From Phycisphaeraceae bacterium (GTDB lineage Bacteria > Planctomycetota > Phycisphaerae > Phycisphaerales > Phycisphaeraceae), in contig JADLFV010000068.1 in assembly GCA_020849625.1 (NCBI GenBank), positions 1-64,000 of the forward strand: a stretch of 64,000 nucleotides of DNA. The letters are read 5' to 3'. A program made the translations under genes and the position numbers. Below, in pieces: positions 1-64,000 of the stretch. The notes beneath the pieces were generated by a model, which saw only the letters and a list, made by a program, of their open reading frames with translations, was not told the DNA's origin and ran no database searches. Each line of letters begins with the position of its first letter. Positions within the stretch are counted from its first letter, which is position 1.

Positions 1-195
1 GGGGCGGAGGCTGACAGGCGCGTCGCCTACCGGCTCTATGGGGCCTTGCCGACGCTGGCCTTCCTGATGTGTCGCTTCGCTGCGCGCGTGGCGGGTCTGG
101 GCCGATCGGATCCGTCATGCGCCAGCGCGGCGAATTTTCAAATGTCGAATGTCGAATTTCGGATTTCGTATGTTCGCGCAGTGCGGCTGGGATAA
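1..195 (+). CDS. Possible 3' end of an unrecognised gene (cut by window edge)
   Basis: Frame 1 is open from the first base to a TAA at 193-195, giving 64 codons. The first half reads like protein (RLYGALPTLAFLMC, hydrophobic, then Arg-rich). The last 20 or so codons come from the short-period repeat that starts near 131. Ending inside such a repeat also happens to hisS and other genes here, so a real gene end is plausible. No family was recognised, and the upstream part is missing. Confidence 0.3.
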   Translation, partial: GAEADRRVAYRLYGALPTLAFLMCRFAARVAGLGRSDPSCASAANFQMSNVEFRISYVRAVRLG

Positions 196-230
196 ATCGA
201 TCGCAAATCGAAAATCGAAATTCGCAAATC
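131..230. repeat. Short-period repeat palindrome, unit like AATTTCG/AATGTCG
   Basis: The left arm (about 131-170) repeats AATGTCG and AATTTCGG. The right arm (about 200-230) repeats AAATCG and AAATTCGC, which is the complement of the same unit. The arms can fold on each other around a spacer of about 30 bp. The element ends 3 bp before the stop codon of the minus-strand PEP-CTERM gene, so it could act as its 3' hairpin. One of the family described in the findings. Confidence 0.8.
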
Positions 231-232
231 AT

Positions 233-880
233 TTACGTTCTGCGTCGATGCGTCAGCGATGTCGTCATCAGCGCCATGAGCAGGGCAGCGGTCGCGGGTT
301 CGGGGATCAGGACGGTGATGCGATCGACGCCGAACTCGCCCTGGATGGGGTCGGGGGCCTGGGCGTAGGGAGACAGGTCATGTCGGAACATGATGCGATC
401 GGTGTTGGCCAGGGCGTCGGCGAAGGAATCGGAGCCGATGATCTGAACCCAACCGGCGGGGGTGGTCAGGTCCACGCTGTGCGGCGACCAATTGTCGGTG
501 GCCGGTGCGAAGGCGGCGGTAGCCAGCCAGAAGTTGCTGTCATTGCCGAGGACGAAATGGATTTCGAGGTTGTCATCGGCGCCGACGTCTTTGAGGTAGA
601 ACGAGAAGCCGGTGACACCCGCAGCGGTGAGGTTGCCGGTGAAATGGGGCAGGTTGCTGTAAGCGGCGAGCGAACCTGGGGACGAGGTGGCGATCTGGAG
701 GAAGCCATCGGCGGCGCCGCCCACGCCGCCGGTTGCGACATGGGAAACGATCGCTCCACCGGCAAAGCCCGCAACACCGGAGCCAAACTCCTCCACATAG
801 CCGGGCGTGACCGCGTGAGCGTTGAGAGCCAGCAGACACACAACACAACCAAGGCCGTTGGAGTGACGGATGGTAGACAT
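233..880 (-). CDS. PEP-CTERM sorting domain protein
   Basis: Secreted protein of 215 aa. Residues 1 to about 23 form a signal peptide with probable cleavage after NAHA. The last 24 residues are a PEP-CTERM tail: IPEP, then a hydrophobic stretch (TAALLMALM), then HRRR. Known biology: such tails are recognised by an exosortase, which removes them during export to the envelope or matrix. The middle is beta-rich and resembles general PEP-CTERM passenger domains; no enzyme motif is visible. The ATG at 880 is preceded by GGAGG at 888-892 with 7 bp spacing, so it is preferred to the TTG one codon upstream. No exosortase gene lies in this window. Confidence 0.85.
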   Translation of the reverse strand: MSTIRHSNGLGCVVCLLALNAHAVTPGYVEEFGSGVAGFAGGAIVSHVATGGVGGAADGFLQIATSSPGSLAAYSNLPHFTGNLTAAGVTGFSFYLKDVGADDNLEIHFVLGNDSNFWLATAAFAPATDNWSPHSVDLTTPAGWVQIIGSDSFADALANTDRIMFRHDLSPYAQAPDPIQGEFGVDRITVLIPEPATAALLMALMTTSLTHRRRT

Positions 881-1075
881 CAATAAACCTCCGAAGTAAC
901 GGGTTTTCTTTTTCGGGCGGCCGGTGAGCGGATCGAGTCAGGACATTGCGGGACGTGCTGGTCGGCGGGGAGATGTCATGGTCCTGGCGGATGCTTCGAA
1001 GCTGACCGGCGGGGCAAACGTTCAGATCGGACCCTATATTTTTGGCCGGGAATTTGCGGAGTCAAGAGGGCGACT

Positions 1076-1200
1076 GTTGATTTTGGATCGTCAATCAAAA
1101 ATCCTAACCGTGTGATTTCTCATCGCCACGGCCGATAAACCGGCCTCAGCCGCGGCTGTTGAAAAAGGGCACGATTGGCAATCAAAAATCCTCCATCAAC
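1076..1200. repeat. Imperfect inverted repeat with short A/T-rich units
   Basis: Left arm 1076-1112 (GTTGATTTTGGATCGTCAAT and following) faces right arm 1172-1200, which carries ATTGGCAATCAAAAATCC and ends CATCAAC. The arms fold on each other imperfectly, and both repeat AATCAAAAATCC-type words. A GC-rich centre separates them. It lies in the 412-bp divergent gap between the PEP-CTERM gene and the TPR/alpha-CTD gene. I see no convincing gene in the rest of that gap (884-1292), which should hold both promoters. Confidence 0.55.
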
Positions 1201-1292
1201 ATTCAAACTCCCCTCCTTCCCTCTCCGTTTGCCCTTGGCGGGCCGCCGGATTAGCCTATGTGGCTCGTATAACACACTTTGAGGAACTGTTC

Positions 1293-2219
1293 ATGGCTGA
1301 CGGAAGCGCGATGTTGGACGTGGAGATCAGGGACGAGGTGACCAGCCGCAAGTATTTTCAGCAGGGATTGGCTGCGGAAATGGCCTGCGATCGGCTGGGT
1401 GCGATCGAGGCTTACGAGGCAGCCTACGCGGCGGACCCGGACAGCGGCGAGGTCTGCTTCCGCCTGGCTTACTGCCTGGACCTGGTGGGCGAGGAGGACG
1501 AGGCGATGCACCTCTACGAGCAGTGCTCGAAGCTGGAGCGTCCGCCGCTGAACGCCCTGGTCAATCTGGCCATCCTTTACGAGGATCGCGGCAAGTTCGC
1601 CCAGGCGGAGCGCTGCCTGCGCCAGGTGCTGGCCACCGAACCCAACTACGTGCGGGCCCGGCTGTACATCAAGGACGTGCTGGCCTCCAAGGCCATGATC
1701 ATCGACGACGAGCGCGAGAAGCGCACCGAGAAGCAGAACGCGCTGCTGGACACGCCGGTGACCGACTTCGAACTGAGCGTGCGCACCCGCAATGCCCTGC
1801 GCAAGATGGACATCCGCACGCTGGGCGATCTGTTGAAGGTCACCGAGGCGGAGCTGCGCAGCTTCCGCAACTTCGGCGACGCTTCGCTGGACGAGATCAA
1901 AGCCATGCTGGCTCAGCGCGGATTGCGTCTCGGGCAGTCGGCGGAGCAGCAGCAGCAGGCCGCCAAGCAGCAGGTGTATGCCCAGTTGGCCGAGCAGGGC
2001 GGCGACAGCGAAGTGATCAATCGCTCGGTCAACGAGCTTCAGCTTTCCATCCGTGCCCGCAAGGCCCTGGCGTTGCTCAACGTGCTGACCATCGGCGACC
2101 TGTGCACCAAGACCGAGGCTGAGCTGATGGGCGTCAAGAACTTCGGCATGACCAGCCTGCTGGAGATCAAGGAAAAGCTGACCGAGATGGGGTTGGGTTT
2201 GCGCGCGCTGGAAGATTGA
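1293..2219 (+). CDS. TPR protein with two RNA-polymerase alpha-CTD-like domains
   Basis: A 308-aa soluble protein. Residues about 20-130 are TPR-like helices (KYFQQGLAAEMACDRLGAIE, then an AYEAAYAADPDSGEV repeat). Two copies of the helix-hairpin-helix alpha C-terminal domain follow, near 160-215 and 255-305, each with a NFGxxSLxEIK signature. Compared with E. coli alpha, copy 1 keeps the equivalents of R265, N268, G296, S299 and E302. Copy 2 has Lys at 268, and both lack K298. There is no alpha N-terminal domain, so this is not RpoA. Role inferred: a regulator or adaptor that binds DNA or RNA polymerase. The ATG at 1293 has GAGGAA six bases upstream and is preferred to GTG 1260. Confidence 0.85.
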   Translation: MADGSAMLDVEIRDEVTSRKYFQQGLAAEMACDRLGAIEAYEAAYAADPDSGEVCFRLAYCLDLVGEEDEAMHLYEQCSKLERPPLNALVNLAILYEDRGKFAQAERCLRQVLATEPNYVRARLYIKDVLASKAMIIDDEREKRTEKQNALLDTPVTDFELSVRTRNALRKMDIRTLGDLLKVTEAELRSFRNFGDASLDEIKAMLAQRGLRLGQSAEQQQQAAKQQVYAQLAEQGGDSEVINRSVNELQLSIRARKALALLNVLTIGDLCTKTEAELMGVKNFGMTSLLEIKEKLTEMGLGLRALED

Positions 2220-2232
2220 GGGGTTGCTGAGC

Positions 2233-2346
2233 CAAAGTGAAAAGTGGAAAGTGAAAATATGAAACTTGGGAGCCGAAGCAGAGTTTTTCACTTTGGAGCG
2301 GCTTCGCCGCTGTTGCGTCCGTCACTTTGCGCTTTTCACTTTTCGC
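2233..2346. repeat. Short-period repeat palindrome, unit AAAGTG(G/A)A
   Basis: Left arm 2233-2262 repeats AAAGTGA, AAAGTGG and AAAGTGA. Right arm about 2320-2346 (CACTTTGCGCTTTTCACTTT) is its complement. The palindrome overlaps the start of the next gene and encodes most of its signal peptide. Confidence 0.8.
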
Positions 2347-3278
2347 TGCTGCTGGCAGCCAGCGCCCTCGCGCAAACGGCACCCAGCATTCTGATTCAGC
2401 CCTGGCCGGACCAGTCCATCCTGGCCCAGACGTTCGATCAGCCGGTGTACATCACCGACGGCCACGTCCAGGGCGACGACAGCGACATCCAGACGTTTTT
2501 CTGGGATTCCTACGGGCGCGTGAAGTTCGATCGTGAAGATCGCGACCCCACCTTCAGCGTGGGCTACCGCTTCTACAGCTTGAACGTCGATGCCGAACGC
2601 CCGGACCTGGACAGCGCGTACAACGACCTGGCCCTGGTCGGCGCGTGGAAGGGTGATGAGGTCGATGGCTGGCGGCCGGGCGTGATCGTGGGGGCGGGCT
2701 CATCCAATGACGATCACTGGCGCGAGGGCGATGCGATCTACGGCGTGGCGGCGGTCAACCTCTCGCGCACGCTGGGCGAGGGCCAAGCGATGCACATGGG
2801 CGTCAGCTTCGACGGCAATCGCGCGGTCTGGCCCGATGTCCCGCTGCCGTACGTTTCCTACGTCAACGCGGTCAATCCCGATTTCATCTACGTGCTGGGC
2901 CTGCCGCAGAGCAGTCTGATCTGGCGGCCCAACGACGTGCTGGAACTGCAAGTGGATTACCTGGTTCCCTACCAGGTGGCCGGCCACGTCAGCGCGGCGC
3001 TGTGCAAGAAGTGGGCGGTCTTCGCCAGCTATGAGCGTCAGGTGCATGCCTTCCACGAACACGATGCGACCCGCGACGGGCAGAGATTGTTTTACAGCCT
3101 GGAGATGGTGGCGGCCGGCTTGGAATGGAAGCAGATGCTGCTGGGTGATCTGCGCTTTGGCGCGGGTTATGCTTTCAATCAGGAATTCGACCGCGGCTGG
3201 GATCTGCGCGAAACGCGCGGCGCGGCAGACGCCAGCGATCAGTTGCTGATCTTCCTGATGTTGCGCGGCACGTTCTGA
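2259..3278 (+). CDS. Predicted exported outer-membrane/envelope protein of unknown function
   Basis: A 339-aa protein. A hydrophobic signal segment at about residues 25-38 (AFHFSLLLAASALAQ) has likely cleavage after ALAQ. The mature part alternates polar and aromatic residues (VGYRFYSLNV, GVIVGAGSSN, LRFGAGYAFN) and ends in GTF, a C-terminal Phe common in beta-barrels. A membrane barrel is therefore plausible but unproven. The N-terminal 30 or so codons, including the signal segment, lie in the short-period palindrome 2233-2346, so the leader seems to have been rebuilt from repeat sequence. The start is uncertain: ATG 2259 lacks a clear ribosome site and GTG 2244 is also in frame. It follows the TPR gene by 39 bp on the same strand. 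Confidence 0.65.
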   Translation: MKLGSRSRVFHFGAASPLLRPSLCAFHFSLLLAASALAQTAPSILIQPWPDQSILAQTFDQPVYITDGHVQGDDSDIQTFFWDSYGRVKFDREDRDPTFSVGYRFYSLNVDAERPDLDSAYNDLALVGAWKGDEVDGWRPGVIVGAGSSNDDHWREGDAIYGVAAVNLSRTLGEGQAMHMGVSFDGNRAVWPDVPLPYVSYVNAVNPDFIYVLGLPQSSLIWRPNDVLELQVDYLVPYQVAGHVSAALCKKWAVFASYERQVHAFHEHDATRDGQRLFYSLEMVAAGLEWKQMLLGDLRFGAGYAFNQEFDRGWDLRETRGAADASDQLLIFLMLRGTF

Positions 3279-3284
3279 AAAAGC

Positions 3285-3317
3285 GTGAAGCCCACGGATT
3301 GAATCCATGGGCTTCAC
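3285..3317. repeat. REP-type hairpin (AAGCCC head), terminator-like
   Basis: GTGAAGCCCA pairs with TGGGCTTCAC around a short loop, 6 bp after the envelope protein stop. A near-identical hairpin sits at 12250-12278. The AAGCCC/GGGCTT ends match the REP hairpins around the transposase at 34.4-35.4 kb. No strong T-run follows. Confidence 0.7.
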
Positions 3318-3340
3318 CGTACCAATGTGATGACAAGAAA

Positions 3341-3411
3341 AAGGCGGGCGCACCCGGGTGGCTTCGTGGGGGGGTCCAGTCATCGACGAAGCCGGCCCGG
3401 TTGCCCGCCTT
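3341..3411. terminator. Long imperfect hairpin, probable terminator region
   Basis: AAGGCGGGC with following bases (3341-3367) pairs over about 25 bp with the stretch ending GCCCGCCTT (3386-3411). A T-rich run (complement of 3335-3342) follows the stem on the minus strand, so it may terminate the WYL gene, whose stop is 200 bp upstream. On the plus strand TTGTTTC follows. From 3412 to 3611 I see no gene or clear signal. Confidence 0.5.
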
Positions 3412-3611
3412 GTTTCAAAGAGCGTTGGCCTGGCGTTTAACGTGGTCGAATTGCCAAAACCGTAACGAATGGGATGGACGAATTTGACTTGCGCTAGACC
3501 AACTTGCTGTATTTGCATTATCGGCAGAAGTCGCTTTTTCCCATAGGGTAATTTCCCTAATTTTGCGGCAGGCTTTTAGAGTCTTTCCACGATACGTTAT
3601 GTGGTATCACC

Positions 3612-4598
3612 TCAAAAGGGTATGCCGGTCTTCGATGATCTGGCCTGCTTCGCGGCTGCTTCATGCATCTGGCGCACACGTTCGCGCAGGGCTGTCGGCT
3701 TCAAGACCAACACCTGGTCGGCATAGCCGCAGATCCACCACGTAATTTCGTTCAGGCCGTCCACGTCGAAGCTCATGTGGCAGCGGCCGTCGGGTAACCT
3801 GTTTTGCTTTTGCGTCGGGTGCCAGCGGACTTCCATGACGTTGGTGGCCACCCGGGGGCTGAACTCCAACTCCACGTGATGGCAGCGGCCTTCGGGGATC
3901 AATTGCCAGGCCTGGCCGATCCATGCGGCCGGGTCGAAACGCTTGGGCGGGGTGAACAGGCGATCGGTCGGCTCGAGTTGCTCGATGCGCACCAGCTTGA
4001 ACAGGCGCACGTCCTTGTGCTGATCGGTGCGGGCGAACACGTACCAGGCCCGGCTGGAAAAGTGCAGCGCCAACGGCTTGACCAGCAGCGTCGCGGACTG
4101 CGCTTCCACCGGGCTTTTGTAGGTCATTTTGCACACCCGGCCCTCGTCGATGCAGCGCTGAAACGTCTGGTGATGGCGGGCCTCAGCTTCGTCGGCGACC
4201 TGGGCGCTGAGGCGAATGCTCACCGGCTCCATCAGGTCGGCGCAGGCCGAACGCATCGGCTCGGGCACCGTGCTCAGCAGTTTCACCACGGCCGACAAGG
4301 CGGCATCCGCCATAGGCCGGCCGCGCTGGGCCAGGGCCTGCTTGGTCAGCAGCATCAGCCCCAGCGTCTCGGTCACCGTCAGGTTCACCGGAGGCAGAAA
4401 GAAGCTACGGGCGATGCGATAGCCTCGATTGGGCTCGTGGTAGTAGGGCACGCCGGCCATCTCCAGCACGTTCAAATCACGAAACAGCGTCCGTCTGCTG
4501 ACGCCCAACTGCTCGGCCAGTTCGCGCACCGACCACGCCCGCTCGCTCTGCAGCAGCGTGATCAGGCGAATCAAACGATGAACTCGGCCGACTCCCAC
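3612..4598 (-). CDS. HTH and WYL-domain transcriptional regulator (YafY-like)
   Basis: A 328-aa DNA-binding protein. Residues about 5-55 form a DeoR/HTH-11-type winged helix (SVRELAEQLGVSRRTLFRDL). The centre and C-terminus hold a WYL domain with AWYVFAR as the WYL signature near residue 190, followed by RLFKLVRIEQLE. Known biology: WYL proteins are ligand-sensing regulators, often for DNA damage, defence or metabolism; the WYL pocket is thought to bind nucleic acid or small ligands. The start is GTG 4598. Two perfect palindromes 23-56 bp upstream suggest self-regulation. The target of this copy cannot be told from its neighbours. Confidence 0.88.
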   Translation of the reverse strand: MGVGRVHRLIRLITLLQSERAWSVRELAEQLGVSRRTLFRDLNVLEMAGVPYYHEPNRGYRIARSFFLPPVNLTVTETLGLMLLTKQALAQRGRPMADAALSAVVKLLSTVPEPMRSACADLMEPVSIRLSAQVADEAEARHHQTFQRCIDEGRVCKMTYKSPVEAQSATLLVKPLALHFSSRAWYVFARTDQHKDVRLFKLVRIEQLEPTDRLFTPPKRFDPAAWIGQAWQLIPEGRCHHVELEFSPRVATNVMEVRWHPTQKQNRLPDGRCHMSFDVDGLNEITWWICGYADQVLVLKPTALRERVRQMHEAAAKQARSSKTGIPF

Positions 4599-4620
4599 GG
4601 TATCGTCGTCCTGCTGTCAA

Positions 4621-4654
4621 AGACTAAAGTCTACTGGTGCCATCAGTGTGGCAC
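4621..4654. promoter_or_regulatory. Candidate operator palindromes upstream of the WYL regulator
   Basis: AGACTAAAGTCT (4621-4632) is a perfect 12-bp palindrome apart from the central AA. GTGCCATCAGTGTGGCAC (4637-4654) has two perfect 6-bp arms 6 bp apart. Both lie just upstream of the WYL gene start at 4598 and have the size of dimer-binding operators. The regulatory role is inferred. Confidence 0.5.
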
Positions 4655-4672
4655 GGGAGCAGGAAAGAAGAC

Positions 4673-4733
4673 GGAGAGCCGAGAGCAGAAGGCGGATAGT
4701 ATGATTTCTGCTCTCTGCTCTCTGCTCTCTGCC
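4673..4733. repeat. Short-period repeat palindrome, unit GAGAGC(A/C)
   Basis: Left arm GAGAGCCGAGAGCAGAAGGC (4675-4694) faces right arm CTGCTCTCTGCTCTCTGCTC (from about 4709), made of the complementary unit. It lies 5 bp from the stop codon of the minus-strand hotdog gene and could also end its transcript. Confidence 0.8.
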
Positions 4734-4738
4734 CCCTC

Positions 4739-5272
4739 TCAGTCCTCCAACTTCTCCACGTTGCGGATCAGGTGCATGAACTGTTCGGTGAAGACGAAGT
4801 TTTCTTTGGGGAACTTCAAGCCGGAGCGGTTGCTGTCGATGTGGCTGAACATCAACTCGATGTCCGCTAGTTTGCGAGCTTCACCCGTGGCCGGGTCGAT
4901 CAATTCGGTGACGCCGGAGGTCGAAGCCCCGCTGGCGTCGTAGCGGACCATCTCGGCGCTGTGGCGGATGGTGAAGCCGGGCCGGGGCTGCACGGCGACG
5001 TCGAAGACGGCTTTGCCGATCTTGGCCAGGATCACTTTTTCCTTGAAGTCACCGGCATGTCCGACCAGGATGCCCGCGGTCTGGGCCATGCCTTCGATGA
5101 TCAGCGAGTGCGGCATCAGCGGGCGAGGTGGCTGCGGCGCACTTTCTGCACTTCCGGGGGCGGGGGCGAAGTGATCGTGCAGCACGTCCTCGGCCGCGCT
5201 GATGTTCTTCAGCGCCACCAGCTTCGCGCCGCGCTTCAACTCGAGGATGCGATCAATCCAGATCCAACGCAT
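4739..5272 (-). CDS. FabA/FabZ-like hotdog-fold 3-hydroxyacyl-ACP dehydratase
   Basis: A 177-aa protein of the beta-hydroxyacyl-ACP dehydratase family. The active-site region reads HDHF followed by PLMPHSLIIEGMAQTAG, matching the family pattern HFPG-PxMPGVLxxEAMAQ. Compared with that pattern, about 15 Pro/Ala-rich residues are inserted between HF and PLMP. They are encoded by a 25-bp inverted repeat holding the CTTCCGGGGG motif. The Glu and Gln of the second motif remain. ATG 5272 is chosen because residues further upstream are repeat-encoded. It is the last gene of a minus-strand cassette with an acyl carrier protein and a second hotdog gene, so a role in making an unusual acyl chain is inferred. 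Confidence 0.8.
   Translation of the reverse strand: MRWIWIDRILELKRGAKLVALKNISAAEDVLHDHFAPAPGSAESAPQPPRPLMPHSLIIEGMAQTAGILVGHAGDFKEKVILAKIGKAVFDVAVQPRPGFTIRHSAEMVRYDASGASTSGVTELIDPATGEARKLADIELMFSHIDSNRSGLKFPKENFVFTEQFMHLIRNVEKLED
5150..5168 (+). repeat. Dispersed 19-mer ACTTCCGGGGGCGGGGGCG, copy 1
   Basis: Identical 19-mers occur at 5150, 6612 and 52695, all in coding sequence. Here it lies antisense in the hotdog gene, flanked by CACTTC and GAAGTG, which are themselves inverted repeats. Confidence 0.85.
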
Positions 5273-5273
5273 G

Positions 5274-5372
5274 GGAAGGCACCAAGGCACCGAGGTACCA
5301 AGGCACCGAGATAGGGCATTCGAGGACCATTACCAAATCCTTGGTCCCTGGGTGCCTTGGTGCCTCGGTCCT
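5274..5372. repeat. Short-period repeat palindrome, unit GGCACCAAGGCACCGA
   Basis: Left arm (5274-5311) repeats GGCACCAA, GGCACCGA and GGTACCAA. Right arm (5341-5372) carries GGTGCCTTGGTGCCTCGGTC, the complement. It fills the gap between the acyl carrier protein stop and the next gene start in the same operon. An RNA hairpin here could weaken expression of the downstream hotdog gene. Confidence 0.85.
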
Positions 5373-5380
5373 TATTCCTG

Positions 5381-5761
5381 CTACAACTTGCTCTGCACGA
5401 ACTTCACGATGGCATCGACCGTGAACACGTTGGGGAAGCTGTCCACCGTGCGGTCGGCGTCGAAGGCGTCCAGGTTGGTGTGCGGCAGGCGCTGGCGCAG
5501 CTCGGCCATGCCCGCGTCGGTCACCTTGCCCTCCTGCACGTACTGCGGGTCGGTCAGCACGTTGTCGGGGAACAATTCCGACTGCTGGATCTTGATGTTG
5601 AACGCCTTCTCCAGGCGGAAGACGATGTCCAGGAAGTCGATCGACTCGGCTCCCAGATCGCCCACCAGCGTGGCCTCAGCGGTCACCTCTTCCTTGTCCA
5701 CGCCCAAGGCGTCCTCCAGCACGGTCTGCACTTTTTCGAACACGTCGTCATAGCTGGCCAT
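5381..5761 (-). CDS. Acyl carrier protein
   Basis: A 126-aa acidic helical protein. LGAESIDFLDI holds the phosphopantetheine attachment Ser at residue 40; the usual motif is DSL, here ESI. Helix 2 and the rest of the four-helix ACP fold follow. It is longer than a housekeeping ACP (75-80 aa), with an insertion or extension of about 45 residues (DPQYVQEGKVTDAGMAELRQ and after). This suggests a specialised carrier. The start ATG 5761 lies 4 bp after the stop of the upstream hotdog gene, so the two are probably translated together. Partner enzymes are inferred to be the two flanking dehydratases. Confidence 0.88.
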   Translation of the reverse strand: MASYDDVFEKVQTVLEDALGVDKEEVTAEATLVGDLGAESIDFLDIVFRLEKAFNIKIQQSELFPDNVLTDPQYVQEGKVTDAGMAELRQRLPHTNLDAFDADRTVDSFPNVFTVDAIVKFVQSKL

Positions 5762-5765
5762 TGTT

Positions 5766-6164
5766 CTAGTTCTCCAAAGCGGCCAGGGTGAATCGGCCCT
5801 GCACCGCGATTTGTCCTTCGACCGTGCCTTTGCCTTCAAACTGCCAGGAAGTTTCGTCCTGCTGTCGCAGCGTGACTTCCACCGTCAGAGTCTGGCCCGG
5901 CCGGACCATGTTGCCATAGCGCACGTTGCGCACCTCTTTGATCACCAGCGGAATCTTGCGCGGATCGTCAGCGATCTGCGGGTCGCCGCCGCTGACAAAC
6001 AACCGCCCCGCCTGCACCATCGCCTCCAGCATCAGCACCCCCGGCAGCACCGGAAATGATGGGAAGTGGTCGCCCAGATACTCCTCGGCCGCGGTCACCG
6101 CCTTGATGGCGGTCAGCTTCTGCTCCGAGCGTTCCAAGACACGATCCACCAGTGAAAAACGCAA
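5766..6164 (-). CDS. FabZ-like 3-hydroxyacyl-ACP dehydratase
   Basis: A 132-aa hotdog protein. DHFPSFPVLPGVLMLEAMVQ (residues about 33-52) matches the FabZ active site, with catalytic His and Glu in place. Known reaction: dehydration of (3R)-hydroxyacyl-ACP to trans-2-enoyl-ACP in the cytoplasm. The likely start is TTG 6164 (MRFSLVDRVL), which has AGGAG 8 bp upstream and fits the usual FabZ N-terminus; no ATG fits. First gene of the cassette, 4 bp ahead of the ACP. Short for a stand-alone FabZ but complete. Confidence 0.85.
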   Translation of the reverse strand: MRFSLVDRVLERSEQKLTAIKAVTAAEEYLGDHFPSFPVLPGVLMLEAMVQAGRLFVSGGDPQIADDPRKIPLVIKEVRNVRYGNMVRPGQTLTVEVTLRQQDETSWQFEGKGTVEGQIAVQGRFTLAALEN

Positions 6165-6231
6165 GCGTACGACTCCTGAGCGATTCCAATCACGCGGCGA
6201 GTGTAATGGCCGCGCTGAGGGCATGCAAACC

Positions 6232-6340
6232 GGGAAGGCACCAAGGGACCGAGGCACCGAGGCACCAAGGGAAAGAATCAGAGGTCACATCGCAGGCCCT
6301 TGATGCCTCGGTGCCTTGGTGCCTTGGTGCCTTCTTCCTT
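6232..6340. repeat. Short-period repeat palindrome, unit GGCACCAAGGGACCGA
   Basis: Left arm (6235-6272) repeats GGCACCAA, GGGACCGA and GGCACCGA. Right arm (6303-6332) repeats GGTGCCTT and TGCCTCGG. It has the same unit as the element at 5274-5372, about 900 bp away. It occupies the divergent gap between the FabZ-like gene and galK and ends 12 bp before the galK ATG. Confidence 0.85.
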
Positions 6341-6351
6341 ACCATACCGCC

Positions 6352-7518
6352 ATGACTGACCTGCCCGCACTTGTTTCTCGCTTCGCGGCCATCTTCGGCT
6401 CAACGCCCACCCATGCCGCCTCCGCTCCGGGGCGGGTCAATCTCATCGGCGAGCACACCGACTACAACGGCGGCTTCGTCCTGCCCATGGCCATCGATCG
6501 CCGCGCCACGCTGTTGGCCGCGGTGCGATCCGACACCTCGGTGCACCTGCGCTCCACCGCCATGCCCGACGAAGTCGTCTTCGACCTCTCGCAACCGTTG
6601 CAGCCTGAAACACTTCCGGGGGCGGGGGCGAGGTGGGGCAACTATGTCAAAGGCGCCATGGCCGGTTGCATCGACAAGGGATTCAAGCTGCCCGGCTGCG
6701 ATCTGCTGCTGGATTCGACCGTGCCCTCCGGCGGGGGACTGTCCAGCAGCGCGGCGATCGAGGTGGCAACCGTGACGCTATGCGAAGCGCTCTGCCAACG
6801 CACGCTGAACCCGGTGGACAAAGCATTGATCGCACAGCGGGCTGAGCACGAATTCGCCGGCGTTCCCTGCGGCATCATGGACCAGTTCATTGCCGCCTGC
6901 GGCCGCGCGGGCCATGCCCTGCTGATCGACTGCCGCTCGCACGAAACCGAACTGATACCGCTCGATGATCCGGCTGTCAGCGTGCTGATTATCAACAGCA
7001 ACGTGCCGCACGCCCTGGTCAACGGCGAGTACGCCAGGCGCCGCGCCGGTTGCGAGGCGGCTGCTAAAGTGCTCGGCGTTGATCTGCTGCGCGATGCGGA
7101 ATTGCTGCAACTGGAAGCGCACCGCGACAAGCTCGATGACGTCACGTATCGCCGGGCCCGGCACGTGATCGGCGAAATCGCTCGCACCCGTGCAGCAGCC
7201 CACCTGCTCCAGCAGCGCGATTACGCCGGCTTCGGCAAGCTGATGGTGCAGAGCCACGCCAGCCTGCGCGATGATTATGAAGTCAGTTGTCCGCAGGTCG
7301 ATGTGCTGGTGGACCTCACCTTGCAGCAGCAGGGCGTGCTCGGCAGCCGCATGACCGGCGGCGGCTTCGGCGGATGCACGGTGACACTGGTGGCGACCGA
7401 GCACGCCGAGCAGGTGCGCGATGCGGTCTGCGCCGCGTATGAAAAAGAGACCGGCCTTCAACCTTTTGCCTTCGTCAGCAGACCGGCCGACGGAGCGGGG
7501 ATCGTTTCACTGCCATGA
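6352..7518 (+). CDS. galK: Galactokinase
   Basis: A 388-aa GHMP kinase that phosphorylates galactose at C1 using ATP (Leloir pathway, cytoplasm). The galactokinase signature is near residue 28 (GRVNLIGEHTDYNGGFVLPM). The GHMP ATP-binding loop is PSGGGLSSSAA, and the C-terminal motif is GSRMTGGGFGGCTV. Length is typical. ATG 6352 fits the family N-terminus; the region upstream is repeat, and no clear ribosome site is present. A CTTCCGGGGGCGGGGGCG repeat encodes the loop LPGAGARWGNY. The stop overlaps the start of the next gene by 4 bp (ATGA). Confidence 0.95.
   Translation: MTDLPALVSRFAAIFGSTPTHAASAPGRVNLIGEHTDYNGGFVLPMAIDRRATLLAAVRSDTSVHLRSTAMPDEVVFDLSQPLQPETLPGAGARWGNYVKGAMAGCIDKGFKLPGCDLLLDSTVPSGGGLSSSAAIEVATVTLCEALCQRTLNPVDKALIAQRAEHEFAGVPCGIMDQFIAACGRAGHALLIDCRSHETELIPLDDPAVSVLIINSNVPHALVNGEYARRRAGCEAAAKVLGVDLLRDAELLQLEAHRDKLDDVTYRRARHVIGEIARTRAAAHLLQQRDYAGFGKLMVQSHASLRDDYEVSCPQVDVLVDLTLQQQGVLGSRMTGGGFGGCTVTLVATEHAEQVRDAVCAAYEKETGLQPFAFVSRPADGAGIVSLP
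6612..6630 (+). repeat. Dispersed 19-mer ACTTCCGGGGGCGGGGGCG, copy 2
   Basis: Lies sense in galK and is flanked by CACTTC and GAGGTG, as in copy 1. Confidence 0.85.
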
Positions 7519-8342
7519 GCAACATCTATCTCAACGGACAATACATTCCCAGACAGGACGCCAAGGTCAGCATCGAGGACCGCGGCTTCCTGCTGGCTGA
7601 CGGCGTGTACGAAGTGCTGCGCATCTACAACGGCAAGCCCTTCATGCTCGACCTGCACGTGCAGCGCCTGTGCCAGAGCCTGGCTGCCATCCGCCTGCCG
7701 GCTGACATCGACTGCATGGTCCCCGCCACCATGAAGCTGCTGCAGCAGAGCAACCTGCGCGACGCCCGCGCCTACTGGCAGGTCACGCGCGGCCCCGCCC
7801 CGCGCAATCATGCGTTTCCCGCAAAGGTGCAGCCCACGGTGCTTGTGATGGTCGATCCCGTTGGGCCGCTGCTGCCGGACGCGCCGCTGCCGACGGACAA
7901 GGCGCTGCTGGCCGATGACCGCCGCTGGCTGGACTGCGCCATCAAGTCGCTGATGCTGCTGCCCAACGTGCTGGCCCGACAGCAGGCTCTGGAGGCCGGC
8001 TGCGGCGAAGCGATCTTCCATCGCGGCGCGGTGGTCAGCGAAGGGGCTGCCACCAGCGTGTTTGCCGTGATCGACGGCGAGTTGCGCACGCATCCGACGG
8101 ATGGCTCCATTCTTCCGGGGGTCACGCGGGCGGTGGTGCTGGAGCTGGCGAAAGCCGAGGGCATTGCTCTGCGTGAGCAGGCATTCACCGTGGACGACAT
8201 GGCCCGAGCCGAGGAGTTGATCCTCACCGGCACCACCAAGCACGTCACCGCGGTGACCAGTTGCGGCGGGCGCGACTACCCCGTCGGCCCCGTGGCGCAG
8301 AAGCTGCACCAGGCGTTTGTCAACAAAGTGCTGCGAGGTTAA
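7515..8342 (+). CDS. Class IV PLP aminotransferase, D-amino-acid-transaminase-like
   Basis: A 275-aa fold-type IV PLP enzyme. IEDRGFLLADGVYEVLRIYN near the N-terminus and RWLDCAIKSLMLLPNVLARQ near residue 145 match D-alanine aminotransferase; the Lys in CAIKS is the predicted PLP lysine. TGTTKHVTAV near the C-terminus also fits. Known reaction: transamination between D-alanine and 2-oxoglutarate, giving D-glutamate for peptidoglycan. A branched-chain or aminodeoxychorismate-lyase-type activity is the main alternative. It starts inside the galK stop (ATGA), so the pair is translationally coupled although the pathways are unrelated. Confidence 0.85.
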   Translation: MSNIYLNGQYIPRQDAKVSIEDRGFLLADGVYEVLRIYNGKPFMLDLHVQRLCQSLAAIRLPADIDCMVPATMKLLQQSNLRDARAYWQVTRGPAPRNHAFPAKVQPTVLVMVDPVGPLLPDAPLPTDKALLADDRRWLDCAIKSLMLLPNVLARQQALEAGCGEAIFHRGAVVSEGAATSVFAVIDGELRTHPTDGSILPGVTRAVVLELAKAEGIALREQAFTVDDMARAEELILTGTTKHVTAVTSCGGRDYPVGPVAQKLHQAFVNKVLRG

Positions 8343-8358
8343 TGCCTGTATGGAAACT

Positions 8359-8463
8359 GACGCCGCGCCCTGAGGAGTCGGCGACGAAGGGCCGGATTGA
8401 TTGTTCCCCGTTCGCTCGATCCGGCCCTTCGTCGTCGAGGACTCCTCCTCAGGGCGCGGCGTC
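8359..8463. repeat. 105-bp palindrome, copy A
   Basis: GACGCCGCGCCCTGAGGAGT (from 8359) pairs with the sequence ending GGGCGCGGCGTC at 8463; inner arms CGACGAAGGGCCGGAT and ATCCGGCCCTTCGTCG continue the stem, with about 22 unpaired bases at the tip. A second copy about 80% identical by eye is at 49213-49316; the match starts with TATGGAA just outside the palindrome. Here it lies between two convergent genes and covers the stop codon of the CYTH gene. Confidence 0.85.
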
Positions 8464-9021
8464 GAACACGATCACACGTTCAGCGATCCCCTGTTCCTGC
8501 AGGTGATTCATCAGCAGCCCGATGTAACTTTCCGGCTCAACTGGCTCGTCATCCAGCTCCAGCTTGCTTCGCACCGCAGCGACGGCCTTCTCGTCTGGGC
8601 CTTCGATCTCCACGAACCGGCCCAGCAGCGGCAGTTCATCCAGCTCCACCAGGCAGTCGTTCAGCAGCCAGGTGTCGCGCTTCTTCTCGAAGGTCAAAGC
8701 GGCGATGTATCCCAGCCCCCGCAGCATGCGCTCGGCTGCATCGGCATCGTCAAGGCGCAGTTCTTCTTCTTGCCGGCTCTTGAACGGCCCATGAGCGCGT
8801 GGACCTTTGTAGGTCAGCCACGATTGACTTGAGCCGTCATCGCAGCACGTCCGGCGCAGGCGCAGGCCGCGATCGCCGGCTTTCAAGTGCAGGTCTTGCG
8901 TGTCGAAGTAGATGTTGGTTTCCAGCACCGACGATCGCCGCGATGCGCCCCGTTGGCGCAGGCGATGCTCCAGGGCAGCCCGATCGACCAGGCGCATCTT
9001 CAGTTCGATTTCCACGTTCAT
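8449..9021 (-). CDS. CYTH-domain protein (class IV adenylyl cyclase / thiamine triphosphatase superfamily)
   Basis: A 190-aa protein. The N-terminal EIELK (residues 4-8) is the ExExK signature of the CYTH triphosphate tunnel fold. RLRR, TYKGP and EEELRL supply the expected charged strands; RFVEIEGPDE is the late EIE motif. Known members hydrolyse or cyclise triphosphates with divalent metal. The CyaB-type class IV cyclase subgroup fits best, but cAMP production cannot be claimed. ATG 9021 directly precedes the motif; the upstream frame is repeat sequence. The last five codons lie in palindrome copy A. Confidence 0.85.
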   Translation of the reverse strand: MNVEIELKMRLVDRAALEHRLRQRGASRRSSVLETNIYFDTQDLHLKAGDRGLRLRRTCCDDGSSQSWLTYKGPRAHGPFKSRQEEELRLDDADAAERMLRGLGYIAALTFEKKRDTWLLNDCLVELDELPLLGRFVEIEGPDEKAVAAVRSKLELDDEPVEPESYIGLLMNHLQEQGIAERVIVFDAAP

Positions 9022-9030
9022 AGGTTTATA

Positions 9031-9110
9031 GCCACGAGCCATGAGCGACGAGCCATGTGGAGCAGGAATGCATCTCGCCTGGTGGCTCGTGGCTGATGGC
9101 TCATGGCTGA
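9031..9110. repeat. Short-period repeat palindrome, unit GAGCCATGA/GAGCCACG
   Basis: Left arm GCCACGAGCCATGAGCGACG (9031-9050) faces right arm GGTGGCTCGTGGCTGATGGC (from 9081) and TCATGGCT. It separates the CYTH gene from the next gene on the minus strand. The stop codon and last two codons of that gene fall in the right arm. Confidence 0.85.
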
Positions 9111-9499
9111 TTCCCAAACAGCTTGTCGGAGATGTTCCGCACGCGTTGCATCAGCATTTTGGAGCGGGTGGTCGAGTAGCGGCCGGCAAAGGCCCGGCCG
9201 TGGGCCGCCAGTGTGCCGGCACTCAGCAGCAGGGCGATGGGCGAGGAGAGTTTCTGCTGCGACGCCACGCGGATCAGCAGCCATTGTTCGCCGCGGGTCA
9301 GGCCCAGTTTTTCTGCCAGCGAAAGGAACGTCAGCAGCGGCGTCGGCCGTTCGTGTCGCGTGCGCCACCAGTGACGAAACGACAGCACAGCCACCACCAT
9401 CAGCACCAGGCCCGCGCCCAGCAGAATCCAGGCTGGGGAGATCGCCATCCCCGAACCCCAGTTCTCGCGCATCGCCTTGAACAGTTCCTGCTTGTCCAT
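9101..9499 (-). CDS. Small single-pass membrane protein of unknown function
   Basis: A 132-aa protein with one membrane helix at about residues 20-40 (AWILLGAGLVLMVVAVLSF), followed by a basic cytoplasmic-type stretch (RHWWRTRHER). A helical soluble domain of about 90 residues follows, with LSLAEKLGLTRGEQWLL and ending near FGNQP. No family was recognised. It starts 11 bp after the stop of the HEAT-repeat gene, so the two form an operon and may act together. Confidence 0.7.
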   Translation of the reverse strand: MDKQELFKAMRENWGSGMAISPAWILLGAGLVLMVVAVLSFRHWWRTRHERPTPLLTFLSLAEKLGLTRGEQWLLIRVASQQKLSSPIALLLSAGTLAAHGRAFAGRYSTTRSKMLMQRVRNISDKLFGNQP

Positions 9500-9510
9500 G
9501 GATCAATCTT

Positions 9511-11400
9511 TCAGCCGATGCTCTGCAAGGGCTCACCGTTCATCGCCTGAATCAGATCGTGCACCACGCGGCCGGCCCGCTGCCGCGTCGGTTCGTCGGG
9601 ATCGCTGATCGACATCTCTGCCACGTTGCGCACCACGTCGATCAGGCTCAGGTGCTCCACTAACCACAACGCGGAGCAGCGGTGCTCGCTGCGATGGTCG
9701 TCGAGCATGGATTGCAATGCGGTCAGCGCTTCGTCGGTGCGCAGGGCCATCAGGGCGGCGATGGCGTTGGCGCGGGGGCGGTTGGCATCTTCGCTGGCGA
9801 TCCGGATCAGTTGATGCACGTGGTCGCTGGTTTCCAGCCGGGCCAGGGCTTCCACGGCATTGGCGCGGACGCGGGAATCACGATGATCCAACGCCCCGCG
9901 CAGAGCGGAGATCGCGGCCGGTCCTTCGGCTGAGCCCAGGGCGGACACCGCGGCCGAGACGATGTATTCATCTTCATCGCCGAGCAACTGGATCAGCGGC
10001 GTGGTGAAGAACGAGGCCTGGTTGAGTTCGTGAATGACCGACAAGGCCCGCAGACGATCGTCGCGCTGCGATCGAGCCAGTCTTTCGCCCAGCATGCGGT
10101 GGAAACCGGGATCGATCTTGATCAGTGCCCGGCCCGCGGAACGGCGCTGCTCGCTGGTGAGCTTGGTCCAGTGGTCCCACAGCCGCTCGAACCCGATGGG
10201 AGCCAGTCGTTTGGCGGCAATGTGGCGGACTTTCTGGTGCGGACTGTTGGTCAGGCTGGCCAGCATCTGCGGCAGCTTGCGGTAGCGACGGTGCAGCAGG
10301 TGCCAGACCGCCATGCTCGCGATCTGAGCGTCGCTGTCGGATGCGAAGCGAGCGACCGCGTCGTCGATCGCGCCAGTGTCCGCGGACTGCTGGCGGGACA
10401 TGGCCAGCAACTGGCGCAGGGCGGCCAGGCGCGTGGGTGGGTCGGCCACCCGGGCCAGGTTTGTCAGCTTGACCAGGCGTTGTGCGTCGTCGAAATTCAG
10501 AGCCGCGGCCCAGCGCGGCAGCATGCGCAGTTGGGCTGCGGTCATCTGCCGCATCTGTTGATCGCTGGGCCAGAGCTCATCGGGCGCGTGTACGCGCAGC
10601 AACGGCTTGCTCACGTGCGGCAACGCCAGCAGGTGGGCCAGTTCCAGGCTTTCACCGATTTGACCCGTCGCGGCGCAGCAGCGCAGGCCCGTCAGCGCCG
10701 GCTCGGTCAGCGTGGGGATCGCTGCCATCCACAGCAGCGAGCGGCGCACGGCCGGTTGCTCGGCCCGAGACAACAGGTTGCGCATCGGCGCCACGGCTGC
10801 GTGCTCGGGATTGGCCAGCACCTGGGCCGACTGTTGGGCCGACCGCGGCAGCAGGTAACAGAGAGCGATCAGTACCTGCGGCTGATGATGGGCGGCAAAG
10901 TGGATCACCGCTTCTTCGATCGCGGATAACAGTTGCGTGGCGGAGGCCGGATCGATCGCGGCCGGCATCCCATTGTGGCGGCTGGTGTCCGCCTTCTGAG
11001 CCAGGTGGAGAAGGCAATCGGCAGCGGGAGCGGTGAGTTTGGCGTCGCCGCTGCGCAGTTGGCCGGTGACCAGGTACGCCAGTCGGGCAGCCAGACCTCG
11101 CCGGATCAACAGGATGGCGTGCAGCGGGCCTTTGCTGCGGGTCAGGGCCAGGGCCTGGCGGATCGGCCGCACCAGGGCTGGGGCCTGCTCGGCGATCTGA
11201 TCCTGTAGCGGCGGCTCGAGCAGGTCGTAGTGCAGCACCAGCCCCAGACAGCCCTCCGGCCTGCCACGTTCGATCAGCAGTCGGGCCATGCGCGGACGGT
11301 CGGCCGGGGAGGCGGTGGGCAGGGCGTCAGCCAGGGCGCGATCGACGGAGACATCGTCGCACCTGGCCAGTTCCTGATACAGCGTCTCAATTGGCGACAT
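9511..11400 (-). CDS. HEAT-repeat protein of unknown function
   Basis: A 629-aa soluble helical-repeat protein. The C-terminal half has clear HEAT units of about 30 residues: DEYIVSAAVSALGSAEGPAA, DSRVRANAVEALARLETSDH, RPRANAIAALMALRTDEALT and others. The N-terminal half is helical with weaker repeats (SPADRPRMARLLIERGRPEG). HEAT arrays bind proteins; the partner here is unknown. No signal peptide or catalytic motif is seen. The downstream membrane-anchored gene 11 bp away is a candidate partner. Confidence 0.8.
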   Translation of the reverse strand: MSPIETLYQELARCDDVSVDRALADALPTASPADRPRMARLLIERGRPEGCLGLVLHYDLLEPPLQDQIAEQAPALVRPIRQALALTRSKGPLHAILLIRRGLAARLAYLVTGQLRSGDAKLTAPAADCLLHLAQKADTSRHNGMPAAIDPASATQLLSAIEEAVIHFAAHHQPQVLIALCYLLPRSAQQSAQVLANPEHAAVAPMRNLLSRAEQPAVRRSLLWMAAIPTLTEPALTGLRCCAATGQIGESLELAHLLALPHVSKPLLRVHAPDELWPSDQQMRQMTAAQLRMLPRWAAALNFDDAQRLVKLTNLARVADPPTRLAALRQLLAMSRQQSADTGAIDDAVARFASDSDAQIASMAVWHLLHRRYRKLPQMLASLTNSPHQKVRHIAAKRLAPIGFERLWDHWTKLTSEQRRSAGRALIKIDPGFHRMLGERLARSQRDDRLRALSVIHELNQASFFTTPLIQLLGDEDEYIVSAAVSALGSAEGPAAISALRGALDHRDSRVRANAVEALARLETSDHVHQLIRIASEDANRPRANAIAALMALRTDEALTALQSMLDDHRSEHRCSALWLVEHLSLIDVVRNVAEMSISDPDEPTRQRAGRVVHDLIQAMNGEPLQSIG

Positions 11401-11666
11401 TCCGGCCTTTCCAGCGAACCAACGGCGATGGCGCTGCGTAGTTGAAATGATTATCGGCGCTGTCCCCCGGGCGGCTACAACAGAGGCCCCAACCGACGTT
11501 TATATGCCCTCGACCACGAAAAAATGTGAAAAAATGCCCATTTGGGGGCTATTCAGAATGCTGCCAGCCGCTATAATCCGCGGTACAAAGGCCACACGGG
11601 TGCCCCCAATCCGTACCACGGCCACCCCAGAAGTTACGATCAGCGGGACCTTGTTTGAGGTTGACT

Positions 11667-12221
11667 ATGAGTGTCAGCGTTCCTAAATCTCTTAACGTAC
11701 AGGCTTTACGCTTAATGGTCTATAACCGGGCCCTGCACCCGGAGCTGTTCGACCTCCAGTGCCGCCGCACCGATCGGCACGGCGACTACGAGGTCGAGCT
11801 CTGGATCACCCCCGGCGGCCACACCGTCCGTTTCAACTTCGCCAGCCAGACCGTCACTGAAACCGTCATCGAGCGCGGCGACCACCTGCCCGAGACCGGC
11901 CTGATCTATGCTCTGCCCTGCCTGGGCGAAAAAGATTACGAAATGGAGCCCCATGGCCGCACCGGCTTTGTCACCACCATCCAGACCGAAACGCTCAGCG
12001 ACAATCTCTACCAGGCCACCCTGCGCGAGATGCAGAACTTCGCCCGGGAGACCGGCTCGATGAGCTACCAGTGGGCGGATGAGGCTCAGGTGCCTTGCCT
12101 GTCGGTGCTCGATGCCCAGAAGTTCCGCCGCGAGTTCCACATCCAGAGCTACCACCTCTACGGCGGCAGCGGTGTGGTCCTGCGTACGCAGTCGATCTTC
12201 GAGTGCCGCTACGAGCGCTGA
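11667..12221 (+). CDS. DUF2617-like protein
   Basis: A 184-aa protein whose pattern resembles the DUF2617 family found in planctomycetes. Features are RALHPELFDLQCRR near the N-terminus, a DYEVELWITPGGHTVRFN strand pair, and a C-terminal YGGSGVVLRTQSIFE. The function of that family is not established. ATG 11667 has GAGG 6 bp upstream and is preferred to the in-frame start at 11655. Divergent from the HEAT gene; the 266-bp gap (11401-11666) contains an A-rich stretch around 11518-11540 but no element I can name. The gene ends before a hairpin terminator. Confidence 0.7.
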   Translation: MSVSVPKSLNVQALRLMVYNRALHPELFDLQCRRTDRHGDYEVELWITPGGHTVRFNFASQTVTETVIERGDHLPETGLIYALPCLGEKDYEMEPHGRTGFVTTIQTETLSDNLYQATLREMQNFARETGSMSYQWADEAQVPCLSVLDAQKFRREFHIQSYHLYGGSGVVLRTQSIFECRYER

Positions 12222-12249
12222 GATCTGATGCAATGTTGATTGAATGACT

Positions 12250-12278
12250 GAAGCCCACGGATTGAACCCGTGGGCTTC
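12250..12278 (+). terminator. Intrinsic terminator built from a REP-type hairpin
   Basis: GAAGCCCACGG pairs with CCGTGGGCTTC around a 7-base loop, followed by TTCTTT. It lies 29 bp after the DUF2617-like stop and faces the end of valS. Nearly the same hairpin is at 3285-3317. Confidence 0.8.
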
Positions 12279-12308
12279 TTCTTTGCTCATCCTGCTGAAC
12301 CCTGACGA

Positions 12309-15300
12309 TCACTTCGCGCCCAACTGCTCCAGCACGCGCGCCCGTTCCGCCTCCACGCGGGCCAGCTCGTCGCGGGTCTGCTGCACCAGGTGAGCGGGGG
12401 CCTTGTCCACGTAACCCTTGTTGTTGAGCCGCACCCGGAAGGCTGCGATGCATTTGTCCAGTTCCGCCAGGCGTTTTTCCAATCGCTGGCGCTCGGCTTC
12501 CGTGTCGGCTGCATGGTGCAGATATATTTCACCGATTGCGCGCACCGCCGTCACCGCGTCGGCTGGTTTGGCAGCTTCGGGGCCGACGTCGATCAGCTTC
12601 ACGTTGGCCAGTGCCTCGATCAGACCCTGGAACTCCTGCACGGCAGCCGCGGTCTTGATGGTGACATCGAACGTCTGCCGCGGGGGCAGGCTGGATTGGG
12701 TGCGGGCTTCGCGGATCATGTTGACCAGCTCGCGCAACTGCTCGAACTGCTGCTCGGCCGCCTCGTCGCGCAGTGTCACATCGACCCTGGGCCAGGCCGC
12801 TTTGACCAGCAATTCGCCTGCTGGCAATGCGAGTCCTTCGACGCCGCGCTGCGGATAGATGTCGTTGAGCGCTTCGTACAGCCGCTCCGTGACAAACGGC
12901 ATCGCGGGATGCAGCAACCGCAGCGACACGTCGAGGACTGACGCCAGCACTCTTTGTTGGATCGAATTAGTTTCCACCGTCGGCTTGATGGCCTCGATAT
13001 ACCAGTCGCACACGTCGCCCCAGATAAAGTGGTACAGATCGTCGGCGTAATTGTGGAAGTCATACGCATCCAGTGAGCGTGTGGTCTGCTCCGTGATCTG
13101 GGCAATGCGCGAAAGGATCCAACGATCGGGGAGAGCGGGTATCGGGTATCGGGTATCGGGTGTCGGGTTTGTGTTCAGTTTGCTGAGCGCAAAGCGCGTC
13201 GCGTTCCACAGTTTGTTGGCGAAGTTGCGGCCGTAGTCGAACTTCTCACTGGTGTTACGAGCCGCGGGCATGTCTTTGGTGGGCGTTGCTTCGCCGGAGG
13301 CCACGCCGTAGGACGAAACCATCTTTTCGCCCTTATGTTCTTGAATAGGTTGCGCCACCTTGTAGCCGTTGGATAGCGTCTTGTACTTGGGCTCGAACGG
13401 CTCACCACTTGCGGGGGCGACGCATTCGACCGGCAGACGCACGTCCTGCGTGTGCGTGGTCATCTGGGCCAGCGTGAAGCGCATGGCGTCGGAGCCGTGC
13501 GAGTGGATGATGTCCACCGGATCGACACCGTTGCCGAGCGATTTGGACATCTTCTGACCATGCCCGTCCTGGATCATGGCGTGAATGAACACGTCACGGA
13601 ACGGCAGTTGCCCCCGGAAGTAGAGGTTGAACATGACCATGCGCGACACCCAGAGCGTGATGATCTCGCGGGCCGTGCACAGCACGTTGGTGGGGTTCCA
13701 CGTTTTCAGTTCCGCGGTGTCGTCCGGCCAACCCAGTGTGGACAGGGGCCAAAGGGCGCTGCTGAACCAGGTGTCGAGAACGTCGGGGTCTTGGGTGTAA
13801 CCTGCCTTTTCTAGAACTGCTATGACTTCGTCGTCATTCTCGTAGTGCACGCAGACAAATGTCCCTGGATCTACAGAAGCGGTTTCTCCACCTGTCATCA
13901 AGCGACCGGCACCACGTGCAATACGACCCTCATTATCCCACTGATTCAGTTGGGATACAAAGCTACTCTGTTCACCTGCACGATAAGATTCAGCAGGTTC
14001 ACCAACTCTTGACCACACCGGAATACGATGGCCCCACCAGAGTTGGCGGCTGATGCACCAGTCGCGGATGTTGCGGTGCCACTGCTCGAAGGTCTTGGCG
14101 TAACGCTCGGGGGTGAAGGTCAGGATGTCTGATGTCTGATTGCTGATTGCTGATGTGTCGGAAGCGGGGGCGTCGCTGCGCTGCTTGGGGTTCATCGCTT
14201 GTAACGCGGCACCGGCTAGCTTGGGGTCGGTGACTTTCACGTACCACTGATCGCTCAGATACGGCTCGATCGCGGCGTGGCTGCGATAGCTGTGGCCCAC
14301 GGCGTGGCGGTAGGGGCGGATCTCTTCCATCAGGCCATGATCTTTGAACCAGCGCACGATCCACTTGCGGGCGTCCTCGCGCGACAGGCCCAGCAGCGGC
14401 TGGCATTCCTCGCTTGAATCATCCCAGCCATGTTGATTGGAGATCGATGCGTCGGGGGCCATGACGTTGACGATCGGCAGATTGTGGCGCTTGCCGATGT
14501 CGTAGTCGTTGGGGTCGTGGGCGGGGGTGACTTTCAAAAAGCCCGAAGCGTATTTGGCTTTGGGGTCATCGCTGTCGGGATTGGGAATCACCACGTAGTC
14601 GTCGCCGATGATGGGGATGCGGCGGTTGACGATGGGGAGGATGACGTGCTTGCCGATCAGTGCGGCGCGTGCGGTGTCCTTGGGGTTCACGGCCACGGCG
14701 GTGTCGCCGAGCATGGTTTCGGGGCGGGTGGTGGCGACGGTGACGTAAGGTGGATCGACGGCCGATGAATCGGCCTCCGCCAGGGGGTAGCGCATGTAGT
14801 AGAAGTTGCCGTCGATTTCCTCCATCTCGACTTCGTCGTCAGCGAGCGCTGTCTGCGTGATCGGGTCCCAGTTGACCAGGCGTTTGCCGCGGTAAATCAA
14901 TCCCCCCCGGAAGAGTTGGAAAAAGGCTTCACGAACGGCTTTAGCGCACTGGTCGTCCATGGTGAAGCGCTGGCGCTCCCAGTCGCAGGAGCAGCCCATG
15001 ACCTTGAGTTGATCGGTGATGCGCTTTTCGTATTCATCCTTCCATTTCTGGATGCGGGCGATGAACTGGTCGCGCGTGAAGTCGGTGCGCTTCCTGCCTT
15101 CTTCCTGCAGCACGCGCTTTTCCACCACGGTCTGGGTGGCGATGCCGGCATGATCGGTGCCGGGCATCCACATGGCGTTGTCGCCGAGCATGCGGTGATA
15201 GCGGATGAGGATGTCCTGCAGCGTGTTGTTCAGGGCATGGCCCATGTGCAGGGCGGCGGTGACGTTGGGCGGCGGGATGACGATGCTGTAAGGGGCTCCA

Positions 15301-15416
15301 GCAGCATCAGGTATCGCATGGAACGCGCGGGCGGAGTCCCAGCGCTTCGCGATTTCGGTTTCGACATCCTGCGGACGATATTGCTTGGCGAGTTCGTGAG
15401 GCATGGTGAGTGTCAT
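12309..15416 (-). CDS. valS: Valyl-tRNA synthetase
   Basis: A 1035-aa class I synthetase that charges tRNA-Val. PPPNVTAALHMGHALNN is the HIGH motif near residue 50, and KMSKSLGNGVDP the KMSKS loop. The CP1 editing domain, anticodon domain and C-terminal coiled coil (LEKRLAELDKCIAAFRVRLN) are present. Three oddities: two stretches of short-period repeat are translated in frame (13136-13172, giving TRYPIP, and 14123-14158, giving SNQTSD); codons around 13800-14010 have much lower GC than the rest; and residues around 13250-13440 look like an added segment. The start is next to a repeat palindrome and no ribosome site is visible; ATG 15404 is an alternative. Confidence 0.95.
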   Translation of the reverse strand: MTLTMPHELAKQYRPQDVETEIAKRWDSARAFHAIPDAAGAPYSIVIPPPNVTAALHMGHALNNTLQDILIRYHRMLGDNAMWMPGTDHAGIATQTVVEKRVLQEEGRKRTDFTRDQFIARIQKWKDEYEKRITDQLKVMGCSCDWERQRFTMDDQCAKAVREAFFQLFRGGLIYRGKRLVNWDPITQTALADDEVEMEEIDGNFYYMRYPLAEADSSAVDPPYVTVATTRPETMLGDTAVAVNPKDTARAALIGKHVILPIVNRRIPIIGDDYVVIPNPDSDDPKAKYASGFLKVTPAHDPNDYDIGKRHNLPIVNVMAPDASISNQHGWDDSSEECQPLLGLSREDARKWIVRWFKDHGLMEEIRPYRHAVGHSYRSHAAIEPYLSDQWYVKVTDPKLAGAALQAMNPKQRSDAPASDTSAISNQTSDILTFTPERYAKTFEQWHRNIRDWCISRQLWWGHRIPVWSRVGEPAESYRAGEQSSFVSQLNQWDNEGRIARGAGRLMTGGETASVDPGTFVCVHYENDDEVIAVLEKAGYTQDPDVLDTWFSSALWPLSTLGWPDDTAELKTWNPTNVLCTAREIITLWVSRMVMFNLYFRGQLPFRDVFIHAMIQDGHGQKMSKSLGNGVDPVDIIHSHGSDAMRFTLAQMTTHTQDVRLPVECVAPASGEPFEPKYKTLSNGYKVAQPIQEHKGEKMVSSYGVASGEATPTKDMPAARNTSEKFDYGRNFANKLWNATRFALSKLNTNPTPDTRYPIPALPDRWILSRIAQITEQTTRSLDAYDFHNYADDLYHFIWGDVCDWYIEAIKPTVETNSIQQRVLASVLDVSLRLLHPAMPFVTERLYEALNDIYPQRGVEGLALPAGELLVKAAWPRVDVTLRDEAAEQQFEQLRELVNMIREARTQSSLPPRQTFDVTIKTAAAVQEFQGLIEALANVKLIDVGPEAAKPADAVTAVRAIGEIYLHHAADTEAERQRLEKRLAELDKCIAAFRVRLNNKGYVDKAPAHLVQQTRDELARVEAERARVLEQLGAK
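13136..13172 (-). repeat. In-frame short-period repeat in valS, unit GGGTATC
   Basis: GGGTATC is repeated about three times and followed by GGGTGTC and GGGTTTG. Read on the minus strand it encodes [12 protein letters not shown]. The unit is the same as the smc insertion at 58054-58190, but only one arm is seen here. Confidence 0.85.
14123..14158 (-). repeat. In-frame short-period repeat in valS, unit GATGTCT/GATTGCT
   Basis: GATGTCT twice, then GATTGCT twice, then GATG. It encodes SDTSAISNQTSDI on the minus strand. The same unit forms the palindromes at 15417-15503 and 27825-27920. Only one arm is seen here. Confidence 0.85.
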
Positions 15417-15503
15417 GTCTGAAGTCTGATTGCGGATTGCTGATGTAGGAATGAGGATTGAGGCGATTTCTGAACATCAGCAATCAGCAATCAGACATCA
15501 GAG
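15417..15503. repeat. Short-period repeat palindrome, unit GTCTGATTGCTGAT
   Basis: Left arm GTCTGAAGTCTGATTGCGGA (15417 on) faces right arm ACATCAGCAATCAGCAATCA ending near 15503. It fills the whole gap between ffh and valS, touching the valS ATG on one side and the ffh stop on the other. Confidence 0.88.
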
Positions 15504-15504
15504 A

Positions 15505-17019
15505 TTACTTTCGTTTTTTACGCTGTTTGTACTTGGATTTCTGCGGTTTGGAGCCGCCGCGGAGGCTGACGCCGCAGCCGCGGGAGCCCATGGCGGCGGC
15601 CATATCTGCGCCGCCGAGGCCGCGCATGGCTTTGAGTCGTGACCACATGCCCATGCCGGACATCTGCTTGCTGAGTTTGCTGACCATCTCGAAGCCGCGC
15701 ACCAGTTGGCTGACGTCCTTGGCGTCGCTGCCCGAGCCGCGCGAGATGCGGCGGCGTCGGGAGTTGTTCAGCAGATCAATGTCCTTGCGCTCGGCGGGCG
15801 TCATGGACTGAATGATCGCTTCTGTGCGATTGATCTCGCGGTCGTCGAGGTTGAGGTCTTTGAGCTGTGAACCGATGCCGGGAAGCATGCCCAGCAGCGA
15901 TTTCATGGAGCCCATCTTGCGGATGGTGCGAAGCTGGTTGAGGAAGTCATCCATGGTCATCTTGCCCGCAGCCATCTTTTCCTGCAGGGCGAGTGCTTCC
16001 TCCTGGCTGACTTCGGCCTGGGCTTTTTCCACCAGGGAGACGACGTCGCCCATGCCGAGGATGCGCGAAGCGATGCGCGGAGCGTGGAACGCTTCGAGGG
16101 CATCGAGCTTTTCACCGACGCCCATGAACTTGATGGGTTTGCCGGTGATCTGGCGGACGGTGAGCGCTGCGCCGCCGCGGGTGTCGGAGTCGAACTTGGT
16201 CAGGATCACGCCGTCGAGTTCGAGCTGATCGTTGAAGGCTTTGGCGCTGTTGACAGCGTCCTGGCCGGTCATGGCGTCGATGACCAGGAAGATCTGGTGC
16301 GGGTTGACCGCGCGTTCGACCTGGCGCAGTTCGTTCATCAGGTCGTCGTTGACGTGCAGGCGGCCGGCCGTGTCGAGGATCAGCACGTCACAACCCTGGC
16401 TGCGGGCGTCAATCACCGCATTACGTGCCACCTGCACGGCGGCGCCGATCGCTTTGCCATACTCAGCGACCTTGTCCAGTTCGCCGTGGAAGAGCACCTT
16501 TTCACCGCCCCCGGAAGGGATCTCTTCGTTGACCTGATCGACCAGCACCTGTAGCTGCGTGACAGCAGCGGGTCGCTGCAGGTCGGCCGCAGCGAGCATG
16601 ACGCGCTTGTTTTTCTTTTTCAGATAGGCAGCGAGTTTGCCGCAGGTGGTGGTTTTACCCGAGCCTTGCAGGCCGGACATCATGATGATGGTGGGCCCGG
16701 GTTCGACGTAGAGGATGGGCGGCCGTTCTGCACCGCCTTCCTCGATCACCTCCTGGCCGCCGATCAGCGCGACCAGTTCGTCATAGACGATCTTGATCAT
16801 CTGCTGAGCGGGGCGCAGCGACTGGAGCACTTCAGAGCCGATCGCTTTCTGCACGATCGCATCGCAGAACTGCTGGACGACCTCGTAGTGGACGTCAGCC
16901 TCGAGCAGGGCGGTGCGGACTTCTTCCATGGCCTCGCGGACATTGGACTCGCTGATGCGGCCGCGGCCGGAGAGCTGGCGCAGGGCGTTTTCAAATTTTT
17001 CGGACAGGTGACTGAGCAT
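15505..17019 (-). CDS. ffh: Signal recognition particle GTPase Ffh (SRP54)
   Basis: A 504-aa SRP protein that binds 4.5S RNA and signal peptides for co-translational targeting to FtsY and SecYEG. Order: N domain; G domain with P-loop GLQGSGKTTT, DTAGR, and TKFDSDTRGG; then a Met-rich M domain (MGSMKSLLGMLPGIG, RRRRISRGSG, KLSKQMSGMGMW) and a basic tail (KQRKKRK). The RNA-binding Ser-Arg-Gly core is visible as RISRGSG. ATG 17019 begins the conserved MLSHLSEKFENAL. A CTTCCGGGGG motif (antisense decamer) encodes the loop IPSGGGEK. Gap 17020-17201 is a divergent promoter region. Confidence 0.96.
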   Translation of the reverse strand: MLSHLSEKFENALRQLSGRGRISESNVREAMEEVRTALLEADVHYEVVQQFCDAIVQKAIGSEVLQSLRPAQQMIKIVYDELVALIGGQEVIEEGGAERPPILYVEPGPTIIMMSGLQGSGKTTTCGKLAAYLKKKNKRVMLAAADLQRPAAVTQLQVLVDQVNEEIPSGGGEKVLFHGELDKVAEYGKAIGAAVQVARNAVIDARSQGCDVLILDTAGRLHVNDDLMNELRQVERAVNPHQIFLVIDAMTGQDAVNSAKAFNDQLELDGVILTKFDSDTRGGAALTVRQITGKPIKFMGVGEKLDALEAFHAPRIASRILGMGDVVSLVEKAQAEVSQEEALALQEKMAAGKMTMDDFLNQLRTIRKMGSMKSLLGMLPGIGSQLKDLNLDDREINRTEAIIQSMTPAERKDIDLLNNSRRRRISRGSGSDAKDVSQLVRGFEMVSKLSKQMSGMGMWSRLKAMRGLGGADMAAAMGSRGCGVSLRGGSKPQKSKYKQRKKRK

Positions 17020-17201
17020 GGTGATCCACCGTGGTCCTGGGACGATATCCCAGGGCTGGGCTGTTGAACTTCCGGGGGGCTTGATCGGAGCCTTAGGGGG
17101 CAAATTGTAGCGGACGGCTGCGCTCTTGCCGAACCGGGCGAATCGTGCGATCGTATGTCCTGTCAAGCGTCCATTCGGGCGGTTATGGAAAGGGGGCGTG
17201 C

Positions 17202-17990
17202 ATGTTCGGCTGGTTCCGGCAACTCGATGAAATCCTGCGCGGCGATGCGACGCGGCTCTCGCGGCTGCAGGAGGGGCAGGTCCGCATCCCGGTGTTCGGA
17301 TTGTCGGTGGTGACGATCTTCCTGGCGGCGGTGTACGGCGTGTGCATGGCGTCGTTTACCGTGTTCCGCACGGGCGGCTCGCACGAGGCGCTGATGCAGT
17401 TGCTGGCCAGCGCCATCAAGCTGCCGCTGCTGTTTTTCCTGACGCTGCTGGTGACGCTGCCGTCGCTGTACGTGTTCAACGCACTGGTGGGATCGCGGCT
17501 GACGTTGCGCTCGGTGGTGCGGCTGCTGGTGGCGATGATCGCGGTGATGATCGCGGTGCTGGCGTCGCTGGGGCCGATCGTGGTGTTCTTCGGGGTGAGT
17601 ACGGACAGCTACTGGTTCATGAAGCTGCTGAACGTGGCGATGTCGGCCATTGCGGGCGTGCTGGGATTGACGTTCCTGCTGCGTACGCTGCATCGGCTGG
17701 TCGTGGTGCGGGAGACGTTTTTGCCACGGGTTGCCAGCGAAGCTGATGAGCAGGATCCGGACGAGCCGAGCGGAGCGCTGGATGACGAGGGGCTGCCGAC
17801 CGATGCCCGGGCCAAGACGGTGTTCAACATCTGGGTGATCGTGTTCGCGCTGGTGGGAGCGCAGATGTCGTGGGTGCTGCGGCCGTTCATCGGGCATCCA
17901 GGCGCGCCGTTCGAGTGGCTGCGCGACAAGCAGAGCAACTTCTTCACGGACTTGATCGACACGCTGGGCAAGCTGTTCGGCGGTTCATGA
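17202..17990 (+). CDS. Multi-pass membrane protein, first of a tandem pair
   Basis: A 262-aa inner-membrane protein with about five to six hydrophobic segments (VTIFLAAVYGVCMASF, LPLLFFLTLLVTLPSLYVFN, VVRLLVAMIAVMIAVLASLG and others). It ends with SWVLRPFIGHPGAPFEWLR, a motif shared with the next gene and with a planctomycete/cyanobacterial family that databases sometimes label actin-binding WH2; that label is doubtful. An acidic loop (DEQDPDEPSGALDDEG) lies near residue 190. ATG 17202 follows an AAGGGGG ribosome site and is chosen over 17145. No function is assigned. Confidence 0.75.
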   Translation: MFGWFRQLDEILRGDATRLSRLQEGQVRIPVFGLSVVTIFLAAVYGVCMASFTVFRTGGSHEALMQLLASAIKLPLLFFLTLLVTLPSLYVFNALVGSRLTLRSVVRLLVAMIAVMIAVLASLGPIVVFFGVSTDSYWFMKLLNVAMSAIAGVLGLTFLLRTLHRLVVVRETFLPRVASEADEQDPDEPSGALDDEGLPTDARAKTVFNIWVIVFALVGAQMSWVLRPFIGHPGAPFEWLRDKQSNFFTDLIDTLGKLFGGS

Positions 17991-17991
17991 C

Positions 17992-18666
17992 ATGACGACG
18001 CTGGCCCGTTATCCCGACGCCTTGCTGCGCGGCCGCATGTGGTGGGTCCAGGGCGGTCGCACGCTGCTGCGCCTGGGGCAACTGGCGGTGATGGTGGTGA
18101 TGTTCGGCCTGATCTACGGGGCGGTGATGGGCAGCTTCGGCGGGCTGGCGGGCGAGCGGTTGTGGCAGGTGGTGTTTGCCGCGATGAAGGTGCCGCTGCT
18201 GCTGCTGTGCACGTTTGTGCTGAGTTTGCCGAGCTTTTTCGTGGTCAACACGCTGCTGGGACTGCGGCGGGATTTCGCTCACGCAGTGCGGGCACTGATC
18301 GCAGCACAGGCGGGCTTGACCATCATCCTCGCGGCATTAGCGCCGCTGACGGGCTTCTGGTACGTCTCATTCACCGGCTACGAAGCAGCCATCGTGTTCA
18401 ACGGCGTGATGTTCGCCATCGCCAGCATCTCCGCCCAGATGATCCTCAGTCGGTTGTATCGTCCGCTTATCGAAAGCAATCGGCGGCATCGCCTGCTGCT
18501 GCGGGCGTGGCTGGTGATCTACGGCTTCGTGGGCATCCAGATGGGCTGGGTGCTGCGGCCGTTCATCGGCCATCCCGACGGACCGGTGGCGTTCTTCCGA
18601 CAGGGGGCGTGGGGTAATGGCTACGTCGAGCTTTTCCAGAAGATCCTGGCGCTGTTCTATCAGTGA
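17992..18666 (+). CDS. Multi-pass membrane protein, second of a tandem pair
   Basis: A 224-aa paralogue of the preceding protein. It has the same order of hydrophobic segments and the same closing motif (QMGWVLRPFIGHPDGPVAFF). It starts one base after the upstream stop, so the two are surely co-transcribed and probably form a complex. The shared WVLRPFIGHP lies between the last membrane helix and an amphipathic end. Convergent with rsmD, with only 6 bp between the stops. Confidence 0.75.
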   Translation: MTTLARYPDALLRGRMWWVQGGRTLLRLGQLAVMVVMFGLIYGAVMGSFGGLAGERLWQVVFAAMKVPLLLLCTFVLSLPSFFVVNTLLGLRRDFAHAVRALIAAQAGLTIILAALAPLTGFWYVSFTGYEAAIVFNGVMFAIASISAQMILSRLYRPLIESNRRHRLLLRAWLVIYGFVGIQMGWVLRPFIGHPDGPVAFFRQGAWGNGYVELFQKILALFYQ

Positions 18667-18672
18667 ACGATC

Positions 18673-19260
18673 TCAGTCCGCCAAGTAGAAATTCAACTGC
18701 GTGGTGCCGAAGACGTGGACACCGGGCCCGCGGAAGTGGTCGAAACTGGGCGGCGTGACATCCTTGGGCGTGCGCAGCATGACGCAGGCTACCTCCGCCA
18801 GGCGGGGGCGAAGCTCGGCCAGCAGGGGGGCGAAGCGATCGAAGCCGGCGGCTTCCTCCACCATGCGATAGGGCGGGTCCATCAGCACCATCGAGATCGG
18901 CGTTTGATCCAGTCGCAGCAGCCACGATGGATTGAGAGCATCGCTGCGCAGCACGCGGGCATAGCGGCGGGCATCGAGGGCGTCGAGGTTCTGCTCCAGG
19001 CGATCGGCGGCATCGCGGTCCTGCTCGATGAAGGTGCAGAAGTCCGCCCCGCGCGAGAGGGCTTCCAGGCCCAGGCTGCCGGTGCCCGCAAACAGGTCCA
19101 CGACATGGATCGGTTGCTCGGGCTCGTCATCGAAGAAGCCGTGGGCGGCCAGGCGGTCGAAGAGTGACTGCTTGACGCGATCGGTCATGGGGCGGGTGAC
19201 GGACTGATCGCGCGGGGGGATGAGTTTTCGGCCACGATAGTCTCCAGCGATGATGCGCAC
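18673..19260 (-). CDS. rsmD: 16S rRNA (guanine-966-N2)-methyltransferase
   Basis: A 195-aa SAM-dependent methyltransferase. MRIIAGDYRGRKLIPPR is the RsmD N-terminus; VVDLFAGTGSLGLEALSRGA is the SAM-binding motif I; LMDPPYRM is the catalytic DPPY. Known role: N2 methylation of G966 (E. coli numbering) in the 30S subunit. GTG 19260 gives the family N-terminus; the frame continues to TTG 19296. Confidence 0.93.
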   Translation of the reverse strand: MRIIAGDYRGRKLIPPRDQSVTRPMTDRVKQSLFDRLAAHGFFDDEPEQPIHVVDLFAGTGSLGLEALSRGADFCTFIEQDRDAADRLEQNLDALDARRYARVLRSDALNPSWLLRLDQTPISMVLMDPPYRMVEEAAGFDRFAPLLAELRPRLAEVACVMLRTPKDVTPPSFDHFRGPGVHVFGTTQLNFYLAD

Positions 19261-19330
19261 CGTGAGGAAGTTAGAAAGAAGTGGGCGTTGTTTCAACTCG
19301 TGCGCGATCTGAACTGGCAGTCAGCACGGA

Positions 19331-19352
19331 CCGGCGAGACGTAGCTCGCCGG
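19331..19352. repeat. REP-type hairpin CCGGCGAG/CTCGCCGG
   Basis: Perfect 8-bp stem with 6-base loop, followed by CTAT. It lies in the 173-bp divergent gap (19261-19433) between rsmD and the methyltransferase. Confidence 0.7.
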
Positions 19353-19433
19353 CTATTGGGTTGATGATTTTGCGAACTGCTCCAGACAGTTCGCTGCGTT
19401 GTTTCAATCGGCGGCAGCTTGTACAGTGCCCCG

Positions 19434-20243
19434 ATGAGTCCAACCAAGCCCAAGCATCGCAAACCCACTCTGGCTGACCAGGCCGACCGCTACAAACTCT
19501 ACGGCCAATCGGTGCAGGAGCCCGACCACGAGGTGGCCTTCTTCGACCAGGCCTACAAGGAAGCCTACGGCAGCAAACCGAAGCTGCTGCGCGAGGATTT
19601 CTGCGGCACGTTCGCCGTCTGCTGCGAATGGGTCAAGCGCGGCAAACAGCGGCAGGCCATCGGCGTCGATCTAGATCCCGAGCCGTTGAACTGGGGACGC
19701 GCCCACAACCTGGCCAAGCTCTCGGGCAATCAGCAGCAGCGGGTGAACCTGCTCCAGCAGGACGTGCGGCGGACGGACAAGGTCAAGGCTGACGTGCTGG
19801 CCGCCCAGAATTTTTCTTTCTGGATTTTCAAAACGCGCCAGGATCTGCTGCGCTACTTCAAGGTCGCCTATGCCAATCTCTCCAAGCGCGGCATCCTCGT
19901 GGCGGACATGATGGGCGGGGCTGACTGCTGGCTGGAGAACAACCAGGACGTGCGCAAGGTCAAAAGCTTCAAATACATCTGGGACTGCGTGCGTTTCAAT
20001 CCCATCACCCACGATTGCCTGTTCCACATTCACTTCAAGTTCAAGGACGGCAGCCGCCTGGAAGAAGCGTTCACCTACGACTGGCGGTTCTGGACACTGC
20101 CTGAGGTCTGTGAGTTGATGCGCGAGGCTGGCTTCCGTGAGACGAAGATCTACTGGGAGGGCGAGGACGAGGAAAACTGGTTCGCCACCCCGACCGCACC
20201 TGCCGATGCCTGCTGGTTAGCCTACGTGGTGGGGGTGAAGTAG
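19434..20243 (+). CDS. Class I SAM-dependent methyltransferase, substrate unknown
   Basis: A 269-aa protein. DFCGTFAVCCEWVKRG with IGVDLDPEPLNWG form the SAM-binding motif I and acidic post-I region. FSFWIFKTRQDLLRYF and LVADMMGGADCW follow in the place of motifs IV and V. The C-terminal half has the extra strands typical of small-molecule or protein methyltransferases (FWTLPEVCELMREAGF). Substrate not deducible. ATG 19434 preferred to TTG 19419. Its TAG stop is the first triplet of the repeat arm of the four-helix-bundle element that follows. Confidence 0.8.
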   Translation: MSPTKPKHRKPTLADQADRYKLYGQSVQEPDHEVAFFDQAYKEAYGSKPKLLREDFCGTFAVCCEWVKRGKQRQAIGVDLDPEPLNWGRAHNLAKLSGNQQQRVNLLQQDVRRTDKVKADVLAAQNFSFWIFKTRQDLLRYFKVAYANLSKRGILVADMMGGADCWLENNQDVRKVKSFKYIWDCVRFNPITHDCLFHIHFKFKDGSRLEEAFTYDWRFWTLPEVCELMREAGFRETKIYWEGEDEENWFATPTAPADACWLAYVVGVK

Positions 20244-20706
20244 GGAGTAGTTTAGGGAGTAGGCAGTAGGCAGTAGGGAGTAGAGGATTTAAGATGGGCG
20301 ATGAAGGTGACAGCGGAGCGATTCGCTCATATCGGGATTTGGTGGTGTGGCAGAAGGCGATGGACCTGGTGGATGCGGTTTATGAGTTGAGCAGCCGGTT
20401 TTCTGCGGAGGAAAAATATGCGCTGACCAGCCAGTTGCGCAGGGCGGTGGTGTCGGTGCCATCCAACATCGCCGAAGGCTACGGCCGGCAAAATCTTTGC
20501 GACTACATGCACCATCTGGCAATCGCCAATGGTTCGCTGAAGGAAGTCGAAACCCAGATCATCGTCGCCGGCCGCCAGAACTACATTACACGTGAAGATT
20601 CGCGTGTCGCCTGGGGTTTATGCCAGGAAGTCGGCAAACTGCTGAACGCTCTGAGAAAATCGCTATCCTAATCCCCTACTGCCTACTGCCTACTCCCTAC
20701 TGCCTA
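20241..20706. mobile_element. Four-helix-bundle gene enclosed by inverted short-period repeat arms (element 1)
   Basis: Left arm 20241-20284 repeats TAGGGAG and TAGGCAG (AGTAGGCAGTAGGCAGTAGG). Right arm 20672-20706 is the complementary CTACTGCCTACTGCCTACTC. Between them sits only the gene 20294-20671. The element takes up the whole space between the methyltransferase stop and hisS, whose ATG comes 6 bp after the right arm. The same unit forms gene-less palindromes at 21978-22118 and 25677-25807. The architecture recalls 23S rRNA intervening sequences, where a stem encloses a gene of this family. Confidence 0.75.
20294..20671 (+). CDS. Four-helix-bundle protein (S23 / 23S rRNA intervening-sequence family)
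   Basis: A 125-aa all-helical protein with the family core: SYRDLVVWQKAMDLVDAVYE, then ALTSQLRRAVVSVPSNIAEG (the VSVPSNIAEGYGR hallmark), then ANGSLKEVETQIIVAGR. Known: homologues are encoded in 23S rRNA intervening sequences, and a related fold (Avd) binds reverse transcriptase in diversity-generating retroelements; molecular function is unclear. GAGG lies 7 bp before ATG 20294. It stands alone between inverted repeat arms, so RNA-hairpin binding is an attractive inference. Confidence 0.93.
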   Translation: MGDEGDSGAIRSYRDLVVWQKAMDLVDAVYELSSRFSAEEKYALTSQLRRAVVSVPSNIAEGYGRQNLCDYMHHLAIANGSLKEVETQIIVAGRQNYITREDSRVAWGLCQEVGKLLNALRKSLS

Positions 20707-20712
20707 GCAACA

Positions 20713-22008
20713 ATGAAATTCCAATCCCCCAAAGGCACACGCGATTTCTACCCGCAGGACATGGCCTGGCGCCAGTTCCTGACCGACGCCTGGCGCAGCG
20801 TTTCCGTCCGTCACGGCTTCGAGCAGGTCGATGGCCCGATCTACGAGACGCTCGACCTCTACAAGGCCAAGAGCGGCGAAGGCATCGTCAGCGAACTGTT
20901 CCACTTCGAGGATCGCGGCGGGCGCGAGATGGCCATCCGCGCGGAGTTCACCCCCACGCTGGCCCGCATGGTGGCCGCCAAGGCCAACACGCTGTCGCGG
21001 CCGATCAAGTGGTTCGCCATTCCCAACCTGGTTCGCGCCGAGCGGCCCCAGCGCGGTCGCTTGCGCGAGCACTGGCAGTGGAACGTCGATTTGCTGGGTG
21101 TCGATTCACCGCAGGCCGACGCGGAAGTGATCGGGGTGGCGGTGGATTTTCTGCGCCAGGTGGGACTGACGCCGCAGCAGGTGCACGTCAAGATCAGCCA
21201 CCGCCGCGTGGTGCGGGCCATCCTGGCCAAGCTGGGCGTGCCGGATGAAAAGATGACCGAGGCCTTCGAGTTGCTGGATCGCCGGGACAAGATTCCGCCC
21301 GAGCAGTTCACGCAGAGCGCGATGAGCCTGGGACTGGACGAGCCGCGCGTCGAGCGCTTCAGCCAGATGTGCCGCCGCAAGTACCACACCGGCGACATCG
21401 ATCACCTGCGCCGCTCCATTGGCCTCGATGACTCCTTCAACGACCTGGGCGAACTGGACGCCCAACTGTCCGCCTTCGGCCTGACCGACTGGTGCGAATA
21501 TGACCTGGGCATCGTGCGCGGCCTGGCGTATTACACCGGCACCGTGTTCGAGCTGCACGAAGTGTCCGGGGTCGAACGCGCCATCGCCGGCGGCGGACGA
21601 TACGACCAACTCATCGAAACCTTCGGCGGACCGGCCATGAGTGCCGTCGGGTTCGGCATGGGCGACGTGGTCGTCACCAACGTGCTGCGCGACAAGGGCC
21701 TGCTGCCTGAGGACGTGGCGCCCGCGCCCGATGCCTTCGTGATCGCTTTGACCGATGCCGCCCAGGCTCAACTGCCGGGCGTCGTGGCCGCCCTGCGCCG
21801 CGCCGGCCGCCATGCCCGATTCAGCTACAAGGCCGGCCGCAACCTCGGCAAGCTGCTCAAGGAAGCCAGCCAGTGCCGCGCCCGTTTCGCCGTGATCCTC
21901 GACGACAAGGCGGCTGAGGGCGTCTGCGAGTTGAAGAACCTAGCCTCAGGTGAGCAGAATCAGGTGACGATCGAGGGTGTAGGGGATAGGGTGGGCAATA
22001 GTGAGTAG
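20713..22008 (+). CDS. hisS: Histidyl-tRNA synthetase
   Basis: A 431-aa class II synthetase. Motifs: KGTRDFYPQD at the N-terminus, AEFTPTLARM (motif 2 region with RAERPQRGRLREHWQWNVD), LGIVRGLAYYTGTVFE (HisA/B region) and GGGRYDQLIETFGG. The anticodon-binding domain occupies the C-terminus. Upstream is the repeat arm of element 1, so no ribosome site is visible before ATG 20713. The last residues (GVGDRVGNSE) and the TAG stop lie in another repeat element, so both gene ends touch repeats. Confidence 0.95.
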   Translation: MKFQSPKGTRDFYPQDMAWRQFLTDAWRSVSVRHGFEQVDGPIYETLDLYKAKSGEGIVSELFHFEDRGGREMAIRAEFTPTLARMVAAKANTLSRPIKWFAIPNLVRAERPQRGRLREHWQWNVDLLGVDSPQADAEVIGVAVDFLRQVGLTPQQVHVKISHRRVVRAILAKLGVPDEKMTEAFELLDRRDKIPPEQFTQSAMSLGLDEPRVERFSQMCRRKYHTGDIDHLRRSIGLDDSFNDLGELDAQLSAFGLTDWCEYDLGIVRGLAYYTGTVFELHEVSGVERAIAGGGRYDQLIETFGGPAMSAVGFGMGDVVVTNVLRDKGLLPEDVAPAPDAFVIALTDAAQAQLPGVVAALRRAGRHARFSYKAGRNLGKLLKEASQCRARFAVILDDKAAEGVCELKNLASGEQNQVTIEGVGDRVGNSE

Positions 22009-22118
22009 GCAGTAGGCAGTAGGGTTGTGACCCGAAACCCACGGCACTACGGCCTACATCCTTGGCCTTGTGCTACCGCCTATTCCCTACTCCCCACTGC
22101 CTACTGCCTACTCCCTTT
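21978..22118. repeat. Short-period repeat palindrome, unit TAGGCAG
   Basis: Left arm (21978-22025) repeats TAGGGGA, TAGGCAG and TAGGGTT. Right arm (22079-22118) repeats CTACTGC and CTACTCC. The spacer of about 55 bp has no gene. Same unit as element 1 and the palindrome at 25677. It contains the hisS stop codon and ends 17 bp before the next gene. Confidence 0.88.
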
Positions 22119-22134
22119 CCACTACAATCTCCCC

Positions 22135-22644
22135 GTGGCCCATCGCCGCTTCCACTACGACCGGGCGTTCGAGCATTATCTTCGCAGCAACGGCATCCCC
22201 TACGTGGCCGTGGACGAAGCCAAGCGGGCCTTGGCTGGGCGCAGCGAGCAGATCAAACTCAAGAGCTTCGACTTCGTGGTTTACAGCGAGTCGGGCGACA
22301 ACCTGCTGATCGACGTCAAAGGCCGCAAGCACTCGGGCAAGACGGGCAAGAGCTTGCAGAACTGGGTGACGCGCGATGACGTGCGTTGTCTGAAGCAGTG
22401 GTCGTCGATCTTCGGGCAAGGGTTCGCCTCAGCGTTCGTGTTCCTGTTCTGGTGCGATGTGCCGCCGCCGGATGCGTTGTTCATGGAGGTGTTCGAGTTC
22501 GGCGATCGCTGGTACAGCGTGCTGGCGGTGAAGCTGGACGATTACGAGCCGCACCTGCGCCCGCGCAGCGCCAAGTGGGACACGGTGTCGATCCCGGCTG
22601 AGGTCTTCGGGCGTGTTGCGGTGCCGCTGAAGAAACTGCTCTGA
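22135..22644 (+). CDS. Unknown protein with a possible PD-(D/E)xK nuclease-like core
   Basis: A 169-aa soluble protein starting at GTG 22135 (MAHRRFHYDRAFEHYL). The segment SFDFVVYSESGDNLLIDVKG has the spacing of a PD-(D/E)xK nuclease core (Asp, about 12 residues, then D-x-K), and a conserved-looking GRKHSGKTG follows. The C-terminal half is beta-rich (FVFLFWCDVP, WYSVLAVKLDDY). This is inference from a weak motif; I do not recognise a named family. ATG is lacking and no ribosome site is obvious, since the upstream repeat ends only 17 bp away. Confidence 0.6.
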   Translation: MAHRRFHYDRAFEHYLRSNGIPYVAVDEAKRALAGRSEQIKLKSFDFVVYSESGDNLLIDVKGRKHSGKTGKSLQNWVTRDDVRCLKQWSSIFGQGFASAFVFLFWCDVPPPDALFMEVFEFGDRWYSVLAVKLDDYEPHLRPRSAKWDTVSIPAEVFGRVAVPLKKLL

Positions 22645-22649
22645 TTTAG

Positions 22650-22770
22650 AACCCTCTCCCCCTGGGAGAGGGCAGGGTGAGGGCGGATCGATCGTGTTCG
22701 CGTTGTCACGATTGATGCCTCAAGCAAGTTCGGCCCTCACCCCAACCCTCTCCCAAGGGGAGAGGGGGTG
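22650..22770. repeat. Palindrome of ACCCTCTCCC/GGGAGAGGG type
   Basis: Left arm ACCCTCTCCCCCTGGGAGAG with GGCAGGGTGAGGGC (22650-22684) faces right arm GGCCCTCACCCCAACCCTCT with CCCAAGGGGAGAGGG (22732-22766). Similar CCCTCACCC-AACCCTCTCCC palindromes occur widely in GC-rich bacterial genomes. It fills the gap before ileS. Confidence 0.85.
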
Positions 22771-22831
22771 GTTAAACGGTCTTCGGCATGTTCCGACGAA
22801 ATCGGCTGCCAGCGGATAAACTACGCCCATT

Positions 22832-25672
22832 ATGTCCGACCCCAGCACCGAAAAGAAGTCCTACAAATCCACCCTCAACCTGCCCAAAACCGCCTTCGCC
22901 ATGAAGGCCAACCTGGTGCAGACCGAGCCCGCCAGCCAGAAACGCTGGCACAAGATCAATCTCTACGCCCGCATTCAGAAGGACCGGGCTGATCGCAACT
23001 GCCCCCGCTACGTCTTCCACGACGGCCCGCCCTACGCCAACGGCTCCATCCACCTCGGGCACCTGCTCAACAAGTGTCTCAAGGATTTCGTCGTGCGCAG
23101 CCGGCTGATGCTCGACTTCCAATGCCCCTACGTGCCCGGCTGGGACTGCCACGGCCTGCCCATCGAGCACAAGGTGATGCAGGACCTGGGCGCCGCGGCC
23201 CGGGAGATGCAGCCGATCCAGGTCCGCCGCAAGTGCAAGAGCTCCGCTGAAAAGTTCGTCAAACTCCAGAGCGGCCAGATGCAACGGCTGCTCACGCTCG
23301 CGGACTACAACGAACCCTATCTCACCATGGACCCGGCTTACGAAGCTGCTACGCTGGAGGTCTTCGCCGACCTGGTCGAAGCGGGTCTGGTCTATCGCGG
23401 CCTGAAACCCGTGCACTGGTCGATCGAAAATCGCACCGCGCTTGCGGATGCGGAGTTGGAGTATTACGACCGGGAAGATACGAGTGTATATGTGAAGTTC
23501 AAGATCGATGAGGTTGGTCACTTACAGCAGGATGACCTCAAACCACTTTTGGGCTCCAGTCTTTTGATTTGGACAACTACTCCTTGGACATTGCCCGCAA
23601 ATCTCGCTGTAGCAATCCACGAGGGATATGACTACGGCTTGTATGAACTACCCGATGGCAGCAGGGTGGTAGTTGCTGTTGACCTGGCCGAGAAAGTGCT
23701 CAGCAGAGGCGGATATACGAACATTGCTCCATCAAAAGTATACCGTGGTACGCAATTGGTTAGACCGTTACAGTATGTGAAATACAAGCATCCGTTCATT
23801 GAACGCTCGGGAAAAATAGTCGCCGCTGATTACGTCACGCTCGAAGATGGCACCGGCCTGGTGCACACCGCACCGGGGCACGGCGTCGAGGACTACCAGA
23901 CCGGCCTGCGCGAGGGGCTCGACATCTACTGCCCTGTGCGCGAGGACGGCACGTTCGATGACACAGTGCCCGATTGGCTGCGGGGCAAGAGCGTGTGGGA
24001 GGCCAACGAGTTGGTGTGTGTAAAGCTGCGCGAGAGCGCGCACATGTTCCACGAGCACAAGTTTACGCACAGCTATCCGCACGACTGGCGGGGCAAGACG
24101 CCGGTGATCTTCCGAGCGACGGAGCAGTGGTTTGTCGATGTGAATAAGCCGTTCAAGAACGGCGACACATTGCGGCAGCGGGCGCTGGATGTGACAGCCA
24201 GGGATGTGAAGTTCATCCCCGAGTGGGGCCGCAACCGCATGCGCGGCATGTTGGAGTCGCGCCCCGACTGGTGCCTGTCGCGGCAGCGGGCCTGGGGCCT
24301 GCCTATTCCCGCGTTTTATCCCCCGGAAGGTGTGGATGGTCCGCCGCTGCTGACTGCCGCGTCGGTTCGCGCCGTCGCCCGCACCGTGCGCGAGAACGGC
24401 TCCGACTGCTGGTTCCTCGCTCCCGCGCAGGATTTGCTCCAGTACTACAAGCCCGAGGATGACCCCGACGCACCCGACTGGATCAAGCCTCAAGCCTCAC
24501 CCCTCAAGCCTTCCTCCGACATCTTCGACGTCTGGTTCGAGTCCGGCTCGTCCTGGAATGCCGTCATCCGCCAGCGCTTCGGCGATGACGCTTTCCCCAC
24601 CGACCTCTACCTGGAAGGCTCCGACCAGCACCGCGGGTGGTTCCAGCTTTCGCTGCTGCCGGCCATCGGTGTCACGGGCCAGTCGCCGTTCAAAGCTGTG
24701 TTGACCCACGGCTTCATGGTCGATAAGGACGGCAAGAAGATGTCCAAGAGCCTCGGCAACACGCTCGAGGTCGAGGAACTGCTGAAGAATTACGGCGCGG
24801 ATGTTTGTCGCTGGTGGGTCAGCTCGCTGAACACGGACAACGACATCAAGGTCGATGAAAGCTACTTCAAGCTGGCGGGCGAAGAGTATCGCAAGGTGCG
24901 CAACACGATCCGTTACCTGCTCAGTTGCCTCAATGATTATGATCCCCAGCAACCGCAGCCGGAGTTGATGGAACTGGACAAGTGGCTGATGGGCGAGCTG
25001 CGCGAGTTGGTGCGCGACGTGCGCGGCTGCTACGAACGCTTCGAGTTTCGCCGCATTCACGAGCGGCTGTTCAACTTCTGCAACGACACGCTCTCGGCGG
25101 TGTACCTGGCGGCGGTCAAGGATCGCACTTACTGCGACAAGCCCGACAGCCCGCGGCGGCGCAGCGCACAGGCGGCCATGCACTGCACCGCATCGGCGTT
25201 GATCCGACTGCTGGCGCCGCTGCTGCCGCACACGGCCGATGAAGCGTGGAACGTGCTGAATCCCCAACTTCCGGGGAACGCCAGTGTGCACATGGAGACG
25301 TTGCCGCAGGAGAGCGAGATCGCTTTCGCTGCATCCGCGCTGCCGTGGTCGCAGTTGATGGAAGCCCGCGATGCCTGGCTGCGAGCGATCGAAGCGTTCC
25401 GTCAGGCCAACGGCATCGACAATCCGCTGGACCTGGGCCTGCGCATCGATGCATCAACGGAGGCGCTGGATGGTTTCGACCCGGTCGATCTGGCGGACCT
25501 GTGCGGCATCAGTCGCGTGGAGGTTGCCACTTCCGGTGGAGGTGGCGTGCAGGTACTGGACCTGCGCAGCGAGCCGCGCTGCGACCGCTCGTGGAAGCGC
25601 GACGGCTCGGTGAAGCAGCGCAGTGACGGCGGCTGGTTATCGGATCGTGACGCGGAGGCGGTGGGGGTGTGA
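22832..25672 (+). CDS. ileS: Isoleucyl-tRNA synthetase
   Basis: A 946-aa class I synthetase. ANGSIHLGHLLNK holds the HIGH motif near residue 70, WTTTPWTLPANLAV marks the editing domain and GKKMSKSLGNTLEV the KMSKS loop. Three oddities. About 360 bp in the editing region (23461-23820) are only about 47% GC by my count, against over 60% around it. The repeat CAAGCCT (24482-24513) is translated as IKPQASPLKPS just before DVWFESG. The C-terminal zinc-binding segment is degraded: CDRSW replaces the usual CxxCW and no second cysteine pair is seen. No ribosome site is obvious at ATG 22832. Confidence 0.95.
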   Translation: MSDPSTEKKSYKSTLNLPKTAFAMKANLVQTEPASQKRWHKINLYARIQKDRADRNCPRYVFHDGPPYANGSIHLGHLLNKCLKDFVVRSRLMLDFQCPYVPGWDCHGLPIEHKVMQDLGAAAREMQPIQVRRKCKSSAEKFVKLQSGQMQRLLTLADYNEPYLTMDPAYEAATLEVFADLVEAGLVYRGLKPVHWSIENRTALADAELEYYDREDTSVYVKFKIDEVGHLQQDDLKPLLGSSLLIWTTTPWTLPANLAVAIHEGYDYGLYELPDGSRVVVAVDLAEKVLSRGGYTNIAPSKVYRGTQLVRPLQYVKYKHPFIERSGKIVAADYVTLEDGTGLVHTAPGHGVEDYQTGLREGLDIYCPVREDGTFDDTVPDWLRGKSVWEANELVCVKLRESAHMFHEHKFTHSYPHDWRGKTPVIFRATEQWFVDVNKPFKNGDTLRQRALDVTARDVKFIPEWGRNRMRGMLESRPDWCLSRQRAWGLPIPAFYPPEGVDGPPLLTAASVRAVARTVRENGSDCWFLAPAQDLLQYYKPEDDPDAPDWIKPQASPLKPSSDIFDVWFESGSSWNAVIRQRFGDDAFPTDLYLEGSDQHRGWFQLSLLPAIGVTGQSPFKAVLTHGFMVDKDGKKMSKSLGNTLEVEELLKNYGADVCRWWVSSLNTDNDIKVDESYFKLAGEEYRKVRNTIRYLLSCLNDYDPQQPQPELMELDKWLMGELRELVRDVRGCYERFEFRRIHERLFNFCNDTLSAVYLAAVKDRTYCDKPDSPRRRSAQAAMHCTASALIRLLAPLLPHTADEAWNVLNPQLPGNASVHMETLPQESEIAFAASALPWSQLMEARDAWLRAIEAFRQANGIDNPLDLGLRIDASTEALDGFDPVDLADLCGISRVEVATSGGGGVQVLDLRSEPRCDRSWKRDGSVKQRSDGGWLSDRDAEAVGV
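24482..24513 (+). repeat. In-frame short-period repeat in ileS, unit CAAGCCT
   Basis: ATCAAGCCTCAAGCCTCACC then CCTCAAGCC. It encodes IKPQASPLKPS between conserved synthetase blocks. Single arm only. Confidence 0.7.
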
Positions 25673-25676
25673 GGTC

Positions 25677-25807
25677 AGGCAGTAGGGATTAGGCAGTAGG
25701 CAGTAGGGTTGTTGTCCGCGATTGATTGTGTCATGTAACGCCTCACTGGCTGAAGGTCTAAACCCTACTCCCTAATCCCTACTGCCTACTCCCTACTCCC
25801 TACCCCC
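25677..25807. repeat. Short-period repeat palindrome, unit TAGGCAG/TAGGGAT
   Basis: Left arm GGCAGTAGGGATTAGGCAGT (25678 on) and right arm CCCTACTCCCTAATCCCTAC (25763 on) share one unit, around a spacer of about 50 bp. Same unit as element 1 and 21978-22118. It fills the gap between ileS and the next gene. Confidence 0.88.
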
Positions 25808-25832
25808 CTAACCCCTGCGCTCAATCCAGCCG

Positions 25833-26243
25833 ATGATGGCGCAGATGAGCCAGAGCATCATCGAGCTTCCGGTTGATCGTGTGCAGGAGGCGGTGGACTT
25901 CGCCAAGGCGATGAACTGCCCGGCCACTGCGGATCAGGTTCGCTACACGGTCAGCCTGCTGGCCTCTGACGAGGACAGGATCATCGGGCTGGCGCTGGCC
26001 CACGAGGTCGGCGATGGCCGCATCGACCTCTACGTCGGCTACGGCGAAGGGAGCGGTGAATCCGGGGGCGATTCCGGGGGCGATTCCGAGGGTTTGACCC
26101 TGGCCCGGCAACTGGCGGACAAGGCGTTGCATAAGATCCACAGTCAGGGCGTGCATCGCTGCCGCATCGTGCCCATGGGCAAAGCTGACTGCCGCGAGTT
26201 CTGGCAGCAGGTCAACTGGCTGGACCACGCGCTGACTTCTTAG
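25833..26243 (+). CDS. Small hypothetical protein
   Basis: A 136-aa soluble protein of no recognised family. Predicted alternation of helix and strand (ELPVDRVQEAVDFAKAMNCP, LASDEDRIIGLALAHEVGDG, RCRIVPMGKADCREFWQQVN) gives a compact alpha/beta domain. A Gly/Ser loop (GEGSGESGGDSGGDSEG) in the middle is encoded by a repeated TTCCGGGGGCGA, so it is a local expansion of the dispersed CCGGGGGC motif. The start is uncertain (ATG at 25833, 25836 or 25845). It stands between a repeat palindrome and the NtrC-type gene. The 150-bp gap after it holds an imperfect GGCCGCTTCA hairpin (about 26270-26317). Confidence 0.5.
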   Translation: MMAQMSQSIIELPVDRVQEAVDFAKAMNCPATADQVRYTVSLLASDEDRIIGLALAHEVGDGRIDLYVGYGEGSGESGGDSGGDSEGLTLARQLADKALHKIHSQGVHRCRIVPMGKADCREFWQQVNWLDHALTS

Positions 26244-26393
26244 CGAAACAGGCTCCCGGTGCCCGATAGAGGCCGCTTCAATGGGGCGGTAGCACGCTCC
26301 AATGAAGTGCAGCGGCCATTGTTGATTTATCGCAACGTTTGATTAACCAGCCCGCCGATCGGGCCGATGTTCATGTTGTCGGAACGCAACACG

Positions 26394-27824
26394 ATGTCCG
26401 AGAACGTGCGCATCTTGATCGTCGATGACGACCCTGTGGTCGCTGAATCACTCAGCCAGTTCCTCAAGGCGGAGGGTTACGCCACCGCCACAGCCGGGGA
26501 CGGCGACGAAGCGATGGGCATGATCGAAAAGGCGGCCGGGAACGGGGCGTTCTCCATCGTCATCACCGACCTGATCATGCCACGCTGTGACGGCATGCAG
26601 CTACTCAAGCGGCTGCGCAAGAAGTTCAGCTCCATCGTGCCCATCGTGATCACCGGGTTCGGCAAGATCGAATCGGCGGTGGAGGCGGTCAAGCTGGGCG
26701 CTGCGGACTATCTGACCAAGCCGCTGGTCGATGATGAACTTCGCCTGGCGGTGAGCAAGGCGGTCAATCAGCAGACGTTGCTGGCCGAGAACGCCACGTT
26801 GCGCGGGCAATTGGCGGAACGCTTCGGCATGGGCAGCCTGGTGGGCGGCGACTATCGCATGCAGAAGGTCTATGACCTGGTCGATGCGGTGGCCCCCAGC
26901 AAATCCACCGTGCTGATCACCGGCGACTCGGGCACCGGCAAAACGCTGGTGGCTCGCGCCATTCACGGCGCCAGCGAGCGACGACATCGGCCTTTCGTCA
27001 CCTTCGGCTGCGGCTCGATTCCCGAAACGCTGCTGGAAAGCGAACTGTTCGGCCACGTCAAAGGTTCATTCACCGGCGCCGACCGCGACAAGGCCGGCAA
27101 AATCCTCGCGGCCGATGGCGGCACGCTCTTCATCGATGAAATCAACTCAGCCACCGCCGCCCTGCAAATGAAGCTGCTGCGCGTGCTGCAGGAAAAACAG
27201 TTCGAGCCCGTCGGCTCCACGCAGACGATCACCGTGGATGTGCGTTTCATCCTGGCGTCGAACCAGTCGCTGTTCGACCTGGTGCAAGAAGGGCGTTTCC
27301 GCGAGGACCTGTACTACCGCATCAACGTGGTGAACATCAAACTGCCGCCGCTGCGCGAACGAGCGGGCGACGTGCAACTGCTGGCTGAGCACTTTCTGGC
27401 TCGCTTCTGCCACGAGATGAGCCGCGACCGCCGCTTCAGCGAGGACGCCATGGCTGCGCTTCAGGCGCACGACTGGCCGGGTAACGTGCGCGAGTTGGAG
27501 AATGCCGTCGAGCGTGCCGTACTGCTGAGCAAAGGTCCGACGATCGAGCTGGCCGACCTGCCCGAGACGTTGACGAATCCCGCCTGGGGCAACAGTCCCG
27601 CCAACCGCATCGCCCGCCGCAGCGGCTTTGCGGCCGGTGACGCGGACTTTTCCTGGTCGCCGATGCCGCTGTGCGAAGCGATGAAGGACCCCGAGCGCCG
27701 CATTCTTCTGGCGGCCCTGGAAGCCAACAACTGGAACCGCCAGGAAACCGCCCGCCAACTCGACATCAACCGCACCACGCTCTACAAGAAAATCAAGCAG
27801 TACGGGTTGGACGAGCCGGGTTAG
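26394..27824 (+). CDS. Sigma-54-dependent response regulator (NtrC family)
   Basis: A 476-aa three-domain regulator. Receiver domain (residues 1-125): VDDD acidic pocket, TDLIMPRCDG with the phosphoacceptor Asp, and the conserved Lys in YLTKPL. AAA+ domain: Walker A GDSGTGKT, ELFGHVKGSFTGA (the GAFTGA sigma-54 contact loop with Ser for Ala), Walker B GGTLFIDEI and the arginine finger region REDLYYRINV. Fis-type HTH at the C-terminus (RQETARQLDINRTTLYKKIK). No histidine kinase is adjacent, so the signal is unknown; pili or exopolysaccharide control would be typical. ATG 26394 is chosen over 26367. Confidence 0.93.
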   Translation: MSENVRILIVDDDPVVAESLSQFLKAEGYATATAGDGDEAMGMIEKAAGNGAFSIVITDLIMPRCDGMQLLKRLRKKFSSIVPIVITGFGKIESAVEAVKLGAADYLTKPLVDDELRLAVSKAVNQQTLLAENATLRGQLAERFGMGSLVGGDYRMQKVYDLVDAVAPSKSTVLITGDSGTGKTLVARAIHGASERRHRPFVTFGCGSIPETLLESELFGHVKGSFTGADRDKAGKILAADGGTLFIDEINSATAALQMKLLRVLQEKQFEPVGSTQTITVDVRFILASNQSLFDLVQEGRFREDLYYRINVVNIKLPPLRERAGDVQLLAEHFLARFCHEMSRDRRFSEDAMAALQAHDWPGNVRELENAVERAVLLSKGPTIELADLPETLTNPAWGNSPANRIARRSGFAAGDADFSWSPMPLCEAMKDPERRILLAALEANNWNRQETARQLDINRTTLYKKIKQYGLDEPG

Positions 27825-27920
27825 GATGTCTGATTTCTGATTGCTGATGTCTGATGTGAATGACACCTGCGGTCGCGCGCTATTCGGACATCAGCAATCA
27901 GCAAACTGAGATCAGAAATT
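27825..27920. repeat. Short-period repeat palindrome, unit GTCTGATTGCTGAT
   Basis: Left arm ATGTCTGATTTCTGATTGCT (from 27826) faces right arm GACATCAGCAATCAGCAAAC (from about 27886). Same unit as 15417-15503. It lies between two convergent genes; the murC stop and its last six codons are inside the right arm. Confidence 0.88.
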
Positions 27921-29313
27921 GTTTTGCGATCTTCCACACGTCCCCCGCCCCCATGGTCACCACCAGGTCGCCTTCGCGGGTCATCACCTGTAACTGTTCG
28001 ACGATGGCGGCAAACGGGTGCATGTGCATGGCCGTGACGCCGCGGTTGCGCAGGCGATCGACCAGGTCGGCGGCCGTCACCGCGTGGCGCTCGACCTCGC
28101 TGTCGCGCACGAAGTAGATGTCGGGCACGATCACGATGTCGGCTGCACTGAAGCTGGCGGCGAACTCGTCCAGCAGGAAGCGGGTGCGGCTGTGCTGGTG
28201 CGGCTGGAAGACGCAGATCAGGCGTTGCGGTTTTTCGTGACGGCGCAGGGCGCGGAGGGTGGTGTCGATTTCGGTGGGGTGGTGGCCGTAGTCGTCGATG
28301 ACTTTCACGCCCTGTCGCGTGCCCATCTGCTGCATGCGGCGTTCGAGCCCCCGGAAGCTTTCGAGGGCGGCGGCAATGTCGGTCCAGGATGCACCGAGGC
28401 GATGGGCGGTCACCGCGGCGGCGGCGGCGTTGTAAGCCATGTGCTCCCCCGGAAGGGGGCTGCGCCAGTCCATGACAACCTCGTCACCGTGATGCAGGCG
28501 AGCCAGGTCATCCTTGACGCCGACGCGCCAGTCAGCCTGGGGCGCGAAGCCGATGGTTTTCACCTGGCAGTCGAGTCCCGCGGTGATGGGCAGGCGGTGG
28601 GGCATTTCGTGATTGATCAGCAGCGTGCCTCCGGCCGAAGCGTGGGGCGTCTTGCGGGCGAAGCGGGCGAAGCTTTCGACGATCTCTTCCAGCGATTTGT
28701 AGATGTCCAGGTGGTCAGCCTCGACGTTGAGGATCAGGGCATGGGTGGGGTGGAAATTGTGGAACGAGCGATCGAACTCGCAGGCCTCGGCCACGATCAG
28801 GTCGCTGCCGCCGACGCGCCAGCCGCCGCCGATCTGGGGGCAGACAGCCCCGACGATGATGGTGGGGTCGAGGTTGGCCTGGATGAGGATGTGCGAGAGC
28901 ATGGAGGTGGTGGAGCTTTTGCCGTGCGTCCCCGCCACAGCCACGGCCGTGCGCCCGAGCATGAGCAGGCCCAGCAGTTGGGCGTACTTGAAGACGACGA
29001 TGTTGCGTTTGCGTGCGGCGACGACCTGGGCGTGGGCCGGGTCGATGGCGGCCGAGATCACCAGCATCTCCACGTCGGATTGCAGGGCCTCGGCCGATTG
29101 ATCGGTGGACACCTCGATGCCGGCATCTCGCAGCATGGTCATCGTGTCGGATTCGCGTCCGTCGCAGCCGGAGACGATGGCGCCCTGCTGCTGGCAGATG
29201 CGGGCCAGGCCGCTCATCCCGCAGCCGCCGATGCCGACGAAATGCAGGTGTTGACCTTTGAGTTGGAGGCGTCGGGAGCCGGTGGCGGCGGGGTCAGCGT
29301 GGGTCATGCTCAT
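27898..29313 (-). CDS. murC: UDP-N-acetylmuramate--L-alanine ligase
   Basis: A 471-aa Mur ligase adding L-Ala to UDP-MurNAc with ATP. HFVGIGGCGMSGLA is the N-terminal Rossmann motif, VAVAGTHGKSSTTSML the ATP P-loop, and LILNVEADHLDIYKS and DDYGHHPTEI further Mur ligase blocks. Orthodox length. ATG 29313 lies two codons before a second ATG. The C-terminal residues FLISVC are repeat-encoded. No other mur or fts genes are adjacent, so it is outside a dcw cluster. Two CTTCCGGGGG motifs lie within it (28348, 28446). Confidence 0.95.
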   Translation of the reverse strand: MSMTHADPAATGSRRLQLKGQHLHFVGIGGCGMSGLARICQQQGAIVSGCDGRESDTMTMLRDAGIEVSTDQSAEALQSDVEMLVISAAIDPAHAQVVAARKRNIVVFKYAQLLGLLMLGRTAVAVAGTHGKSSTTSMLSHILIQANLDPTIIVGAVCPQIGGGWRVGGSDLIVAEACEFDRSFHNFHPTHALILNVEADHLDIYKSLEEIVESFARFARKTPHASAGGTLLINHEMPHRLPITAGLDCQVKTIGFAPQADWRVGVKDDLARLHHGDEVVMDWRSPLPGEHMAYNAAAAAVTAHRLGASWTDIAAALESFRGLERRMQQMGTRQGVKVIDDYGHHPTEIDTTLRALRRHEKPQRLICVFQPHQHSRTRFLLDEFAASFSAADIVIVPDIYFVRDSEVERHAVTAADLVDRLRNRGVTAMHMHPFAAIVEQLQVMTREGDLVVTMGAGDVWKIAKQFLISVC

Positions 29314-29417
29314 GCCTGATTGTATCGGCAAAGACGGATGCTTCGCTTGCAACGATGGCCCGTGGTAGGATGCGACCTCTGGACGACTGTTCGAGCCAAT
29401 CCAGCCAAGGGGCCAAC

Positions 29418-30788
29418 ATGTTTTCCACGCACATCTCGTGGTGGTGTTGTTTGCTGATCGCGGCCGCGGTCGCCGCGCTGTGTTCACCGGCCGCGGCGGG
29501 GGATGCCGGTGAGCCGGTGGTGCGTAAGGTGATCGACGTGGCCCCGGTGTGGGTGGGCACTTCGGCCTCCTATTGCCTGCTGACGCACGGCGACAGGCAG
29601 TTTATCGCTTTCTACGACGACAACCGCCAACTGACCGTGGCGGCTCGGGTGCTGGGCAGCGACCAGTGGCAGTTCGCCCGGGTTGACGAGCACGTCATGT
29701 GGGACAACCACAATTACGTCACCATGGCCATCGACGATAACGATGAGATTCACCTCTCGGGCAACATGCACGTGGTGCCGCTGATCTATTACCGCACGGG
29801 CAAGGCGCTGGACATCACCACGTTCCAGCGCCACGAGCACATGGTGGGCGATCAGGAAGACCGCTGCACCTATCCCATCTTCATGCGCGGAGCGGACAAC
29901 AAGCTGATCTTCCACTACCGCATCGGTCACAGCGGCAACGGCAACGAGGTGTACAACGTCTATGACCACGAACAACGCCGGTGGCGGCGCATGCTCGATC
30001 AGCCGTTGACCGACGGCCTGGGCCTGCGCAACGCTTACTTCTCCGGCCCGACCCTCGGGCCCGACGGCATGTACCACCTGGTCTGGGTCTGGCGCGATGA
30101 GATTGGGGCGGAGATGAACCACGACCTGTCCTACGCCCGCAGCCGCGACCTGCTGCACTGGGAAAATAGCCGGGGCCAGCCGCTCGAATTGCCCATGACC
30201 ATCGACACCTGCGACATCATCGACCCGGTGCCCGTGCGGGCCGGCATGATCAACGGCAACAACCACGTCGGCTTCGACTCGCAGCACAACGTGGTCGTCA
30301 CCTATCACAAGTTCGACGCTGATGGCAACACGCAGATCTACGCGGCCCGCATTGAGGACGGTGCGTGGAAGATTTATCAGGTGACCGATTGGGACGTGCC
30401 GTGGAGCTTCGGCGGGGGTGGGTCGATTCCATTCCTGGTGCATGTCGGGCGAGGCCAGTGGGTGGACGGCCAGGGCTACGTGCTGCCTTTCAGCCACTTC
30501 AAGTACGGCTCCGGCCGACTGGTGCTGGATGACCGGACGTTCCAGATCATCGACACTCTGCCGGCGGAGCGCGAGCTGCCGGCCGAGGCGTACAAGCTGC
30601 GCACCAACGGTTACGAAGGCATGCAGGTCAACGTGCGCAGCGACAGCGGGCGCAGCAATGACCCGAACGTGCGCTACTTCATCCGCTGGGAAGCGATGGG
30701 CGCCAACCGCGACAAGCCGCGCGAAGGCGAGTTGCCGAAGCCGACCATGTTGCAGGTTTATGAGATCGGCACAGATGCGGGCCGGTAA
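29418..30788 (+). CDS. Secreted BNR-4-repeat protein (possible polysaccharide-active enzyme)
   Basis: A 456-aa exported protein. Signal peptide residues 1 to about 28 (WWCCLLIAAAVAALCSPAAA). The mature part looks like a beta-propeller of the BNR-4 type: QFIAFYDDNRQLTVAARVLG, HVMWDNHNYVTMAIDDNDEI, TYPIFMRGADNKLIFHYRIG and GPTLGPDGMYHLVWVWRD. Known relatives include proteins around rhamnogalacturonan or ulvan breakdown and long ulvan lyases; activity here is not proven. AAGGGG lies 5 bp before ATG 29418. Convergent with the GH57 gene. Confidence 0.8.
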   Translation: MFSTHISWWCCLLIAAAVAALCSPAAAGDAGEPVVRKVIDVAPVWVGTSASYCLLTHGDRQFIAFYDDNRQLTVAARVLGSDQWQFARVDEHVMWDNHNYVTMAIDDNDEIHLSGNMHVVPLIYYRTGKALDITTFQRHEHMVGDQEDRCTYPIFMRGADNKLIFHYRIGHSGNGNEVYNVYDHEQRRWRRMLDQPLTDGLGLRNAYFSGPTLGPDGMYHLVWVWRDEIGAEMNHDLSYARSRDLLHWENSRGQPLELPMTIDTCDIIDPVPVRAGMINGNNHVGFDSQHNVVVTYHKFDADGNTQIYAARIEDGAWKIYQVTDWDVPWSFGGGGSIPFLVHVGRGQWVDGQGYVLPFSHFKYGSGRLVLDDRTFQIIDTLPAERELPAEAYKLRTNGYEGMQVNVRSDSGRSNDPNVRYFIRWEAMGANRDKPREGELPKPTMLQVYEIGTDAGR

Positions 30789-30797
30789 AGTTCATCG

Positions 30798-30844
30798 GCC
30801 CAGCCAGGATGGCTGGGCTATATGCCGGTCATTTTGGCCGGGCT
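30798..30844. repeat. Pair of REP-type hairpins between convergent genes
   Basis: GGCCCAGCCAGGATGGCTGG (from 30798) is a stem-loop closed by GGGCTA. ATGCCGGTCATTTTGGCCGG (from 30822) is a second. The ends resemble the hairpins at 47449-47506. They probably serve as a bidirectional terminator. Confidence 0.7.
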
Positions 30845-30848
30845 CCCC

Positions 30849-32561
30849 TTACGTGTTCCACCATTTCAGGTCGATCTGCGGGAAGATCACGTCGTGGATG
30901 TCGGCATCCTCGACCTCGAATTTCTCCAGATCGGTCAGCTTGCCCAGGTAGGTCGAATCGGAGGCCAGCTTCTCGGCCAGGTCCAGCAGCGTTTCGAAGC
31001 GCGAGACGTGCAGCATGAATCGCTTGATGCCGTAATCCACGGCCTGGCCTCGGGTGATGATGAACTGCCAGTCAGAGGCTTGGAGCAGCAGCAATTCTCG
31101 CCCGGCTTTCTTGAGAAGCTGTTCGATGTCCGCGTTCTCTTTCCACGGCAACTGGTAACACGCCCGGCCGAAGTTGGTCTCGCAGCGGTATTCGATGTCC
31201 CACATCCAGTTGACGCGATCGTTGGTCCACACACGATGGTCACCGCCGTCACCCCAACTTCCCTCGGGCAGACTCACCGTCTTGTCGATAGGGTGCTTCT
31301 CGAGGAACTGCTCGGCGGTGGTCAGCTCGATGGAGTGATCGCTGGCCAGCGTCAGCCAGACGTCGCGCAGGAACTGGGGGCCTTCGAACCACCAGTGCCC
31401 GAATAACTCGGCGTCGAAGCTGGCGGTGACACAGCCGTGTCGGCCGCCGGTGTAATGCTGGTATTCGCCCAGGCGGTGGCGCACGGCATTGCAGAAGTGC
31501 TGCACGTGCTCGAAGAGCTTGCCGGGGATGTTGTCGGGGACGTACAGGTGCTTGTCGCCCAGGTCGGTGCGCGAGCCGGTGATCTTCCAGTAGCGCAGGC
31601 CGCGGCGGGGCCCCCATTTTTTGTGAAACTCCAGATAGACGCCGTCGGCCGGATACCCGATGGCTCCGGACCAGACGGTCTCGCAGATGGAGTTGTCACG
31701 AGCAAAGACGGTGGCGCGGGCCGGCCCGGTGCCGTCGGAGTTGACGCCGTGCGGCTCGAGCACGTGACGCCAGCCCCGGCCGGGATATTTGGTCGATTCG
31801 TCCCAGCCGACCTTGTGCCAGTTGCCTTCGTTACGGATGAACTCGCTGTTGGCGGCCTCGACCAGCGTGTGCTCGACGAAGAAGTGCTCGATGGTTTCGT
31901 CAGCGATCAGATGTTCGACGCCGACGCGGCGATCCTTGCCGCCCCAGTGGATCGGCGAACGCCAGGACCCGCCGGGCCGATAGGCGCACTCCGGCAGCCA
32001 CATGCCCTTGGGCTTGAAGCCGAGGATGCGATGGCTGGCCGCCAGACCCGCCCGCAATTGGGCGCGGATGGAGGTGTCCTCGTACAGCAACGGCAGATAG
32101 CCGTGCGTGGCGCAACTGGTCAGAATCTGAATGTGGCCTTCACGGGCAAAGCGTGCGAATTCGCCGGGAATGTCGCGCCCGATGCGCTGGAAGTCGGACT
32201 GGGCCTGGCGGTACCACTGAATCCAGCGGTCCGCCAGGTAGATCATGTGGCCGTGGTTGTACTTCTCAAAATCCTTGCGGTCCTCGCCGGCCCGTTCGAT
32301 GCGGTCTTCCAGGTAACGCTCGAAACCCTGCTTGAAGTGCTTGTGCGCCAACTGCTCCAGCAGCACGGGGGTGAGCCCGATGGTGGCCCTGGGGCTGACG
32401 TGGTGCAGCACACAGTGGCCGATGGCATCGAGGATGGGCAGATAGGTTTCCGCCGCCGCCTCGTAGAGCCAATCCTCGCCATGCGGCCAGACCCCGTGCC
32501 GCAACACATAAGGCAGGTGACCGTGCAGGACCAGAGCGAAGCTACCCAGCGGCTGAGTCAT
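30849..32561 (-). CDS. Glycoside hydrolase family 57, 1,4-alpha-glucan branching enzyme type
   Basis: A 570-aa cytoplasmic GH57 protein. FALVLHGHLPYVLRHG is conserved region 1, KPKGMWLPECAYRPGG contains the catalytic Glu (region 3), and TASFDAELFGHWWFEGPQFL the catalytic Asp (region 4). A C-terminal helical domain (DUF1957-like) follows, ending in FPQIDLKWW. Known GH57 members with this layout introduce alpha-1,6 branches into glycogen. No other glycogen gene is adjacent. The start fits the family N-terminus. Confidence 0.92.
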   Translation of the reverse strand: MTQPLGSFALVLHGHLPYVLRHGVWPHGEDWLYEAAAETYLPILDAIGHCVLHHVSPRATIGLTPVLLEQLAHKHFKQGFERYLEDRIERAGEDRKDFEKYNHGHMIYLADRWIQWYRQAQSDFQRIGRDIPGEFARFAREGHIQILTSCATHGYLPLLYEDTSIRAQLRAGLAASHRILGFKPKGMWLPECAYRPGGSWRSPIHWGGKDRRVGVEHLIADETIEHFFVEHTLVEAANSEFIRNEGNWHKVGWDESTKYPGRGWRHVLEPHGVNSDGTGPARATVFARDNSICETVWSGAIGYPADGVYLEFHKKWGPRRGLRYWKITGSRTDLGDKHLYVPDNIPGKLFEHVQHFCNAVRHRLGEYQHYTGGRHGCVTASFDAELFGHWWFEGPQFLRDVWLTLASDHSIELTTAEQFLEKHPIDKTVSLPEGSWGDGGDHRVWTNDRVNWMWDIEYRCETNFGRACYQLPWKENADIEQLLKKAGRELLLLQASDWQFIITRGQAVDYGIKRFMLHVSRFETLLDLAEKLASDSTYLGKLTDLEKFEVEDADIHDVIFPQIDLKWWNT

Positions 32562-32595
32562 GGACTCATGATAGCGAAGCGGACGAAGTGCGTTT

Positions 32596-32621
32596 GGCCT
32601 GGTCGCTTAAGCGACCAGGCC
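32596..32621. repeat. Perfect 26-bp palindrome between guaB and the GH57 gene
   Basis: The left half is GGCCTGGTCGCTT and the right half AAGCGACCAGGCC, with no mismatch. It lies 34 bp upstream of the GH57 start and about 105 bp after the guaB stop. Could be a REP-type hairpin or an operator; no T-run follows on the guaB side. Confidence 0.75.
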
Positions 32622-32725
32622 GTCGAGCTTGTGCGGACCAAAAAGATATTCGGCGGATCTTGACTGTTCCGGGTGCGAGGGAATGATATATCAAGTTCTC
32701 CCTGAGCAGCGAGCAGGATTGATCG

Positions 32726-34258
32726 TCAGCGGCCGGGCTCTTCGCCGCGGTACTCGAAGGAGTAGTTGGGGCTTTCCTTGGTGATCTGAATGTCGTGCGG
32801 GTGGCTTTCAGTCATACCGGCTGCACTGACGCGGATGAAGCGGGTGTCGCGGCGAAGCTGGGCGATGGTGGCGGTGCCGCAGTAGCCCATGCCCGCACGC
32901 AGGCCGCCGGCCATCTGATAGACGAAGTCGCTTAACGGGCCACGGTAAGGCACGCGACCTTCCACACCCTCGGGCACGAGCTTGCCCCCGGAAGTTCCTT
33001 TTTGACCGTAACGATCAGCCGAGCCGGCCATCATGGCGCCTTGACTGCCCATGCCGCGGTAGGTCTTGTAGCGGCGGCCCATGTGGATGACCATTTCGCC
33101 GGGCGATTCGTCGAGGCCGGCAAACAGCGACCCGAGCATCACGGCACTGGCGCCGGCCGCCAGGGCCTTGGTGATGTCGCCGGAAGCTCGAATGCCACCA
33201 TCGGCTATCACCGGAATCTTCCGCGGGGTGGCGGCTTGGCAGGCGTTGAAAATGGCGGTGATCTGCGGCACACCGACGCCGGAGACGATCCGGGTGGTGC
33301 AGATGGACCCGGGCCCGATGCCGACTTTCACCGCGTCGGCGCCGGCGTCGATCAGATCGGCAGCGCCCTGTTCGGTGGCGACGTTGCCGGCAATGATTTC
33401 AATCTTGTGGGTGGACTTGATCCGGCGCACGGTGTCGATGACGTTTTCGCTGTGGCCGTGGGCCGAGTCAACGATCAGCACATCGACCTCAGCCTTGAGC
33501 AGGGCTTCGACGCGATCGAGTTGATGCACGCCCACGGCCGCACCGACCCGCAGCCGGCCGCGGCCGTCGCGGCAACTGAGCGGAAACTGCGTCAGCTTGG
33601 CGATGTCGCGCATGGTGATCAGGCCGGTGAGGTTGAACTGATCGTCAACCAGCAGCAGCTTCTCGACCTTGTTCTCGTTGAGGATGGCCTCGGCCTGCTC
33701 GATGGTGGTGTGCGGCGGGGCGGTGACCAGACGCTCGTGGGTCATCACGTCGCGCACGGGCTTGGCGTCGTCGGTCAGGAACATCATGTCGCGGCGGGTG
33801 ACGATGCCGACAACTTTCTGGCGGTGGGGTTTGGATGATTCGCCCGGCCCGCTGAAGCGGGCCTCGCCCCCCCCGGTGGGGATGGTGATGGGGACGCCGG
33901 AGATGTTGTGGGTGTGCATCAGCTCGCGGATACGGCTGGCGGGAGCGTCGGGGGGCAGGGTGACCGGGTCGGTGATGACGCCGTTGGCCGAGCGTTTGAC
34001 TTTGACCACCTCGCGGGCCTGGTCCTCGATGGAGAGGTTTTTGTGGATGACGCCCAGGCCGCCTTCCTGTGCCAGGGCGATGGCCAGGGCGGACTCGGTG
34101 ACGGTGTCCATGGGCGCAGAGAGCAGAGGAATGTTGAGGCGGATGTTGGCTGTCAGTTGGGTGGACAGGTCGGTCTGAGCGGGGATGACGCTGCTGCGTT
34201 GGGGGAGCAGCAGGACGTCGTCGAAGGTGATGCCGTCGGTGAGGATGCGGTCTTCCAT
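32726..34258 (-). CDS. guaB: IMP dehydrogenase
   Basis: A 510-aa enzyme oxidising IMP to XMP with NAD+, the first committed step to [19 protein letters not shown] at the N-terminus; tandem CBS domains about residues 95-235; [17 protein letters not shown] with the catalytic Cys; [10 protein letters not shown] and the flap. A Gly/Lys-rich loop ([14 protein letters not shown]) in the flap region is encoded across a CTTCCGGGGG motif. A second variable loop ([19 protein letters not shown]) lies within the CBS region. The gene has the usual ATG start. Confidence 0.96.
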
Positions 34259-34289
34259 GTGGTAGAGATACGACGAGCGAGGTCGTTCG

Positions 34290-35362
34290 TCAAGCCAAAG
34301 CCCGCCATCTCCTGATGGCGGGTGACCTGATGGCGGGTGACCTGATGGCGGGTGACCTGATGGCGGTGGTGGCGAACAGGAAACCCGGCAACGGGAGTTG
34401 CCGGGCTTTGGACAATGCGGATACGATACTTCGTATGGACGGGGCGTGGGAGGACTGGTACCACTGCATGGCCAACGCCTATGGCACTTGGCTGCCGGGT
34501 GATCCCCGGGGCTTTCGCACGCGGCATCACCGCGAGCACCTCGAAGGTGATTACAAGCAGCCGCCGCCGACCGGCCGTTATGAGCAACGGCACCACAACG
34601 CGCGGCAGCTATTGCGGCAGAGCCAGATCGTGCTGGAAGCCTTTGACGTCCGATTGTTCACCTGCCGCGTCTTTGGTCATGCCTTGTTGTTTCATCAGAT
34701 TGAACTGCGTGAGTTGTGCCTGTCGCGCGTGCATCTGCACCTGTTGGCCCGCTTTCGGCCGCCACCAGCCGAGTCGAAACTGTGGCAATACGCGCCGCGC
34801 AAAATCCATGGCGCCCCCCAAAGCCCGCCATCTCCCGATGGCGGGCTGTCCGATGGCGGGCTGTCCGATGGCACTGGTGACAATCAGCAGGCCCGGCAAC
34901 GGGAGTTGCCGGGCTTTGGGCTGGGGGCAATCGATCTTGATGATCTGCGCAACCCGTTGCCACGGTGGGTGATCGGCAAGGCCAAATCGTGGACGGCGCG
35001 GCAACTGAAGACGCAAGGGCATCTGCCCGATCAACCGGGCTCGGTGTTCGCTGAAAAGGGCAAGGTCGTGCCGATCCGGGATGTGGCCCACGGTGACACG
35101 GTTGCGGGATACATTCGCGATCACGCGGAAAAAGAAAACGCCGCCGTGTGGTCGCTGCACGTTCTGGATGTTTGACTCTATCGCAAAGTCCCGCAACTCG
35201 CGTTCAAAGCCCGGCCATACCCTTTCCAAGCCCGGCCATACCCCTTCAAAGCCCGGCAACTCCCGTTGCCGGGTTCTGTTCTGTGGACCGGTTGGTCTTT
35301 CGCGCGCGTGTCGCTTCAGGGCCCACCCGGCAACGGGAGCTGAGGGGCTTTGGGTATGTGTG
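34290..35362. mobile_element. RAYT transposase locus with REP palindromes
   Basis: REP hairpins lie before, inside and after the transposase gene. 34296-34365 has AAGCCCGCCATC followed by four tandem TGATGGCGGGTGACC units. 34383-34411 has CCCGGCAACGGGAGTTGCCG. 34813-34870 has CGCCATCTCCCGATGGCGGG and copies. 34886-34918 has a further GGCAACGGGAGTTGCC hairpin. 35190-35275 has three AAGCCCGG units, the last a full hairpin. 35325-35352 has a decayed one. All share an AAGCCC or GGGCTT end. Confidence 0.85.
34435..35175 (+). CDS. IS200-like Y1 transposase, REP-associated (RAYT) type
   Basis: A 246-aa HUH-family protein. It begins [20 protein letters not shown], a segment typical of planctomycete REP-associated transposases. 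VHLHLLARF carries the His-hydrophobic-His metal motif, and [11 protein letters not shown] near the C-terminus offers the catalytic Tyr. Known reaction: single-strand DNA cleavage and joining at REP hairpins. About 35 residues ([13 protein letters not shown] to RQRELPGFG) are translated REP sequence, so two REPs sit in frame within the gene. ATG 34435 is used; the open frame extends upstream through tandem REP units. The frame is intact, but activity is uncertain. Confidence 0.82.
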
Positions 35363-35373
35363 TGGGGGGTTGA

Positions 35374-35408
35374 CAAAAAACCCGGCCGCCCCATGGAGGG
35401 CGGCCGGG
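35374..35408 (-). terminator. Intrinsic terminator of the prepilin gene
   Basis: On the minus strand CCCGGCCGCCC pairs with GGGCGGCCGGG (11-bp stem, 6-base loop) followed by TTTTTT, 34 bp after the prepilin stop. Confidence 0.88.
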
Positions 35409-35441
35409 ACATGTTTCAGATGAACTCGATTGAGAGAACGA

Positions 35442-36278
35442 TTACTTCTGATTGGTCTGGTCACCGGCGGCGATGCAAGAGGCGCCGTCGTAAACAAACA
35501 CCGCGTTGTAGTAGGTGAAGTTCGTGCCGCTGACGACGGGGGTTGAGGTGCCCTGGTTGGCGCCGGGGCCTGAATCCGTGAAGAGGTTATCGCCGTCGAT
35601 GCTGGGGCCGGAGCCGAACTTGGTCTGCACCAGGTGGGTGGTGGAGAAGGCGGTGTGGTTATCGCCCCAGGCGACGCTGCCGCGCCAATCACCGCTGTCC
35701 ACGTCAGTGTGGATGGAGCTGATGCCGGAGCCTTGGGTGGTGGTGACGCCGACACCGGTATTGCGGTCGCCCATGAGGGCGGCTTCGCTGTTGAGGGTTT
35801 CGCTCCACTCCGCGCGACGGCCGGTGTTGTTGGTGGGGGGGATTTCCGTGGTGCCGCCAGCGACGTCGGAGAGCCGGAGCATGGCGAAGGAGAACTGGTT
35901 GCTGGAGACGGAGCCGGTGGTCCACTCGGTCTTGGTCTCCGCGGGGCTGAGCATGTATTCGCCGGTGAAGTAGTTGCCGTCGAGCATCAACTCATAGCGG
36001 ACGGCGGGGCGCTCGCCGCCGGCGTTGGTCTGGACCTTGTCGTTCGTCGCATTGGGATACAGATTGCCGGTGGCGGTCAGGCCGGGGAACTTGCTGCCGT
36101 TGGACTGGGCGAACATCACCATGGACTGGTGGATGCCGCGGACCTGGGAGTTGGATTGCATTTGCCGCGCGGTACGACGAGCGGCACCCAGGGCCGGCAG
36201 CAGGATGCCGATGAGCAGCGCGATGATCGAGATGACCACCAGCAGCTCAATCAGGGTGAAACCTTTACGTGTCTTCAT
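35442..36278 (-). CDS. Prepilin-type (type II pseudopilin-like) protein
   Basis: A 278-aa protein with a type III signal at the very N-terminus: KTRKGFTLIELLVVISIIAL, cleaved after Gly and methylated on Phe by prepilin peptidase, followed by one membrane helix. The remainder is a Ser/Thr/Gly/Asn-rich globular part typical of the large prepilin-like families expanded in planctomycetes. It has few charged residues and ends with FVYDGASCIAAGDQTNQK. It stands apart from the pilus cluster at 42-49 kb, has its own strong terminator and so is probably monocistronic. Confidence 0.88.
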   Translation of the reverse strand: MKTRKGFTLIELLVVISIIALLIGILLPALGAARRTARQMQSNSQVRGIHQSMVMFAQSNGSKFPGLTATGNLYPNATNDKVQTNAGGERPAVRYELMLDGNYFTGEYMLSPAETKTEWTTGSVSSNQFSFAMLRLSDVAGGTTEIPPTNNTGRRAEWSETLNSEAALMGDRNTGVGVTTTQGSGISSIHTDVDSGDWRGSVAWGDNHTAFSTTHLVQTKFGSGPSIDGDNLFTDSGPGANQGTSTPVVSGTNFTYYNAVFVYDGASCIAAGDQTNQK

Positions 36279-36746
36279 GTCAAGAGCTCCTGAAAGAGTG
36301 AACGGAAAGAGTGCGGAACAACGTACAACCTATCATACCAAAGCCAGTCGATTCGCAGCAAACCACGGGGTGCGTTTGCTTTCTGTGACCTTCATGGGGA
36401 ATCGGCGGTCAACGTCTGACGGCCGTGTGTTGTGGCGGGTGATCCTGGGCAGGTCAGCCCCATGCGGTCAGCCGCTGCTTGCCGGGCATGTCGGTTGTGA
36501 TGCTTCGATCACAACGCATGGCGGCGTAGTCCAAGCCCGCGTCGAGGGTTCTGCTGAATCAAAAGCTGTTCAGGTTAATCCCAATCGGCCGCATCAGCCC
36601 GTCGTGTTTACACAACGCCCCGCAAGTGCCGTGACAGCCTTGTCTCGTTGCAGCGGCTTTCTCCGCCTGACACCTCAAATAGTACCTTCGCCCGGGAGTC
36701 GGTGTCAAGCGAAATCCCTTTGGGGAAAGCCGCTATCATACGGATT
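36279..36746. other. 468-bp gene-free divergent region between prepilin and hemB
   Basis: Both strands were read. Short open frames exist but look like neither known protein nor well-biased coding sequence. The region must hold two divergent promoters; no palindrome, riboswitch-like structure or repeat stands out. Confidence 0.5.
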
Positions 36747-37778
36747 ATGGCGGATTTACCTGCTCACCGTCCTGGCTTGCATCGCAGACTGCGGCGGTTA
36801 CGGGCGACCGAGGGCCTGCGGCTGGCCGTCGCCGACGTGACAATCCCCCGTCATTGCCTGATTTACCCCATCTTTGTCTCCGATAACCAGCAGACGACCC
36901 CCGTGGCTTCCATGCCCGGCGTCCAGCAGTGGCCGGTCGCGGCCGCACTCGAGCAGATGCGGCAGTGGATCGACCTGGGACTGACCAGTTTCCTGCTGTT
37001 CGGCGTCACCCCCGGCCCCCGCAAGAACGCCACAGGGGATTATGCCCTGTCGCCCGATTGCCCGGTCAACCGCCTGCTGGCATTGGCCCGCGAGGCTGAC
37101 CTGCCCGCCACGCTGATCGCCGACGCCTGCTTCTGTGAATACACCGACCACGGCCACTGCGGCATCCTCACCGCGGACGCCGCCGACCCGATGGTGGTGG
37201 ATAACGACCGCACGCTGGAACAGCTCGGCCGCCTCGCCGTGGCCCAGGCCAAAGCCGGTGCGGAGATCATCGCCCCGTCGGGCATGATGGACGGCGGCGT
37301 GGCGGCGATCCGTGCAGCGCTGGATGCGGCCGGCTTCGCCGGCACCGCCATCATGGGTTACAGCGTCAAATACTGTTCGAGTTTCTACGGCCCATTCCGC
37401 GAAGCCGGCGGCTGCACGCTGGAGCACAGCGCGGATCGGCCGACGCATCGCCGTGCGTACCAGATGGATTACCGCCGCAGCCGCGAATGGCGCAGCGAGC
37501 TGGAGGCGGACATCGCCGAGGGCGCCGACATCGTGATGGTCAAGCCGGCCCTGTGCTACCTGGACGTGATCCGGCAGGTGCGCGATGCGTGCTGTCTGCC
37601 GGTGGCGGCATACCAGGTCAGCGGTGAATACGCTATGCTGCACGCCGCCTCCCAGCGCGGCTGGCTGGATCTCAAACAGACAGCGCTGGAGAGCACATAC
37701 GCCATCCGCCGGGCAGGCGCGGACCTGGTGATTTCATACTTTGCGCCGCAGATTTTACAATGGCGGATGGCGGAATGA
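36747..37778 (+). CDS. hemB: Delta-aminolevulinic acid dehydratase (porphobilinogen synthase)
   Basis: A 343-aa enzyme condensing two 5-aminolevulinate molecules to porphobilinogen (haem pathway). RRLRATEGLRLAVADVTI and LIYPIFVSD start the fold. DACFCEYTDHGHCG supplies the zinc cysteines. MGYSVKYCSSFYGPFREA and VMVKPALCYLD carry the two active-site lysines. The catalytic metal is therefore likely zinc. ATG 36747 fits the family; the frame runs upstream without a better start. The stop lies just before the left arm of the second four-helix-bundle element. Confidence 0.95.
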   Translation: MADLPAHRPGLHRRLRRLRATEGLRLAVADVTIPRHCLIYPIFVSDNQQTTPVASMPGVQQWPVAAALEQMRQWIDLGLTSFLLFGVTPGPRKNATGDYALSPDCPVNRLLALAREADLPATLIADACFCEYTDHGHCGILTADAADPMVVDNDRTLEQLGRLAVAQAKAGAEIIAPSGMMDGGVAAIRAALDAAGFAGTAIMGYSVKYCSSFYGPFREAGGCTLEHSADRPTHRRAYQMDYRRSREWRSELEADIAEGADIVMVKPALCYLDVIRQVRDACCLPVAAYQVSGEYAMLHAASQRGWLDLKQTALESTYAIRRAGADLVISYFAPQILQWRMAE

Positions 37779-37784
37779 CCAATG

Positions 37785-38301
37785 GGCAAATGTCTAATGC
37801 CTAATGTCTACTGTCTAATACCACAAATCTCTCATGCTTAGAAGGGGGCATTTGATGACAGGGGACGCGGGTGAGGACACGGGGCAGAAACAGAGTTACG
37901 ACTTGGAGGAAAGGACGGCTAGATTTGGGCAGGACGTGATCGCATTTGCCAAGACCCTATCGCGGTCCACGATCAATGAAGTCTTGATAAAGCAACTGGT
38001 AAGATCAGGAACGAGCATCGGGGCCAATTACTGTGAGGCGGACGATGCAGAAAGTCGAAAGGACTTTCGTCACAAGGTCGGCTTGTGTAAGAAGGAATCG
38101 CGGGAAACCAAGCACTGGTTTCGCATGATAGCAACCGCTGAACCAACGCGGCGAAGTGAAGTGGTTGTGCTCTGGCGTGAGGCAAAGGAACTTCATTTGA
38201 TCTTCACTTCAATTCGCAGGAGCATCGATGCCGGCTAACCACCATACATTACCCGCCGACTTCCCAGGCATTAGACATTAGTCATTAGACATTAGACATT
38301 C
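37785..38301. mobile_element. Four-helix-bundle gene enclosed by inverted short-period repeat arms (element 2)
   Basis: Left arm 37785-37821 repeats AATGTCT, AATGCCT and ACTGTCT. Right arm 38266-38301 carries GGCATTAGACATTAGTCATT and ATTAGACATTAGACATT, the complement. Only the gene 37855-38238 lies between. The repeat unit is unrelated to that of element 1 although the architecture is the same. The element fills the space between hemB and the next gene, whose ATG follows 6 bp after the right arm. Confidence 0.75.
37855..38238 (+). CDS. Four-helix-bundle protein (S23-like), second and divergent copy
   Basis: A 127-aa all-helical protein. LEERTARFGQDVIAFAKTLS, VLIKQLVRSGTSIGANYCEA and DFRHKVGLCKKESRETKHWF follow the family helix pattern; GTSIGANYCEA replaces the SVPSNIAEG signature. 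Subfamily differs from the copy at 20294, so the two were probably acquired separately. GGGGG lies 6 bp before ATG 37855. GC is visibly lower (about half) than neighbouring genes, a sign of transfer. Function unknown, as for the family. Confidence 0.85.
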   Translation: MTGDAGEDTGQKQSYDLEERTARFGQDVIAFAKTLSRSTINEVLIKQLVRSGTSIGANYCEADDAESRKDFRHKVGLCKKESRETKHWFRMIATAEPTRRSEVVVLWREAKELHLIFTSIRRSIDAG

Positions 38302-38307
38302 ATACCC

Positions 38308-39180
38308 ATGCTTCCCAGCCTCAAACAGCGCCTCATCCTCCTCCTGGCCGTGCTGATCGGCACGTGGTGCCTGCTGATAGTGCGCCAGCCGCTGCAGACG
38401 ATCGATCAGGGGCCGGGATTGAGTCTGCTGATTGCGCAGGTGGGATTGCCGATGGGGCTGGCGTATCTGCTGCTGGGTAGTCTGGCGGCACTGGTGTTGG
38501 GCGTGCTGGCGTCGGGGGCGGCCCATCCGCTGGCGGGGGTGTTCAGCATTTCGTTGAGCCTGGCCATCCTCGCTGTTCGCGGGGGGGCGATCGACGGATT
38601 GCTCTGGCGGGCTGATTCTCCGCGGGTTTATCTGATGCTGGCGCTGGAGTCGCTGATCTGGGTGGTGTGGCTGGTCATGGTGATAGTGGTGGTGGCCCGC
38701 TCGCGCTTGTGGGTGCGCAGACGCTTCCCCAGGCTGACCACCGAACAGCACTTCGGCACCACCACCAAGCTGCGCTTCCCCGGCTTCGATGCATTGCTGG
38801 CCGGGCTGACCTGCGCCACCGTGGGCGGACTGGCCAGTTGGGTGCTGCTGACCAGCACCGACAGCGGGCAGGTGTTCGGCGGCCTGATGATCAGCTTCGC
38901 CCTGGGCGGGTTGATCGCGCAGCAGGTGGTCAACGGCGGCAATCCAGCGGCCATCGTGCTCAGTCCCATGTTGGTGGCGATCAGCGCGTATCTCTACGTG
39001 TGGATGAAATACCCCGACATGCAGGCGCTGCTGCTGGGCTGGAACACCGGGCAGCTTCCTGCCTTGGCACGGGCATTGCCGATCCATTACGCCTCCGCGG
39101 CCGTGGCCGGCTGCATCATCGGCGTCACGCTGGCACAGGCGATCGAACACGCGCGAAACAGCGCCGCGGAAGCAGCTTAG
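38308..39180 (+). CDS. Multi-pass membrane protein of unknown function
   Basis: A 290-aa inner-membrane protein with seven or so hydrophobic segments: LILLLAVLIGTWCLLIV, GLAYLLLGSLAALVLGVLAS, LIWVVWLVMVIVVVAR, ATVGGLASWVLLTS and GCIIGVTLAQAIEH, among others. A basic cytoplasmic loop (RSRLWVRRRFPRLTTEQHFG) sits mid-protein. The layout resembles planctomycete-specific membrane proteins, but I cannot name a family. The ATG lies 6 bp after a repeat arm and no ribosome site is seen. Confidence 0.72.
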   Translation: MLPSLKQRLILLLAVLIGTWCLLIVRQPLQTIDQGPGLSLLIAQVGLPMGLAYLLLGSLAALVLGVLASGAAHPLAGVFSISLSLAILAVRGGAIDGLLWRADSPRVYLMLALESLIWVVWLVMVIVVVARSRLWVRRRFPRLTTEQHFGTTTKLRFPGFDALLAGLTCATVGGLASWVLLTSTDSGQVFGGLMISFALGGLIAQQVVNGGNPAAIVLSPMLVAISAYLYVWMKYPDMQALLLGWNTGQLPALARALPIHYASAAVAGCIIGVTLAQAIEHARNSAAEAA

Positions 39181-39232
39181 TTTAGCCGCCGAGCTTGCTC
39201 GGCGCCGTGCGAGCAAGCTCGCACGCTAAACG
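39181..39232. repeat. Double REP hairpin between convergent genes
   Basis: TTTAGCCGCCGAGCTTGCTCGGCG (two joined arms) and GTGCGAGCAAGCTCGCAC lie back to back, closed by TTAGCC and GCTAAA. Typical bidirectional REP or terminator structure. Confidence 0.8.
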
Positions 39233-39233
39233 C

Positions 39234-39848
39234 TCATTTCACCGGTATGCGCAGGATCGTGCGCAGCTTCTGCGGCTTGGTTCGACGCGGATCGGATAGA
39301 TAAATCTCGTGATGGCGACCGTGCGGCCGACGCTTCTGCGCGGCGGCGAAGGCCAGCATGCGCTCGATGGTGGTTGTTTCTTCGCTGTACGGCCCGATGT
39401 GCAGCATCTGCACGCAGGCGCCCTCAGCCCCGCGCTCCAGCTTCACCTGCTCGAAGGCCGGAGGCTTCTTCTTGTCGCGCAACTTGTCTTTGGCTTGTGT
39501 GAGGTCACGCTCGGTGATTTCCAGCGGCGTGCGAATCAGCAACTGCCATCGCCACTGATCGCGCGGCGCCAGCGTGATGTTCGGCTGGTCGCTGTCCACC
39601 CACCACAGTCCCTCCAGCGGGGCGATCTTGTAGTCGCCTTTGCCGGCGAACTTGCGGGTCATCTTGATGGTGTACGCCACGCCGTAGAGTCCGCCCACAG
39701 CATCCTGAAAGGTCTCGCTTTCCGGAGCGCCCCGGCTGGTGATGGTCAGATAGCTGCCTTCGTTGACCACGACCAGGCACGGCTGTCTGGCGTCGGCGGC
39801 ATACTCATCAGCGTGCTGCTTGAACAGGTCGATTTTGGCATCCGGCAT
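39234..39848 (-). CDS. GyrI-like domain protein
   Basis: A 204-aa soluble protein resembling the GyrI-like small-molecule-binding (SHS2) fold. Pointers are FQDAVGGLYGVAYTIKMTRK, APLEGLWWVD, WQLLIRTPLEITERDL, then LHIGPYSEETTTIERMLAF and a C-terminal HHEIYLSDPRRTKPQKLRTI. This pattern is typical of the stand-alone GyrI-like family, which lacks a DNA-binding domain. Relatives bind or hydrolyse small aromatic compounds; the ligand is unknown. Confidence 0.85.
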   Translation of the reverse strand: MPDAKIDLFKQHADEYAADARQPCLVVVNEGSYLTITSRGAPESETFQDAVGGLYGVAYTIKMTRKFAGKGDYKIAPLEGLWWVDSDQPNITLAPRDQWRWQLLIRTPLEITERDLTQAKDKLRDKKKPPAFEQVKLERGAEGACVQMLHIGPYSEETTTIERMLAFAAAQKRRPHGRHHEIYLSDPRRTKPQKLRTILRIPVK

Positions 39849-39930
39849 GGCGATATGGTAATCGCTGAGAACCGAATCGACAGTCAGCGCAGCATCTGAC
39901 GCCTACCTGCACAGGGCCTGACAAACGCAA

Positions 39931-39970
39931 CAAAAAGACGGCGGCATGGTCCCACCCGACCATGCCGCCG
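39931..39970 (-). terminator. Intrinsic terminator of the fibro-slime gene
   Basis: CGGCGGCATGGTC pairs with GACCATGCCGCCG (13-bp perfect stem, 6-base loop), followed on the minus strand by a TCTTTTT run. Further small hairpins lie at 40010-40038 and about 40053-40068, between this and the stop codon. Confidence 0.85.
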
Positions 39971-40091
39971 CAAAACGAAACCGGGTTGTTCAGCCGCCGT
40001 TCTGCAAAAGCGTCCCTCGGTGCTCAGCCAAGGGACGCCGCGTTTGGTGACAACACCCGAAGGGTGTGTCCATCAGGAGATTGCATGCAGA

Positions 40092-40880
40092 TCAGTCGTA
40101 CAGCGGGTTGGTGGTGGTGGGAGGAATCGGCTGCAGCTCGAGGGTCGTCTCCATGCGGAGGTTGGACTCGCTGAGGTAGCGTTCGGCGGAGAAGAAGTCG
40201 AGCTGATACGTGTTGCCGGGGACCAGGCCCAGTTGGGCAGCCTTATCGTCGAGGTTGACCGCGCCGCTCTTCTGAGCGTGCACGCCGCCGATGTCAACCA
40301 CCAGTTGCTTGTTGACGAAGACCCACACGTCGTCGTCGCCCAGGAAGCTGAAGGTCAGGGCGAAGTTGCGGGTGGCCGGGTCGCTGTAGGTGAACTGGGT
40401 GTGTAGTTCGAAGGTGAAGTAGAAGTTGTGATACCGGCCGTCAGCCGCCATGCCGCGGTCGCCCCAGCCCTGCCCGTCGATGGGGAAGAAGTACTGAGGC
40501 TTGCCGTCAACCTTGACATCACGATCCCACGCCACGGAGTACACACCGCCCGGCTGGTCCTGGTGGTTGTCCAGGGTCAGGGTGAAGGGAATGGCGATGT
40601 TGACGCCCGGCGTGTCGCGGTACCACTGCTGGAAGGTCTGGGCGGAGTGAATCTTGCCCTTCTGGAAGTTGACCGCGGTGTTGAGCACCGGCTTGTTGTC
40701 GGCGTCAAGCTGGGGCATGACCAGGTTCTGGACCAGGGCGATATCGCCGAAGCTGGCCTGCATGTCGTAGTGCGTGTTCTTGAAGTCGCGGATGACGCCT
40801 TCCAGTTCGATCTGGTCGGCGTAGCCCGTGGCGGCAAACACACCGGCCGCCAAAGCGCTCAGGAGCAGGTTCCGTTTCAT
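40092..40880 (-). CDS. Secreted fibro-slime domain protein
   Basis: A 262-aa exported protein. Signal peptide residues 1 to about 21 (LLLSALAAGVFAATGYA). The body matches the fibro-slime domain (a PA14-related sugar or matrix-binding fold): LEGVIRDFKNTHYDMQA, NFYFTFELHTQFTY, FSFLGDDDVWVFVNKQLVVD, IGGVHAQKSGAVNLDD and GNTYQLDFFSAERYLSESNL. Known relatives are adhesion or cellulose/slime-associated proteins. It follows the 410-aa secreted protein on the same strand with a hairpin between, and has its own terminator. Confidence 0.9.
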   Translation of the reverse strand: MKRNLLLSALAAGVFAATGYADQIELEGVIRDFKNTHYDMQASFGDIALVQNLVMPQLDADNKPVLNTAVNFQKGKIHSAQTFQQWYRDTPGVNIAIPFTLTLDNHQDQPGGVYSVAWDRDVKVDGKPQYFFPIDGQGWGDRGMAADGRYHNFYFTFELHTQFTYSDPATRNFALTFSFLGDDDVWVFVNKQLVVDIGGVHAQKSGAVNLDDKAAQLGLVPGNTYQLDFFSAERYLSESNLRMETTLELQPIPPTTTNPLYD

Positions 40881-41013
40881 GATGCACCCTTCCTTTCACT
40901 GACCCTGGACCTGCTGGTTTCGAAACGCTCTGATGTTTGCGGTCGGCGCACACCGCCGCTCGAAAAAGCAAGTTGCGAATTCGAACACTTCAAGAGAATA
41001 CGATTCAACATTC

Positions 41014-41048
41014 AAAAAGCCAGCCCGTACGCACGAAAGTGCGTACGG
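41014..41048 (-). terminator. Intrinsic terminator after the 410-aa secreted protein
   Basis: CCGTACGCAC pairs perfectly with GTGCGTACGG around four bases; on the minus strand a TTTTT run follows 6 bp later. It lies about 67 bp after the stop codon at 41116. From 40881 to 41013 nothing else was seen except the likely fibro-slime promoter. Confidence 0.78.
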
Positions 41049-41115
41049 TGGCATTCGGAACAATCGTCACAGGCCGGAAATTCCGTAATCGTCGGCCCAG
41101 GTCATCGGTTTTGTA

Positions 41116-42348
41116 TCAGTCATAGTGGTCATCGATGTACATCGGGTCCTTATCCCGCGGCACGAAGATGATCGAGCCGAGATCGTACATGTCCACATCA
41201 TGACTCTGATTATTGAGTGTGCCGTTGGTGGTCATGGGGAATAGACGATCGACATCGCTGTCGAAGCTCACCAGTTGCCAGCCGGCGAATTCCATGGCAT
41301 GCAACTGTTCTTTGTCGGCTGATCCCAGGTAGATTTCCGTGTCGGCGTCAGGATTGAGCACGTAGAGCTTGTCGCCCCGCGTGGCGAAGAACACCTTGCC
41401 GCCGCACCAGGCCAGGCTGTCATAGCGGTTATTGAGCAGCATCAAGGTCTGGGTGGAGCCGGTCTGGTGATTGACAGTGATCAGCCTGGAGTTGTAACCG
41501 TAGGTGTCGATATCCTGGACAGCCACGACGAACCACTCGCCGGGGATGAGGGTGACGTTTGTCTCGCCGCCGCCGTCGATCATGGCCGTGCCATCGAGGA
41601 ACTCGATCCACCAATGGCCCATGGCTTTACCGTTGCCGACGACGTGATCATTGTAGAGGCGGACTTTCATTTTACCTGAGAGCAGGTAGGTGCGATCGTT
41701 ATAGGTGGTGACGGTTGTCCCATCGCTGAAGCTCAGCCCATCCTGGCTGCCAACACCCTTGGAACGGATACGGATGTTGGTTGCTTCGCCTTCGAAGTAC
41801 ACGCCATCCGGTTGGACTTTCGCATGATGCAGGTCGTCCCGCGTGATAATGCGGCCGTCGGTACAGACGAGGGTGAACTCGTTATCCGGGCTGTTGTTGG
41901 GATTGATATTCAGCAGGCCGGTCAGCCCCGATTGATATTCGATGGGGGTCAGCCACTGCTCGCTGCCGTTGTTGAGCACCACGGTGGCGCCGGTGACGAG
42001 GCCGGGCCCCATGTCACGGCCGACTATCGTCGCCTTGGCGGTTTTGCAGTGGATGTAGATCAGGTAGGAAAGGCCGTCCTGATCGCTCTGCCAGAAGCCA
42101 AAGATATTGCTCAAGCCGGGAACGTATGCCGCGGCGTCGATACCCGTGAGACGGTCGGTCAATATGCGATGGACGTAGCCGACCTTCTGATAAGTTTGCG
42201 TGTCGATGTCATAGTGGCTTAGTAAGCCATCAGAACGGCTGATCCCGTACAGGGATAATCCCTGCAAGGTGGACGTTTCCTGGGCCAGAGCGCCAACGGT
42301 CGTGATCAGAGCGAAGACCGGTGCGAGATGAGTCAGACGTTTGAACAT
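41116..42348 (-). CDS. Secreted protein of unknown function, probable beta-propeller
   Basis: A 410-aa exported protein with signal peptide residues 1-20 (LAPVFALITTVGALAQ). The rest is strand-rich with WD/YVTN-like spacing: LSLYGISRSDGLLSHYDIDT, IFGFWQSDQDGLSYLIYIHC, SRLITVNHQTGSTQTLMLLN, KVFFATRGDKLYVLNPDADT and QLVSFDSDVDRLFPMTTNGT. This suggests a propeller that reports or binds; no family recognised. Base composition is lower in GC than neighbouring genes. ATG 42348 has AGGA 8 bp upstream. Confidence 0.65.
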   Translation of the reverse strand: MFKRLTHLAPVFALITTVGALAQETSTLQGLSLYGISRSDGLLSHYDIDTQTYQKVGYVHRILTDRLTGIDAAAYVPGLSNIFGFWQSDQDGLSYLIYIHCKTAKATIVGRDMGPGLVTGATVVLNNGSEQWLTPIEYQSGLTGLLNINPNNSPDNEFTLVCTDGRIITRDDLHHAKVQPDGVYFEGEATNIRIRSKGVGSQDGLSFSDGTTVTTYNDRTYLLSGKMKVRLYNDHVVGNGKAMGHWWIEFLDGTAMIDGGGETNVTLIPGEWFVVAVQDIDTYGYNSRLITVNHQTGSTQTLMLLNNRYDSLAWCGGKVFFATRGDKLYVLNPDADTEIYLGSADKEQLHAMEFAGWQLVSFDSDVDRLFPMTTNGTLNNQSHDVDMYDLGSIIFVPRDKDPMYIDDHYD

Positions 42349-42553
42349 GTGCGCATTCCTTACACCCTGGATGCGCATGGCGTTTTGTTTCTGACCAGAC
42401 TGTGGGAGCCTGGTCACCGGGTGTCATCAATGACGCCCCGTAAAGTTTTCATCTGTGTTAAGCCTACGATGCAGCAATGGCACATGCCAGCCCCAGACCC
42501 CTGCCGGCAGGTGAAAGTCAATTACCCAGACGGTACAATGTGAATCGGGACGG

Positions 42554-43150
42554 CTACTGCAGCTTGCGCGGCATGGTGGAAGCGACGATGCGAATGGGCG
42601 GGAGATTGCCAACCTCGACCTGCATCGTGTTGTCCTGGTCGGGCTGGACGGTCAGATCCATCGAGCCGCGCTCGAGCACGAGCACGCCCTGGCTGTCGGT
42701 TCGGCGGAACAGATGGAACACCGCCTCGGTCACGCCGCCCAGCAGAGGCTGTTCGAGTTCACCGGCCCCTTCGTCATAAACCACCCAAAGCTGCTGAACG
42801 TCACTGCGGTACTCGACGCGGACATAGCGGCCGTGGGCGTCGAGCAGCTCGATGTAGTTGCTCTCGATGACGTCGCCGTCGAGGGTGGCGTTGGGCGGAT
42901 CGGGCAGCAGCGGGCCGTGGGCGGTGCTGGTACGGACCAGTGCCAGCAGGCGATGGGTGACCATGCGGGTGGCGGTCTGGCTGGAGGCCGACTGGGCGGC
43001 CACGGCATAAGCGTGGAAGCTGGCGTCTATGGCGACCATCGTGGCCGTGAGCAGCAGCGCGGTGATGGCCAGGGCGATGAGCATTTCCACGAGGGAGAAG
43101 CCGCGAGGAGATTTGCGAATTTTGATTTTAGATTTTAGATTGCTTTGCAT
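42554..43150 (-). CDS. Minor pseudopilin (PulJ/GspJ-like)
   Basis: A 198-aa prepilin-like protein. The type III signal is RGFSLVEMLIALAITALLLT, cleaved after Gly, followed by the membrane helix. Size and C-terminal part (VTEAVFHLFRRTDSQGVLVL) fit GspJ-like minor pseudopilins, sometimes with weak identity. The leader before the cleavage site (QSNLKSKIKIRKS) is encoded by the AATCTAAA repeat arm. Last gene of the minus-strand pilus/secretion cluster that starts at pilT. Confidence 0.82.
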   Translation of the reverse strand: MQSNLKSKIKIRKSPRGFSLVEMLIALAITALLLTATMVAIDASFHAYAVAAQSASSQTATRMVTHRLLALVRTSTAHGPLLPDPPNATLDGDVIESNYIELLDAHGRYVRVEYRSDVQQLWVVYDEGAGELEQPLLGGVTEAVFHLFRRTDSQGVLVLERGSMDLTVQPDQDNTMQVEVGNLPPIRIVASTMPRKLQ

Positions 43151-43209
43151 GTGGATCGCCCGTGTGGTTGTTTTCCAAATCTAAAATCGCAAATCTAAAA
43201 TCTAAAATT
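43110..43209. repeat. Short-period repeat palindrome, unit AATCTAAA
   Basis: Left arm GATTTTAGATTTTAGATT (43124-43141) and AATTTTG face right arm AAATCTAAAATCGCAAATCT (from 43177) and AAAATCTAAAATT. Spacer about 35 bp. It contains the start codon and leader of the pseudopilin and ends 5 bp before the preceding gene's stop. Confidence 0.88.
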
Positions 43210-43213
43210 CCCC

Positions 43214-45436
43214 TCACTGTCCTTCCCCTTCGAAGTACGTCGCATAATCCGCCTTCAGTTCGATGGGGCCGAGGATGCCGTCGGGCAGTGGGATGGTGGG
43301 GTCGTAGCGGACCTGGATGACGCCCATGCCGTTGGCGGGCAGTTCGGCCTCCAGGTCGCCGGAGCTGGAGGGGAAGTAGCCGAGGGTGGTGTTGAAGTTG
43401 GGGCTGGTGTCGCCGAGCACGGGGCTGGTGTTGGCCTGGGGCAGGAAGGTGGTCAGGATGGTGCCGTTGATCTTGACCTGGCCGCGCATGTCCAGCACGC
43501 CGGCCACGATGGTGCCGCTGAGCTGCACGGTTTCGCCGGCATCCTGGGGATCCTGGAAGGTGCCCATCTCGATGGAGAAGTTGGGCGTCAGCAGTGTGGA
43601 ACGCTGGAACAGTTTCTTGTCATCGGGATCGGTCACCGCATCCAGATCGAAGCGCGTGGCGCCGGTGAAGGTCAGCTTGTTGCGGATGTGGCTGAAGTCC
43701 GCAGGGGTGCTGGAGACAATTGAGCCCTGGAAGACGCAGTCGTGGAAGCGGATGTTGTTGCCCATGTCCTTGGTGCTGGTCAGACCCGGGTAGAGCTGCT
43801 GGAAGTAGGCGTCGATGTCCGGGTGCTTGGGCGTGCCGGAGCTGTCCTCCCAGATGCCGCAGTAGTTGAAGGCATTGATGGACGGATCGGTGGGGTGGGG
43901 GATGAAGTTGTTGATATCGCTCTGGACGAATGTGACGCCCTTGAAGACGCAGTTGATGAACAGGGCGTTGGTGCCCTGGGGAATGCGAACGTTCTCGAAG
44001 GTTTTGTTGCTATAGACCGGCCGCTCGTAGAAGTCGTAGGGGTGAGCCGAGCCGAAGGGCACCGCTTCGACCACGGTCGAGCCGTCCGGCGAGGCCTGCG
44101 TAGCCAGATCGGTGCTGGCCATGCTCTCGTAGGTGTCGGTGTCGAAGTCCTCAGCCTCGAAGTCGTAGGTTTCTTGACTGTCCGACTCGAAGGTCAGGGC
44201 ATCCTCATTATGATTGGGCTTGAGGGGACCCTGGAGGTAGGGCTGATACGGTCCCTCGGCGGCGCCGTTTTCCCAGTCGTCCATAGCCGCCGTGACGTCG
44301 ATGCGGCCGCGAATCTTGGCATAGCGATCGCTGTTGCTGATGACGCCGTCACCGAAGCCCACGCGGTTGGGTGAGCCGAAGGTGTCGATCAGTTCCATGA
44401 TCTGCTGGGCGGCCACGGTGCTGACCGCCTCGTCCTCCAGTTCAAACAGGGACACCTGCTTGTCGCCGCTGGTGTCGAAGGCTTCCAGGAAGAAGTCGTA
44501 GTCGTCGATGTAGCCGTCGCCGCTGACATCGAGGCTCTGGGGATCGGAGATGCCGTCGGTCTCCAGGGCGTTGTAAACGTGCAGGCGGTTGTCGCCGTCC
44601 TGGTCGTTGGACTTAAGGGTTTCGACCAGCAAGTCCAGCCGGGCGTCGAGGCCATCAGGCCCGGAGTCGGAGTCGAGTCCGCGGAAGTCGCTTTCGATCT
44701 GCACGGGGTGGCCGTTGGGCAGGTGTACGTCCAAAAAGCGTGAGCCAATGGCGCCGTCGATCAGCACGTTGCGTCCGACCATGACGCGGCTCTTGGCCAG
44801 GATGGCGTAACGGATCTTCTTGTCCATCTTGAAGTCGATGCTGATGGTGCGGAAGATGCGGCGTCCTGCGGGCCCGTCAGCGCCGGTGACCTTGACGCGA
44901 ATCCAGGTCGCATCGAGGGGATTGGAGTTGCTGACGCCCATGGTGCTGTAGGGCGGGCGATCATAGTAGTCGCTGTCGTAGTCCTCGCCGGGCAGGGGGT
45001 GCGGTTCGAGCGTGGCTTCGAAGGTGGGGGTGTCGCCGGGGCTGATGGGCACCGCCGGGACGTGCAGCACCTGGCCGTCGATGTAGAGGTTCAGACCGGT
45101 GAACTGGTCATCGCTGGCCAACTCGTTGGCCAACTCGTCGGCGACCAGGGGCCAGAGGTTCTGGGCCAAGCTGTGGTCGATGATGCCCATGCTGGTCTTG
45201 ACCTGGTGGGCAGCCTCGTCAATGCGATAGATCAGAAACTGCACGCCGGTTTCCGCCGCCGCCAGGGCCCGATTCATCTTCAGGTGCGAGTCCGCCGTGC
45301 GCAGGTTGCCCTGCGAGACGATGGCCATGGCCGCCGCCAGCGAAGCGAAGATGACCAGGAACATCATGGCCAGAATCGCGCCGGCGCCGTGACGTCGTCG
45401 GCGCGAAAATCGAGTTGTGCGATCAGCCGCACCCAT
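43214..45436 (-). CDS. Large PilX-like membrane-anchored protein with EF-hand-like loops
   Basis: A 740-aa protein. Basic N-terminus then a membrane helix (AILAMMFLVIFASLAAAMAI) followed by GNLRTADSHLKMNRALAAAE, the layout of PilX-type pilus-assembly proteins. Residues about 275-335 hold calcium-loop-like motifs (DQDGDNRLHVYN, DVSGDGYIDDYDFF, DTSGDKQVSLFE) of dockerin or EF-hand kind. The C-terminal half is beta-rich, with repeated short turns (FINCVFKGVTF, FHDCVFQGSIV) like a parallel beta-helix. The ribosome site AGGA for ATG 45436 lies inside a repeat arm. It is in the pilus cluster; a surface or pilus-tip role is inferred. Confidence 0.75.
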   Translation of the reverse strand: MGAADRTTRFSRRRRHGAGAILAMMFLVIFASLAAAMAIVSQGNLRTADSHLKMNRALAAAETGVQFLIYRIDEAAHQVKTSMGIIDHSLAQNLWPLVADELANELASDDQFTGLNLYIDGQVLHVPAVPISPGDTPTFEATLEPHPLPGEDYDSDYYDRPPYSTMGVSNSNPLDATWIRVKVTGADGPAGRRIFRTISIDFKMDKKIRYAILAKSRVMVGRNVLIDGAIGSRFLDVHLPNGHPVQIESDFRGLDSDSGPDGLDARLDLLVETLKSNDQDGDNRLHVYNALETDGISDPQSLDVSGDGYIDDYDFFLEAFDTSGDKQVSLFELEDEAVSTVAAQQIMELIDTFGSPNRVGFGDGVISNSDRYAKIRGRIDVTAAMDDWENGAAEGPYQPYLQGPLKPNHNEDALTFESDSQETYDFEAEDFDTDTYESMASTDLATQASPDGSTVVEAVPFGSAHPYDFYERPVYSNKTFENVRIPQGTNALFINCVFKGVTFVQSDINNFIPHPTDPSINAFNYCGIWEDSSGTPKHPDIDAYFQQLYPGLTSTKDMGNNIRFHDCVFQGSIVSSTPADFSHIRNKLTFTGATRFDLDAVTDPDDKKLFQRSTLLTPNFSIEMGTFQDPQDAGETVQLSGTIVAGVLDMRGQVKINGTILTTFLPQANTSPVLGDTSPNFNTTLGYFPSSSGDLEAELPANGMGVIQVRYDPTIPLPDGILGPIELKADYATYFEGEGQ

Positions 45437-45438
45437 TG

Positions 45439-45498
45439 GTTGATTTCCTGATTGCTTGATTGCTTGAATTTTCTGCTTTCCTGTTTTCCTGCTTTTCT
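45439..45498. repeat. Single-arm short-period repeat, units TTGATTGC and TTTTCCTGC
   Basis: TGATTTCCTGATTGCTTGAT with TGCTTGAATTTTCTGC, then TTTCCTGTTTTCCTGCTTTT. No facing arm is visible. It fills the gap between two cluster genes, carries the ribosome site of the PilX-like gene and the stop codon of the next pseudopilin. Confidence 0.75.
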
Positions 45499-46078
45499 AC
45501 TTCGGCACGACCCACGACAACTGCGTGAGCGTCATGGGGCTTTCGTCGTTTGGACCCTGATAGCTGACGGTCACCGTGACCCGTACCATGTCGGTGGACC
45601 CGATGGCGAACGTGGTGCTGGAGGCCAGGTTGCTGGGCAGCACGCCTTCAACCATCACGAACTGCGTCCAGCCTTCCATGTTGGGAATGACCTGGCGCAG
45701 GGCGTTGACCGGCGGATTGATGGTCAACCCCGCGCCCATGCCGGAGGGATTGACGATGCCGGCAAAATCATCGAGGTCGTCGTAGTCCTCGATGTCCGGC
45801 TCGTTGAGCTCGGGGCCGAGGGTCGAGGCGTGACTGAGCGGATCGTGCAGCGGCAGCGGCAGCGTCAACTCGCGGATTTCATTGGCCAGCAGCATGGCGG
45901 TGCCGGTGTGCTGGGCCCAGTCATTTTTCTGGTGGTACGCCTGCTGAGCGGCCACGATGGCCAGCACGCCGGTGCCCACGATGACCGTGGTCAGCGCCGC
46001 CTCGATGAGCGTGAAGCCGGCGGCGCGGCGGTGCCGCGACGATGGCGGATGGCGGATGGCGGATGGCGGATGGTGCAT
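45497..46078 (-). CDS. Minor pseudopilin (PilV/GspI-like)
   Basis: A 193-aa prepilin-like protein. Type III signal RRAAGFTLIEAALTTVIVGT, cleaved after Gly. The first 20 or so residues (MHHPPSAIRHPPSSRHRR) are unusually long for a leader and are encoded by the GATGGCG repeat. The rest is beta-rich, ending MTLTQLSWVVPK. It lies between the PilX-like gene and GspF. ATG 46078 has AAGG about 8 bp upstream; the open frame continues to 46213 through the repeat spacer, but that part is not protein-like. Confidence 0.82.
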   Translation of the reverse strand: MHHPPSAIRHPPSSRHRRAAGFTLIEAALTTVIVGTGVLAIVAAQQAYHQKNDWAQHTGTAMLLANEIRELTLPLPLHDPLSHASTLGPELNEPDIEDYDDLDDFAGIVNPSGMGAGLTINPPVNALRQVIPNMEGWTQFVMVEGVLPSNLASSTTFAIGSTDMVRVTVTVSYQGPNDESPMTLTQLSWVVPK

Positions 46079-46212
46079 GGCCGAACCTTTTTTCTCAAAA
46101 ATAACTTTACGATTCATTCCAGCCACGAGGTAATGGAACCATGCAAGACCGAGAACTTGGCGGCTTACCCAACCGCTACAATCCGCCATCCGCCAGCGCC
46201 CATCCGCCATCA
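46041..46212. repeat. Short-period repeat palindrome, unit GATGGCG
   Basis: Left arm GATGGCGGATGGCGGATGGC (46041 on) continues to GGATGGTGC. Right arm ATCCGCCATCCGCCAGCGCC with CATCCGCCATCA ends at 46212. The spacer of about 105 bp is A/T-rich and without a gene. It overlaps the 5' end of the pseudopilin gene and the stop codon of gspF. Confidence 0.88.
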
Positions 46213-47436
46213 CTTGACCAGCGTGGACAGCTTGAAGATCGGCAGGATGATGGCCATGGCGATGAAGCCAACCACCGAGCCCATGACGATGATCATCAAC
46301 GGCTCGATCAGGCTGGTGACCGTCTTGATGGTGGCCCGCAACTGCTTAGCGTAGTAGCCCGACACTTCGTCGAGCACTTCACCGAGCTTGCCCGACTCTT
46401 CGCCGGCACTGATCATCTGCACCACCGCCTTGGGCAGCAGCGGCGTCTTCCACAGGGGATGGGCGATCTTCTTGCCCTGCTTGACCGAAGCATAGACATT
46501 GCGCCACAGGCGGCGGAACAGGCGGTTGCCGCTGATTTCGCCGGTGATGGCCAATGTGTCGAGCATGGGAACGCCGGCGTTGACCAGTTCGCCCATGGTG
46601 TGCAGCGAACGGCTGATGTACAAAGCGCGGAACATGCGCTTGAACAGCGGAATCTTCAGCTTGGTGTTGTCGAACCACCAGCCGCCTGGCTCGGTGCGAG
46701 TGAAGAAGAACAGTCCCACGGCTGCCAGCAGCAGGCCGATCAGCACCGCCCACCACCAGTTGACCATGAAGGCCGACAGATTCATTAGGAAAATGGTCGG
46801 CCAGGGCATAGCCGCTTCCTTGCCCTGGAACACAGCCGCGAACTTAGGCAGCACGAACGTCAGCAGGAAGATGGTCACCGCCACCGCCAGCATGCCGATG
46901 ACCGCCGGGTAGATCATGGCCCCGATGACCATGGCCCGCGTTTCGATCTGCTGGGTCAGATAGGCGGCGATGCGTTCGAGCATCTGGCTGAAACTGCCGG
47001 ACATTTCCGAGGCCCGCACCATGTTGATGTAGAGCGGCCCGAACTGCTTGGGATTTTTGGCCAGCGCCTCGCTGAAGGGTTTGCCCGCTTCCACATCCTG
47101 CTTGATGCGCATGATGATGTCCTGGAAGCGGCGGTTCTCGGTCTGCTCGGCGATGCCCTCGAGGGCGGCCCGCAGGCTGATGCCGGCCCGGATCATCACC
47201 GCCAGTTGCGTGGTGAAGTTGAGCACGTCCTTGGCCGAGGGCCCCGAGGAGTGGTTCAACTGCTTGAGCCGATCCATCAGCGTCGAATTGGACGTAGCGC
47301 CCACCGGCGTCAACTGCATGACGGTGTTGCCGGCCGACCGCAACTGCTGAGCGGCGGCCAGGGCGTTCTCGGCCGCGAGTATGCCCACCGACACCTCACC
47401 GCCCGACGTCTTCATTTGATAGCGATAATTCGGCAT
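46210..47436 (-). CDS. Type II secretion / type IV pilus inner-membrane platform protein (GspF/PilC)
   Basis: A 408-aa protein with two T2SSF domains and three membrane helices (VIGMLAVAVTIFLLTFVLP, WWWAVLIGLLLAAVGLFFF and VMGSVVGFIAMAIILPIF). FTTQLAVMIRAGISLRAALE and LGEVLDEVSGYYAKQL are the two half-domains. Known role: platform linking assembly ATPase and pseudopilus. ATG 47436 is preferred; 47448 is in the upstream REP hairpin. Only the PilT-type ATPase is nearby; no GspE/PilB, GspD or prepilin peptidase is in the window. Confidence 0.93.
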   Translation of the reverse strand: MPNYRYQMKTSGGEVSVGILAAENALAAAQQLRSAGNTVMQLTPVGATSNSTLMDRLKQLNHSSGPSAKDVLNFTTQLAVMIRAGISLRAALEGIAEQTENRRFQDIIMRIKQDVEAGKPFSEALAKNPKQFGPLYINMVRASEMSGSFSQMLERIAAYLTQQIETRAMVIGAMIYPAVIGMLAVAVTIFLLTFVLPKFAAVFQGKEAAMPWPTIFLMNLSAFMVNWWWAVLIGLLLAAVGLFFFTRTEPGGWWFDNTKLKIPLFKRMFRALYISRSLHTMGELVNAGVPMLDTLAITGEISGNRLFRRLWRNVYASVKQGKKIAHPLWKTPLLPKAVVQMISAGEESGKLGEVLDEVSGYYAKQLRATIKTVTSLIEPLMIIVMGSVVGFIAMAIILPIFKLSTLVK

Positions 47437-47448
47437 ATCCTCTCTCAT

Positions 47449-47506
47449 ATAGCCCGGCCATCTTGGCCGGGTAAGGTTTCGCCCCGGCCATGATGGCCGG
47501 GCTATA
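47449..47506. repeat. Pair of REP hairpins between pilT and gspF
   Basis: TAGCCCGGCCATCTTGGCCG with GGT, then CCCCGGCCATGATGGCCGGG with CTA. Two stem-loops with TAGCCC and GGGCTA ends between genes of the same operon. In an mRNA they could protect or separate the pilT transcript. Confidence 0.82.
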
Positions 47507-47511
47507 CATGC

Positions 47512-48567
47512 TTACGCCACCAGCGTGCGCTCCAGCTTCTCCGGATACGCCGCCTGCGCGATGGCGTCCTCGCGGCTGATCAGGCCGTTGAAGTAGAGTT
47601 CAGCAATCGCGTTGTCCAGGCTGTTCATGCCCAGGGCGCGATTGGTTTCGATGACGTTGGGAATTTCAAACGCCCGGTTTTCGCGGATGAGGTTGCGCAC
47701 CGCGGGCGTGCAGAGCATCACCTCCACGGCCGGCACCATGCCCTTGTCGTCCATGCGCTTGAACAACGTCTGCGAAATCACCGCCTGCAGCGTGTTGGCC
47801 AGCATGGAGCGGATCTGGTTCTGCTGGTCGGCGGGGTACATGTCGATGATACGCTCGACGGTCTGCGAGGCATTGACGGTGTGCAGGGTCGAGAGCACCA
47901 GGTGGCCGGTCTCGGCGGCGGTGATGGCAGCGGCGGTGGTTTCCAGGTCGCGCATTTCGCCGACCAGGATGATGTCGGGGTCCTGACGCAGCACGTGTCG
48001 CAGACCGCTGGCGAAGCTGGGCGTGTCGGCGCCCAGTTCGCGCTGTTCGAGCACGCACTTCTTGGACACGAAGGCGTATTCGACAGGGTCTTCCAGCGTG
48101 ATGATGTGCTTGGCATAACGCTGGTTCATGGCGTCGATCATGGCCGCCAGCGTGGTGGACTTACCCGAGCCGGTGTCGCCGGTGACCAGCACCAGGCCGC
48201 GCGGCAGGTAGGTCAGGCGGCGGACCACTTCGGGCAGACTCAGACTCTCGAAGGGCGGGATCTTGGTTTTGATCGCACGCATCGAGATGCCGATGGTCTG
48301 CCGCTGGCGGTGGGCGTTGACGCGGAAGCGGCCCTTGTCCTTCAGCTCGTACGAGAAGTCGATGTCACGGATCTTGTCGAACTGCTTGCGCTGTTCGTCG
48401 CTGGTCATGTGGGTGAGCATGGCATGGGCGTCCTCCGGTGAGATTTCCGGAAAGTTCATGGCCATCATCACCGTGTGGACTCGGGCCACGGGCGGATGGC
48501 CGGTGACCAGGTGGATGTCAGAGGCGTCCATCTCCAGGGCGGCTTTAAGAATTGTGTCCAGCTCCAT
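47512..48567 (-). CDS. pilT: Type IV pilus retraction ATPase PilT
   Basis: A 351-aa hexameric secretion ATPase. DASDIHLVTGHPPVAR is the N-terminal PAS-like domain, GDTGSGKSTTLAAMID Walker A, ILVGEMRDLETTAAA Walker B with Asp box, and TPAVRNLIRENRAFEI the AIRNLIRE element needed for retraction in PilT. Known role: depolymerising the pilus at the inner membrane. It heads the minus-strand cluster. The gap 48568-48752 shows no gene; it holds the pilT promoter or PilZ-gene 3' region. Confidence 0.95.
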   Translation of the reverse strand: MELDTILKAALEMDASDIHLVTGHPPVARVHTVMMAMNFPEISPEDAHAMLTHMTSDEQRKQFDKIRDIDFSYELKDKGRFRVNAHRQRQTIGISMRAIKTKIPPFESLSLPEVVRRLTYLPRGLVLVTGDTGSGKSTTLAAMIDAMNQRYAKHIITLEDPVEYAFVSKKCVLEQRELGADTPSFASGLRHVLRQDPDIILVGEMRDLETTAAAITAAETGHLVLSTLHTVNASQTVERIIDMYPADQQNQIRSMLANTLQAVISQTLFKRMDDKGMVPAVEVMLCTPAVRNLIRENRAFEIPNVIETNRALGMNSLDNAIAELYFNGLISREDAIAQAAYPEKLERTLVA

Positions 48568-48752
48568 GCGCGTCTATCTCCAGCAGAGGTTCATAAGCTG
48601 ACCGTGGGTTCTCACCCTCCAGGGCGGACGGACCGCTGTCTAGGCTCATCGTCGCCGCGACGATGTCGGATGAGTCAGTGAAAAGTCTTGATGATCTTGG
48701 CCAGTCTCACCGCCTCACCCAGACGGTACAGACCCGACAACCGTTGCCGCAC

Positions 48753-49148
48753 TCACGCGGCTGCGGGTTTGAGAAACAGTAGAGGGTCGATCGGCTGATC
48801 GAAGGCCAGACCCACCTCATATACCTGGGGGTCGGTCTGGGGCAGCAGGCGGCAGCGGGCGATGCGGCCGGAGACGATGCGTCCGCCCTGATCGGCGGCT
48901 AGGGCCACGGTGCAGGCGGTCCCGGGCTGCATGGCGTGGTCGTGCAGGAAGCCCATGCCGTGGCGGCTGAGGTTGTGGCTGCGGACCAGGAAAGTGGCCG
49001 AGGCTCCGTCGTGCTGCCGGCAGCGAAATGCGCAGAGAAACGACGCGGCCAGACGCGCTTCGCGGCGGCGCGAGCCTTGGGCTGGAGGCGGACAACCGCG
49101 GCTCTGTTCGATGCGCGACAGCAATGACATCCACTGCTGATCGCTCAT
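48753..49148 (-). CDS. PilZ-domain protein (second of a pair)
   Basis: A 131-aa protein with RREARLAASFLCAFRC giving the RxxxR motif and SHNLSRHGMGFLHDH giving NxSxxG, the two c-di-GMP contacts of PilZ domains. The C-terminal barrel strands follow (RIVSGRIARCRLL, YEVGLAFDQPID). The start is uncertain: ATG 49148 (SDQQWMSLLSRIEQ) matches its neighbour's pattern, but the frame stays open back to ATG 49328/49340 through palindrome copy B, which would add a repeat-encoded tail. Together with the next gene it may couple c-di-GMP to the pili. Confidence 0.83.
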   Translation of the reverse strand: MSDQQWMSLLSRIEQSRGCPPPAQGSRRREARLAASFLCAFRCRQHDGASATFLVRSHNLSRHGMGFLHDHAMQPGTACTVALAADQGGRIVSGRIARCRLLPQTDPQVYEVGLAFDQPIDPLLFLKPAAA

Positions 49149-49212
49149 CCACAGGCGCAGCGTCTGGGATTCCACGCTCTTGTCTTGCGACGTAAGAACA
49201 CATATGGAATCC

Positions 49213-49316
49213 GACGCCGAGCCCTGAGGAGTCGGTGACGAAGGACCGGATCGAACGGTCGCCGCGCATCCGATCCGGCCCTTCGTCGTCGCGGACTCCT
49301 TCTCAGGGCTCGGCTT
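49213..49316. repeat. 105-bp palindrome, copy B
   Basis: GACGCCGAGCCCTGAGGAGT pairs with ACTCCTTCTCAGGGCTCGGC; inner arms CGAAGGACCGGATCGA and CGATCCGGCCCTTCG. Same order of bases as copy A at 8359-8463, including the preceding TATGGAA. It lies between two PilZ genes of one operon and may be read in frame as part of the downstream one. Confidence 0.85.
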
Positions 49317-49357
49317 CTGTGTTTTCATACACGTTCTCATGGGATCAAAAGACGGGC

Positions 49358-49876
49358 TCACGCGGCTCCCGCTTCGCTGCTGGAGCCGGTCAAGTCGATG
49401 AAATCTTCGAGATTGACCGACTGGTCGAACACCAGTCCCATGGTGAACAGGCCGCCGCCGATCTCGCGCGTCCAGCGGATGCGGCCGCTGACCATCTGGG
49501 CCTGGCCGCGGTTGGTCTCCAGCACCACCGTGCAGTCGGCGCCCACCGGCAGCGGTTCGTGATGCTGAAATCCCATGCCGCCGCGGCTGATGTCGCGACT
49601 GTGCACCAGGAAGATCTGGCTGCCTTCCTTCAATGTCACGCGCATCACGCACTGCACGATGCGCTGATGCCGGTCATCCAGGCGCAGTTCGCCGGGCGGT
49701 GCCTGCTCAACGGCGCGGCGGACGTAGCGATGCCAGTCCCGATCGGTCAGGCTCAGCTTCTGCGTGTGTGCAGAGCCGTTGGGTCGGGGGTTGGGTCGTG
49801 GTGCATTGCTGGAAGGAACCGAGTCCGTCAATCGCCTTCTCCCTGCCTCGGGCGCGGCTGGGCCATTGCGGCGCAT
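49358..49876 (-). CDS. PilZ-domain protein (first of a pair)
   Basis: A 172-aa protein. A disordered Pro/Asn-rich N-terminus (SNAPRPNPRPNGSAH) is followed by a helix (LTDRDWHRYVRRAVEQ) and a PilZ barrel. RLDDRHQRIVQCVMR supplies arginines, and HSRDISRGGMGFQHH is DxSxxG. Known role: c-di-GMP receptor controlling motility or polysaccharide. It is divergent from the ClC gene, with 103 bp between starts. Paralogue of the next gene downstream. Confidence 0.88.
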   Translation of the reverse strand: MRRNGPAAPEAGRRRLTDSVPSSNAPRPNPRPNGSAHTQKLSLTDRDWHRYVRRAVEQAPPGELRLDDRHQRIVQCVMRVTLKEGSQIFLVHSRDISRGGMGFQHHEPLPVGADCTVVLETNRGQAQMVSGRIRWTREIGGGLFTMGLVFDQSVNLEDFIDLTGSSSEAGAA

Positions 49877-49979
49877 ACCGCGAGCCGGGGCTGATGTGGT
49901 GCATGATCGGACCGATGGCGGGGCGACTTAACCGGCGGATGAAAGCCGGAGGGTAATGCCTTAAACTGGCGTGCTTCAC

Positions 49980-51893
49980 ATGACCTGGCATCGTTTTTTC
50001 AGTTCGATCGGCATCGGCCCGGAAAGCGGTATGCGCAGTCTCGGCCGCACCATCGCGCTGGCGGGCCTGGTTGGCATTGTGGCCGCGGTGGGGGCCGCCA
50101 TGTTTCACAGCCTGTGCCTGCTGGTGCAGGGCTTCTCCCTGGAGACCCTGGCCCATTACAGACCCGGTGGGCCGCGCCACGAAACCGAAGTGACCTTCAT
50201 CGCTCGCCTGTTTGACGGGCGCGAAGGATTGCTCCGGCCGTGGATGCTGGTGGTGATGACCAGCCTGGGCGGGCTGATCAGCGGATTGCTGGTGTTCAAG
50301 TTCGCACCCGAAGCCGAGGGCCACGGCACCGACGCCGCCATCCGCGCCTATCACCACAACCGAGGCTACATCCGACCCCGCGTGCCCCTGATCAAAATGC
50401 TCGCCTCGGCCATCACCCTGGGCACCGGCGGGTCCGGCGGCCGCGAGGGACCGATCGCCCAGATCGGCGCGGGATTCGGATCGTTCCTGGGCACGCGCCT
50501 GCGCTTGAGCGATTCGGAGCGGCGCATTCTGCTGGCCACCGGACTGGGGGCCGGCATCGGCGCCATCTTCCACGCGCCGCTGGCCGGGGCCATCTTCTCC
50601 ATCGAAGTGCTCTACCGCGATCCCGACTTCGAAGCCGAGGCCCTGATCCCCGCCTTCATCGGCACCACGGTGGCCTTCAGCGTGTTCGGCCTGATCTTCA
50701 ACATCGGCAGCTTCAATCCGCTGTTCGAAGTGCCGGTGGCCAACCTCACCTACGCCAAGCCGCTGCTGCTGCTGCCGCCGCTGGCTGTGCTGGCCATCGT
50801 CATGGCCGGGGCCTCCTGGTTCTACGTCCACTGCTTTTACAGCACGCAGAAACTGTTCAAAAACATACCCCTGCCCAACTGGTCCAAGCCCGCCATCGGC
50901 GGCCTGTTGACCGGACTGGTGGCCCTGACCCTGTTCTACCTGGCCCGACCCCTGGGCCAGACCCAGCAGCAGGACACACTCAGCGTGCTGTCCTTCGGTT
51001 ACGGCTTCCTCCAGAAGGTGCTCATCAGCGACATCCCGCACAGCATCGCGCCCGCCATCGCCATCCTCCTGATCGTCGGACTGGGCAAAATCCTCACCAC
51101 CTCGCTGACCATCGGCTCCGGCGGCTCCGGCGGCGTCTTCGGTCCGTCCATGGTCATCGGCGGATGCCTGGGTGCCGTCATCGGTGTACTTTTTCACGCT
51201 CTGCTTCCGGGGGTCGTGGCGCCCGGCGACATCGTGCTGTTCGCCATCCTCGGCATGGCCAGCTTCTTCTCCGCTGCCGCCAACACGCCCGTCAGCACGC
51301 TCATCATCGTCAGCGAACTTTGCAACAGCTATGCCCTGCTCCTGCCCTCGATGTGGGTTTGCGCCATCAGTTACATCATGAGTCGGCCGTGGACGATCTA
51401 CCGCGAGCAGGTGGTCAGCCGGCTCGATTCACCGGCTCACCGCGGCGACTTCATCATCGACATCCTCAAGGGCATCGCCGTGCGCGAAGCGGTCACCGAG
51501 CAGCATCGTCGCTTCATCCAGGTCAATCTGGACACGCCGCTGAGCGAGTTGTCGCGGCTGATCACAAGCTGCGTGCAGGACTGCTTCCCGGTGGTCAACG
51601 AGGACGGATGCTACTACGGCCTGTTCAGCCTCAACGACCTGCGGCAGTTCCTTTATGACAGCGACCTGGGCGCCCTGGCTGTGGCCCATGACCTGGCGAC
51701 CGCCAAAGTGACGCCGCTGACGCTTCAGATGGACCTCTCGTCCGCCATCAGCCGTTTCGCCCAGGGGCGATTCGACGAGTTGCCGGTGATCGATGAGGCC
51801 GAACCGGACAAAGTGCTGGCCATGCTGCGCCGCCAGGACGTGATCGCCCTCTACGACAAGCGCCTGCTGGAGCTGCGCACTGAAGCCAAGTGA
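49980..51893 (+). CDS. ClC-family chloride channel/antiporter with CBS domains
   Basis: A 637-aa protein. The ClC membrane part (residues 1 to about 440) has the anion filter motifs TGGSGGREGPIAQIGAG, with the gating Glu of GREGP present, and GSGGSGGVFGPSMVIGG. Presence of the gating Glu suggests Cl-/H+ exchange. Two CBS domains follow (residues about 500-637: TPLSELSRLITSCVQDCFPV and QMDLSSAISRFAQGRFDELP), likely sensing adenine nucleotides. The start is ATG 49980 or GTG 49971; GGAGG lies 18 or more bp upstream of either, so the true start is open. Confidence 0.93.
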   Translation: MTWHRFFSSIGIGPESGMRSLGRTIALAGLVGIVAAVGAAMFHSLCLLVQGFSLETLAHYRPGGPRHETEVTFIARLFDGREGLLRPWMLVVMTSLGGLISGLLVFKFAPEAEGHGTDAAIRAYHHNRGYIRPRVPLIKMLASAITLGTGGSGGREGPIAQIGAGFGSFLGTRLRLSDSERRILLATGLGAGIGAIFHAPLAGAIFSIEVLYRDPDFEAEALIPAFIGTTVAFSVFGLIFNIGSFNPLFEVPVANLTYAKPLLLLPPLAVLAIVMAGASWFYVHCFYSTQKLFKNIPLPNWSKPAIGGLLTGLVALTLFYLARPLGQTQQQDTLSVLSFGYGFLQKVLISDIPHSIAPAIAILLIVGLGKILTTSLTIGSGGSGGVFGPSMVIGGCLGAVIGVLFHALLPGVVAPGDIVLFAILGMASFFSAAANTPVSTLIIVSELCNSYALLLPSMWVCAISYIMSRPWTIYREQVVSRLDSPAHRGDFIIDILKGIAVREAVTEQHRRFIQVNLDTPLSELSRLITSCVQDCFPVVNEDGCYYGLFSLNDLRQFLYDSDLGALAVAHDLATAKVTPLTLQMDLSSAISRFAQGRFDELPVIDEAEPDKVLAMLRRQDVIALYDKRLLELRTEAK

Positions 51894-51906
51894 TAGCGGC
51901 CCCCGG

Positions 51907-51990
51907 AATAGCGGATAGTCGATGGCGGATGTACAACATATTCGTCGTCCGTTACCCGATCCATCTGCCATTTGCCATCTTCCATCTGCC
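51907..51990. repeat. Short-period repeat palindrome, unit GATGGCGGAT/CCATCTGC
   Basis: Left arm ATAGCGGATAGTCGATGGCG with GAT (51908-51930) and right arm ATCCATCTGCCATTTGCCAT with CTTCCATCTGCC (51959-51990). The right arm runs directly into the rnpA ATG. Confidence 0.78.
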
Positions 51991-52356
51991 ATGCCTCAGT
52001 ATCCCTTCCGTCGCCGACATCGCCTTTCCGGCCGCAGTGCTTTCGCGGTGGTGTTTGCCTCGGGCCTGCGCTGCCGGGGCGGGCCGTTGCGCTTTCACGG
52101 GCGGGTCAACGGCCTGGAGCACTGGCGCCTGGGACTGAGCGTGTCGCGACAGGTGGGCATCAGCGTCGTCCGCCACCACATCAAGCGGCTGTTGCGCGAG
52201 GCGTTTCGCCTTTCCGCAGCCGAGTTGCCTCTTGTTGAAGGCCACGGTTGCGACCTGGTGATCGTGGTGCGGGCCCATGAAACGCAGAGTCTGGCGGAGT
52301 ATCGCAGGCTGCTGGTCGAAGCGGGTCGGAAGCTGGCCCGGCAGGCGGCGAACTGA
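51991..52356 (+). CDS. rnpA: Ribonuclease P protein component
   Basis: A 121-aa basic protein. RRRHRLSGRSAFAVVFASGL is the N-terminal part; SVSRQVGISVVRHHIKRLLR matches the RNR motif region (usually KxVxRNxxKR; here RHHIKRLLRE), and DLVIVVRAHETQ is the following strand. Known role: protein subunit of RNase P, 5' maturation of tRNA. It is not next to rpmH, dnaA or yidC, unlike in most bacteria. The ATG directly follows a repeat arm, so the usual ribosome site has been replaced. Confidence 0.88.
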   Translation: MPQYPFRRRHRLSGRSAFAVVFASGLRCRGGPLRFHGRVNGLEHWRLGLSVSRQVGISVVRHHIKRLLREAFRLSAAELPLVEGHGCDLVIVVRAHETQSLAEYRRLLVEAGRKLARQAAN

Positions 52357-52474
52357 CTGGTAACACGGGGATTGACCGGCGGGGCGAAATCCTTGAAAAT
52401 ACCCATGCACAAACGTATCGGCATCGTGCGGTGATGTCCGTGGTTCGTGGTTGCTAGCTGCGGGAGGTTTTCTG

Positions 52475-54571
52475 ATGTTGTTGCAATGCCAACGTGTCGT
52501 GTTGTGGATTGGCCTGGTGAGTCTGACCCTGCTGGCCGCTGCCGCCCGGGCCATCGACTCGGCTGACGTTGCCGCGCCGATGACCGATCAGCAGTTGTTT
52601 GAGAAGTTCGACCTGGCCTATCCGGGCCTGGAGAAGTTCGCCCTGGCGGTGCGAGCCCAAAACTGGGACGACGCCAGGCGGGAATTGGCTATTTACTTCC
52701 GGGGGCGGGGGCGGACCGGCACGTACAGTTTTTTCGATCCGCATCATCCGGCTGCCGACGATGACGAGGCCCGCAAGAGCGCTGCTGTCGGCCAGCCACT
52801 GATTGATCGCACCGGCTCCTACGAAAGTTCGCTGTGGTCGGCGGACAACCTGTTCGATTTCGAGCGCGCCAATTTGCGCATGAAGGAGCGGATGTACTTT
52901 TTCGAGGGCCTGGGCCGGGCGGTGGCGTGCAGCGACGATCCGCGCATGGCGACCGGCCTGATGGACCTGGTGCGCAGTTGGGTGCAGATTTATCCGCGTG
53001 ACAAGGGCGGAACAATGTGGGCCACCATGAGCACCGGCATCCGCATGCGCAGCGGCTGGCCGGTGGCGTTCCTGGGCCTGCTCACTTCGCCTGCGGTCAC
53101 CGATGACGACATCGTTCTGTTTCTCAAGACCGCCTGGGACCAGAGCAATTATCTGCTGCACAACCACAACCAGACCAGCAACTGGCTGACCTTCGAAATG
53201 GCGGGTCTCTACACCAGCGGCGTGACGTATCCCGAGTTCGCCGAAGCGGCCGCGTGGCGCAAGTTCGCCTGCGAAACCGCACTCAACGACCTGACCATCG
53301 GCTGGCTGCCCGACGGCATGACCGTTGAGCTGACGCCCGGCTACGGCCAGTTTTTCTCCAATTACTACGTCATTTACGACCTGGCTGAGCACGTGGGACG
53401 GCTGGAGGAGTTCGGCATGCATAACTTCCCGACCGGCACCGAGCCGCTGTACAACCTGTACCTGAAGATCATGACGCCCGATCGCTCGGCACCCACCACC
53501 AATGACAACGGCCCCGTCGATGTGGTGGACATTCTCAACAAGGCATTGGAGCGCTTCCCGCAGCGCCAGGACTTCCGCTGGGTTGCCACCGACGGCCGCG
53601 AGGGAACGCCGCCCGATTACACTTCGGTGTACCTGCCCTATGCCGGTTACGCCGCCATGCGCAGCGGCTGGGGCAAGCAGGACCACATGCTCTACTTCGA
53701 TGCCGGGCCCGTCGGCTATCGCCACGCTCACCAGGACAAGCTGCAGGTGATGATCTGGGCCTACGGGCGGCAGGTGCTGTTCGATCCCGGCCGGCAGAAT
53801 TACGACGAGACGCCGATGCAGAACTACTGCATGGACGCCCATTCGCATAACATCGTGATGGTCGATCACCGCCCGCAGCGGCGCAAGTGGTACAACGATC
53901 CGCATCCCGATCGCATGCCCTATCAGAAGCTGGACAACGTACGCTGGGAGAGCGACCAGGTCAGCGATTTCGCGGCCGGGATTTACGATGAAAACTACGG
54001 CCTTCCGGGCGTTTCCAACGCCTACCCCTACGGCAAGGGCAGCGACTTCGGCCAGGGCTGGGACACGCCCGCCACGCACTATCGCCGCGTGTTGTTTTTC
54101 AAGCCCGACATTTTCCTGGTGGCCGACACGTTGATTTCCAGGGACGGCCAGTCGCATCAGTACGACGCCCGCTGGCACCTGGACAGCACGCACACCGTCA
54201 TCGCCGACGACAAGCTGACGCTGACCACCGCCGATGCCGATCAGCCCAACCTGCAGATCGTGCCGCTGGATCGCAAAGACCTGACCATCAAGACCACCAG
54301 CGCCCAGCAGTCGCCGGAGATTCTCGGCTGGAAAGTCCTGGCCACTCCTCAGCCCGCCACCACGCTGCAGCATTTCAAATCAGGCGGCGGCACGGTGCAG
54401 TACCTGACGCTGTTTTTGCCGCTGAAATCCGGGCAGAAGGGACTGCTGGACTCGGTGCAGCCGGTGAACGCCATGACCTGGCATGTGCAACTCAATGACG
54501 GGCGCCAATTGACGATCAAAGCCCCGCCCAGCCCGGGGGCGAAGCTGAGCGTGGAATTGGCGGAAAAGTGA
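52475..54571 (+). CDS. Secreted heparinase II/III-like (polysaccharide lyase-type) protein
   Basis: A 698-aa exported protein. Signal peptide residues 1 to about 29 (WIGLVSLTLLAAAARA). An alpha-toroid domain with LHNHNQTSNWLTFEMAGLYT and LTPGYGQFFSNYYVIYDLAE (Asn/His/Tyr candidates) is followed by the beta-sandwich of the heparinase II/III family (MLYFDAGPVGYRHAHQDKLQ with the conserved His). Known relatives cleave uronate polysaccharides such as heparin or alginate; the substrate is unknown. GGGAGG lies 7 bp before ATG 52475. A CTTCCGGGGGCGGGGGCG copy encodes FRGRGRTGT. The 118-bp gap before it ends in GTGGTTCGTGGTT-type repeats. Confidence 0.85.
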   Translation: MLLQCQRVVLWIGLVSLTLLAAAARAIDSADVAAPMTDQQLFEKFDLAYPGLEKFALAVRAQNWDDARRELAIYFRGRGRTGTYSFFDPHHPAADDDEARKSAAVGQPLIDRTGSYESSLWSADNLFDFERANLRMKERMYFFEGLGRAVACSDDPRMATGLMDLVRSWVQIYPRDKGGTMWATMSTGIRMRSGWPVAFLGLLTSPAVTDDDIVLFLKTAWDQSNYLLHNHNQTSNWLTFEMAGLYTSGVTYPEFAEAAAWRKFACETALNDLTIGWLPDGMTVELTPGYGQFFSNYYVIYDLAEHVGRLEEFGMHNFPTGTEPLYNLYLKIMTPDRSAPTTNDNGPVDVVDILNKALERFPQRQDFRWVATDGREGTPPDYTSVYLPYAGYAAMRSGWGKQDHMLYFDAGPVGYRHAHQDKLQVMIWAYGRQVLFDPGRQNYDETPMQNYCMDAHSHNIVMVDHRPQRRKWYNDPHPDRMPYQKLDNVRWESDQVSDFAAGIYDENYGLPGVSNAYPYGKGSDFGQGWDTPATHYRRVLFFKPDIFLVADTLISRDGQSHQYDARWHLDSTHTVIADDKLTLTTADADQPNLQIVPLDRKDLTIKTTSAQQSPEILGWKVLATPQPATTLQHFKSGGGTVQYLTLFLPLKSGQKGLLDSVQPVNAMTWHVQLNDGRQLTIKAPPSPGAKLSVELAEK
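52695..52713 (+). repeat. Dispersed 19-mer ACTTCCGGGGGCGGGGGCG, copy 3
   Basis: Lies sense in the heparinase-like gene in a different reading frame from copy 2. Confidence 0.85.
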
Positions 54572-54595
54572 ACGCTGCGAAGAGTCGCGGCGCTT

Positions 54596-57500
54596 TCAGG
54601 CGGCGACCTCTTCCAACACTTGCTCATCTTCCGGGGGGGCGTCGATCGCATCCTGGGCGATGCGGCCGTCGGCGCCGACCTGGTCGAGGCGGACGCTGAC
54701 CCGCTTGGACACGCCGCGCTCCTGCATGGTGATGCCGTAGAGCAGATCGCAGGCCTGCATGGTCAGCTTGTTGTGGGTGATGACGATGAAGTGCGAAGTG
54801 TCCAGGAAGCTGTGGATCACGTCGCAGAAGCGCTCGACGTTGGCCTCGTCCAGGGCGGCATCGACTTCGTCGAGGATGGCATAGGGCGAGGGGCGGGTCT
54901 TGAAGATCGCCAGCAGCATCGCCACCGCGGCCATGGTCTTTTCACCGCCGGAAAGCTGGCTGAGACGGCAGGGCTCTTTGCCGGGCGGCTTGGCCATGAT
55001 CTCGATACCGCTGTCGAGCATATCGACGTTGCCCTGTTCGTCGGCCTGCATGATGATGTCCGCCTTGCCGCCGCCGAACAGCTTGCGGAACAGGCCGTTG
55101 TTGCCGGCAAAGTTTTCGCGCACTTCGTGGAAGGTCTTCTCGAAGCGCGTGCGGCAGTCGTTGTTGATCTGATCGATCAGGGCGGTCAGCTTGCGGCAGG
55201 CGGTTTCGATGTCAACCACCTGGTCGGACAGATCGGTCTGTTTGGCTTCGAGCTGATCCTGCTCGGCGATGGCGTCCAGGTTGACGTTGCCCAGGCGCTG
55301 GATCTTGCCCTTGAGTTGCTCGATCTCTTCGACAATCTGCGGATCGTGCGTTTCCAGCTCCGCCACGGCCCCGGCCTCGATCTTCTCCCGGTACGCGGCC
55401 GCCAGATCAAGCTGCAACTGATCCATCGCACGCTGGCTGACTGATTCGAGTTTCACTTCCAGTTCGCGGCGGCGCACCTGGTGCTGATGCAACGCTTCGT
55501 CGGCGGCCTCCACCGCGGCGCGGTGATCGTCCAGTTGCTCACGCAGTTCGTTCAGCGCCGACTCGGCCTTGTCCATGTCGCGCTGGGCCAGCTCGCAGAA
55601 GGTGACCAGTTCCTGCAGAGCGGCATCGGATTCAGCGACCTGCTGGGCGGCAGCATCGCGGGTGGCTTCCAGTTCGGCGATGCGGCCGTGGTATCCGCCG
55701 AGTTGTTCTTCCAGCAGGCTGTGATGACGCAGCACGTCGGCGGATGCGATTTCCAACTGGCGCACCTGGCGCTGGGCGGCGGCGGTCTGCTCGGCCAGCT
55801 TGCTGACTTCCACCCGCAGGTTGGTCACCTGCTCGCGGGCCTGCTCTTCCGCCTGCTGATCGGCGCTGATGCGATCCTCGAGTTCCGCGATGCGCCGGCG
55901 GCCGGCCTCGCTGTCACGCTCCAGCAGAATGGCCTGACCGCGATGGGCGGCCCGCTGGCTGTCGGCATCGCGCAACTGGCGGTGCACCTGCTCGGTTTCG
56001 CTGGCCAGCACCGGTTGCTCTTTTTCCAGGTTGCGCACCTGGGCGCTGAGGCTTTCGATGCGGCTGGACAACTCCACCTGGATGGAGCGGGCGTCGTTGA
56101 TTGACTGCCGCAGCTTGTCGCAGACCCGCTCGACGTGAGCGGCATGGTCGCCGATCCTGCTCAGCTTCTGCTGGTCCTCAGCGATCACCGTGTCGAGCCG
56201 GGTCAACTGCTCCTGCAGCGCAGCCAGTTCGCTGCGGCGGCTGATCAGGCCGACGGAGGATGTGCCTGCGTTCATGGGCCCGGCAAAGACGCGGCCGTCG
56301 GTTTCCAGCAGTTCGCCGGTCTCGGTCACGAATCGGTAACCGCTGGGCAGCACCGCCCGCAGCATCAGCGCCTGATCCAGTCGGCGCACCACCAGCGTGC
56401 GCCCAAGCAATCGCCACGCCACCGGCGCCAGCCACTGCGGGAAGCGAATGCGATCGATCACGCACTCGAGCTTGACCAGCTTGCCCGCCCCGACGCGATG
56501 GAAACGATCATCACTGACCAGATTGGGCAGCGGCGGCTGATCGATGGCCACGAAGCTGACGCGGCCGGCCAGGGCGTTGATGGCGCTGCGGCCGCCGTTG
56601 TCGGAGCAGACGTCAGCCAGGCGATCGACCACCAGGGCCTGCTGGAAATCGCCGAGTGCAGCTTCGACCAATGCGGCGCTGGCGACGTCGGTTTCAATCA
56701 GGTCGGCCAGCAAGCCGCGCACAAAGTGGAACGCATCGTGTTCGCTCTGGTCATTCGTGGAGGCTCTTGCCAATACAGCCTTGACCGGGTCGGCGACGCC
56801 TTCCTGGTTGTCCTGCATCTCCTGCAGCAGGGCGCGGCGGGAGTCCAGGGCGCTGCGCTGCTCTTTGGCTTTGGCCAGGGACTCGGACAGTTGGCGCTGC
56901 TCGGCGCTGAATTTCTCAGCGAGGCTGCGCTGCTTTTCCAGCTCCGCGGTTTCAGCGGTCAGCAGGCGGGTGGCATCCTGCTGCTTGCTGTACGCCTGAT
57001 CGCGGGCGGTCAGAAGTTCCTCGAGGTTGTCGGTGATCTGGCGCACGCGCTGGTCGAGCTTTTCGCGGGTGTTGACCAGGCTCTGCTCGAAGCGGTTGAG
57101 CGACTGGATTTCGTTGTGCAGTTGCGAGGTTTGCCGCATCAGGTCGAGGACGCCGGCCTTTTCATCCTCCAAATGAGCCCGCTGTTCGTTGAGCTGATGC
57201 TGAAGATCGCGGTGCTCGCCCTGGGCGGTTTCCAGGCGCTGGTTGGATTCCTGCTGTTTCTGCTGAAGTTGAACCAGTTCTTCCTGCTGGCGCTTCTGGT
57301 CGCCGATCAGTTGGTCGCGGCGTTCGGTCAACTCCGCGAGGCGGCGGGTGTCGCGCTCGATCTGCTGGCGGACCTGCTCCAATTGGCTGAGGGCGAACTG
57401 GCGGCGCTGCTCAGCCTGTTCGCGGGCGCTTTGGGCATGCAGGCGGTCCTGATCGAGTTGCTGACGCTTGCGCTGCACGCTTTCACGGGCAAGCTGAGCG

Positions 57501-58465
57501 TCGGCGATGGCGTCCTCGTGTTCCTTCAGTTGCCGGGCGGCGCGGGCGCGGTCGGCCTCGGCCTGCTCCAGTTGATCAGCCAAGGCAGCCAACTGCGTCT
57601 GCAGGCGGTGATGCTCGCAGAGTGAGTCAACCAGTTGCAGTTCGTGCAGGCGCTGCGTGTGTTCCTGGAATGAGCGGGCGCGGGCGGCCTGCATCTTGAC
57701 GCTGCGCAGGCGGCGCTCGGTGTCTTCCAAACGGGTGCGGACCAGGGCCAGATTCTGCTCGGTCTTTTCCAGGTGACGGGCGGCTTCCTTCTTGCGGGCC
57801 TTGAAACGGCTGATCCCGGCCGCCTCCTCGAAGATTACGCGGCGCTGCTCGGGATTGGAGTCAAGCATCTGGGCGACTTTGCCCTGCTCGATGACGCTGT
57901 AAGCGTCGGTGCCGATGCCGGTGTCCATGAACAGTTCGCGGATGTCGCGCAGGCGGACGCGGCGGCCGTTGATCAGGTACTCGCTGGTGCCGTCACGGAA
58001 AAGCTGGCGGGTGACGGCCACGGTGTCCAGATCGACGGGCAGAGCGCGGGAGGGTCGGGTATCGGGTATCGGGTTTCGGGTTTCGGATTTTGCATCCGAG
58101 GCTTCGCCGGACGGCTCAGCCTGCAGCTTCTGCGTGGATTCGGGACCATCAGCTTCCTCCCGATACCCGATACCCGATACCCGATACCCGTTGTCTTTGA
58201 TCACCGGATTATCGAAGGTCAACGTCACGCTGGCCATGCCGCAGGGTTTGCGGGTGGCGGATCCGTTGAAGATCACGTCCATCATGGCCCCGCCGCGCAG
58301 GCTCTTGGCCGACTGCTCACCGAGGACCCATTTGATGGCATCGACAATATTGCTTTTGCCGCAGCCGTTGGGCCCGACAATGCCGACGATGGGCGGATCG
58401 AAGGGAATCTCGGTCCGGTTGGCGAACGACTTGAAACCGGCGAGTGTAAGCTTGGCCAGACGCAT
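54596..58465 (-). CDS. smc: Chromosome segregation protein SMC
   Basis: A 1289-aa SMC ATPase. [15 protein letters not shown] at the N-terminus with Walker [15 protein letters not shown]; two coiled coils (about residues 240-560 and 760-1090) around a hinge (residues 570-720, [20 protein letters not shown]); signature [17 protein letters not shown] and Walker [20 protein letters not shown]. Known role: chromosome condensation and segregation with ScpAB. It is about 100 aa longer than usual; part of the excess is a 45-50 residue insertion in the N-terminal head encoded by a repeat palindrome (58054-58190). Confidence 0.96.
58054..58190 (-). repeat. Short-period repeat palindrome inserted in frame in smc, unit GGGTATC
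   Basis: Left arm 58054-58091 (GTCGGGTATCGGGTATCGGG and TTTCGGGTTTCGG) faces right arm 58154-58190 (CCCGATACCCGATACCCGAT and ACCCG). On the coding strand the arms give [10 protein letters not shown] and [12 protein letters not shown] around a spacer of about 25 residues. It separates LTFDN from [15 protein letters not shown], which adjoin closely in typical SMC heads. Confidence 0.9.
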
Positions 58466-58603
58466 TCAGCGGACCTCCATGTCCAACTTAGTCAAGAATC
58501 GACCTAAGGAAGGGCGAGCCTTCAATTTCCTTGTCCTCCACTGCATCAGACAGAGTGTATCCGCTCGGCGGCGGATTGCCACAAGCACGGCCGAGAAAGA
58601 GGC

Positions 58604-60409
58604 TTACGGGTTAGCCGGGGCGTTGGGAACGGTCTCGTCGGCGGCCGCGGCGGACTCGGGTCGCACCTGCGGGGCCTGCTGGGGAATTTCCTCCACCAGG
58701 CGGGCCAGCGGACTGCTGCGGACCTCGATCGGGGCCGGGATCGCGCCATCGCGGCAGAGTTGATAGAGCGTGTCGGCCACCTGTCCGAAGGTCAGGTCCA
58801 GGCCTTCCTGCGGCTGATCCATGGAGGGCTGGTGTCCCATCAGGTAAACCAACGTGGCGACCAGGGGCTGGGCTTTGAGTTGCTTGGGCTCATCGCCGGG
58901 CGCTTCACGGTAGTAAACCTGCAGCGGGCCGGGCGCGTCATCTTCGCCATCGAGCCGCAGCATCAGCTTGTCCTTCCACATGCTCTCCAGCATGGGGGCG
59001 CGCAGGCTCAGATCGGGCTGAAAGATCACCACGCGCGGTATGCCGTGGGGCGTGATGTAAACCAACGGCTTTTCGGAGTTGACGCGATCAATCAGGTATT
59101 TGACGCCATTGTCATCGCTGATCACGGTGCGGCCGATGGTTTCGTCGCTGTTGGCAGAGAGCGATTCGTAGGCGGCCAGGCGCACCTGCAGGTCATCGTC
59201 ATCGAGCAGCTTATTGAGGGCGGAAGTCACGCTCAGGTTTCGCGGCAGATTGACCAGGGCCTCGACGGCCGCGATGCGCGTGGCGGAGTCGCCGATGCGG
59301 GCAAGTTCGCACAGAGGGTCGCCCGCCTGCTGATCGCCCAGCCATGCTCCGCCCTGGAGGGCCGCCAGACGCAGCGAAGCGATCGGCGAGTTGTAGTGCT
59401 CGCGCAGCACGGGAATGATGGCCCGGCCCATGGCCTTCCAGCACAGCAGCACGTCCGCAGTTTTGGATTCGTTGTCGGGATCGTCGCGGATCAGCTCCGC
59501 CAGCCGTGCCGCCTGCTGCGTTTCGAAGCCGGTGCCGCTTTCGATGTAGAGATGGGTGACCAGGTTCACCAACTGGGCGGGATTGCCGGCAAAACGCAGG
59601 GGAATGTTCAACTGGATGATCAGATCGGTCTGGGCCTGGGCGATCTCCTGTTCGTCGGTGGTTACGCTGAAGCGGGCATTGATGCGGTCGGCGATCAGGC
59701 GGCTGCGCGACCAACTGGCCTGGTTGAGCACCAGCGTGATGGGGCGGGACTGGGTCACTGTGCCCCCGGCCACGATCAAGGCACGGCGGCGGAAGTCCAG
59801 TTGCCGCTGCTCGTCGGGCCGATCGTCGAATGGATTGATGTAGGTTGGGCCTTTGGCTTCCGCCAGGGGGCGCAGGTACATGTTGGCGGAGTTGGCGCCG
59901 CCGGCAGCCAGGTCGGTGGTCCACAGTCTTCCACCAGCCAGACTGGTGGTGTCGGTGTCGCTGTCCAGGGCGGCCACCGCCACGTCAAAGGGCGTCCCGG
60001 CCACCGCCCCGGGCGGGATGAAGCCATAGACCACGACCACCGCGGTATCCAGGTCAGCCAGCACGCGCGCCGGTGACATATCCATCGCCCCCAGCCGCGC
60101 CGAGCCCAAGCCGCGCTTGCGCATGTCGTTGATCAGCTTCTGCCGCAGGTAGGGCGGCACCTGGGCCGAGCCGGTGTTGCTGCCGGGGGGCAGGACGACC
60201 AGGCCGAAGTTGCTGACCAGCAGGGGCTGGAAATCGCGGATGCTGACCATGGAGCCGACAGTTTCGCGCAGGTAAGCCGGCCCGGTGAAGGAAGCAGCGG
60301 GCGGAGCAGCCGGGGCGCGGTTCATTTTTGAGCCGCTGTCTTTGCAGGAAATCAACAGGCTAAGCAGCAATAACATGACGGACGCGGCGAGCATCGCTCT
60401 GGCGGTCAT
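58604..60409 (-). CDS. Lipoprotein with HEAT-like repeats, function unknown
   Basis: A 601-aa protein with a lipoprotein signal: hydrophobic residues then LLISCKDSG, lipobox LISC with Cys at residue 19. A Pro/Ala-rich linker (APAAPPAASF) and a large N-terminal domain follow (FGLVVLPPGSNTGSAQVPPY), then HEAT-like helical repeats around residues 330-470 (SPIASLRLAALQGGAWLGD, ATRIAAVEALVNLPRN, LQVRLAAYESLSANSDET). Likely tethered to a membrane facing the periplasm. ATG 60409 has GAGG 8 bp upstream; the longer frame is repeat-encoded. The gap 58466-58603 to smc shows no element. Confidence 0.72.
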   Translation of the reverse strand: MTARAMLAASVMLLLLSLLISCKDSGSKMNRAPAAPPAASFTGPAYLRETVGSMVSIRDFQPLLVSNFGLVVLPPGSNTGSAQVPPYLRQKLINDMRKRGLGSARLGAMDMSPARVLADLDTAVVVVYGFIPPGAVAGTPFDVAVAALDSDTDTTSLAGGRLWTTDLAAGGANSANMYLRPLAEAKGPTYINPFDDRPDEQRQLDFRRRALIVAGGTVTQSRPITLVLNQASWSRSRLIADRINARFSVTTDEQEIAQAQTDLIIQLNIPLRFAGNPAQLVNLVTHLYIESGTGFETQQAARLAELIRDDPDNESKTADVLLCWKAMGRAIIPVLREHYNSPIASLRLAALQGGAWLGDQQAGDPLCELARIGDSATRIAAVEALVNLPRNLSVTSALNKLLDDDDLQVRLAAYESLSANSDETIGRTVISDDNGVKYLIDRVNSEKPLVYITPHGIPRVVIFQPDLSLRAPMLESMWKDKLMLRLDGEDDAPGPLQVYYREAPGDEPKQLKAQPLVATLVYLMGHQPSMDQPQEGLDLTFGQVADTLYQLCRDGAIPAPIEVRSSPLARLVEEIPQQAPQVRPESAAAADETVPNAPANP

Positions 60410-60505
60410 CGGCATCACCTCGGACCAGGGGGAAAACGGACCTGTGGGCGGGCAGATCATTGTCCCCGTCCGGGTGGGGACGGTCAAGCTGCCGCTGAAG
60501 CGGCG

Positions 60506-60630
60506 GAAATTCGAATGACGAAATTCGAATGACGAATCAATGTTCGAATGACGAATGCTCCGAGTTTGGTCTTCGTCATTGGAATTTCGACATTGTTTCG
60601 TCATTCGGATTTTGTCATTCGAATTTCCCG
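60506..60630. repeat. Short-period repeat palindrome, unit TTCGAATGACGAA
   Basis: Left arm ATTCGAATGACGAAATTCGA with ATGACGAATC (60509 on) faces right arm CGTCATTGGAATTTCGACAT with TCGTCATTCGG (60573 on). It fills most of the gap between the PhyH gene stop and the lipoprotein start. Confidence 0.88.
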
Positions 60631-60644
60631 TTTCCAGGCGGGCC

Positions 60645-61487
60645 TCAGTGGTAGGTCAACGGCTTGACGAAGTCGCCCTCGTAGCCGCAGGGGCCGCCAC
60701 CGGTGCTGGCCTGATAGCTGATTTCGCTGCCGTCGAAGGCCAGGATGGGCAGGTAGAACCTGGCGACGGTGTGGCTGGAGCGGGGCATGTAGTGGCAGAT
60801 GAAGGATCGCCGCCAGCGGTCCTTGGAGCGGTTGGGCCCGGAGCCGTGGATCAGCGAGCCGTTGAAGAACAGTACGTCGCCGGGCTGCATGTCCGCGGGC
60901 ACGGCCTTCATGCCCTTGGGCGGGTTGACCAGGTGGGTGGTGAAGCTCCTTGTCAGATCCGCCTGATCGGGGCAGATCAGGTCGATTTTGTGCGTGCCGG
61001 GCACGACCATGAGGCCGCCGTTTTCGGTATCCACGCGGTCGATGGCGGTCCAGGCGGCAATGCAGTTGCCGGGTGTGACTTCGAGGTAGAAATTGTCCTG
61101 GTGCAGGGCCTGGCCGCGTGAGCCGGGGGCCTTGAAGTAGTACATGCTCTGGCACGCGACCGCCTCTTCGGCGAACAGTTGCTCCAGCACATGGCCCACG
61201 CGCGGGTCGAGCATCATGCGCCTGGACCAGTCGTCGAAGCGGTGCGGGTGCAGCACCCGTGGATAGCGGGCCAGGGGGTCGTCTTTGCCGATGGTGGCGC
61301 TGGAGGGATCGGGCGTCCAGTGCCCGGGCACCGGCTCGTTGCGTTCAGCCAGGTCGTCGAAGAAGCGGCGGGTGCGCTCCACCTGCTGCTCGTTGAACAG
61401 GCGGGGCACGATCAGGTAGCCGTCCTTGTCGTAGTCAGCCAACTGCTGGGCTGTCAGGGTGAGGCGGTTGCTCGTGGCGGTCAGCAT
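60645..61487 (-). CDS. Phytanoyl-CoA dioxygenase family (PhyH) oxygenase
   Basis: A 280-aa Fe(II)/2-oxoglutarate oxygenase. DYDKDGYLIVPRLFNEQQVE starts the fold; ALHQDNFYLE supplies the HxD iron ligands and FNGSLIHGSGPNRS the distal His; RRSFICHYMPRS holds the 2-oxoglutarate Arg region. The substrate is unknown; planctomycetes carry many such enzymes, often next to AraC regulators. ATG 61487 is preceded by GGAGCG. Divergent from the AraC gene with 130 bp between starts, so probably its target. Confidence 0.9.
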   Translation of the reverse strand: MLTATSNRLTLTAQQLADYDKDGYLIVPRLFNEQQVERTRRFFDDLAERNEPVPGHWTPDPSSATIGKDDPLARYPRVLHPHRFDDWSRRMMLDPRVGHVLEQLFAEEAVACQSMYYFKAPGSRGQALHQDNFYLEVTPGNCIAAWTAIDRVDTENGGLMVVPGTHKIDLICPDQADLTRSFTTHLVNPPKGMKAVPADMQPGDVLFFNGSLIHGSGPNRSKDRWRRSFICHYMPRSSHTVARFYLPILAFDGSEISYQASTGGGPCGYEGDFVKPLTYH

Positions 61488-61617
61488 AGGGGTCGCTCCG
61501 GGCGTGCTTGGATGACGCTGAAAAGTTAGAATGATTCTGCCCTGTTGACCATGACCGCAATGGTCAATCAGATAGACATTCCTGCCATCGCCCGATTCGG
61601 TATGATGGAGAGCCGTC

Positions 61618-62433
61618 ATGGAACTGGAATCTCTTAAAGTGTTTCATGTCGGACATTTTCATCATTTTCCCAGTCACCTGACTGAGCGCGATCAGCCCAA
61701 GGACAACCTGATCATCTGGGTCATCGGCGGACGAGGCTGGGCACGCAGCAATGATCGCAAAGTCGATGCTCAGACCGGCTCACTGTTGCTGTTTGAGAAG
61801 GGCGTGCCCCATGGTTACGGCAGTGACCAGCAGCAGCCCTGGGACATCGTCTGGTCTCATTTCGACGGCTCTGAAGCGGTCGCTTACCTCAATGCCTTGC
61901 GCGAGGCTGGCGGCGACATGCTGCGGGTGCGCCTGGGACTGGACGAGGTCATCCGGCAGCGCTGGATGGAGATGCTGGTGGTGCAGGAAACCGCCGGGCC
62001 TCAGTTGTGCTCGCACCTGCTGCACGGGGCGCTGGGCCTGATGATCCGCCGCCTGCAATTGCTGCAACTGCACCCAGCCCCCGCTCAACTGGAGACGATC
62101 CAACGCCTGCAGCGCTGGATCGGCGAGCATCTGTCCGAGCCGATCAGCATCGAGCAACTGGCCAAGATCGCCTGCACCTCGCCGCGGCAGCTCTCGCGCC
62201 TGTTCGCCCAGGCGGTCAACAGCAGTCCCATGCGCTACGTCATCGATCAGCGCATCGCCCGGGCCTGCGTCATCCTCAGCGAGTCTTCCGCCTCCGTGCA
62301 GCAGGTGGCTTATGCGGTGGGCTTCGACAATCCGTACTATTTTTCCCGCCAGTTTCATCGCCGCATCGGTTGCAGTCCCAGCGAATACCGGGCCCAGCGC
62401 CAGGGCAGCGGCGAGCACGCAAGGTGGCTATGA
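61618..62433 (+). CDS. AraC-family transcriptional regulator
   Basis: A 271-aa regulator. N-terminal cupin-like sensor (LIIWVIGGRGWARSNDRKVD, GSLLLFEKGVPHGYG, a sugar-binding-type pattern). The C-terminal pair of HTH motifs is intact: ISIEQLAKIACTSPRQLSRL, and QQVAYAVGFDNPYYFSRQFH ending GCSPSEYR. The 130-bp region upstream is shared with the divergent PhyH gene and includes GACCATGACCGCAATGGTC (61548-61566), an imperfect inverted repeat that could be its operator. The inducer is unknown. Confidence 0.92.
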   Translation: MELESLKVFHVGHFHHFPSHLTERDQPKDNLIIWVIGGRGWARSNDRKVDAQTGSLLLFEKGVPHGYGSDQQQPWDIVWSHFDGSEAVAYLNALREAGGDMLRVRLGLDEVIRQRWMEMLVVQETAGPQLCSHLLHGALGLMIRRLQLLQLHPAPAQLETIQRLQRWIGEHLSEPISIEQLAKIACTSPRQLSRLFAQAVNSSPMRYVIDQRIARACVILSESSASVQQVAYAVGFDNPYYFSRQFHRRIGCSPSEYRAQRQGSGEHARWL

Positions 62434-62462
62434 TGCACTCGCGGGGTATGACCCGCCAGGCG

Positions 62463-62582
62463 GGAAATTCGAAACTCGAAACTCGAAATAAATCCCAAAC
62501 CCCAAAGTTCACCCTGGTACGGCTTTTCCTGTTCGAGTTTTGAGTTTATTTCGAGTTTCGAGTTTCGGATTTCGAGTTTTTG
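62463..62582. repeat. Short-period repeat palindrome, unit TCGAAACTCGAAA
   Basis: Left arm GAAATTCGAAACTCGAAACT with CGAAATAAATCCCAAA faces right arm GAGTTTATTTCGAGTTTCGA with GTTTCGGATTTCGAG. The spacer of about 30 bp has no gene. It lies between the AraC gene and the aminotransferase gene. Confidence 0.88.
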
Positions 62583-62650
62583 CCCCCGTGGGTTGTCATG
62601 GACCCCGTGGGGGGGGTAACTGTTGGGGGCAGAGAAGAGGACTTTCGATC

Positions 62651-63850
62651 GTGACTCGTCGAATCTACATGGACAACGCGGCCACCAGCTTCCCCAAGCC
62701 CCCGGAAGTGGTGCAGGCCATGCAGCATTACGCGCTGCATCTGGGCGCCAGTCCCGGCCGGGGGGCATATGCTGAAGCCCGCGAGTCGGCCACCCTCATG
62801 CAGAACTGCCGCGTCCGCCTGTGCAGGCTGATCGGGGCCGATGCACAGCAGCCGCAGCAGGTCATCTTCACCCTCAACACCACCGACTCGTTAAACCTGG
62901 CCATCCGTGGCACGGTCATGGCCCGCACCGGCCGGCGGCATCTGATCACCAGCGACCTCGATCACAACTCTGTGCTGCGACCGTTCAACGCCCTGTGCGC
63001 CAGCGACCCGCGGATCACGCAGACCCGCGTGCCCTGCGACCCCCGGAATGGTTTAGTCGATCCCGATGACATCCGCCAAGCGATCACGCCCGAGACTTGC
63101 CTGATCGCCATCGTGCACGGTTCCAACGTCAGCGGCACCCTGCAGCCGATCGCCCAGATCGGGCAGATCGCCAAAGAGCATGACATCGCGTACTGCGTCG
63201 ATGCCGCCCAGTCGCTGGGTCACGTGCCGATCGACCTGGCGCAGCTTCACGTGGATCTGCTGGCTGCTCCCGGTCACAAGGGATTGCTCGGCCCGCTGGG
63301 CACCGGCGTGCTCTACATCCGCCCGGGCTTCGAGCAGCGCATGATCCCCGTGCGCGAAGGCGGCACCGGCTCGGTCAGCGAACGCGATGTGCAGCCCGAC
63401 TTCCTGCCCGACCGCTTCGAGGCCGGCAGTCACAACGCCATCGGGTTGATCGGCCTGTCCGAAGGGATCAACTGGCTGCTGCAGCGCAGCGTGAAAGAGG
63501 TCTGGCGTCACGAGTGCGAGCTGATGCGGATCATGCTCGCCGGCCTGCGCGACATCGAGGGGCTGACCCTCTTCGGGCCCCGGACCGTTGAGCATCGCTG
63601 CGGCGTCTTCTCCGTGCGAATCGAGGGCTACGACGCTCCGCTGGACCTCTCCAACGCACTCGAGCAGCAGTTCGGGCTGCTGACCCGCAGCGGCATCCAC
63701 TGTGCCCCCCACGCCCACCGCACCTTGGGCACGCTCGCGCACAGCGGCACCACGCGCTTCAGCTTCGGGCCCTTCCTGACTCACGACGACGTCCGATATG
63801 CCGTTGAATCCCTGGCCCATATCGCTGCTGCGGCACACGCTTCGGTCTGA
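62651..63850 (+). CDS. Cysteine-desulfurase-like class V aminotransferase
   Basis: A 399-aa PLP enzyme. IYMDNAATSFPKPPEVVQAM opens the fold; IVHGSNVSGTLQPIAQIGQI; DAAQSLGHVPIDLAQLHVDL; APGHKGLLGPLGTGVLYI holds the PLP lysine; TRSGIHCAPHAHRTLGTLAH carries the candidate catalytic Cys. The RSGIHCAP pattern fits the SufS/CsdA-like subfamily that is often separate from isc genes. Known reaction: sulfur transfer from cysteine. GTG 62651 fits with AAGAGG 10 bp upstream; the frame further upstream is repeat. No iron-sulfur cluster genes are adjacent. Confidence 0.88.
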   Translation: MTRRIYMDNAATSFPKPPEVVQAMQHYALHLGASPGRGAYAEARESATLMQNCRVRLCRLIGADAQQPQQVIFTLNTTDSLNLAIRGTVMARTGRRHLITSDLDHNSVLRPFNALCASDPRITQTRVPCDPRNGLVDPDDIRQAITPETCLIAIVHGSNVSGTLQPIAQIGQIAKEHDIAYCVDAAQSLGHVPIDLAQLHVDLLAAPGHKGLLGPLGTGVLYIRPGFEQRMIPVREGGTGSVSERDVQPDFLPDRFEAGSHNAIGLIGLSEGINWLLQRSVKEVWRHECELMRIMLAGLRDIEGLTLFGPRTVEHRCGVFSVRIEGYDAPLDLSNALEQQFGLLTRSGIHCAPHAHRTLGTLAHSGTTRFSFGPFLTHDDVRYAVESLAHIAAAAHASV

Positions 63851-63927
63851 GCGACTTTGCCGTCCTTAAGGGTCGTAACGATCGTGTCGATGTCACCTGT
63901 GGAGTTCGCTCTACTGGGTGACTGCGC

Positions 63928-64000
63928 GTGAAGCAATTCATCTTTCTATGCCTGTTGACGCTGGGCGGCGGCCTGGGAGGCTTGATTCACCCGTTCTGGG
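63928..64000 (+). CDS. Start of a membrane protein (cut by window edge)
   Basis: GTG 63928 begins KQFIFLCLLTLGGGLGGLIH with PFW, a hydrophobic first helix typical of O-antigen ligase/polymerase-like or other multi-pass proteins. Only 24 codons are in the window. The gap 63851-63927 shows nothing notable. Confidence 0.5.
   Translation, partial: MKQFIFLCLLTLGGGLGGLIHPFW

Follow-up and report, generated by a model that had tools for sequence, protein, structure and literature searches.

The window, a 64,000-bp stretch of DNA from a Phycisphaeraceae genome, contains genes including ffh, valS, hisS, ileS and smc, together with 24 arrays of short tandem repeats whose periods range from 6 to 9 bp (20 of period 7, three of period 8 and one of period 9). 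Comparable arrays were found in none of five first-order Markov resamplings of the window, and an identical script found none in 100 kb of Escherichia coli K-12. Most of the loci are palindromes in which two arrays face each other, and others are single arrays identified by TRF; they are listed below, with the score of each palindrome and the maximum among shuffles of its site.

134..229, facing palindrome, unit AATGTCG/CGAAAAT, the weakest accepted pair (score 14.5, shuffle maximum 11.5)
2234..2342, facing palindrome, unit AAAGTGA (17, 11)
4663..4740, facing palindrome, unit GAGAGCA (16, 11)
5277..5365, facing palindrome, octamer AAGGCACC (23, 12.5)
6234..6334, facing palindrome, octamer AAGGCACC (32, 13); RNA fold of 6232-6336, -76.8 kcal/mol, z -10.5
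9030..9108, facing palindrome, unit GAGCCAT/GAGCCAC (20, 11)
13136..13168, single array TCGGGTA within the valS reading frame, without an inverted pair (TRF)
14124..14156, single array GATGTCT/GATTGCT in valS, at a spot where relatives hold other inserts (TRF)
15412..15508, facing palindrome GATGTCT/GATTGCT, occupying the gap between ffh stop and valS start (27.5, 9; fold z -7.8)
20253..20283, single array AGTAGGC (TRF), whose apparent partner at 384 bp was not accepted as a pair
20675..20706, single array CCTACTG, 5' of the called hisS start at 20713 (TRF)
22000..22116, facing palindrome AGTAGGC, spanning and trailing the hisS stop at 22008 (21, 14)
22652..22766, palindrome of another kind, CCCTCTCCC ... 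GGGAGAGGG, with no heptad array (25.5, 12)
24483..24511, single array TCAAGCC within ileS, in a stretch variable among relatives (TRF)
25665..25814, facing palindrome AGTAGGC/AGTAGGG, right at the ileS stop at 25672 (25, 10.5)
27826..27919, facing palindrome GATGTCT/GATTGCT between convergent genes, beginning after the stop at 27824 (20.5, 10; fold z -6.1)
37789..37819, single array AATGTCT (TRF)
38269..38300, single array CATTAGA (TRF)
43105..43215, facing palindrome ATTTTAG, its right arm touching the gene stop at 43214 (20.5, 10.5; fold z -5.0)
46041..46211, facing palindrome GATGGCG, ending where a GspF/PilC-type gene stops (46210; score 26, shuffle maximum 13); the stretch has 59 matches in the genome
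51905..51995, possible facing palindrome GATGGCG/CCATCTG, borderline (11; shuffle 99% 10, maximum 12)
58056..58190, facing palindrome TCGGGTA, in frame in smc (54596-58465, minus strand) at amino acids 93-138, an accepted pair
60497..60634, facing palindrome, 14-bp compound unit GAAATTCGAATGAC (36, 14)
62464..62573, facing palindrome CGAAACT, of an AAACTCG subfamily with a spacer common to its copies (30, 11)

The earlier note, made from this DNA alone, had given coordinates for 19 of these loci as short-period repeats mostly in facing arms, and at 16 of them (131, 2233, 4673, 5274, 6232, 9031, 15417, 21978, 22650, 25677, 27825, 43110, 46041, 58054, 60506 and 62463) facing palindromes are real, beating all 200 shuffles of the site in a comparison slightly biased toward real sites because only the shuffles were split into halves for alignment, the real sites being aligned whole. 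Of the remaining three, 51907 is borderline, and 20241 and 37785 are single arrays whose apparent partners, 384 and 454 bp away, were discounted because inverted and direct partners are equally frequent at 200-500 bp (23 inverted and 22 direct in 2.19 Mb).

Across 2.19 Mb of the genome, short-period arrays number 341, of which 269 have period 7, and they combine into 161 facing elements, which are mostly about 60-200 bp long and consist of an arm, a spacer and an inverted arm. Each arm repeats a 7-8 bp unit about 3.5-4.5 times in degenerate form, or fewer times if the unit is 9 bp, and arm length in period-7 elements peaks at 25 and 31 bp. With inverted arms and spacers of 0-198 bp (median 34 bp), the elements differ from CRISPR arrays, which have direct repeats and unique spacers of equal length. 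In the same 2.19 Mb, partners up to 50 bp away are inverted in 138 cases and direct in one, while inverted partners are not enriched at the distances typical of insertion sequences (500-2000 bp; 56 inverted, 82 direct). In a scan of 1.42 Mb, 178 of 258 arrays had an inverted partner scoring at least 14 within 500 bp, compared with 15 for direct partners and 15 for arrays borrowed from another locus. Hence facing arms share units far above chance in the genome scan that the earlier note had called for. There are also single arrays: 119 of the 341 are without a partner scoring at least 14 inside 200 bp, and their regularity matches that of paired arrays (mean score 17.7, compared with 17.9), which is not what decayed doublets would look like.

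The claim that each locus has a different unit was too strong, as the 161 elements cluster into 57 unit classes, the four commonest with 10-15 elements each; what stands is that the architecture is kept across many units, also where sequence is not conserved. Unit families recur genome-wide, and at least two, CGCAGAG and one AAACTCG subfamily, have been copied as complete elements including the spacer, one of them with near-identical copies. The CGCAGAG family occupies 25 places covering at least 100 of 127 query bases, nine at 98-100% identity and 16 at 74-89%. Eight of the nine young copies sit at contig ends, so that a single insertion may be counted twice; six distinct right flanks plus one complete copy nevertheless give at least seven young insertions. 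Among the older complete copies (n = 11, from 20 cut out), mean identity reaches 0.88 and 0.81 in the arms, compared with 0.67 for the spacer, which falls below both arms in 10 of the 11. In the older copies of this family, the arms thus outlast the spacers, one outer tip being conserved no better than the spacer (0.70). The matches at C64, C40 and C21 retain the arms only, with a different spacer between them. Spacers of the AAACTCG subfamily are about 80-92% alike. Among spacers of at least 25 bp, 87 of 115 have no second place in the 2.19 Mb, and most spacers are unrelated even where copies have near-identical arms, for which age alone is not an obvious explanation. The word AGTAGGSAGTAGGSAGTAGG is patchily distributed, occurring in 14 of 294 planctomycete genomes, with 61 matches in this genome and 52 in a genome of a distant family (overlaps counted). 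Its reversed control pattern is absent from both of these genomes and present in five of the 294, so such words are not exclusive to one direction.

The earlier note had attributed the palindromes to local copying of a unit and its complement. Under local hairpin-templated slippage, a palindrome would grow in place, one arm templating the other. In ten unit families, the sum of arm-to-arm scores within loci is 1682, against a mean of 1632.7 (sd 15.3) for permutations across the loci of a family, 4 of 2000 of which reach 1682, so that arms of the same locus are slightly more alike, as slippage would have it. It is likewise consistent with slippage that the element between moeA and lnt, compared between G258 and G236 of one genus (93% identical), is unchanged in one arm but altered in the second arm and in the spacer; this change demonstrates that a local component exists. 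In that element, however, the second arm failed to follow the first. The within-locus excess is also small, indicating that arms behave like copies of a family and, since the two arms are barely more alike than arms across loci, that a process other than local copying predominates. With units recurring as families across the genome and two families dispersed whole with their spacers, we consider slippage quite unlikely as the general explanation, and local copying is unsupported as the process, arm likeness being family-wide.

Many elements lie right behind genes. In a set of 129 elements, 70 of the 89 edges next to a stop fall within 15 bp of it, and 23 of the 97 next to a start are as close to that. 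Such placement, together with RNA folds of four elements at z from -5.0 to -10.5, would suit hairpins selected by the host as bidirectional terminators, mRNA 3' stabilizers or nucleoid-protein sites, whose sequence drifts while the fold is kept; similar pairs in Geobacter metallireducens were interpreted by the authors of that account as IHF/HU sites (PMC2700814). Yet convergent gaps are not enriched (elements in 11 convergent, 67 co-directional and 15 divergent gaps, against 156, 664 and 139 gaps in all), and no clear T-run follows the arms (of 306, 18 within the first 12 nt and 13 within the next 12). As intrinsic terminators the elements were rejected, lacking a clear U-run behind the hairpin and an excess at convergent ends. 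Furthermore, 22 of the 161 elements lie inside genes, and the ffh-valS gap is free of both arrays and palindromes, at the thresholds used, in six of eight relatives. We therefore regard host-selected hairpins as an unlikely explanation.

Whole elements are found as extra in-frame residues in SMC, CarB, HisF and PyrG. In alignments with E. coli K-12, the element residues facing a gap number 29 of 33 in CarB, 23 of 31 in HisF and 20 of 24 in PyrG, and SMC of 35 among 59 matching genomes aligns as a separate N-terminal piece that ends by residue 95, with alignment resuming at about 130-140. ParA- and DnaX-type proteins also carry in-frame elements. Comparison of orthologous sites, which the earlier note had also suggested, revealed three positions at which different genera carry facing elements of different units, and further relatives carry none. 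At the SMC site, the TCGGGTA element of this genome corresponds to a GATGGCG element in relative G013; in the ffh-valS gap, its GATGTCT element corresponds to a nonamer palindrome in G010; and between moeA and lnt, the facing elements of G258 and G236 differ in unit from that of G193. Two more positions (valS and one gap) have a single array in one genome and a facing element of another unit in another. The valS spot holds a GATGTCT array in this genome, a facing GAGTCCG element in G041 and an octamer array in G023; in G004 and G045, a Y1 transposase frame occupies it.

The elements are also polar. The inward strand has more G than C in 131 of the 153 untied elements and 46 of the 56 untied unit classes. 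This polarity is predicted if a template-driven polymerase extends the two 3' ends of a break with a G-rich repeat and filler then joins them. Under this model one would further expect spacers to be unique, single arms to be intact and duplications to be missing. Non-periodic inverted repeats, however, lean the same way, though less (174:117), and the families with conserved spacers would need another route. Two-ended break extension is, in our judgment, very unlikely.

A search covering Y1 and DDE_3 types of transposase gave four Y1_Tnp matches in this genome, and all five further genomes tested contain a Y1 transposase. Ten Y1 loci were read, four from this genome and six from five other genomes, and heptad arms flank none of them on both sides; at one of the four from this genome, a single array lies about 750 bp off. 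Of these four genes, three are bordered on both sides by their own short palindrome, and the fourth lies at a contig end. Two of four IS630-type transposase loci were readable, and these two do not have the CGCAGAG tips in common above the null. No target-site duplication was found over 153 elements, the longest direct repeat at the edges equalling that of the shuffled control. Where both flanks of a CGCAGAG copy could be seen, TA stood at both sides in 5 of 12, as counted by eye, and could be element sequence. The main families share no common flank sequence, and neither their arm ends nor their flanks carry a GTAG/CGTC tag, except for GTAG within AGTAGG.

The elements are thus short, non-coding and multi-copy with terminal inverted repeats, as MITEs are, with no target-site duplication in the 153 elements. 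A pair of conserved arms in inverted orientation, enclosing a less conserved spacer and dispersed as a unit, is also the layout of REPINs, which form hairpins, fall into several groups and have singlets beside doublets, as described by Bertels and Rainey (2011; PMC3116915). The earlier note's statement that the palindromes are unlike REP sequences accordingly holds for sequence and fails for layout. As compared with the REPINs of that account, the arms here are short-period arrays with neither a GTAG/CGTC tag at the hairpin foot nor a linked cognate RAYT flanked by the same repeat, and the single arrays are no more decayed than the paired ones. Although the layout, the four Y1_Tnp matches and the Y1 frames at the valS spot of two relatives are compatible with REPINs proper mobilized by the genome's own RAYT transposases, the missing tag and the Y1 genes with palindromes of their own render this highly improbable.

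Heptamer arrays are known from several bacterial groups and have been read, in the accounts available, as products of slippage, as G-quadruplexes or as regulatory, their origin being unsettled. The STRR heptamers of cyanobacteria are abundant intergenic direct arrays, patchy across phyla. Palindromes in frame within protein genes are familiar as Rickettsia palindromic elements, which to our knowledge lack short-period arms and belong to one lineage. The TAACTGA repeats of Beggiatoaceae resemble the elements here as abundant intergenic heptamer arrays, patchy over phyla, but are reported as direct sets with a single inverted case (PMC4679880). The nearest described systems, as far as the accounts considered here go, are REPINs, the paired arrays of 7- or 8-mers in G. 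metallireducens and the GGGAATC pairs of Xanthomonas, in which convergent heptad pairs had already been described. In two Xanthomonas species, 70 and 75 pairs converge to form inverted repeats, mostly of four G-rich heptad units, with the upstream gene nearer (average 28 nt) than the downstream gene (160 nt) and 7-11% within genes (Rehm et al., 2015; PMC4692102). G-rich convergent heptads, close pairing and location near gene ends are shared with the elements here; there is one unit there versus 57 unit classes here, and the portions of that account considered do not mention dispersal, the ages of arms and spacers or insertion into core enzymes in frame. The Xanthomonas unit (GGGAATC / GGGANTN) is not matched here, GGGAATC being absent from the 50 of 57 unit classes listed. 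The "global regulator binding sites" of G. metallireducens, classes 1-3, are arrays of four octamers or five heptamers, with class 1 in opposite-strand pairs at variable distance, and the multicopy sequences of that genome are found between genes and even inside them (PMC2700814). Unlike those here, they are described as few classes with other units, and mobility is not argued in the parts of that account considered.

Based on these results, we propose that the palindromes are, on balance, probably many families of small non-autonomous mobile elements, MITE/REPIN-like, that have inserted whole, both at the ends of genes and within core enzymes in frame. Against this reading are the transposases read without linked heptad arms, the lack of an inverted excess at insertion-sequence distances, the lack of target-site duplication and of a common flank, the mostly unrelated spacers, the regular single arrays, the poorly kept outer tip of CGCAGAG and the occurrence of the reversed control word in some genomes. 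An unlinked enzyme acting on the hairpin may move the elements in trans; the arms would be the part that this putative enzyme needs, leaving spacers to decay, and short-period arms could gain, lose and shift units, so that new unit families would keep arising. The sites behind stop codons and in tolerant protein loops may be mostly what selection leaves.

It is conceivable, though we think it unlikely, that the facing heptad arrays of Planctomycetes, Xanthomonas and Geobacter form one widespread class of parasite or repair scar, with about four units, G-rich inwards and flush behind stops, in which a putative enzyme would write a repeat onto both ends of a gap, making arms but not spacers heritable and continually founding new unit families. 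Described here are families of facing, probably mobile palindromes. One genome offers an age series of them, and two genera have elements of different units at one and the same point of an essential gene, which together render the question of slippage, transposition or function testable. The elements also explain why core proteins of planctomycetes have odd inserts of low complexity, and they provide a natural set of tolerant insertion sites.

Facing 7- and 8-bp arrays were located all along the window by Tandem Repeats Finder, and our own scan detected 24 arrays with periods of 6–9 bp, 20 of them of period 7, while no such array was found in any of five Markov resamplings of the window or, by the same scan, in 100 kb of E. 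coli K-12. Of the 19 loci described in an earlier note as palindromes of short-period repeats, 16 beat all 200 shuffles as facing palindromes and one is borderline; the remaining two are single arrays, i.e., arms without an inverted partner. The note's view that each locus carries a different unit goes too far, as 161 facing elements share 57 unit classes in the 2.19 Mb analyzed, which are 45% of the genome (4.82 Mb in 154 contigs, 96% complete; source of the window, G000:C68:1-64000). The density of period-7/8 arrays is 141 per Mb in this genome vs. 24 per Mb in the ileS neighborhoods of 80 relatives. By ileS, the top relatives among the named genomes are MAGs of Phycisphaeraceae with identities of at most 65% (best 80 of 457, among which other names also occur), and none of 60 relatives searched is a same-genus genome. 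Rfam at gathering thresholds gave no match in the window. At 45435–45497 of the window, two unlike octamer arrays, ATTGCTTG and then TTTCCTGT, follow each other without facing, and tandem repeats of 15 and 21 bp, perfect or nearly so and unrelated to the palindromes, were identified by Tandem Repeats Finder at 34311–34366, 34835–34872 and 35203–35257.

The facing arrangement extends well beyond the window. In a smaller set of 1.42 Mb, an inverted partner scoring at least 14 lies no more than 500 bp away for 178 of 258 arrays, compared with 15 that have a direct partner and 15 that find one for an array taken from another locus. The genome-wide sharing of units between facing arms that the earlier note had proposed to look for is thus present, but limited to short distances: in the 2.19 Mb (score of at least 18, tallied per array and side), inverted and direct partners number 138:1 within 50 bp, 63:6 at 50–100 bp, 25:12 at 100–200 bp and 23:22 at 200–500 bp. 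Because of this fall, facing is a property of elements shorter than about 200 bp, and two long-distance pairs of the window (20253/20699 and 37789/38300) were dropped. Like arrays also cluster locally around the arrays of this genome (500–4000 bp surveyed), with 38 inverted and 58 direct at 2–4 kb against 16 in a control of inverted ones only, as if they had hopped over short distances.

The arms are quantized in length, with peaks at 25 and 31 bp for period 7 and a small peak at 35–36 bp for period 8, corresponding to 3.5 or 4.5 units; period-9 arms measure 23–25 bp. After exclusion of four identical copies, 157 elements remain, and on their inward strand G exceeds C in 131, is exceeded by C in 22 and is tied in four, or 46, 10 and one by unit class; the same bias is weaker in ordinary inverted repeats (174:117). 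RNA folds of four elements lie far beyond shuffles, with z from −5.0 to −10.5. When ten unit families with at least four members each were compared, excluding identical CGCAGAG copies, the mean score of an arm with its own partner was nearly equal to that with arms of other loci (e.g., 25.6 vs. 24.6 for GATGGCG and 23.4 vs. 24.0 for AAAATCT). The own-arm scores sum to 1682, a value that four of 2000 permutations attained (mean 1632.7, sd 15.3), which leaves a small excess rather than none. The idea that the two arms of a locus are copied from each other retains this slight excess, but the arms of one locus are about as alike as those of different loci. Two-ended extension, as an origin of the elements, is improbable. 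Most spacers are unrelated despite agreeing arms, only 38 of 6105 spacer pairs exceeding the null maximum, mostly among the CGCAGAG copies and within a single AAACTCG subfamily. A recent origin of the spacers from the genome's own DNA was rejected, 87 of 115 having no second place in the 2.19 Mb.

The history of such elements can be followed in the CGCAGAG family, one palindrome of which, about 126 bp long, is shared by five contig ends. At least 100 of its 127 bases are covered at 25 places in the genome, nine at 98–100% and 16 at 74–89% identity. As eight of the nine young copies lie at contig breaks, some insertions may have been counted two times; the right flanks are of six different kinds, which together with one complete copy gives at least seven insertions. 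In 11 older copies, identity to the young element is 0.88 and 0.81 for the arms, 0.67 for the spacer and 0.85 and 0.70 for the outer tips, with the spacer below both arms in 10 of the 11 (an alternative mean over 12 rows, 0.89, 0.82 and 0.70, takes in one young copy truncated where its contig stops). Elsewhere, in a few cases (on contigs C64, C40 and C21), the arms alone match, with a different spacer between them. The family is thus dispersed as whole elements whose arms outlast the spacer, which can explain why older families appear as arms with unique spacers; intermediate ages are seen in few families. Among the 12 copies for which both flanks are available, five have TA at either edge, either a duplication or part of the element. 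The two IS630-type transposase loci compared, of four in the genome, have no tips in common with this family above the null. Both of these IS630-type genes (L186:430–1000 and L119:2645–3355) have a heptad or octamer array at most about 250 bp downstream, two cases that may be chance.

Many elements lie directly behind genes, for instance these arms in the window:

Arm beginning at the ileS stop
Arm beginning behind the stop at 27824
Arm in the gap from the ffh stop to the valS start
Arm at the stop at 46210

Among 129 elements of the 1.42-Mb set, the distance from an element edge to the neighboring stop is at most 15 bp in 70 of 89 cases, and that to the neighboring start in 23 of 97, genes being called with our own simple codon-usage caller, for which stops are certain and starts uncertain. 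Since arms often carry stop codons, this closeness may partly be created by insertion itself. The TA of a stop codon as insertion target was rejected, TAA and TAG making up 35 of 92 stops at elements and 523 of 1477 elsewhere (p 0.65). That the elements serve a host function appears unlikely; convergent gene pairs show no element excess in the same set, and no clear T-run was seen behind arms.

Called genes contain 22 of the 161 elements in frame, and by family search these include genes for CTP synthase, carbamoyl-phosphate synthase, a HisF-type protein, a ParA-type ATPase, a DnaX-type protein and an FKBP protein. In SMC, the alignment is broken in 35 of 59 matching genomes: an N-terminal piece stops by residue 95 and the match starts again near residues 130–140, so the entire arm-spacer-arm stretch is extra residues. 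Against E. coli K-12, 29 of 33 element residues in CarB, 23 of 31 in HisF and 20 of 24 in PyrG stand opposite a gap. Arms flanking native DNA were thus rejected for these four proteins, where most of the stretch, spacer included, is extra; the long spacer in the FKBP gene (L130:1734–1995) looks native by eye.

The earlier note had also suggested comparing orthologous gaps, and facing elements of different units do occupy the same sites at SMC, ffh-valS and moeA-lnt, although many relatives have none or unrelated inserts. At one point in SMC, of which 14 relatives were read at sequence level, this genome has a TCGGGTA element and G013 a facing GATGGCG element; 14 further motif-found loci have unrelated inserts of varied length or none. 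At one spot in valS (21 of 30 loci, our own included, matched the motif), the GATGTCT array of the window has as its counterpart a facing GAGTCCG element in G041 and the octamer GAGGCACG in G023, and in G004 and G045 (L229 and L227) an in-frame reading frame with a match to Y1_Tnp (E about 1e-7); the other loci read have unrelated inserts of varied length. The ffh-valS gap holds GATGTCT here, a facing nonamer element in G010 and a single array in G007, while the other six of eight relatives with ffh upstream show neither array nor palindrome by the thresholds used, one of these six, G019, having a weak inverted repeat (score 12). At moeA-lnt of a distant family, G258 and G236 have one arm in common but neither the second arm nor the spacer, and the self-complementary element of G193 is built from another unit. 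In a further gap, an AGTAGGG array of G258 stands against a facing AAATTCC-type element of G193 (by eye), and in a second, a nested palindrome of G258 has no counterpart in G193. An AATTGGA palindrome is nested between GGGAGTA-kind arms at L302:1350–1530 of G258, and parts of this composite match many places in G236. Such shared sites either tolerate insertion and have been hit more than once, or have had their units replaced in place. The transposase insertions in valS favor the former; the G258/G236 pair shows that the latter also occurs, as one array there has changed where it stands. This change is consistent with local templated slippage, which as a general origin we consider slightly less likely than a host function and slightly more likely than two-ended extension.

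Of 294 planctomycete genomes, 14 contain the exact word AGTAGGSAGTAGGSAGTAGG, with 61 matches in this genome and 52 and 16 in G221 and G236 of distant families (overlaps counted throughout). None of these three genomes contains the reversed pattern, itself present in five of the 294; in distant G258 the word again forms a facing pair. MITE- or REPIN-like mobility in trans is the explanation we place first and regard as somewhat probable, on account of whole-element dispersal (in two families), of insertion, and of arm retention (in one family). Against it stand the findings of no heptad-flanked Y1 locus, no inverted excess at insertion-sequence length in this genome and no target duplication at element edges. 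True REPINs moved by a RAYT, the Y1-type transposase, are the least likely of the alternatives: Y1 transposases are present in all six genomes tested, but none of 10 Y1 loci read has heptad arms on both sides, and RAYT was set aside as partner. Three of the four Y1_Tnp loci of this genome (L199, L201 and L202) have their own short palindrome at both sides, of GGGGAGCCTCCCC, AAGGTTCCAGGAACCTT and GCCGCCGTCGCCGACGGCGG types, and the fourth lies where a contig breaks off.

Among the open-licence matches listed, none deals with elements of this kind in Planctomycetes. The parts of the Xanthomonas study consulted describe GGGAATC heptads in convergent pairs that resemble the present elements in their size of four units, in polarity and in lying close to the upstream gene (Rehm et al., 2015; PMC4692102). 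Excerpts of the Geobacter metallireducens genome paper (PMC2700814) report octamer and heptamer arrays, class 1 being paired on opposite strands, as IHF/HU sites, and the REPIN source (PMC3116915), as far as its excerpts go, sets out the same arm-spacer-arm logic. The present elements are not a new category; what this genome adds to the known systems is the number of families, the age series, in-frame insertions in core genes and different units at orthologous sites.

Follow-up and report, generated by a model that had tools for sequence, protein, structure and literature searches.

What is a gene of the S23/IVP family doing between two inverted arrays of heptamers, in the gap between a methyltransferase-like gene and hisS? 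The question is raised by the 64,000-nucleotide stretch of Phycisphaeraceae DNA analysed here (the window), for which an earlier note had proposed that this gene and its arms are an autonomous form of the repeat palindromes and are built on the plan of the 23S rRNA intervening sequences. On the whole, that interpretation was supported by the present analysis: the S23 element is real, mobile and widespread.

Anatomy of the element

The upstream flank of the element is a gene at 19419-20243 (+ strand) that adjoins hisS in relatives; the name methyltransferase-like is that of the earlier note, as neither Pfam nor NCBIfam gave the ORF a match at 1e-3. Its stop codon TAG (20241-20243) lies inside the first repeat unit of the left arm, a tandem array of TAGGGAG/TAGGCAG heptamers at 20241-20289 (+), in which the repeat is less regular between the first unit and the main arm (20244-20252). 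The S23/IVP gene, which encodes a four-helix-bundle protein of 125 residues, follows at 20294-20671 (+), with an AGAGGA ribosome site just 5' of its ORF. The right arm (20670-20706, +) is the reverse complement of the left one (CCTACTGCCTACTGCCTACTCCCTACTGCCTA) and ends 6 bp before the ATG (20713-20715) of hisS (20713-22008, +), whose own stop TAG (22006-22008) falls within the opening repeat of the palindrome that follows. Positions 20253-20289 and 20670-20706 can pair into a stem of 37 nt with 89% complementarity, and its core of 26 nt (20253-20278 with 20674-20699) is 100% complementary. The anatomy described in the earlier note was thereby confirmed, from the TAGGCAG unit in inverted arms and an S23 gene with its own ribosome site as their sole content to the shared stop codon and the 6-bp distance to hisS.

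The best local alignment between the upstream flank and the reverse-complemented downstream flank scored 27, whereas 50 shuffles gave at most 10, so the arms are not a product of chance. In the genome, 89 matches to the tract pattern TAGGVAGTAGGVAGTAGG compare with four to the reversed control pattern. The 125-residue ORF matched both PF05635 (E-value 1.5e-36, 125.3 bits, cut-off 33.8) and TIGR02436 (E-value 7e-34, 116.3 bits, cut-off 24) well above their curated cut-offs.

Arms around other S23 genes

The sample used to judge how general this arrangement is comprised 157 distinct S23 loci from planctomycete relatives, other phyla and plasmids (Planctomycetota, Cyanobacteria and Bacteroidota are among the phyla included), and a locus was called armed at an inverted-arm score of at least 14. 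By this measure 116 of the 157 loci (74%) were armed, nearly all of them with period 7 or 8, compared with 37 of 2,456 size-matched control ORFs (1.5%); the latter count is an overestimate, since several of the best control hits in the source genome proved to be S23 genes or antisense frames of these. If the 17 syntenic Flavobacterium loci are treated as one, 110 armed sites remain out of 141, or 122 out of 141 when weaker arms of period 7 to 9 are added. All ten plasmid loci, from the four phyla represented by Cyanobacteria, Gemmatimonadota, Azospirillum and Riemerella, were armed, as were two of the three S23 loci on viral contigs in IMG/VR (the third scores 13.5); phage records gave no S23 match. 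Neither of the two outcomes that the earlier note had set against its own reading, namely that most homologues lack such arms or that arms are equally common around unrelated genes, was encountered. Short repeats are prone to assembly error, and yet an artefact of assembly, or chance, can for practical purposes be dismissed: the element is found in complete plasmids and chromosomes, and the 157 loci were tested against shuffles as well as control ORFs.

About 14-20 S23 genes have no arms, and some of these may have been domesticated. Several of them appear to group together (L006, L283 and L284; L285 and L287; L243 and L252), possibly as domesticated copies. Unusual arm periods of 9 or 11 were seen at L088, L220 (Magasanikbacteria) and L282.

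Empty and filled sites

The methyltransferase-like gene and hisS are separated by 7-122 bp in ten genomes of the family that have no S23 gene at this place, which bears out the view of the earlier note that the element was inserted into a tight intergenic gap. The gap is longer in other relatives, and in L292 and L304 it holds other period-7 or period-8 tracts. The comparison with element-free strains that the same note had suggested could be extended to near-identical plasmids, which likewise lack the whole element. Plasmid C of Trichormus variabilis carries an element of which arms and gene are missing together from plasmids 97% identical to it; among the cyanobacterial plasmids as a whole, the relatives without arms and gene are 85-97% identical, and the element of Nostoc C052 plasmid D is missing from homologous plasmids. 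Further empty sites were found in a Calothrix integrase gap, which measures 3 bp in its empty form, and in the cas10-cmr3 gap of Picosynechococcus, whereas those at nrd and cas6-cas4 are less clean. Conversely, L098 has about 416 bp in common with L102 and L158, which is the element only, and the surroundings differ. Precise empty sites, from which the arms are absent along with the gene, and homologous elements at different sites show that the element is mobile. At five junctions we found no target-site duplication of constant length and no target motif; short direct repeats (GTAAT and GATTCT) are present at two of them and absent from the others. A decayed remnant of an S23 element lies on Nostoc C052 plasmid E (L146, 1941-2075), where the T. 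variabilis plasmid has its element.

These sites also bear on the alternative that the arms are regulatory or homogenised tandem repeats of the host and the S23 gene is a host gene caught between them, functional (for example, in the processing of operon mRNA) and not mobile. We regard it as very unlikely, as it has to contend with the joint absence of arms and gene at precise empty sites, with homologous elements at unrelated sites and with the patchy distribution of S23 genes, which are present in 40 of 61 relatives. What it would explain is the occurrence of one syntenic site in 17 Flavobacterium species, where the S23 insertion is under strong purifying selection (dN/dS 0.068, compared with 0.052 for the upstream gene). 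Purifying selection is seen in S23 genes more widely (dN/dS of about 0.07-0.15, with 0.10-0.15 for diverged plasmid copies). The upkeep of the gene at one old Flavobacterium site suggests some benefit or addiction that a purely selfish model does not explain. The Flavobacterium elements (L077, 2974-3397, and 16 other loci) lie in an apparent sdhA-sdhB gap, where the element is genus-wide and its arms are reduced to about two units.

Gene-less palindromes in the source genome

Six TIGR02436 genes are present in the source assembly (4.82 Mb in 154 contigs). Five of the six have inverted arms, each built of a different heptamer (GGGTATC, TAGGCAG, ATTTTAG, CTCGAAA and AATGTCT), and the sixth (L006) has no inverted arms. 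The AATGTCT element is the second one of the window, with its left arm at 37789-37817 (+), the core of its S23 gene at 37909-38226 (+; TIGR02436, 67.9 bits) and its right arm at 38269-38300 (+). A de novo scan for inverted tracts in 745 kb of the source genome (681 kb of stretches plus the window) yielded 143 tracts of period 7, with 32 inverted pairs among them, and 32 of period 8, with seven such pairs; periods 5, 6, 9, 10 and 11 gave no inverted pairs. Within these 745 kb, the simple inverted pairs with a spacer of 360-450 bp are the S23 elements. The gene-less palindromes have spacers of 17-94 bp, with one of 199 bp, and all five S23 arm units recur among their units. The two kinds also share a polarity, as the 5' arm is the G-rich one in 28 of 32 gene-less palindromes and likewise in S23 elements (97 versus 9). 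Two wide-gap pairs (L104, 11652-12216, and L131, 14186-14714) were considered as S23-less elements and rejected; each consists of a complete palindrome and a separate tract, separate insertions that surround ordinary genes (an rbfA-like one in L131).

Two gene-less palindromes with the TAGGCAG unit lie downstream of the element, one with a 55-bp spacer in the gap behind hisS (22004-22116) and the other (25683-25807) directly after a long, isoleucyl-tRNA synthetase-like ORF (22832-25672). The S23 element, which shares units and inverted arms with such palindromes, may be their autonomous form. Some palindrome families have no S23 partner, however: in the source assembly, this is the case for both main period-8 units and for ATCCGCC and AAGCCTC, and none of the S23 genes there was found to have arms of period 8. 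Gene-less palindromes number 30 in 681 kb of the source genome, 2 in 400 kb of other S23-bearing relatives and none in 292 kb of S23-less genomes; their density was accordingly rejected as a general marker of S23 genomes, being weak outside the source genome. Elsewhere in the window, gene-less palindromes with the units AAAATCT, AAACCCG and AAACTCG are located at 43120-43208, 58055-58190 and 62464-62574, and two period-8 palindromes (5276-5369 and 6235-6333) have the unit AAGGCACC, which, like AAGGAGAC, recurs across the source genome.

Arm units and S23 proteins

The similarity of arm units rises with the identity of the S23 proteins (rho 0.25, against a maximum of 0.06 in 200 permutations), and period-8 units cluster by protein, with 15 of 21 nearest neighbours sharing the period where 3.8 were expected. 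Mean unit similarity is 0.628 for S23 proteins 50-80% identical in different genomes and only 0.491 for paralogues within one genome (p = 1e-11). Host composition is not the cause of the similarity, because same-genome paralogues are no more alike in their units than distant proteins are (0.484). Both the sequence and the length of the unit thus follow the S23 protein and not the host genome. This co-variation could be explained equally well by co-inheritance in cis and by binding; the matching gene-less palindromes argue for an action of the S23 protein in trans.

Arm length is counted in units, with 4.43 units per arm at period 7 and 4.38 at period 8 (p = 0.22), whereas in nucleotides the arms measure 31 and 35, respectively (p = 0.012). 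The value of about 4.4 units at either period fits a unit-by-unit recognition by a ring of about five subunits. A strict count of five units per arm was rejected: most arms have 3-6 units and some are long (for example, the left arm of L094), so that counting by a pentamer is offered as a hypothesis only.

Structure of the S23 protein and proposed mechanism

The AF2 model of the window protein (pLDDT 91) has the four-helix-bundle fold of Xcc0516 (2GSC), its best structural match, with a Z-score of 22.8 and 0.8 Å over 115 residues (VIA-align). BT_0352 (2RLD) follows with a Z-score of 18.3, and the Avd proteins of diversity-generating retroelements (DGRs; 4DWL and 8UB7) with 15.6-16.1 (VIA-align), in match lists that leave room for further relatives. 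Both family crystals, 2GSC and 2RLD, contain five chains each. The likeness to DGR Avd is one of fold (Z about 16) and not of sequence, as the 125 bits against PF05635 compare with 30 bits against the NCBIfam Avd profile (DivGenRetAVD, 30.4 bits, cut-off 80), which places the protein outside that family; the Pfam bAvd score of 43.3, just above the cut-off of 40, is also far below the PF05635 match.

The explanation that we consider probable as a whole combines a mobile element, a pentameric ring that reads its arms and mobilisation by host chemistry. It starts from direct observations (the anatomy and its generality, the empty sites, the co-variation, the arm length counted in units and the matching gene-less palindromes). 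On this reading the element is minimal: its length of about 460 bp is taken up by a single S23/IVP gene and the inverted arms on either side of it, each made of about 4-5 tandem copies of a 7- or 8-bp unit. Insertion takes place where co-directional genes lie close together, frequently just past a stop codon and in sense, so that the S23 gene rides the transcript of the host operon. To judge from the five chains of 2GSC and 2RLD and from the fold relative Avd, the S23 protein may form a pentameric ring that recognizes its own arm, each subunit reading one unit. Palindromes that have the matching unit but no gene would then be non-autonomous, MITE- or REPIN-like partners mobilised in trans, and the chemistry of copying and insertion might be supplied for the most part by replication or repair enzymes of the host, recruited to the protein-bound hairpin. 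Against this explanation as a whole, no catalytic domain was recognised in the S23 protein and the five junctions gave no constant target-site duplication.

Alternatively, the S23 protein might itself be the recombinase, its Q-R-S-N-E/E residues forming an active site, so far not recognised as such, for cleaving and joining the hairpins of the arms in the way HUH transposases act on REP sequences. The nearly invariant polar residues of the armed proteins (Q47, R50, S54, N58 and E84) give this idea some appeal: Q47 is present in all 114 armed proteins, E84 and S54 in 113 and N58 in 110, despite the fact that many pairs of these proteins are <30% identical, and S23 is the only gene in the element. 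We nevertheless find it doubtful, as the Avd-like four-helix bundle is no known nuclease, the conserved residues may be structural and the five junctions have neither a constant target duplication nor a target motif.

Orientation and the role of RNA

Where the flanking genes are co-directional and the orientation could be called (69 loci were ambiguous), the S23 gene is in sense in 40 cases and in antisense in two, mostly at a distance of 0-20 nt from the upstream stop codon. Such a bias is equally typical of ordinary operon genes. It would also suit an RNA route, with the element moving like a supposed retro-mobile rRNA intervening sequence: the arms would form a stem in the operon transcript, to which the S23 protein would attach in the manner of Avd on DGR RNA, and insertion would be accomplished by a reverse transcriptase or by the joining of RNA. 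The fold kinship to Avd, a component of the DGR reverse transcriptase RNP, points the same way, as do the strong folding of the window element as RNA (z = -6.1, with the arms as closing stem) and the S23 ORF contained in the RNase III-excised stem of the Coxiella burnetii 23S rRNA intervening sequence (PMC4990558). However, among the arm mismatches G.U does not outnumber A.C on the sense strand (80 versus 98, p = 0.2), which leaves selection for an RNA stem unsupported, and no reverse transcriptase is annotated beside the plasmid copies examined. We therefore hold the RNA route to be unlikely and, given the lack of a wobble preference, favour arms that act at the DNA level, with transcription borrowed from the operon.

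Relation to known systems

The best reading of the window element is that of an intergenic cousin of the 23S rRNA intervening sequences whose ring protein recognizes its own arm units. The likeness claimed in the earlier note, a stem that encloses an S23 gene, stands, and it extends to a size of about 430 bp, complementary ends around a single S23 ORF, a patchy distribution and the epithet selfish (PMC4990558). The location does not match, as the intervening sequence sits in helix 45 of the 23S rRNA whereas the window element lies between the protein genes for the methyltransferase-like product and hisS, and 19000-26500 gave no Rfam match. In addition, each element of the window type builds its arms from tandem copies of a heptamer or octamer of its own, and S23 elements have gene-less partners in the same genome.

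A RAYT is a Y1 HUH transposase gene flanked by its own REP repeats. Like the REP/REPIN-RAYT system, with its dispersed short palindromes of REP type (REPINs; PMC3116915), the S23 system combines one gene flanked by its own type of repeat with dispersed short palindromes. Only an S23 gene, and no transposase, lies between the arms, however, which sets a four-helix bundle and tandem-unit arms against the Y1 HUH nuclease and single hairpin of the former.

Period-7 intergenic repeats have been reported from Xanthomonas (GGGAATC) and Nostoc (GGGGA(C/T)T) without association with a mobile element (PMC4692102); GGGAATC is G-rich and forms 70-75 convergent (inverted) pairs per genome (PMC4692102). For the TAACTGA repeats of Beggiatoaceae, a repeat-binding protein acting as a mobile element was only a matter of speculation (PMC4679880). 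Unlike S23 arms, these orphan heptamers showed no mobile-element association in the source papers, but we infer that they are tied to S23 elements, and GGGAATC may be tied in this way to Xcc0516. S23 elements may in this way account for heptamer repeats scattered through many bacterial genomes. No paper joining heptamer repeats with the S23 family was found in a search that excluded most subscription journals, so the novelty of the link is provisional. It is possible, though we lean slightly against it, that all this amounts to a bacteria-wide class of mobile elements with a new mechanism, in which an Avd-like pentameric ring would read tandem arms of heptamers or octamers, each subunit taking one unit, would move its own gene and gene-less palindromes and would be the source of the orphan heptamers in Xanthomonas, Nostoc and Beggiatoa, DGR Avd having descended from such a protein.

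The S23 elements give a genomic role to a large family whose annotation goes no further than 'four helix bundle protein' or 'ribosomal S23', in a system where the specificity of the protein could be read from the DNA beside its gene. Where an S23 gene is met inside a cas, sdh-like or conjugation operon, it is probably an insertion. Those in cas operons might be taken for CRISPR-associated genes; the 23S rRNA IVP is included among the CRISPR-linked domains shown in a figure of a large CRISPR survey (PMC10910872). The cas6-cas4 gap of Dolichospermum (L147, 933-1177) is occupied by a different hairpin (AGTAGGTTGGGTT...AACCCAACCTAC) and no S23 element. An S23 element lies in the cas10-cmr3 gap of a type III-B cas operon (L097, 1963-2390) and another in the cas6-cas4 gap of a type I-D operon (L094, 1632-2480), where the left arm (1632-1830) has expanded into a very long tandem array with the units AGGTGAC/AGGGAAC.

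Follow-up and report, generated by a model that had tools for sequence, protein, structure and literature searches.

IVP genes between inverted arrays of seven- and eight-nucleotide units: a probable family of small mobile elements

TAGGCAG palindromes in the window

The window, the whole 64-kb stretch of DNA that was analysed, contains three palindromes with arms built of the unit TAGGCAG, one of which encloses a gene. Such a trio had been described in an earlier note on this sequence, and its account is borne out with small corrections. The features are as follows.

20241-20706, plus strand: gene-bearing element, unit TAGGCAG/TAGGGAG; the upstream ORF stops inside the first unit and hisS starts 7 nt after the element
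20253-20283, plus strand: left arm of this element, 4.4 units of 7 nt
20294-20671, plus strand: IVP gene, 125 amino acids (PF05635, E=1.5e-36; bAvd PF22296, 5.6e-11)
20674-20706, minus strand: right (inverted) arm of this element
21978-22118, no strand: gene-less TAGGCAG palindrome, arms 22000-22024 and 22092-22116; the hisS reading frame ends inside it (22008)
25677-25807, no strand: gene-less TAGGCAG palindrome, arms 25677-25708 and 25763-25807, 4 nt after the ileS stop

Where 3.6 copies of TAGGCAG would be expected in the window there are 15, a count reached by none of 100 shuffles, and 12 of the 15 fall within the three palindromes. The arms of the gene-bearing element are perfectly complementary over 26 nt. 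The product of the enclosed gene belongs to the 23S rRNA-intervening sequence protein family (PF05635; IVP), scoring 125.3 bits against a curated cut-off of 33.8. It is the only gene of the element; a Pfam scan identified no recognised transposase and no nuclease or recombinase signature in the protein. The element is not inside a 23S rRNA gene, but sits between a protein ORF and hisS, and an Rfam search of the window returned no match. As RNA the gene-bearing element is predicted to form a strong hairpin (z -6.8), and single-strand folding of the two short palindromes, the first of which lies between hisS and a further ORF, gave z scores of -3.6 and -4.1. The 54-nt spacers of both gene-less copies were inspected for gene remnants, a check that the note had proposed, and none was seen.

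The gap before hisS is 472 nt in the window. Three relatives with the same gene order and no array called at this place have gaps of 73, 102 and 121 nt. In two further genomes, G023 and G014, the gap is 119 and 315 nt, respectively, and each has its own arrays within it. Relatives were searched for an orthologous site lacking the window copies; gene order is kept there, but the intergenic DNA is too diverged to align, and no empty-site pair was found for the source-genome elements. In a relative from another genus (L057), hisS is flanked by that genome's own heptamer arrays, at 4888-4931 and 6558-6596, with G-rich units.

The window contains further elements of this kind, listed below.

5276-5369, no strand: gene-less palindrome, 8-nt unit AAGGCACC
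6235-6333, no strand: gene-less palindrome, 8-nt unit AAGGCACC
14124-14154, no strand: lone GATGTCT/GATTGCT array, no inverted partner
15418-15502, no strand: gene-less palindrome, GATTGCT-type units
27825-27913, no strand: gene-less palindrome, GATGTCT-type units
37789-38300, plus strand: second gene-bearing element, unit AATGTCT (IVP match 37912-38196, E=7.6e-12)
43120-43208, no strand: gene-less palindrome, unit ATTTTAG
46041-46211, no strand: gene-less palindrome, unit GATGGCG
58055-58190, no strand: gene-less palindrome, unit TCGGGTA
62464-62574, no strand: gene-less palindrome, unit CGAAACT, with the inner motif common to the CGAAACT family

The first two correspond to a pair noticed earlier under GGCACCAA; both are indeed palindromes, and their unit is 8 nt. 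A proposed GATGTCT pair held in part: 15418-15502 is a palindrome, whereas 14124-14154 is a lone array with no inverted partner within 800 nt, and the group has a third member at 27825-27913. Another dispersed palindrome (AACCCTCTCCC ... GGGAGAGGG) occupies 22650-22767 and has 84% DNA matches on contigs C7 and C12.

Repeat arrays across the source genome

In 454,787 bases from five source-genome contigs, 7 and 8 were the dominant periods (91 and 14 arrays, respectively), whereas an order-3 Markov control for these bases yielded no array of either period. Across two samples totalling 748,677 bases, the window included, 140 elements were called, 72 of them with an inverted partner. Their median length is 97 nt (quartiles 88-130) and the median arm, 31 nt, equals 4.4 units of 7. 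The arrays are tandem 7-nt units in intergenic DNA, as in STRR-type repeats, and numerous unit words were found again on several contigs. The genome has six PF05635 genes. Inverted arrays flank five of them, with a different word in each case; the sixth gene (L003) displays no inverted arms by the threshold used. Two gene-sized spans between inverted arrays of the same word, L112 14186-14714 and L037 11648-12260, were rejected as IVP-type elements as they hold host-type ORFs, which we take to encode an RbfA-like and a YlbF-like protein, respectively.

The proximity of the TAGGCAG copies had suggested that unit types cluster along the genome through local spread or conversion. Unit families were defined by shared 7-mers, single linkage having been rejected because it merged unlike units. 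On the contigs with IVP genes, including the discovery contig, four same-unit pairs lay within 3 kb against 0.82 expected (p=0.0065), while none of the six pairs in the second sample did so. With all contigs except the discovery contig the figures were two against 0.89 (p=0.22), and the proposal was thus not upheld genome-wide. Three TAGGCAG elements within 5.6 kb arose in 191 of 20,000 relabellings, an unadjusted result from a test picked after the trio had been seen. Clustering by unit is unproven, though pairs with 8-nt units, three of which are outside the window contig, and one cluster on a Nostoc plasmid are compatible with it.

Inverted arms at IVP genes across bacteria

Of 145 IVP loci, 138 were examined, seven being dropped because a contig end was too near. 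Inverted flanking arms were called when their score was at least 14 and above that of all 50 shuffles. By this measure 105 loci have arms, and in 100 of these the units are of 7 or 8 nt (period 7 in 81, period 8 in 19). Armed loci made up 5/6 of the source-genome set, 24/27 of that from relatives, 21/27 of that from the phylum and 55/78 in an 80-locus scan; the remaining 33, including L003, fell below the threshold. By contrast, arms were found at only 2 of 600 random places in the source genome and at 2 of 140 off-gene places along the same contigs; in either control, one of the two had period 7 or 8. In a later set, which included a few loci already counted, 26 of the 32 examined (of 49) had arms.

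These data show that arms go with IVP genes across phyla. The taxa include Gemmatimonadetes, Chloroploca, Kapaibacterium, Akkermansia, Acidobacteria, Betaproteobacteria, Bosea, Chitinophaga, Flavobacterium, Buchananbacteria and Nostoc, and weaker arms were evident in a Methanophagales archaeon. The two arms of one element can agree even in the order of variant units (L002 and L089). At L161 the arms are exceptionally long, with more than 230 nt of GGTGGAC-type units on each side of the IVP gene.

Gene-bearing insertions in cyanobacterial plasmids

The existence of homologous plasmid sites with and without an element indicates that the elements are mobile. Site A is filled in Trichormus and Scytonema plasmids and empty in plasmids of Aulosira, Microchaete and Nostoc linckia, which are about 97% identical. 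The empty sequence is AAAGTAATTAAC, and the filled version repeats GTAAT on both sides, a 5-bp target duplication. In Scytonema the left arm at this site has two units fewer than in Trichormus, showing that units are gained or lost. Site C is filled in three Nostoc plasmids and empty in four, with a 5-bp target duplication, TTCTA. At site D, filled in one plasmid and empty in others, only ATG is repeated exactly and 35 extra nt are unexplained. At sites B (after an integrase gene) and E (between nrdB and nrdA) one lineage has the element and another lacks it, with no clear duplication at either site. Clean target duplications, GTAAT and TTCTA, are therefore a feature of two of the seven sites, A and C, whereas B, E and F do not resolve. 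Presence and absence at orthologous sites was observed at A, C and D, and at the gene-less sites F and G described below, and, like the target duplications, concerns plasmid relatives of the window element.

Site A also provides an example of decay. In the Nostoc C052 plasmid L292 it retains the left arm beside a broken piece of the IVP gene, indicating that decay in place happens. At all five gene-bearing plasmid sites, as in the window, a stop codon adjoins the element. In Calothrix brevissima the same IVP element is present on plasmids 1 and 2 (L239 and L240), within a common backbone block.

Gene-less insertions

Gene-less insertions were sought in two plasmid families; none was found in the first, while the second, from Nostoc, contained them. 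At site F, pC052_A and L303 carry a gene-less palindrome of ~130 nt that is absent from pNsp_c, L304 and pC052_D. In pNsp_a and L298 a second gene-less palindrome of the same word is nested inside the first, the arms being common to both copies and the spacers different. Site G harbours a 141-nt gene-less palindrome in pC052_A that is absent from pNsp_c; its target is another heptamer array, and the 4-nt GTCA repeat is therefore ambiguous. Gene-bearing and gene-less forms are thus both polymorphic insertions in homologous plasmids. By analogy with these Nostoc cases, the data support the suggestion in the earlier note that the short forms in the window are non-autonomous derivatives. A second example of the pattern described there is the plasmid pNsp_a, in which 16 kb contain one IVP element together with five gene-less arrays of the same word.

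Some short families have more in common than their arms. Five short CGAAACT elements of the source genome have a common inner motif beyond the arms, which also borders the gene-bearing CGAAACT element L005. Gene-less Nostoc elements of one word contain a conserved structured insert (GGGGATTCAGACC ... hairpin CCACTAAAT/ATTTAGTGG), located at L311 12237-12438 and 28220-28391 and, inverted, at site F of L298. An Rfam search of three Nostoc stretches, this insert included, gave no match; the insert is possibly an RNA cargo. Nested elements with the same arms and different spacers occur both at L311 (about 23956-24220) and at site F of L298, as if the cargo between the arms can be exchanged.

Unit word and IVP sequence

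IVP sequence covaries with the unit. In a Mantel test, into which only pairs of equal unit length entered, protein identity and unit similarity gave r 0.318 overall, a value reached by none of 2000 permutations (p=0.0005). The coefficient was 0.289 for pairs below 60% protein identity and 0.254 below 50% (0/2000 permutations). The covariation is moderate, and the most distant pairs supply part of the signal. Two Betaproteobacteria, an Acidobacterium and a Chitinophaga, for example, have the common words AGGATTC/AGGATCG/AGGATCA with nearest protein identities of 56-66%. The rule is not strict, as L185 and L225 are 73% identical and have unlike units. When read on the sense strand of the gene, the units contain AG in 84 of 100 cases and CT in 17 of 100, indicating that the arms have polarity.

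The IVP genes of one Trichormus and one Nostoc plasmid differ with a dS of about 1.2 and a dN/dS of 0.11-0.12, yet both have AGAATTC/AGGAGTC-type arms, at different sites. Both protein and word therefore look selected. Mutual information between residues and unit positions provided only weak leads, such as a link of unit position 3 to residues 66 and 72. Polar residues that are invariant in the family are Q47, S54, N58, E61, R65, S81 and E84. We know of no nuclease or recombinase signature in IVP; judged from conservation, these residues are candidates for an unrecognised active site.

A model for movement, and its alternatives

We consider it likely, with a probability of about 0.7 for the statement as a whole, that these repeats are a small mobile-element family in which IVP reads its own unit and gene-less copies are moved in trans by the IVP of their unit. 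In the gene-bearing form a single IVP gene is enclosed by a pair of inverted arrays, with some four to five tandem 7- or 8-nt units per array; the gene-less form has the same arms around a short spacer. The elements are most likely moved by their IVP, and IVP is probably the reader of the unit word. The protein may recognise the repeats of its unit in single-stranded or hairpin form, perhaps with one unit per protomer, and would then recruit or perform cutting and joining. A gene-less copy would move when acted on in trans by the IVP of its unit. Of the window copies, 20241-20706 would be the gene-bearing TAGGCAG member, and 21978-22118 and 25677-25807 non-autonomous members or relics of it. 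A solved homologue from Xanthomonas campestris, XCC0516 (2gsc), comprises five identical chains, and the title of the corresponding paper refers to five four-helix bundles. An arm of four to five units and a five-fold ring together suggest one unit per subunit. Against mobilisation in trans stands the observation that 72 paired elements of many unit types lie in about a sixth of a genome with only six IVP genes.

A rival view is that gene-less forms are only relics, each a once gene-bearing copy that lost its gene in place, and that nothing moves in trans. We regard this as doubtful, although L292, with its left arm and broken IVP piece where relatives are full or empty, is an instance of such loss, and lone arrays are frequent, 72 of the 140 called elements being paired. 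The short forms, however, far outnumber the gene-bearing ones and are of tight size (median 97 nt, quartiles 88-130), some of their families have spacer sequence in common, and gene-less copies vary by presence and absence at sites F and G and are nested in one another. It is unlikely, in our view, that another enzyme, a Y1/REP-associated transposase or a reverse transcriptase (RT), moves the elements in trans with IVP as a passenger or helper, like Avd. Avd is a helper in diversity-generating retroelements. IVP is homologous to Avd (bAvd match; PMC10053308), the arms look like REPIN doublets, and in 294 genomes IVP co-occurs with Y1 (120/151 genomes with IVP against 65/143 without; odds ratio 4.6) and with RT (100/151 against 59/143; odds ratio 2.8), associations that genome size and mobile load may confound. 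An obligate Y1 or RT partner was rejected because 15 of the 151 IVP genomes have no match to either; among these are G030 and G038, which are 100% and 98% complete and both have armed IVP genes. In the source genome the sole RT match is on contig C86, while the TAGGCAG element is on C68. Purifying selection on the IVP gene and its covariation with the arms also argue against a passenger. Very improbable, finally, is an incidental link to IVP, under which the palindromes would be common repeats prone to slippage and retained for a role as terminators or G-quadruplex signals. A stop codon does adjoin palindromes in the window and all five gene-bearing plasmid sites, and quadruplex formation was argued for GGGAATC arrays (Rehm et al. 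2015), but A/T-rich units such as ATTTTAG also serve as arms, period-7/8 arms occur at 100/138 IVP loci against 1/600 control places, and clean insertions with filled and empty sites already disfavour ordinary repeats.

Relation to known repeats and mobile elements

The closest analogue of the IVP-driven elements proposed here is the system of REPINs with RAYT genes. There, too, a gene flanked by inverted repeats coexists with many gene-less intergenic doublets for which mobilisation in trans was proposed (PMC3116915), and the present elements are likewise inverted palindromic doublets in many copies (72 paired in 748,677 bases). They differ in that the gene between the repeats is IVP rather than a Y1 transposase, 31 of the 151 IVP genomes being devoid of Y1, and in that the arms are arrays of 7/8-nt units and not single REPs. 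The intervening sequences (IVS) of 23S rRNA with an S23/IVP gene encode the same protein family, as a single ORF in the loop of a terminal inverted repeat. In Coxiella, tandem GACAGAT heptamers precede the ORF, their number varies between strains and RNase III cuts at the first repeat; such sequences were suggested to be mobile long ago (PMC4990558). Unlike these, the present elements lie between protein genes, have target duplications in the plasmid cases, vary in unit from element to element and have gene-less relatives. Diversity-generating retroelements contain a homologous four-helix-bundle protein, Avd; unlike in those systems, no reverse transcriptase is near the window IVP gene.

To our knowledge, bacterial heptamer repeats and the IVP/S23 family, although each known for decades, have no accepted function. 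Joining the two gives a testable mobile-element system composed of a small protein, a readable DNA word and gene-less satellites, with a great number of natural IVP/word pairs on offer. Some of the long-known seven-letter repeats of bacteria may be accounted for by IVP elements. A wider proposal, which we hold at even odds taken as a whole, is that IVP founds a new transposon class. Its pentameric four-helix-bundle ring would read arrays of 7/8-nt units, about one per protomer, with a word for each lineage; gene-less arrays would be mobilisable satellites, and much bacterial heptamer content, together with the 23S rRNA intervening sequences, would be its products. The IVP system itself would extend transposition to a kind in which no transposase is recognised, and would bear on how Avd acts in diversity-generating retroelements. 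In the open-licence full-text literature, a body that leaves out preprints, no report joining heptamer arrays to IVP genes outside rRNA was found; prior work of this kind elsewhere is possible.

Among described heptamers, the TAACTGA repeats of Beggiatoaceae are abundant intergenic arrays common to distant lineages (PMC4679880). Their membership of the proposed class is doubtful, as they are almost all direct repeats ahead of start codons, a single inverted case being described. The GGGAATC heptamers of Xanthomonas and GGGGA[C/T]T of Nostoc resemble the present arms in having period 7, about four units and convergent pairs, of which Xanthomonas has 70-75; the same paper reports few inverted pairs in Nostoc and, generally, no link to mobile elements (PMC4692102). 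A search for an XCC0516-type locus at which GGGAATC arms could be looked for gave, among the matches listed, 59% identity to XCC0516 at best. The IVP of L278, 59% identical to X. campestris XCC0516 over 66 residues, is flanked by CGGGAAT arms, and a Nostoc IVP (L190) by AGTGGGG arms.
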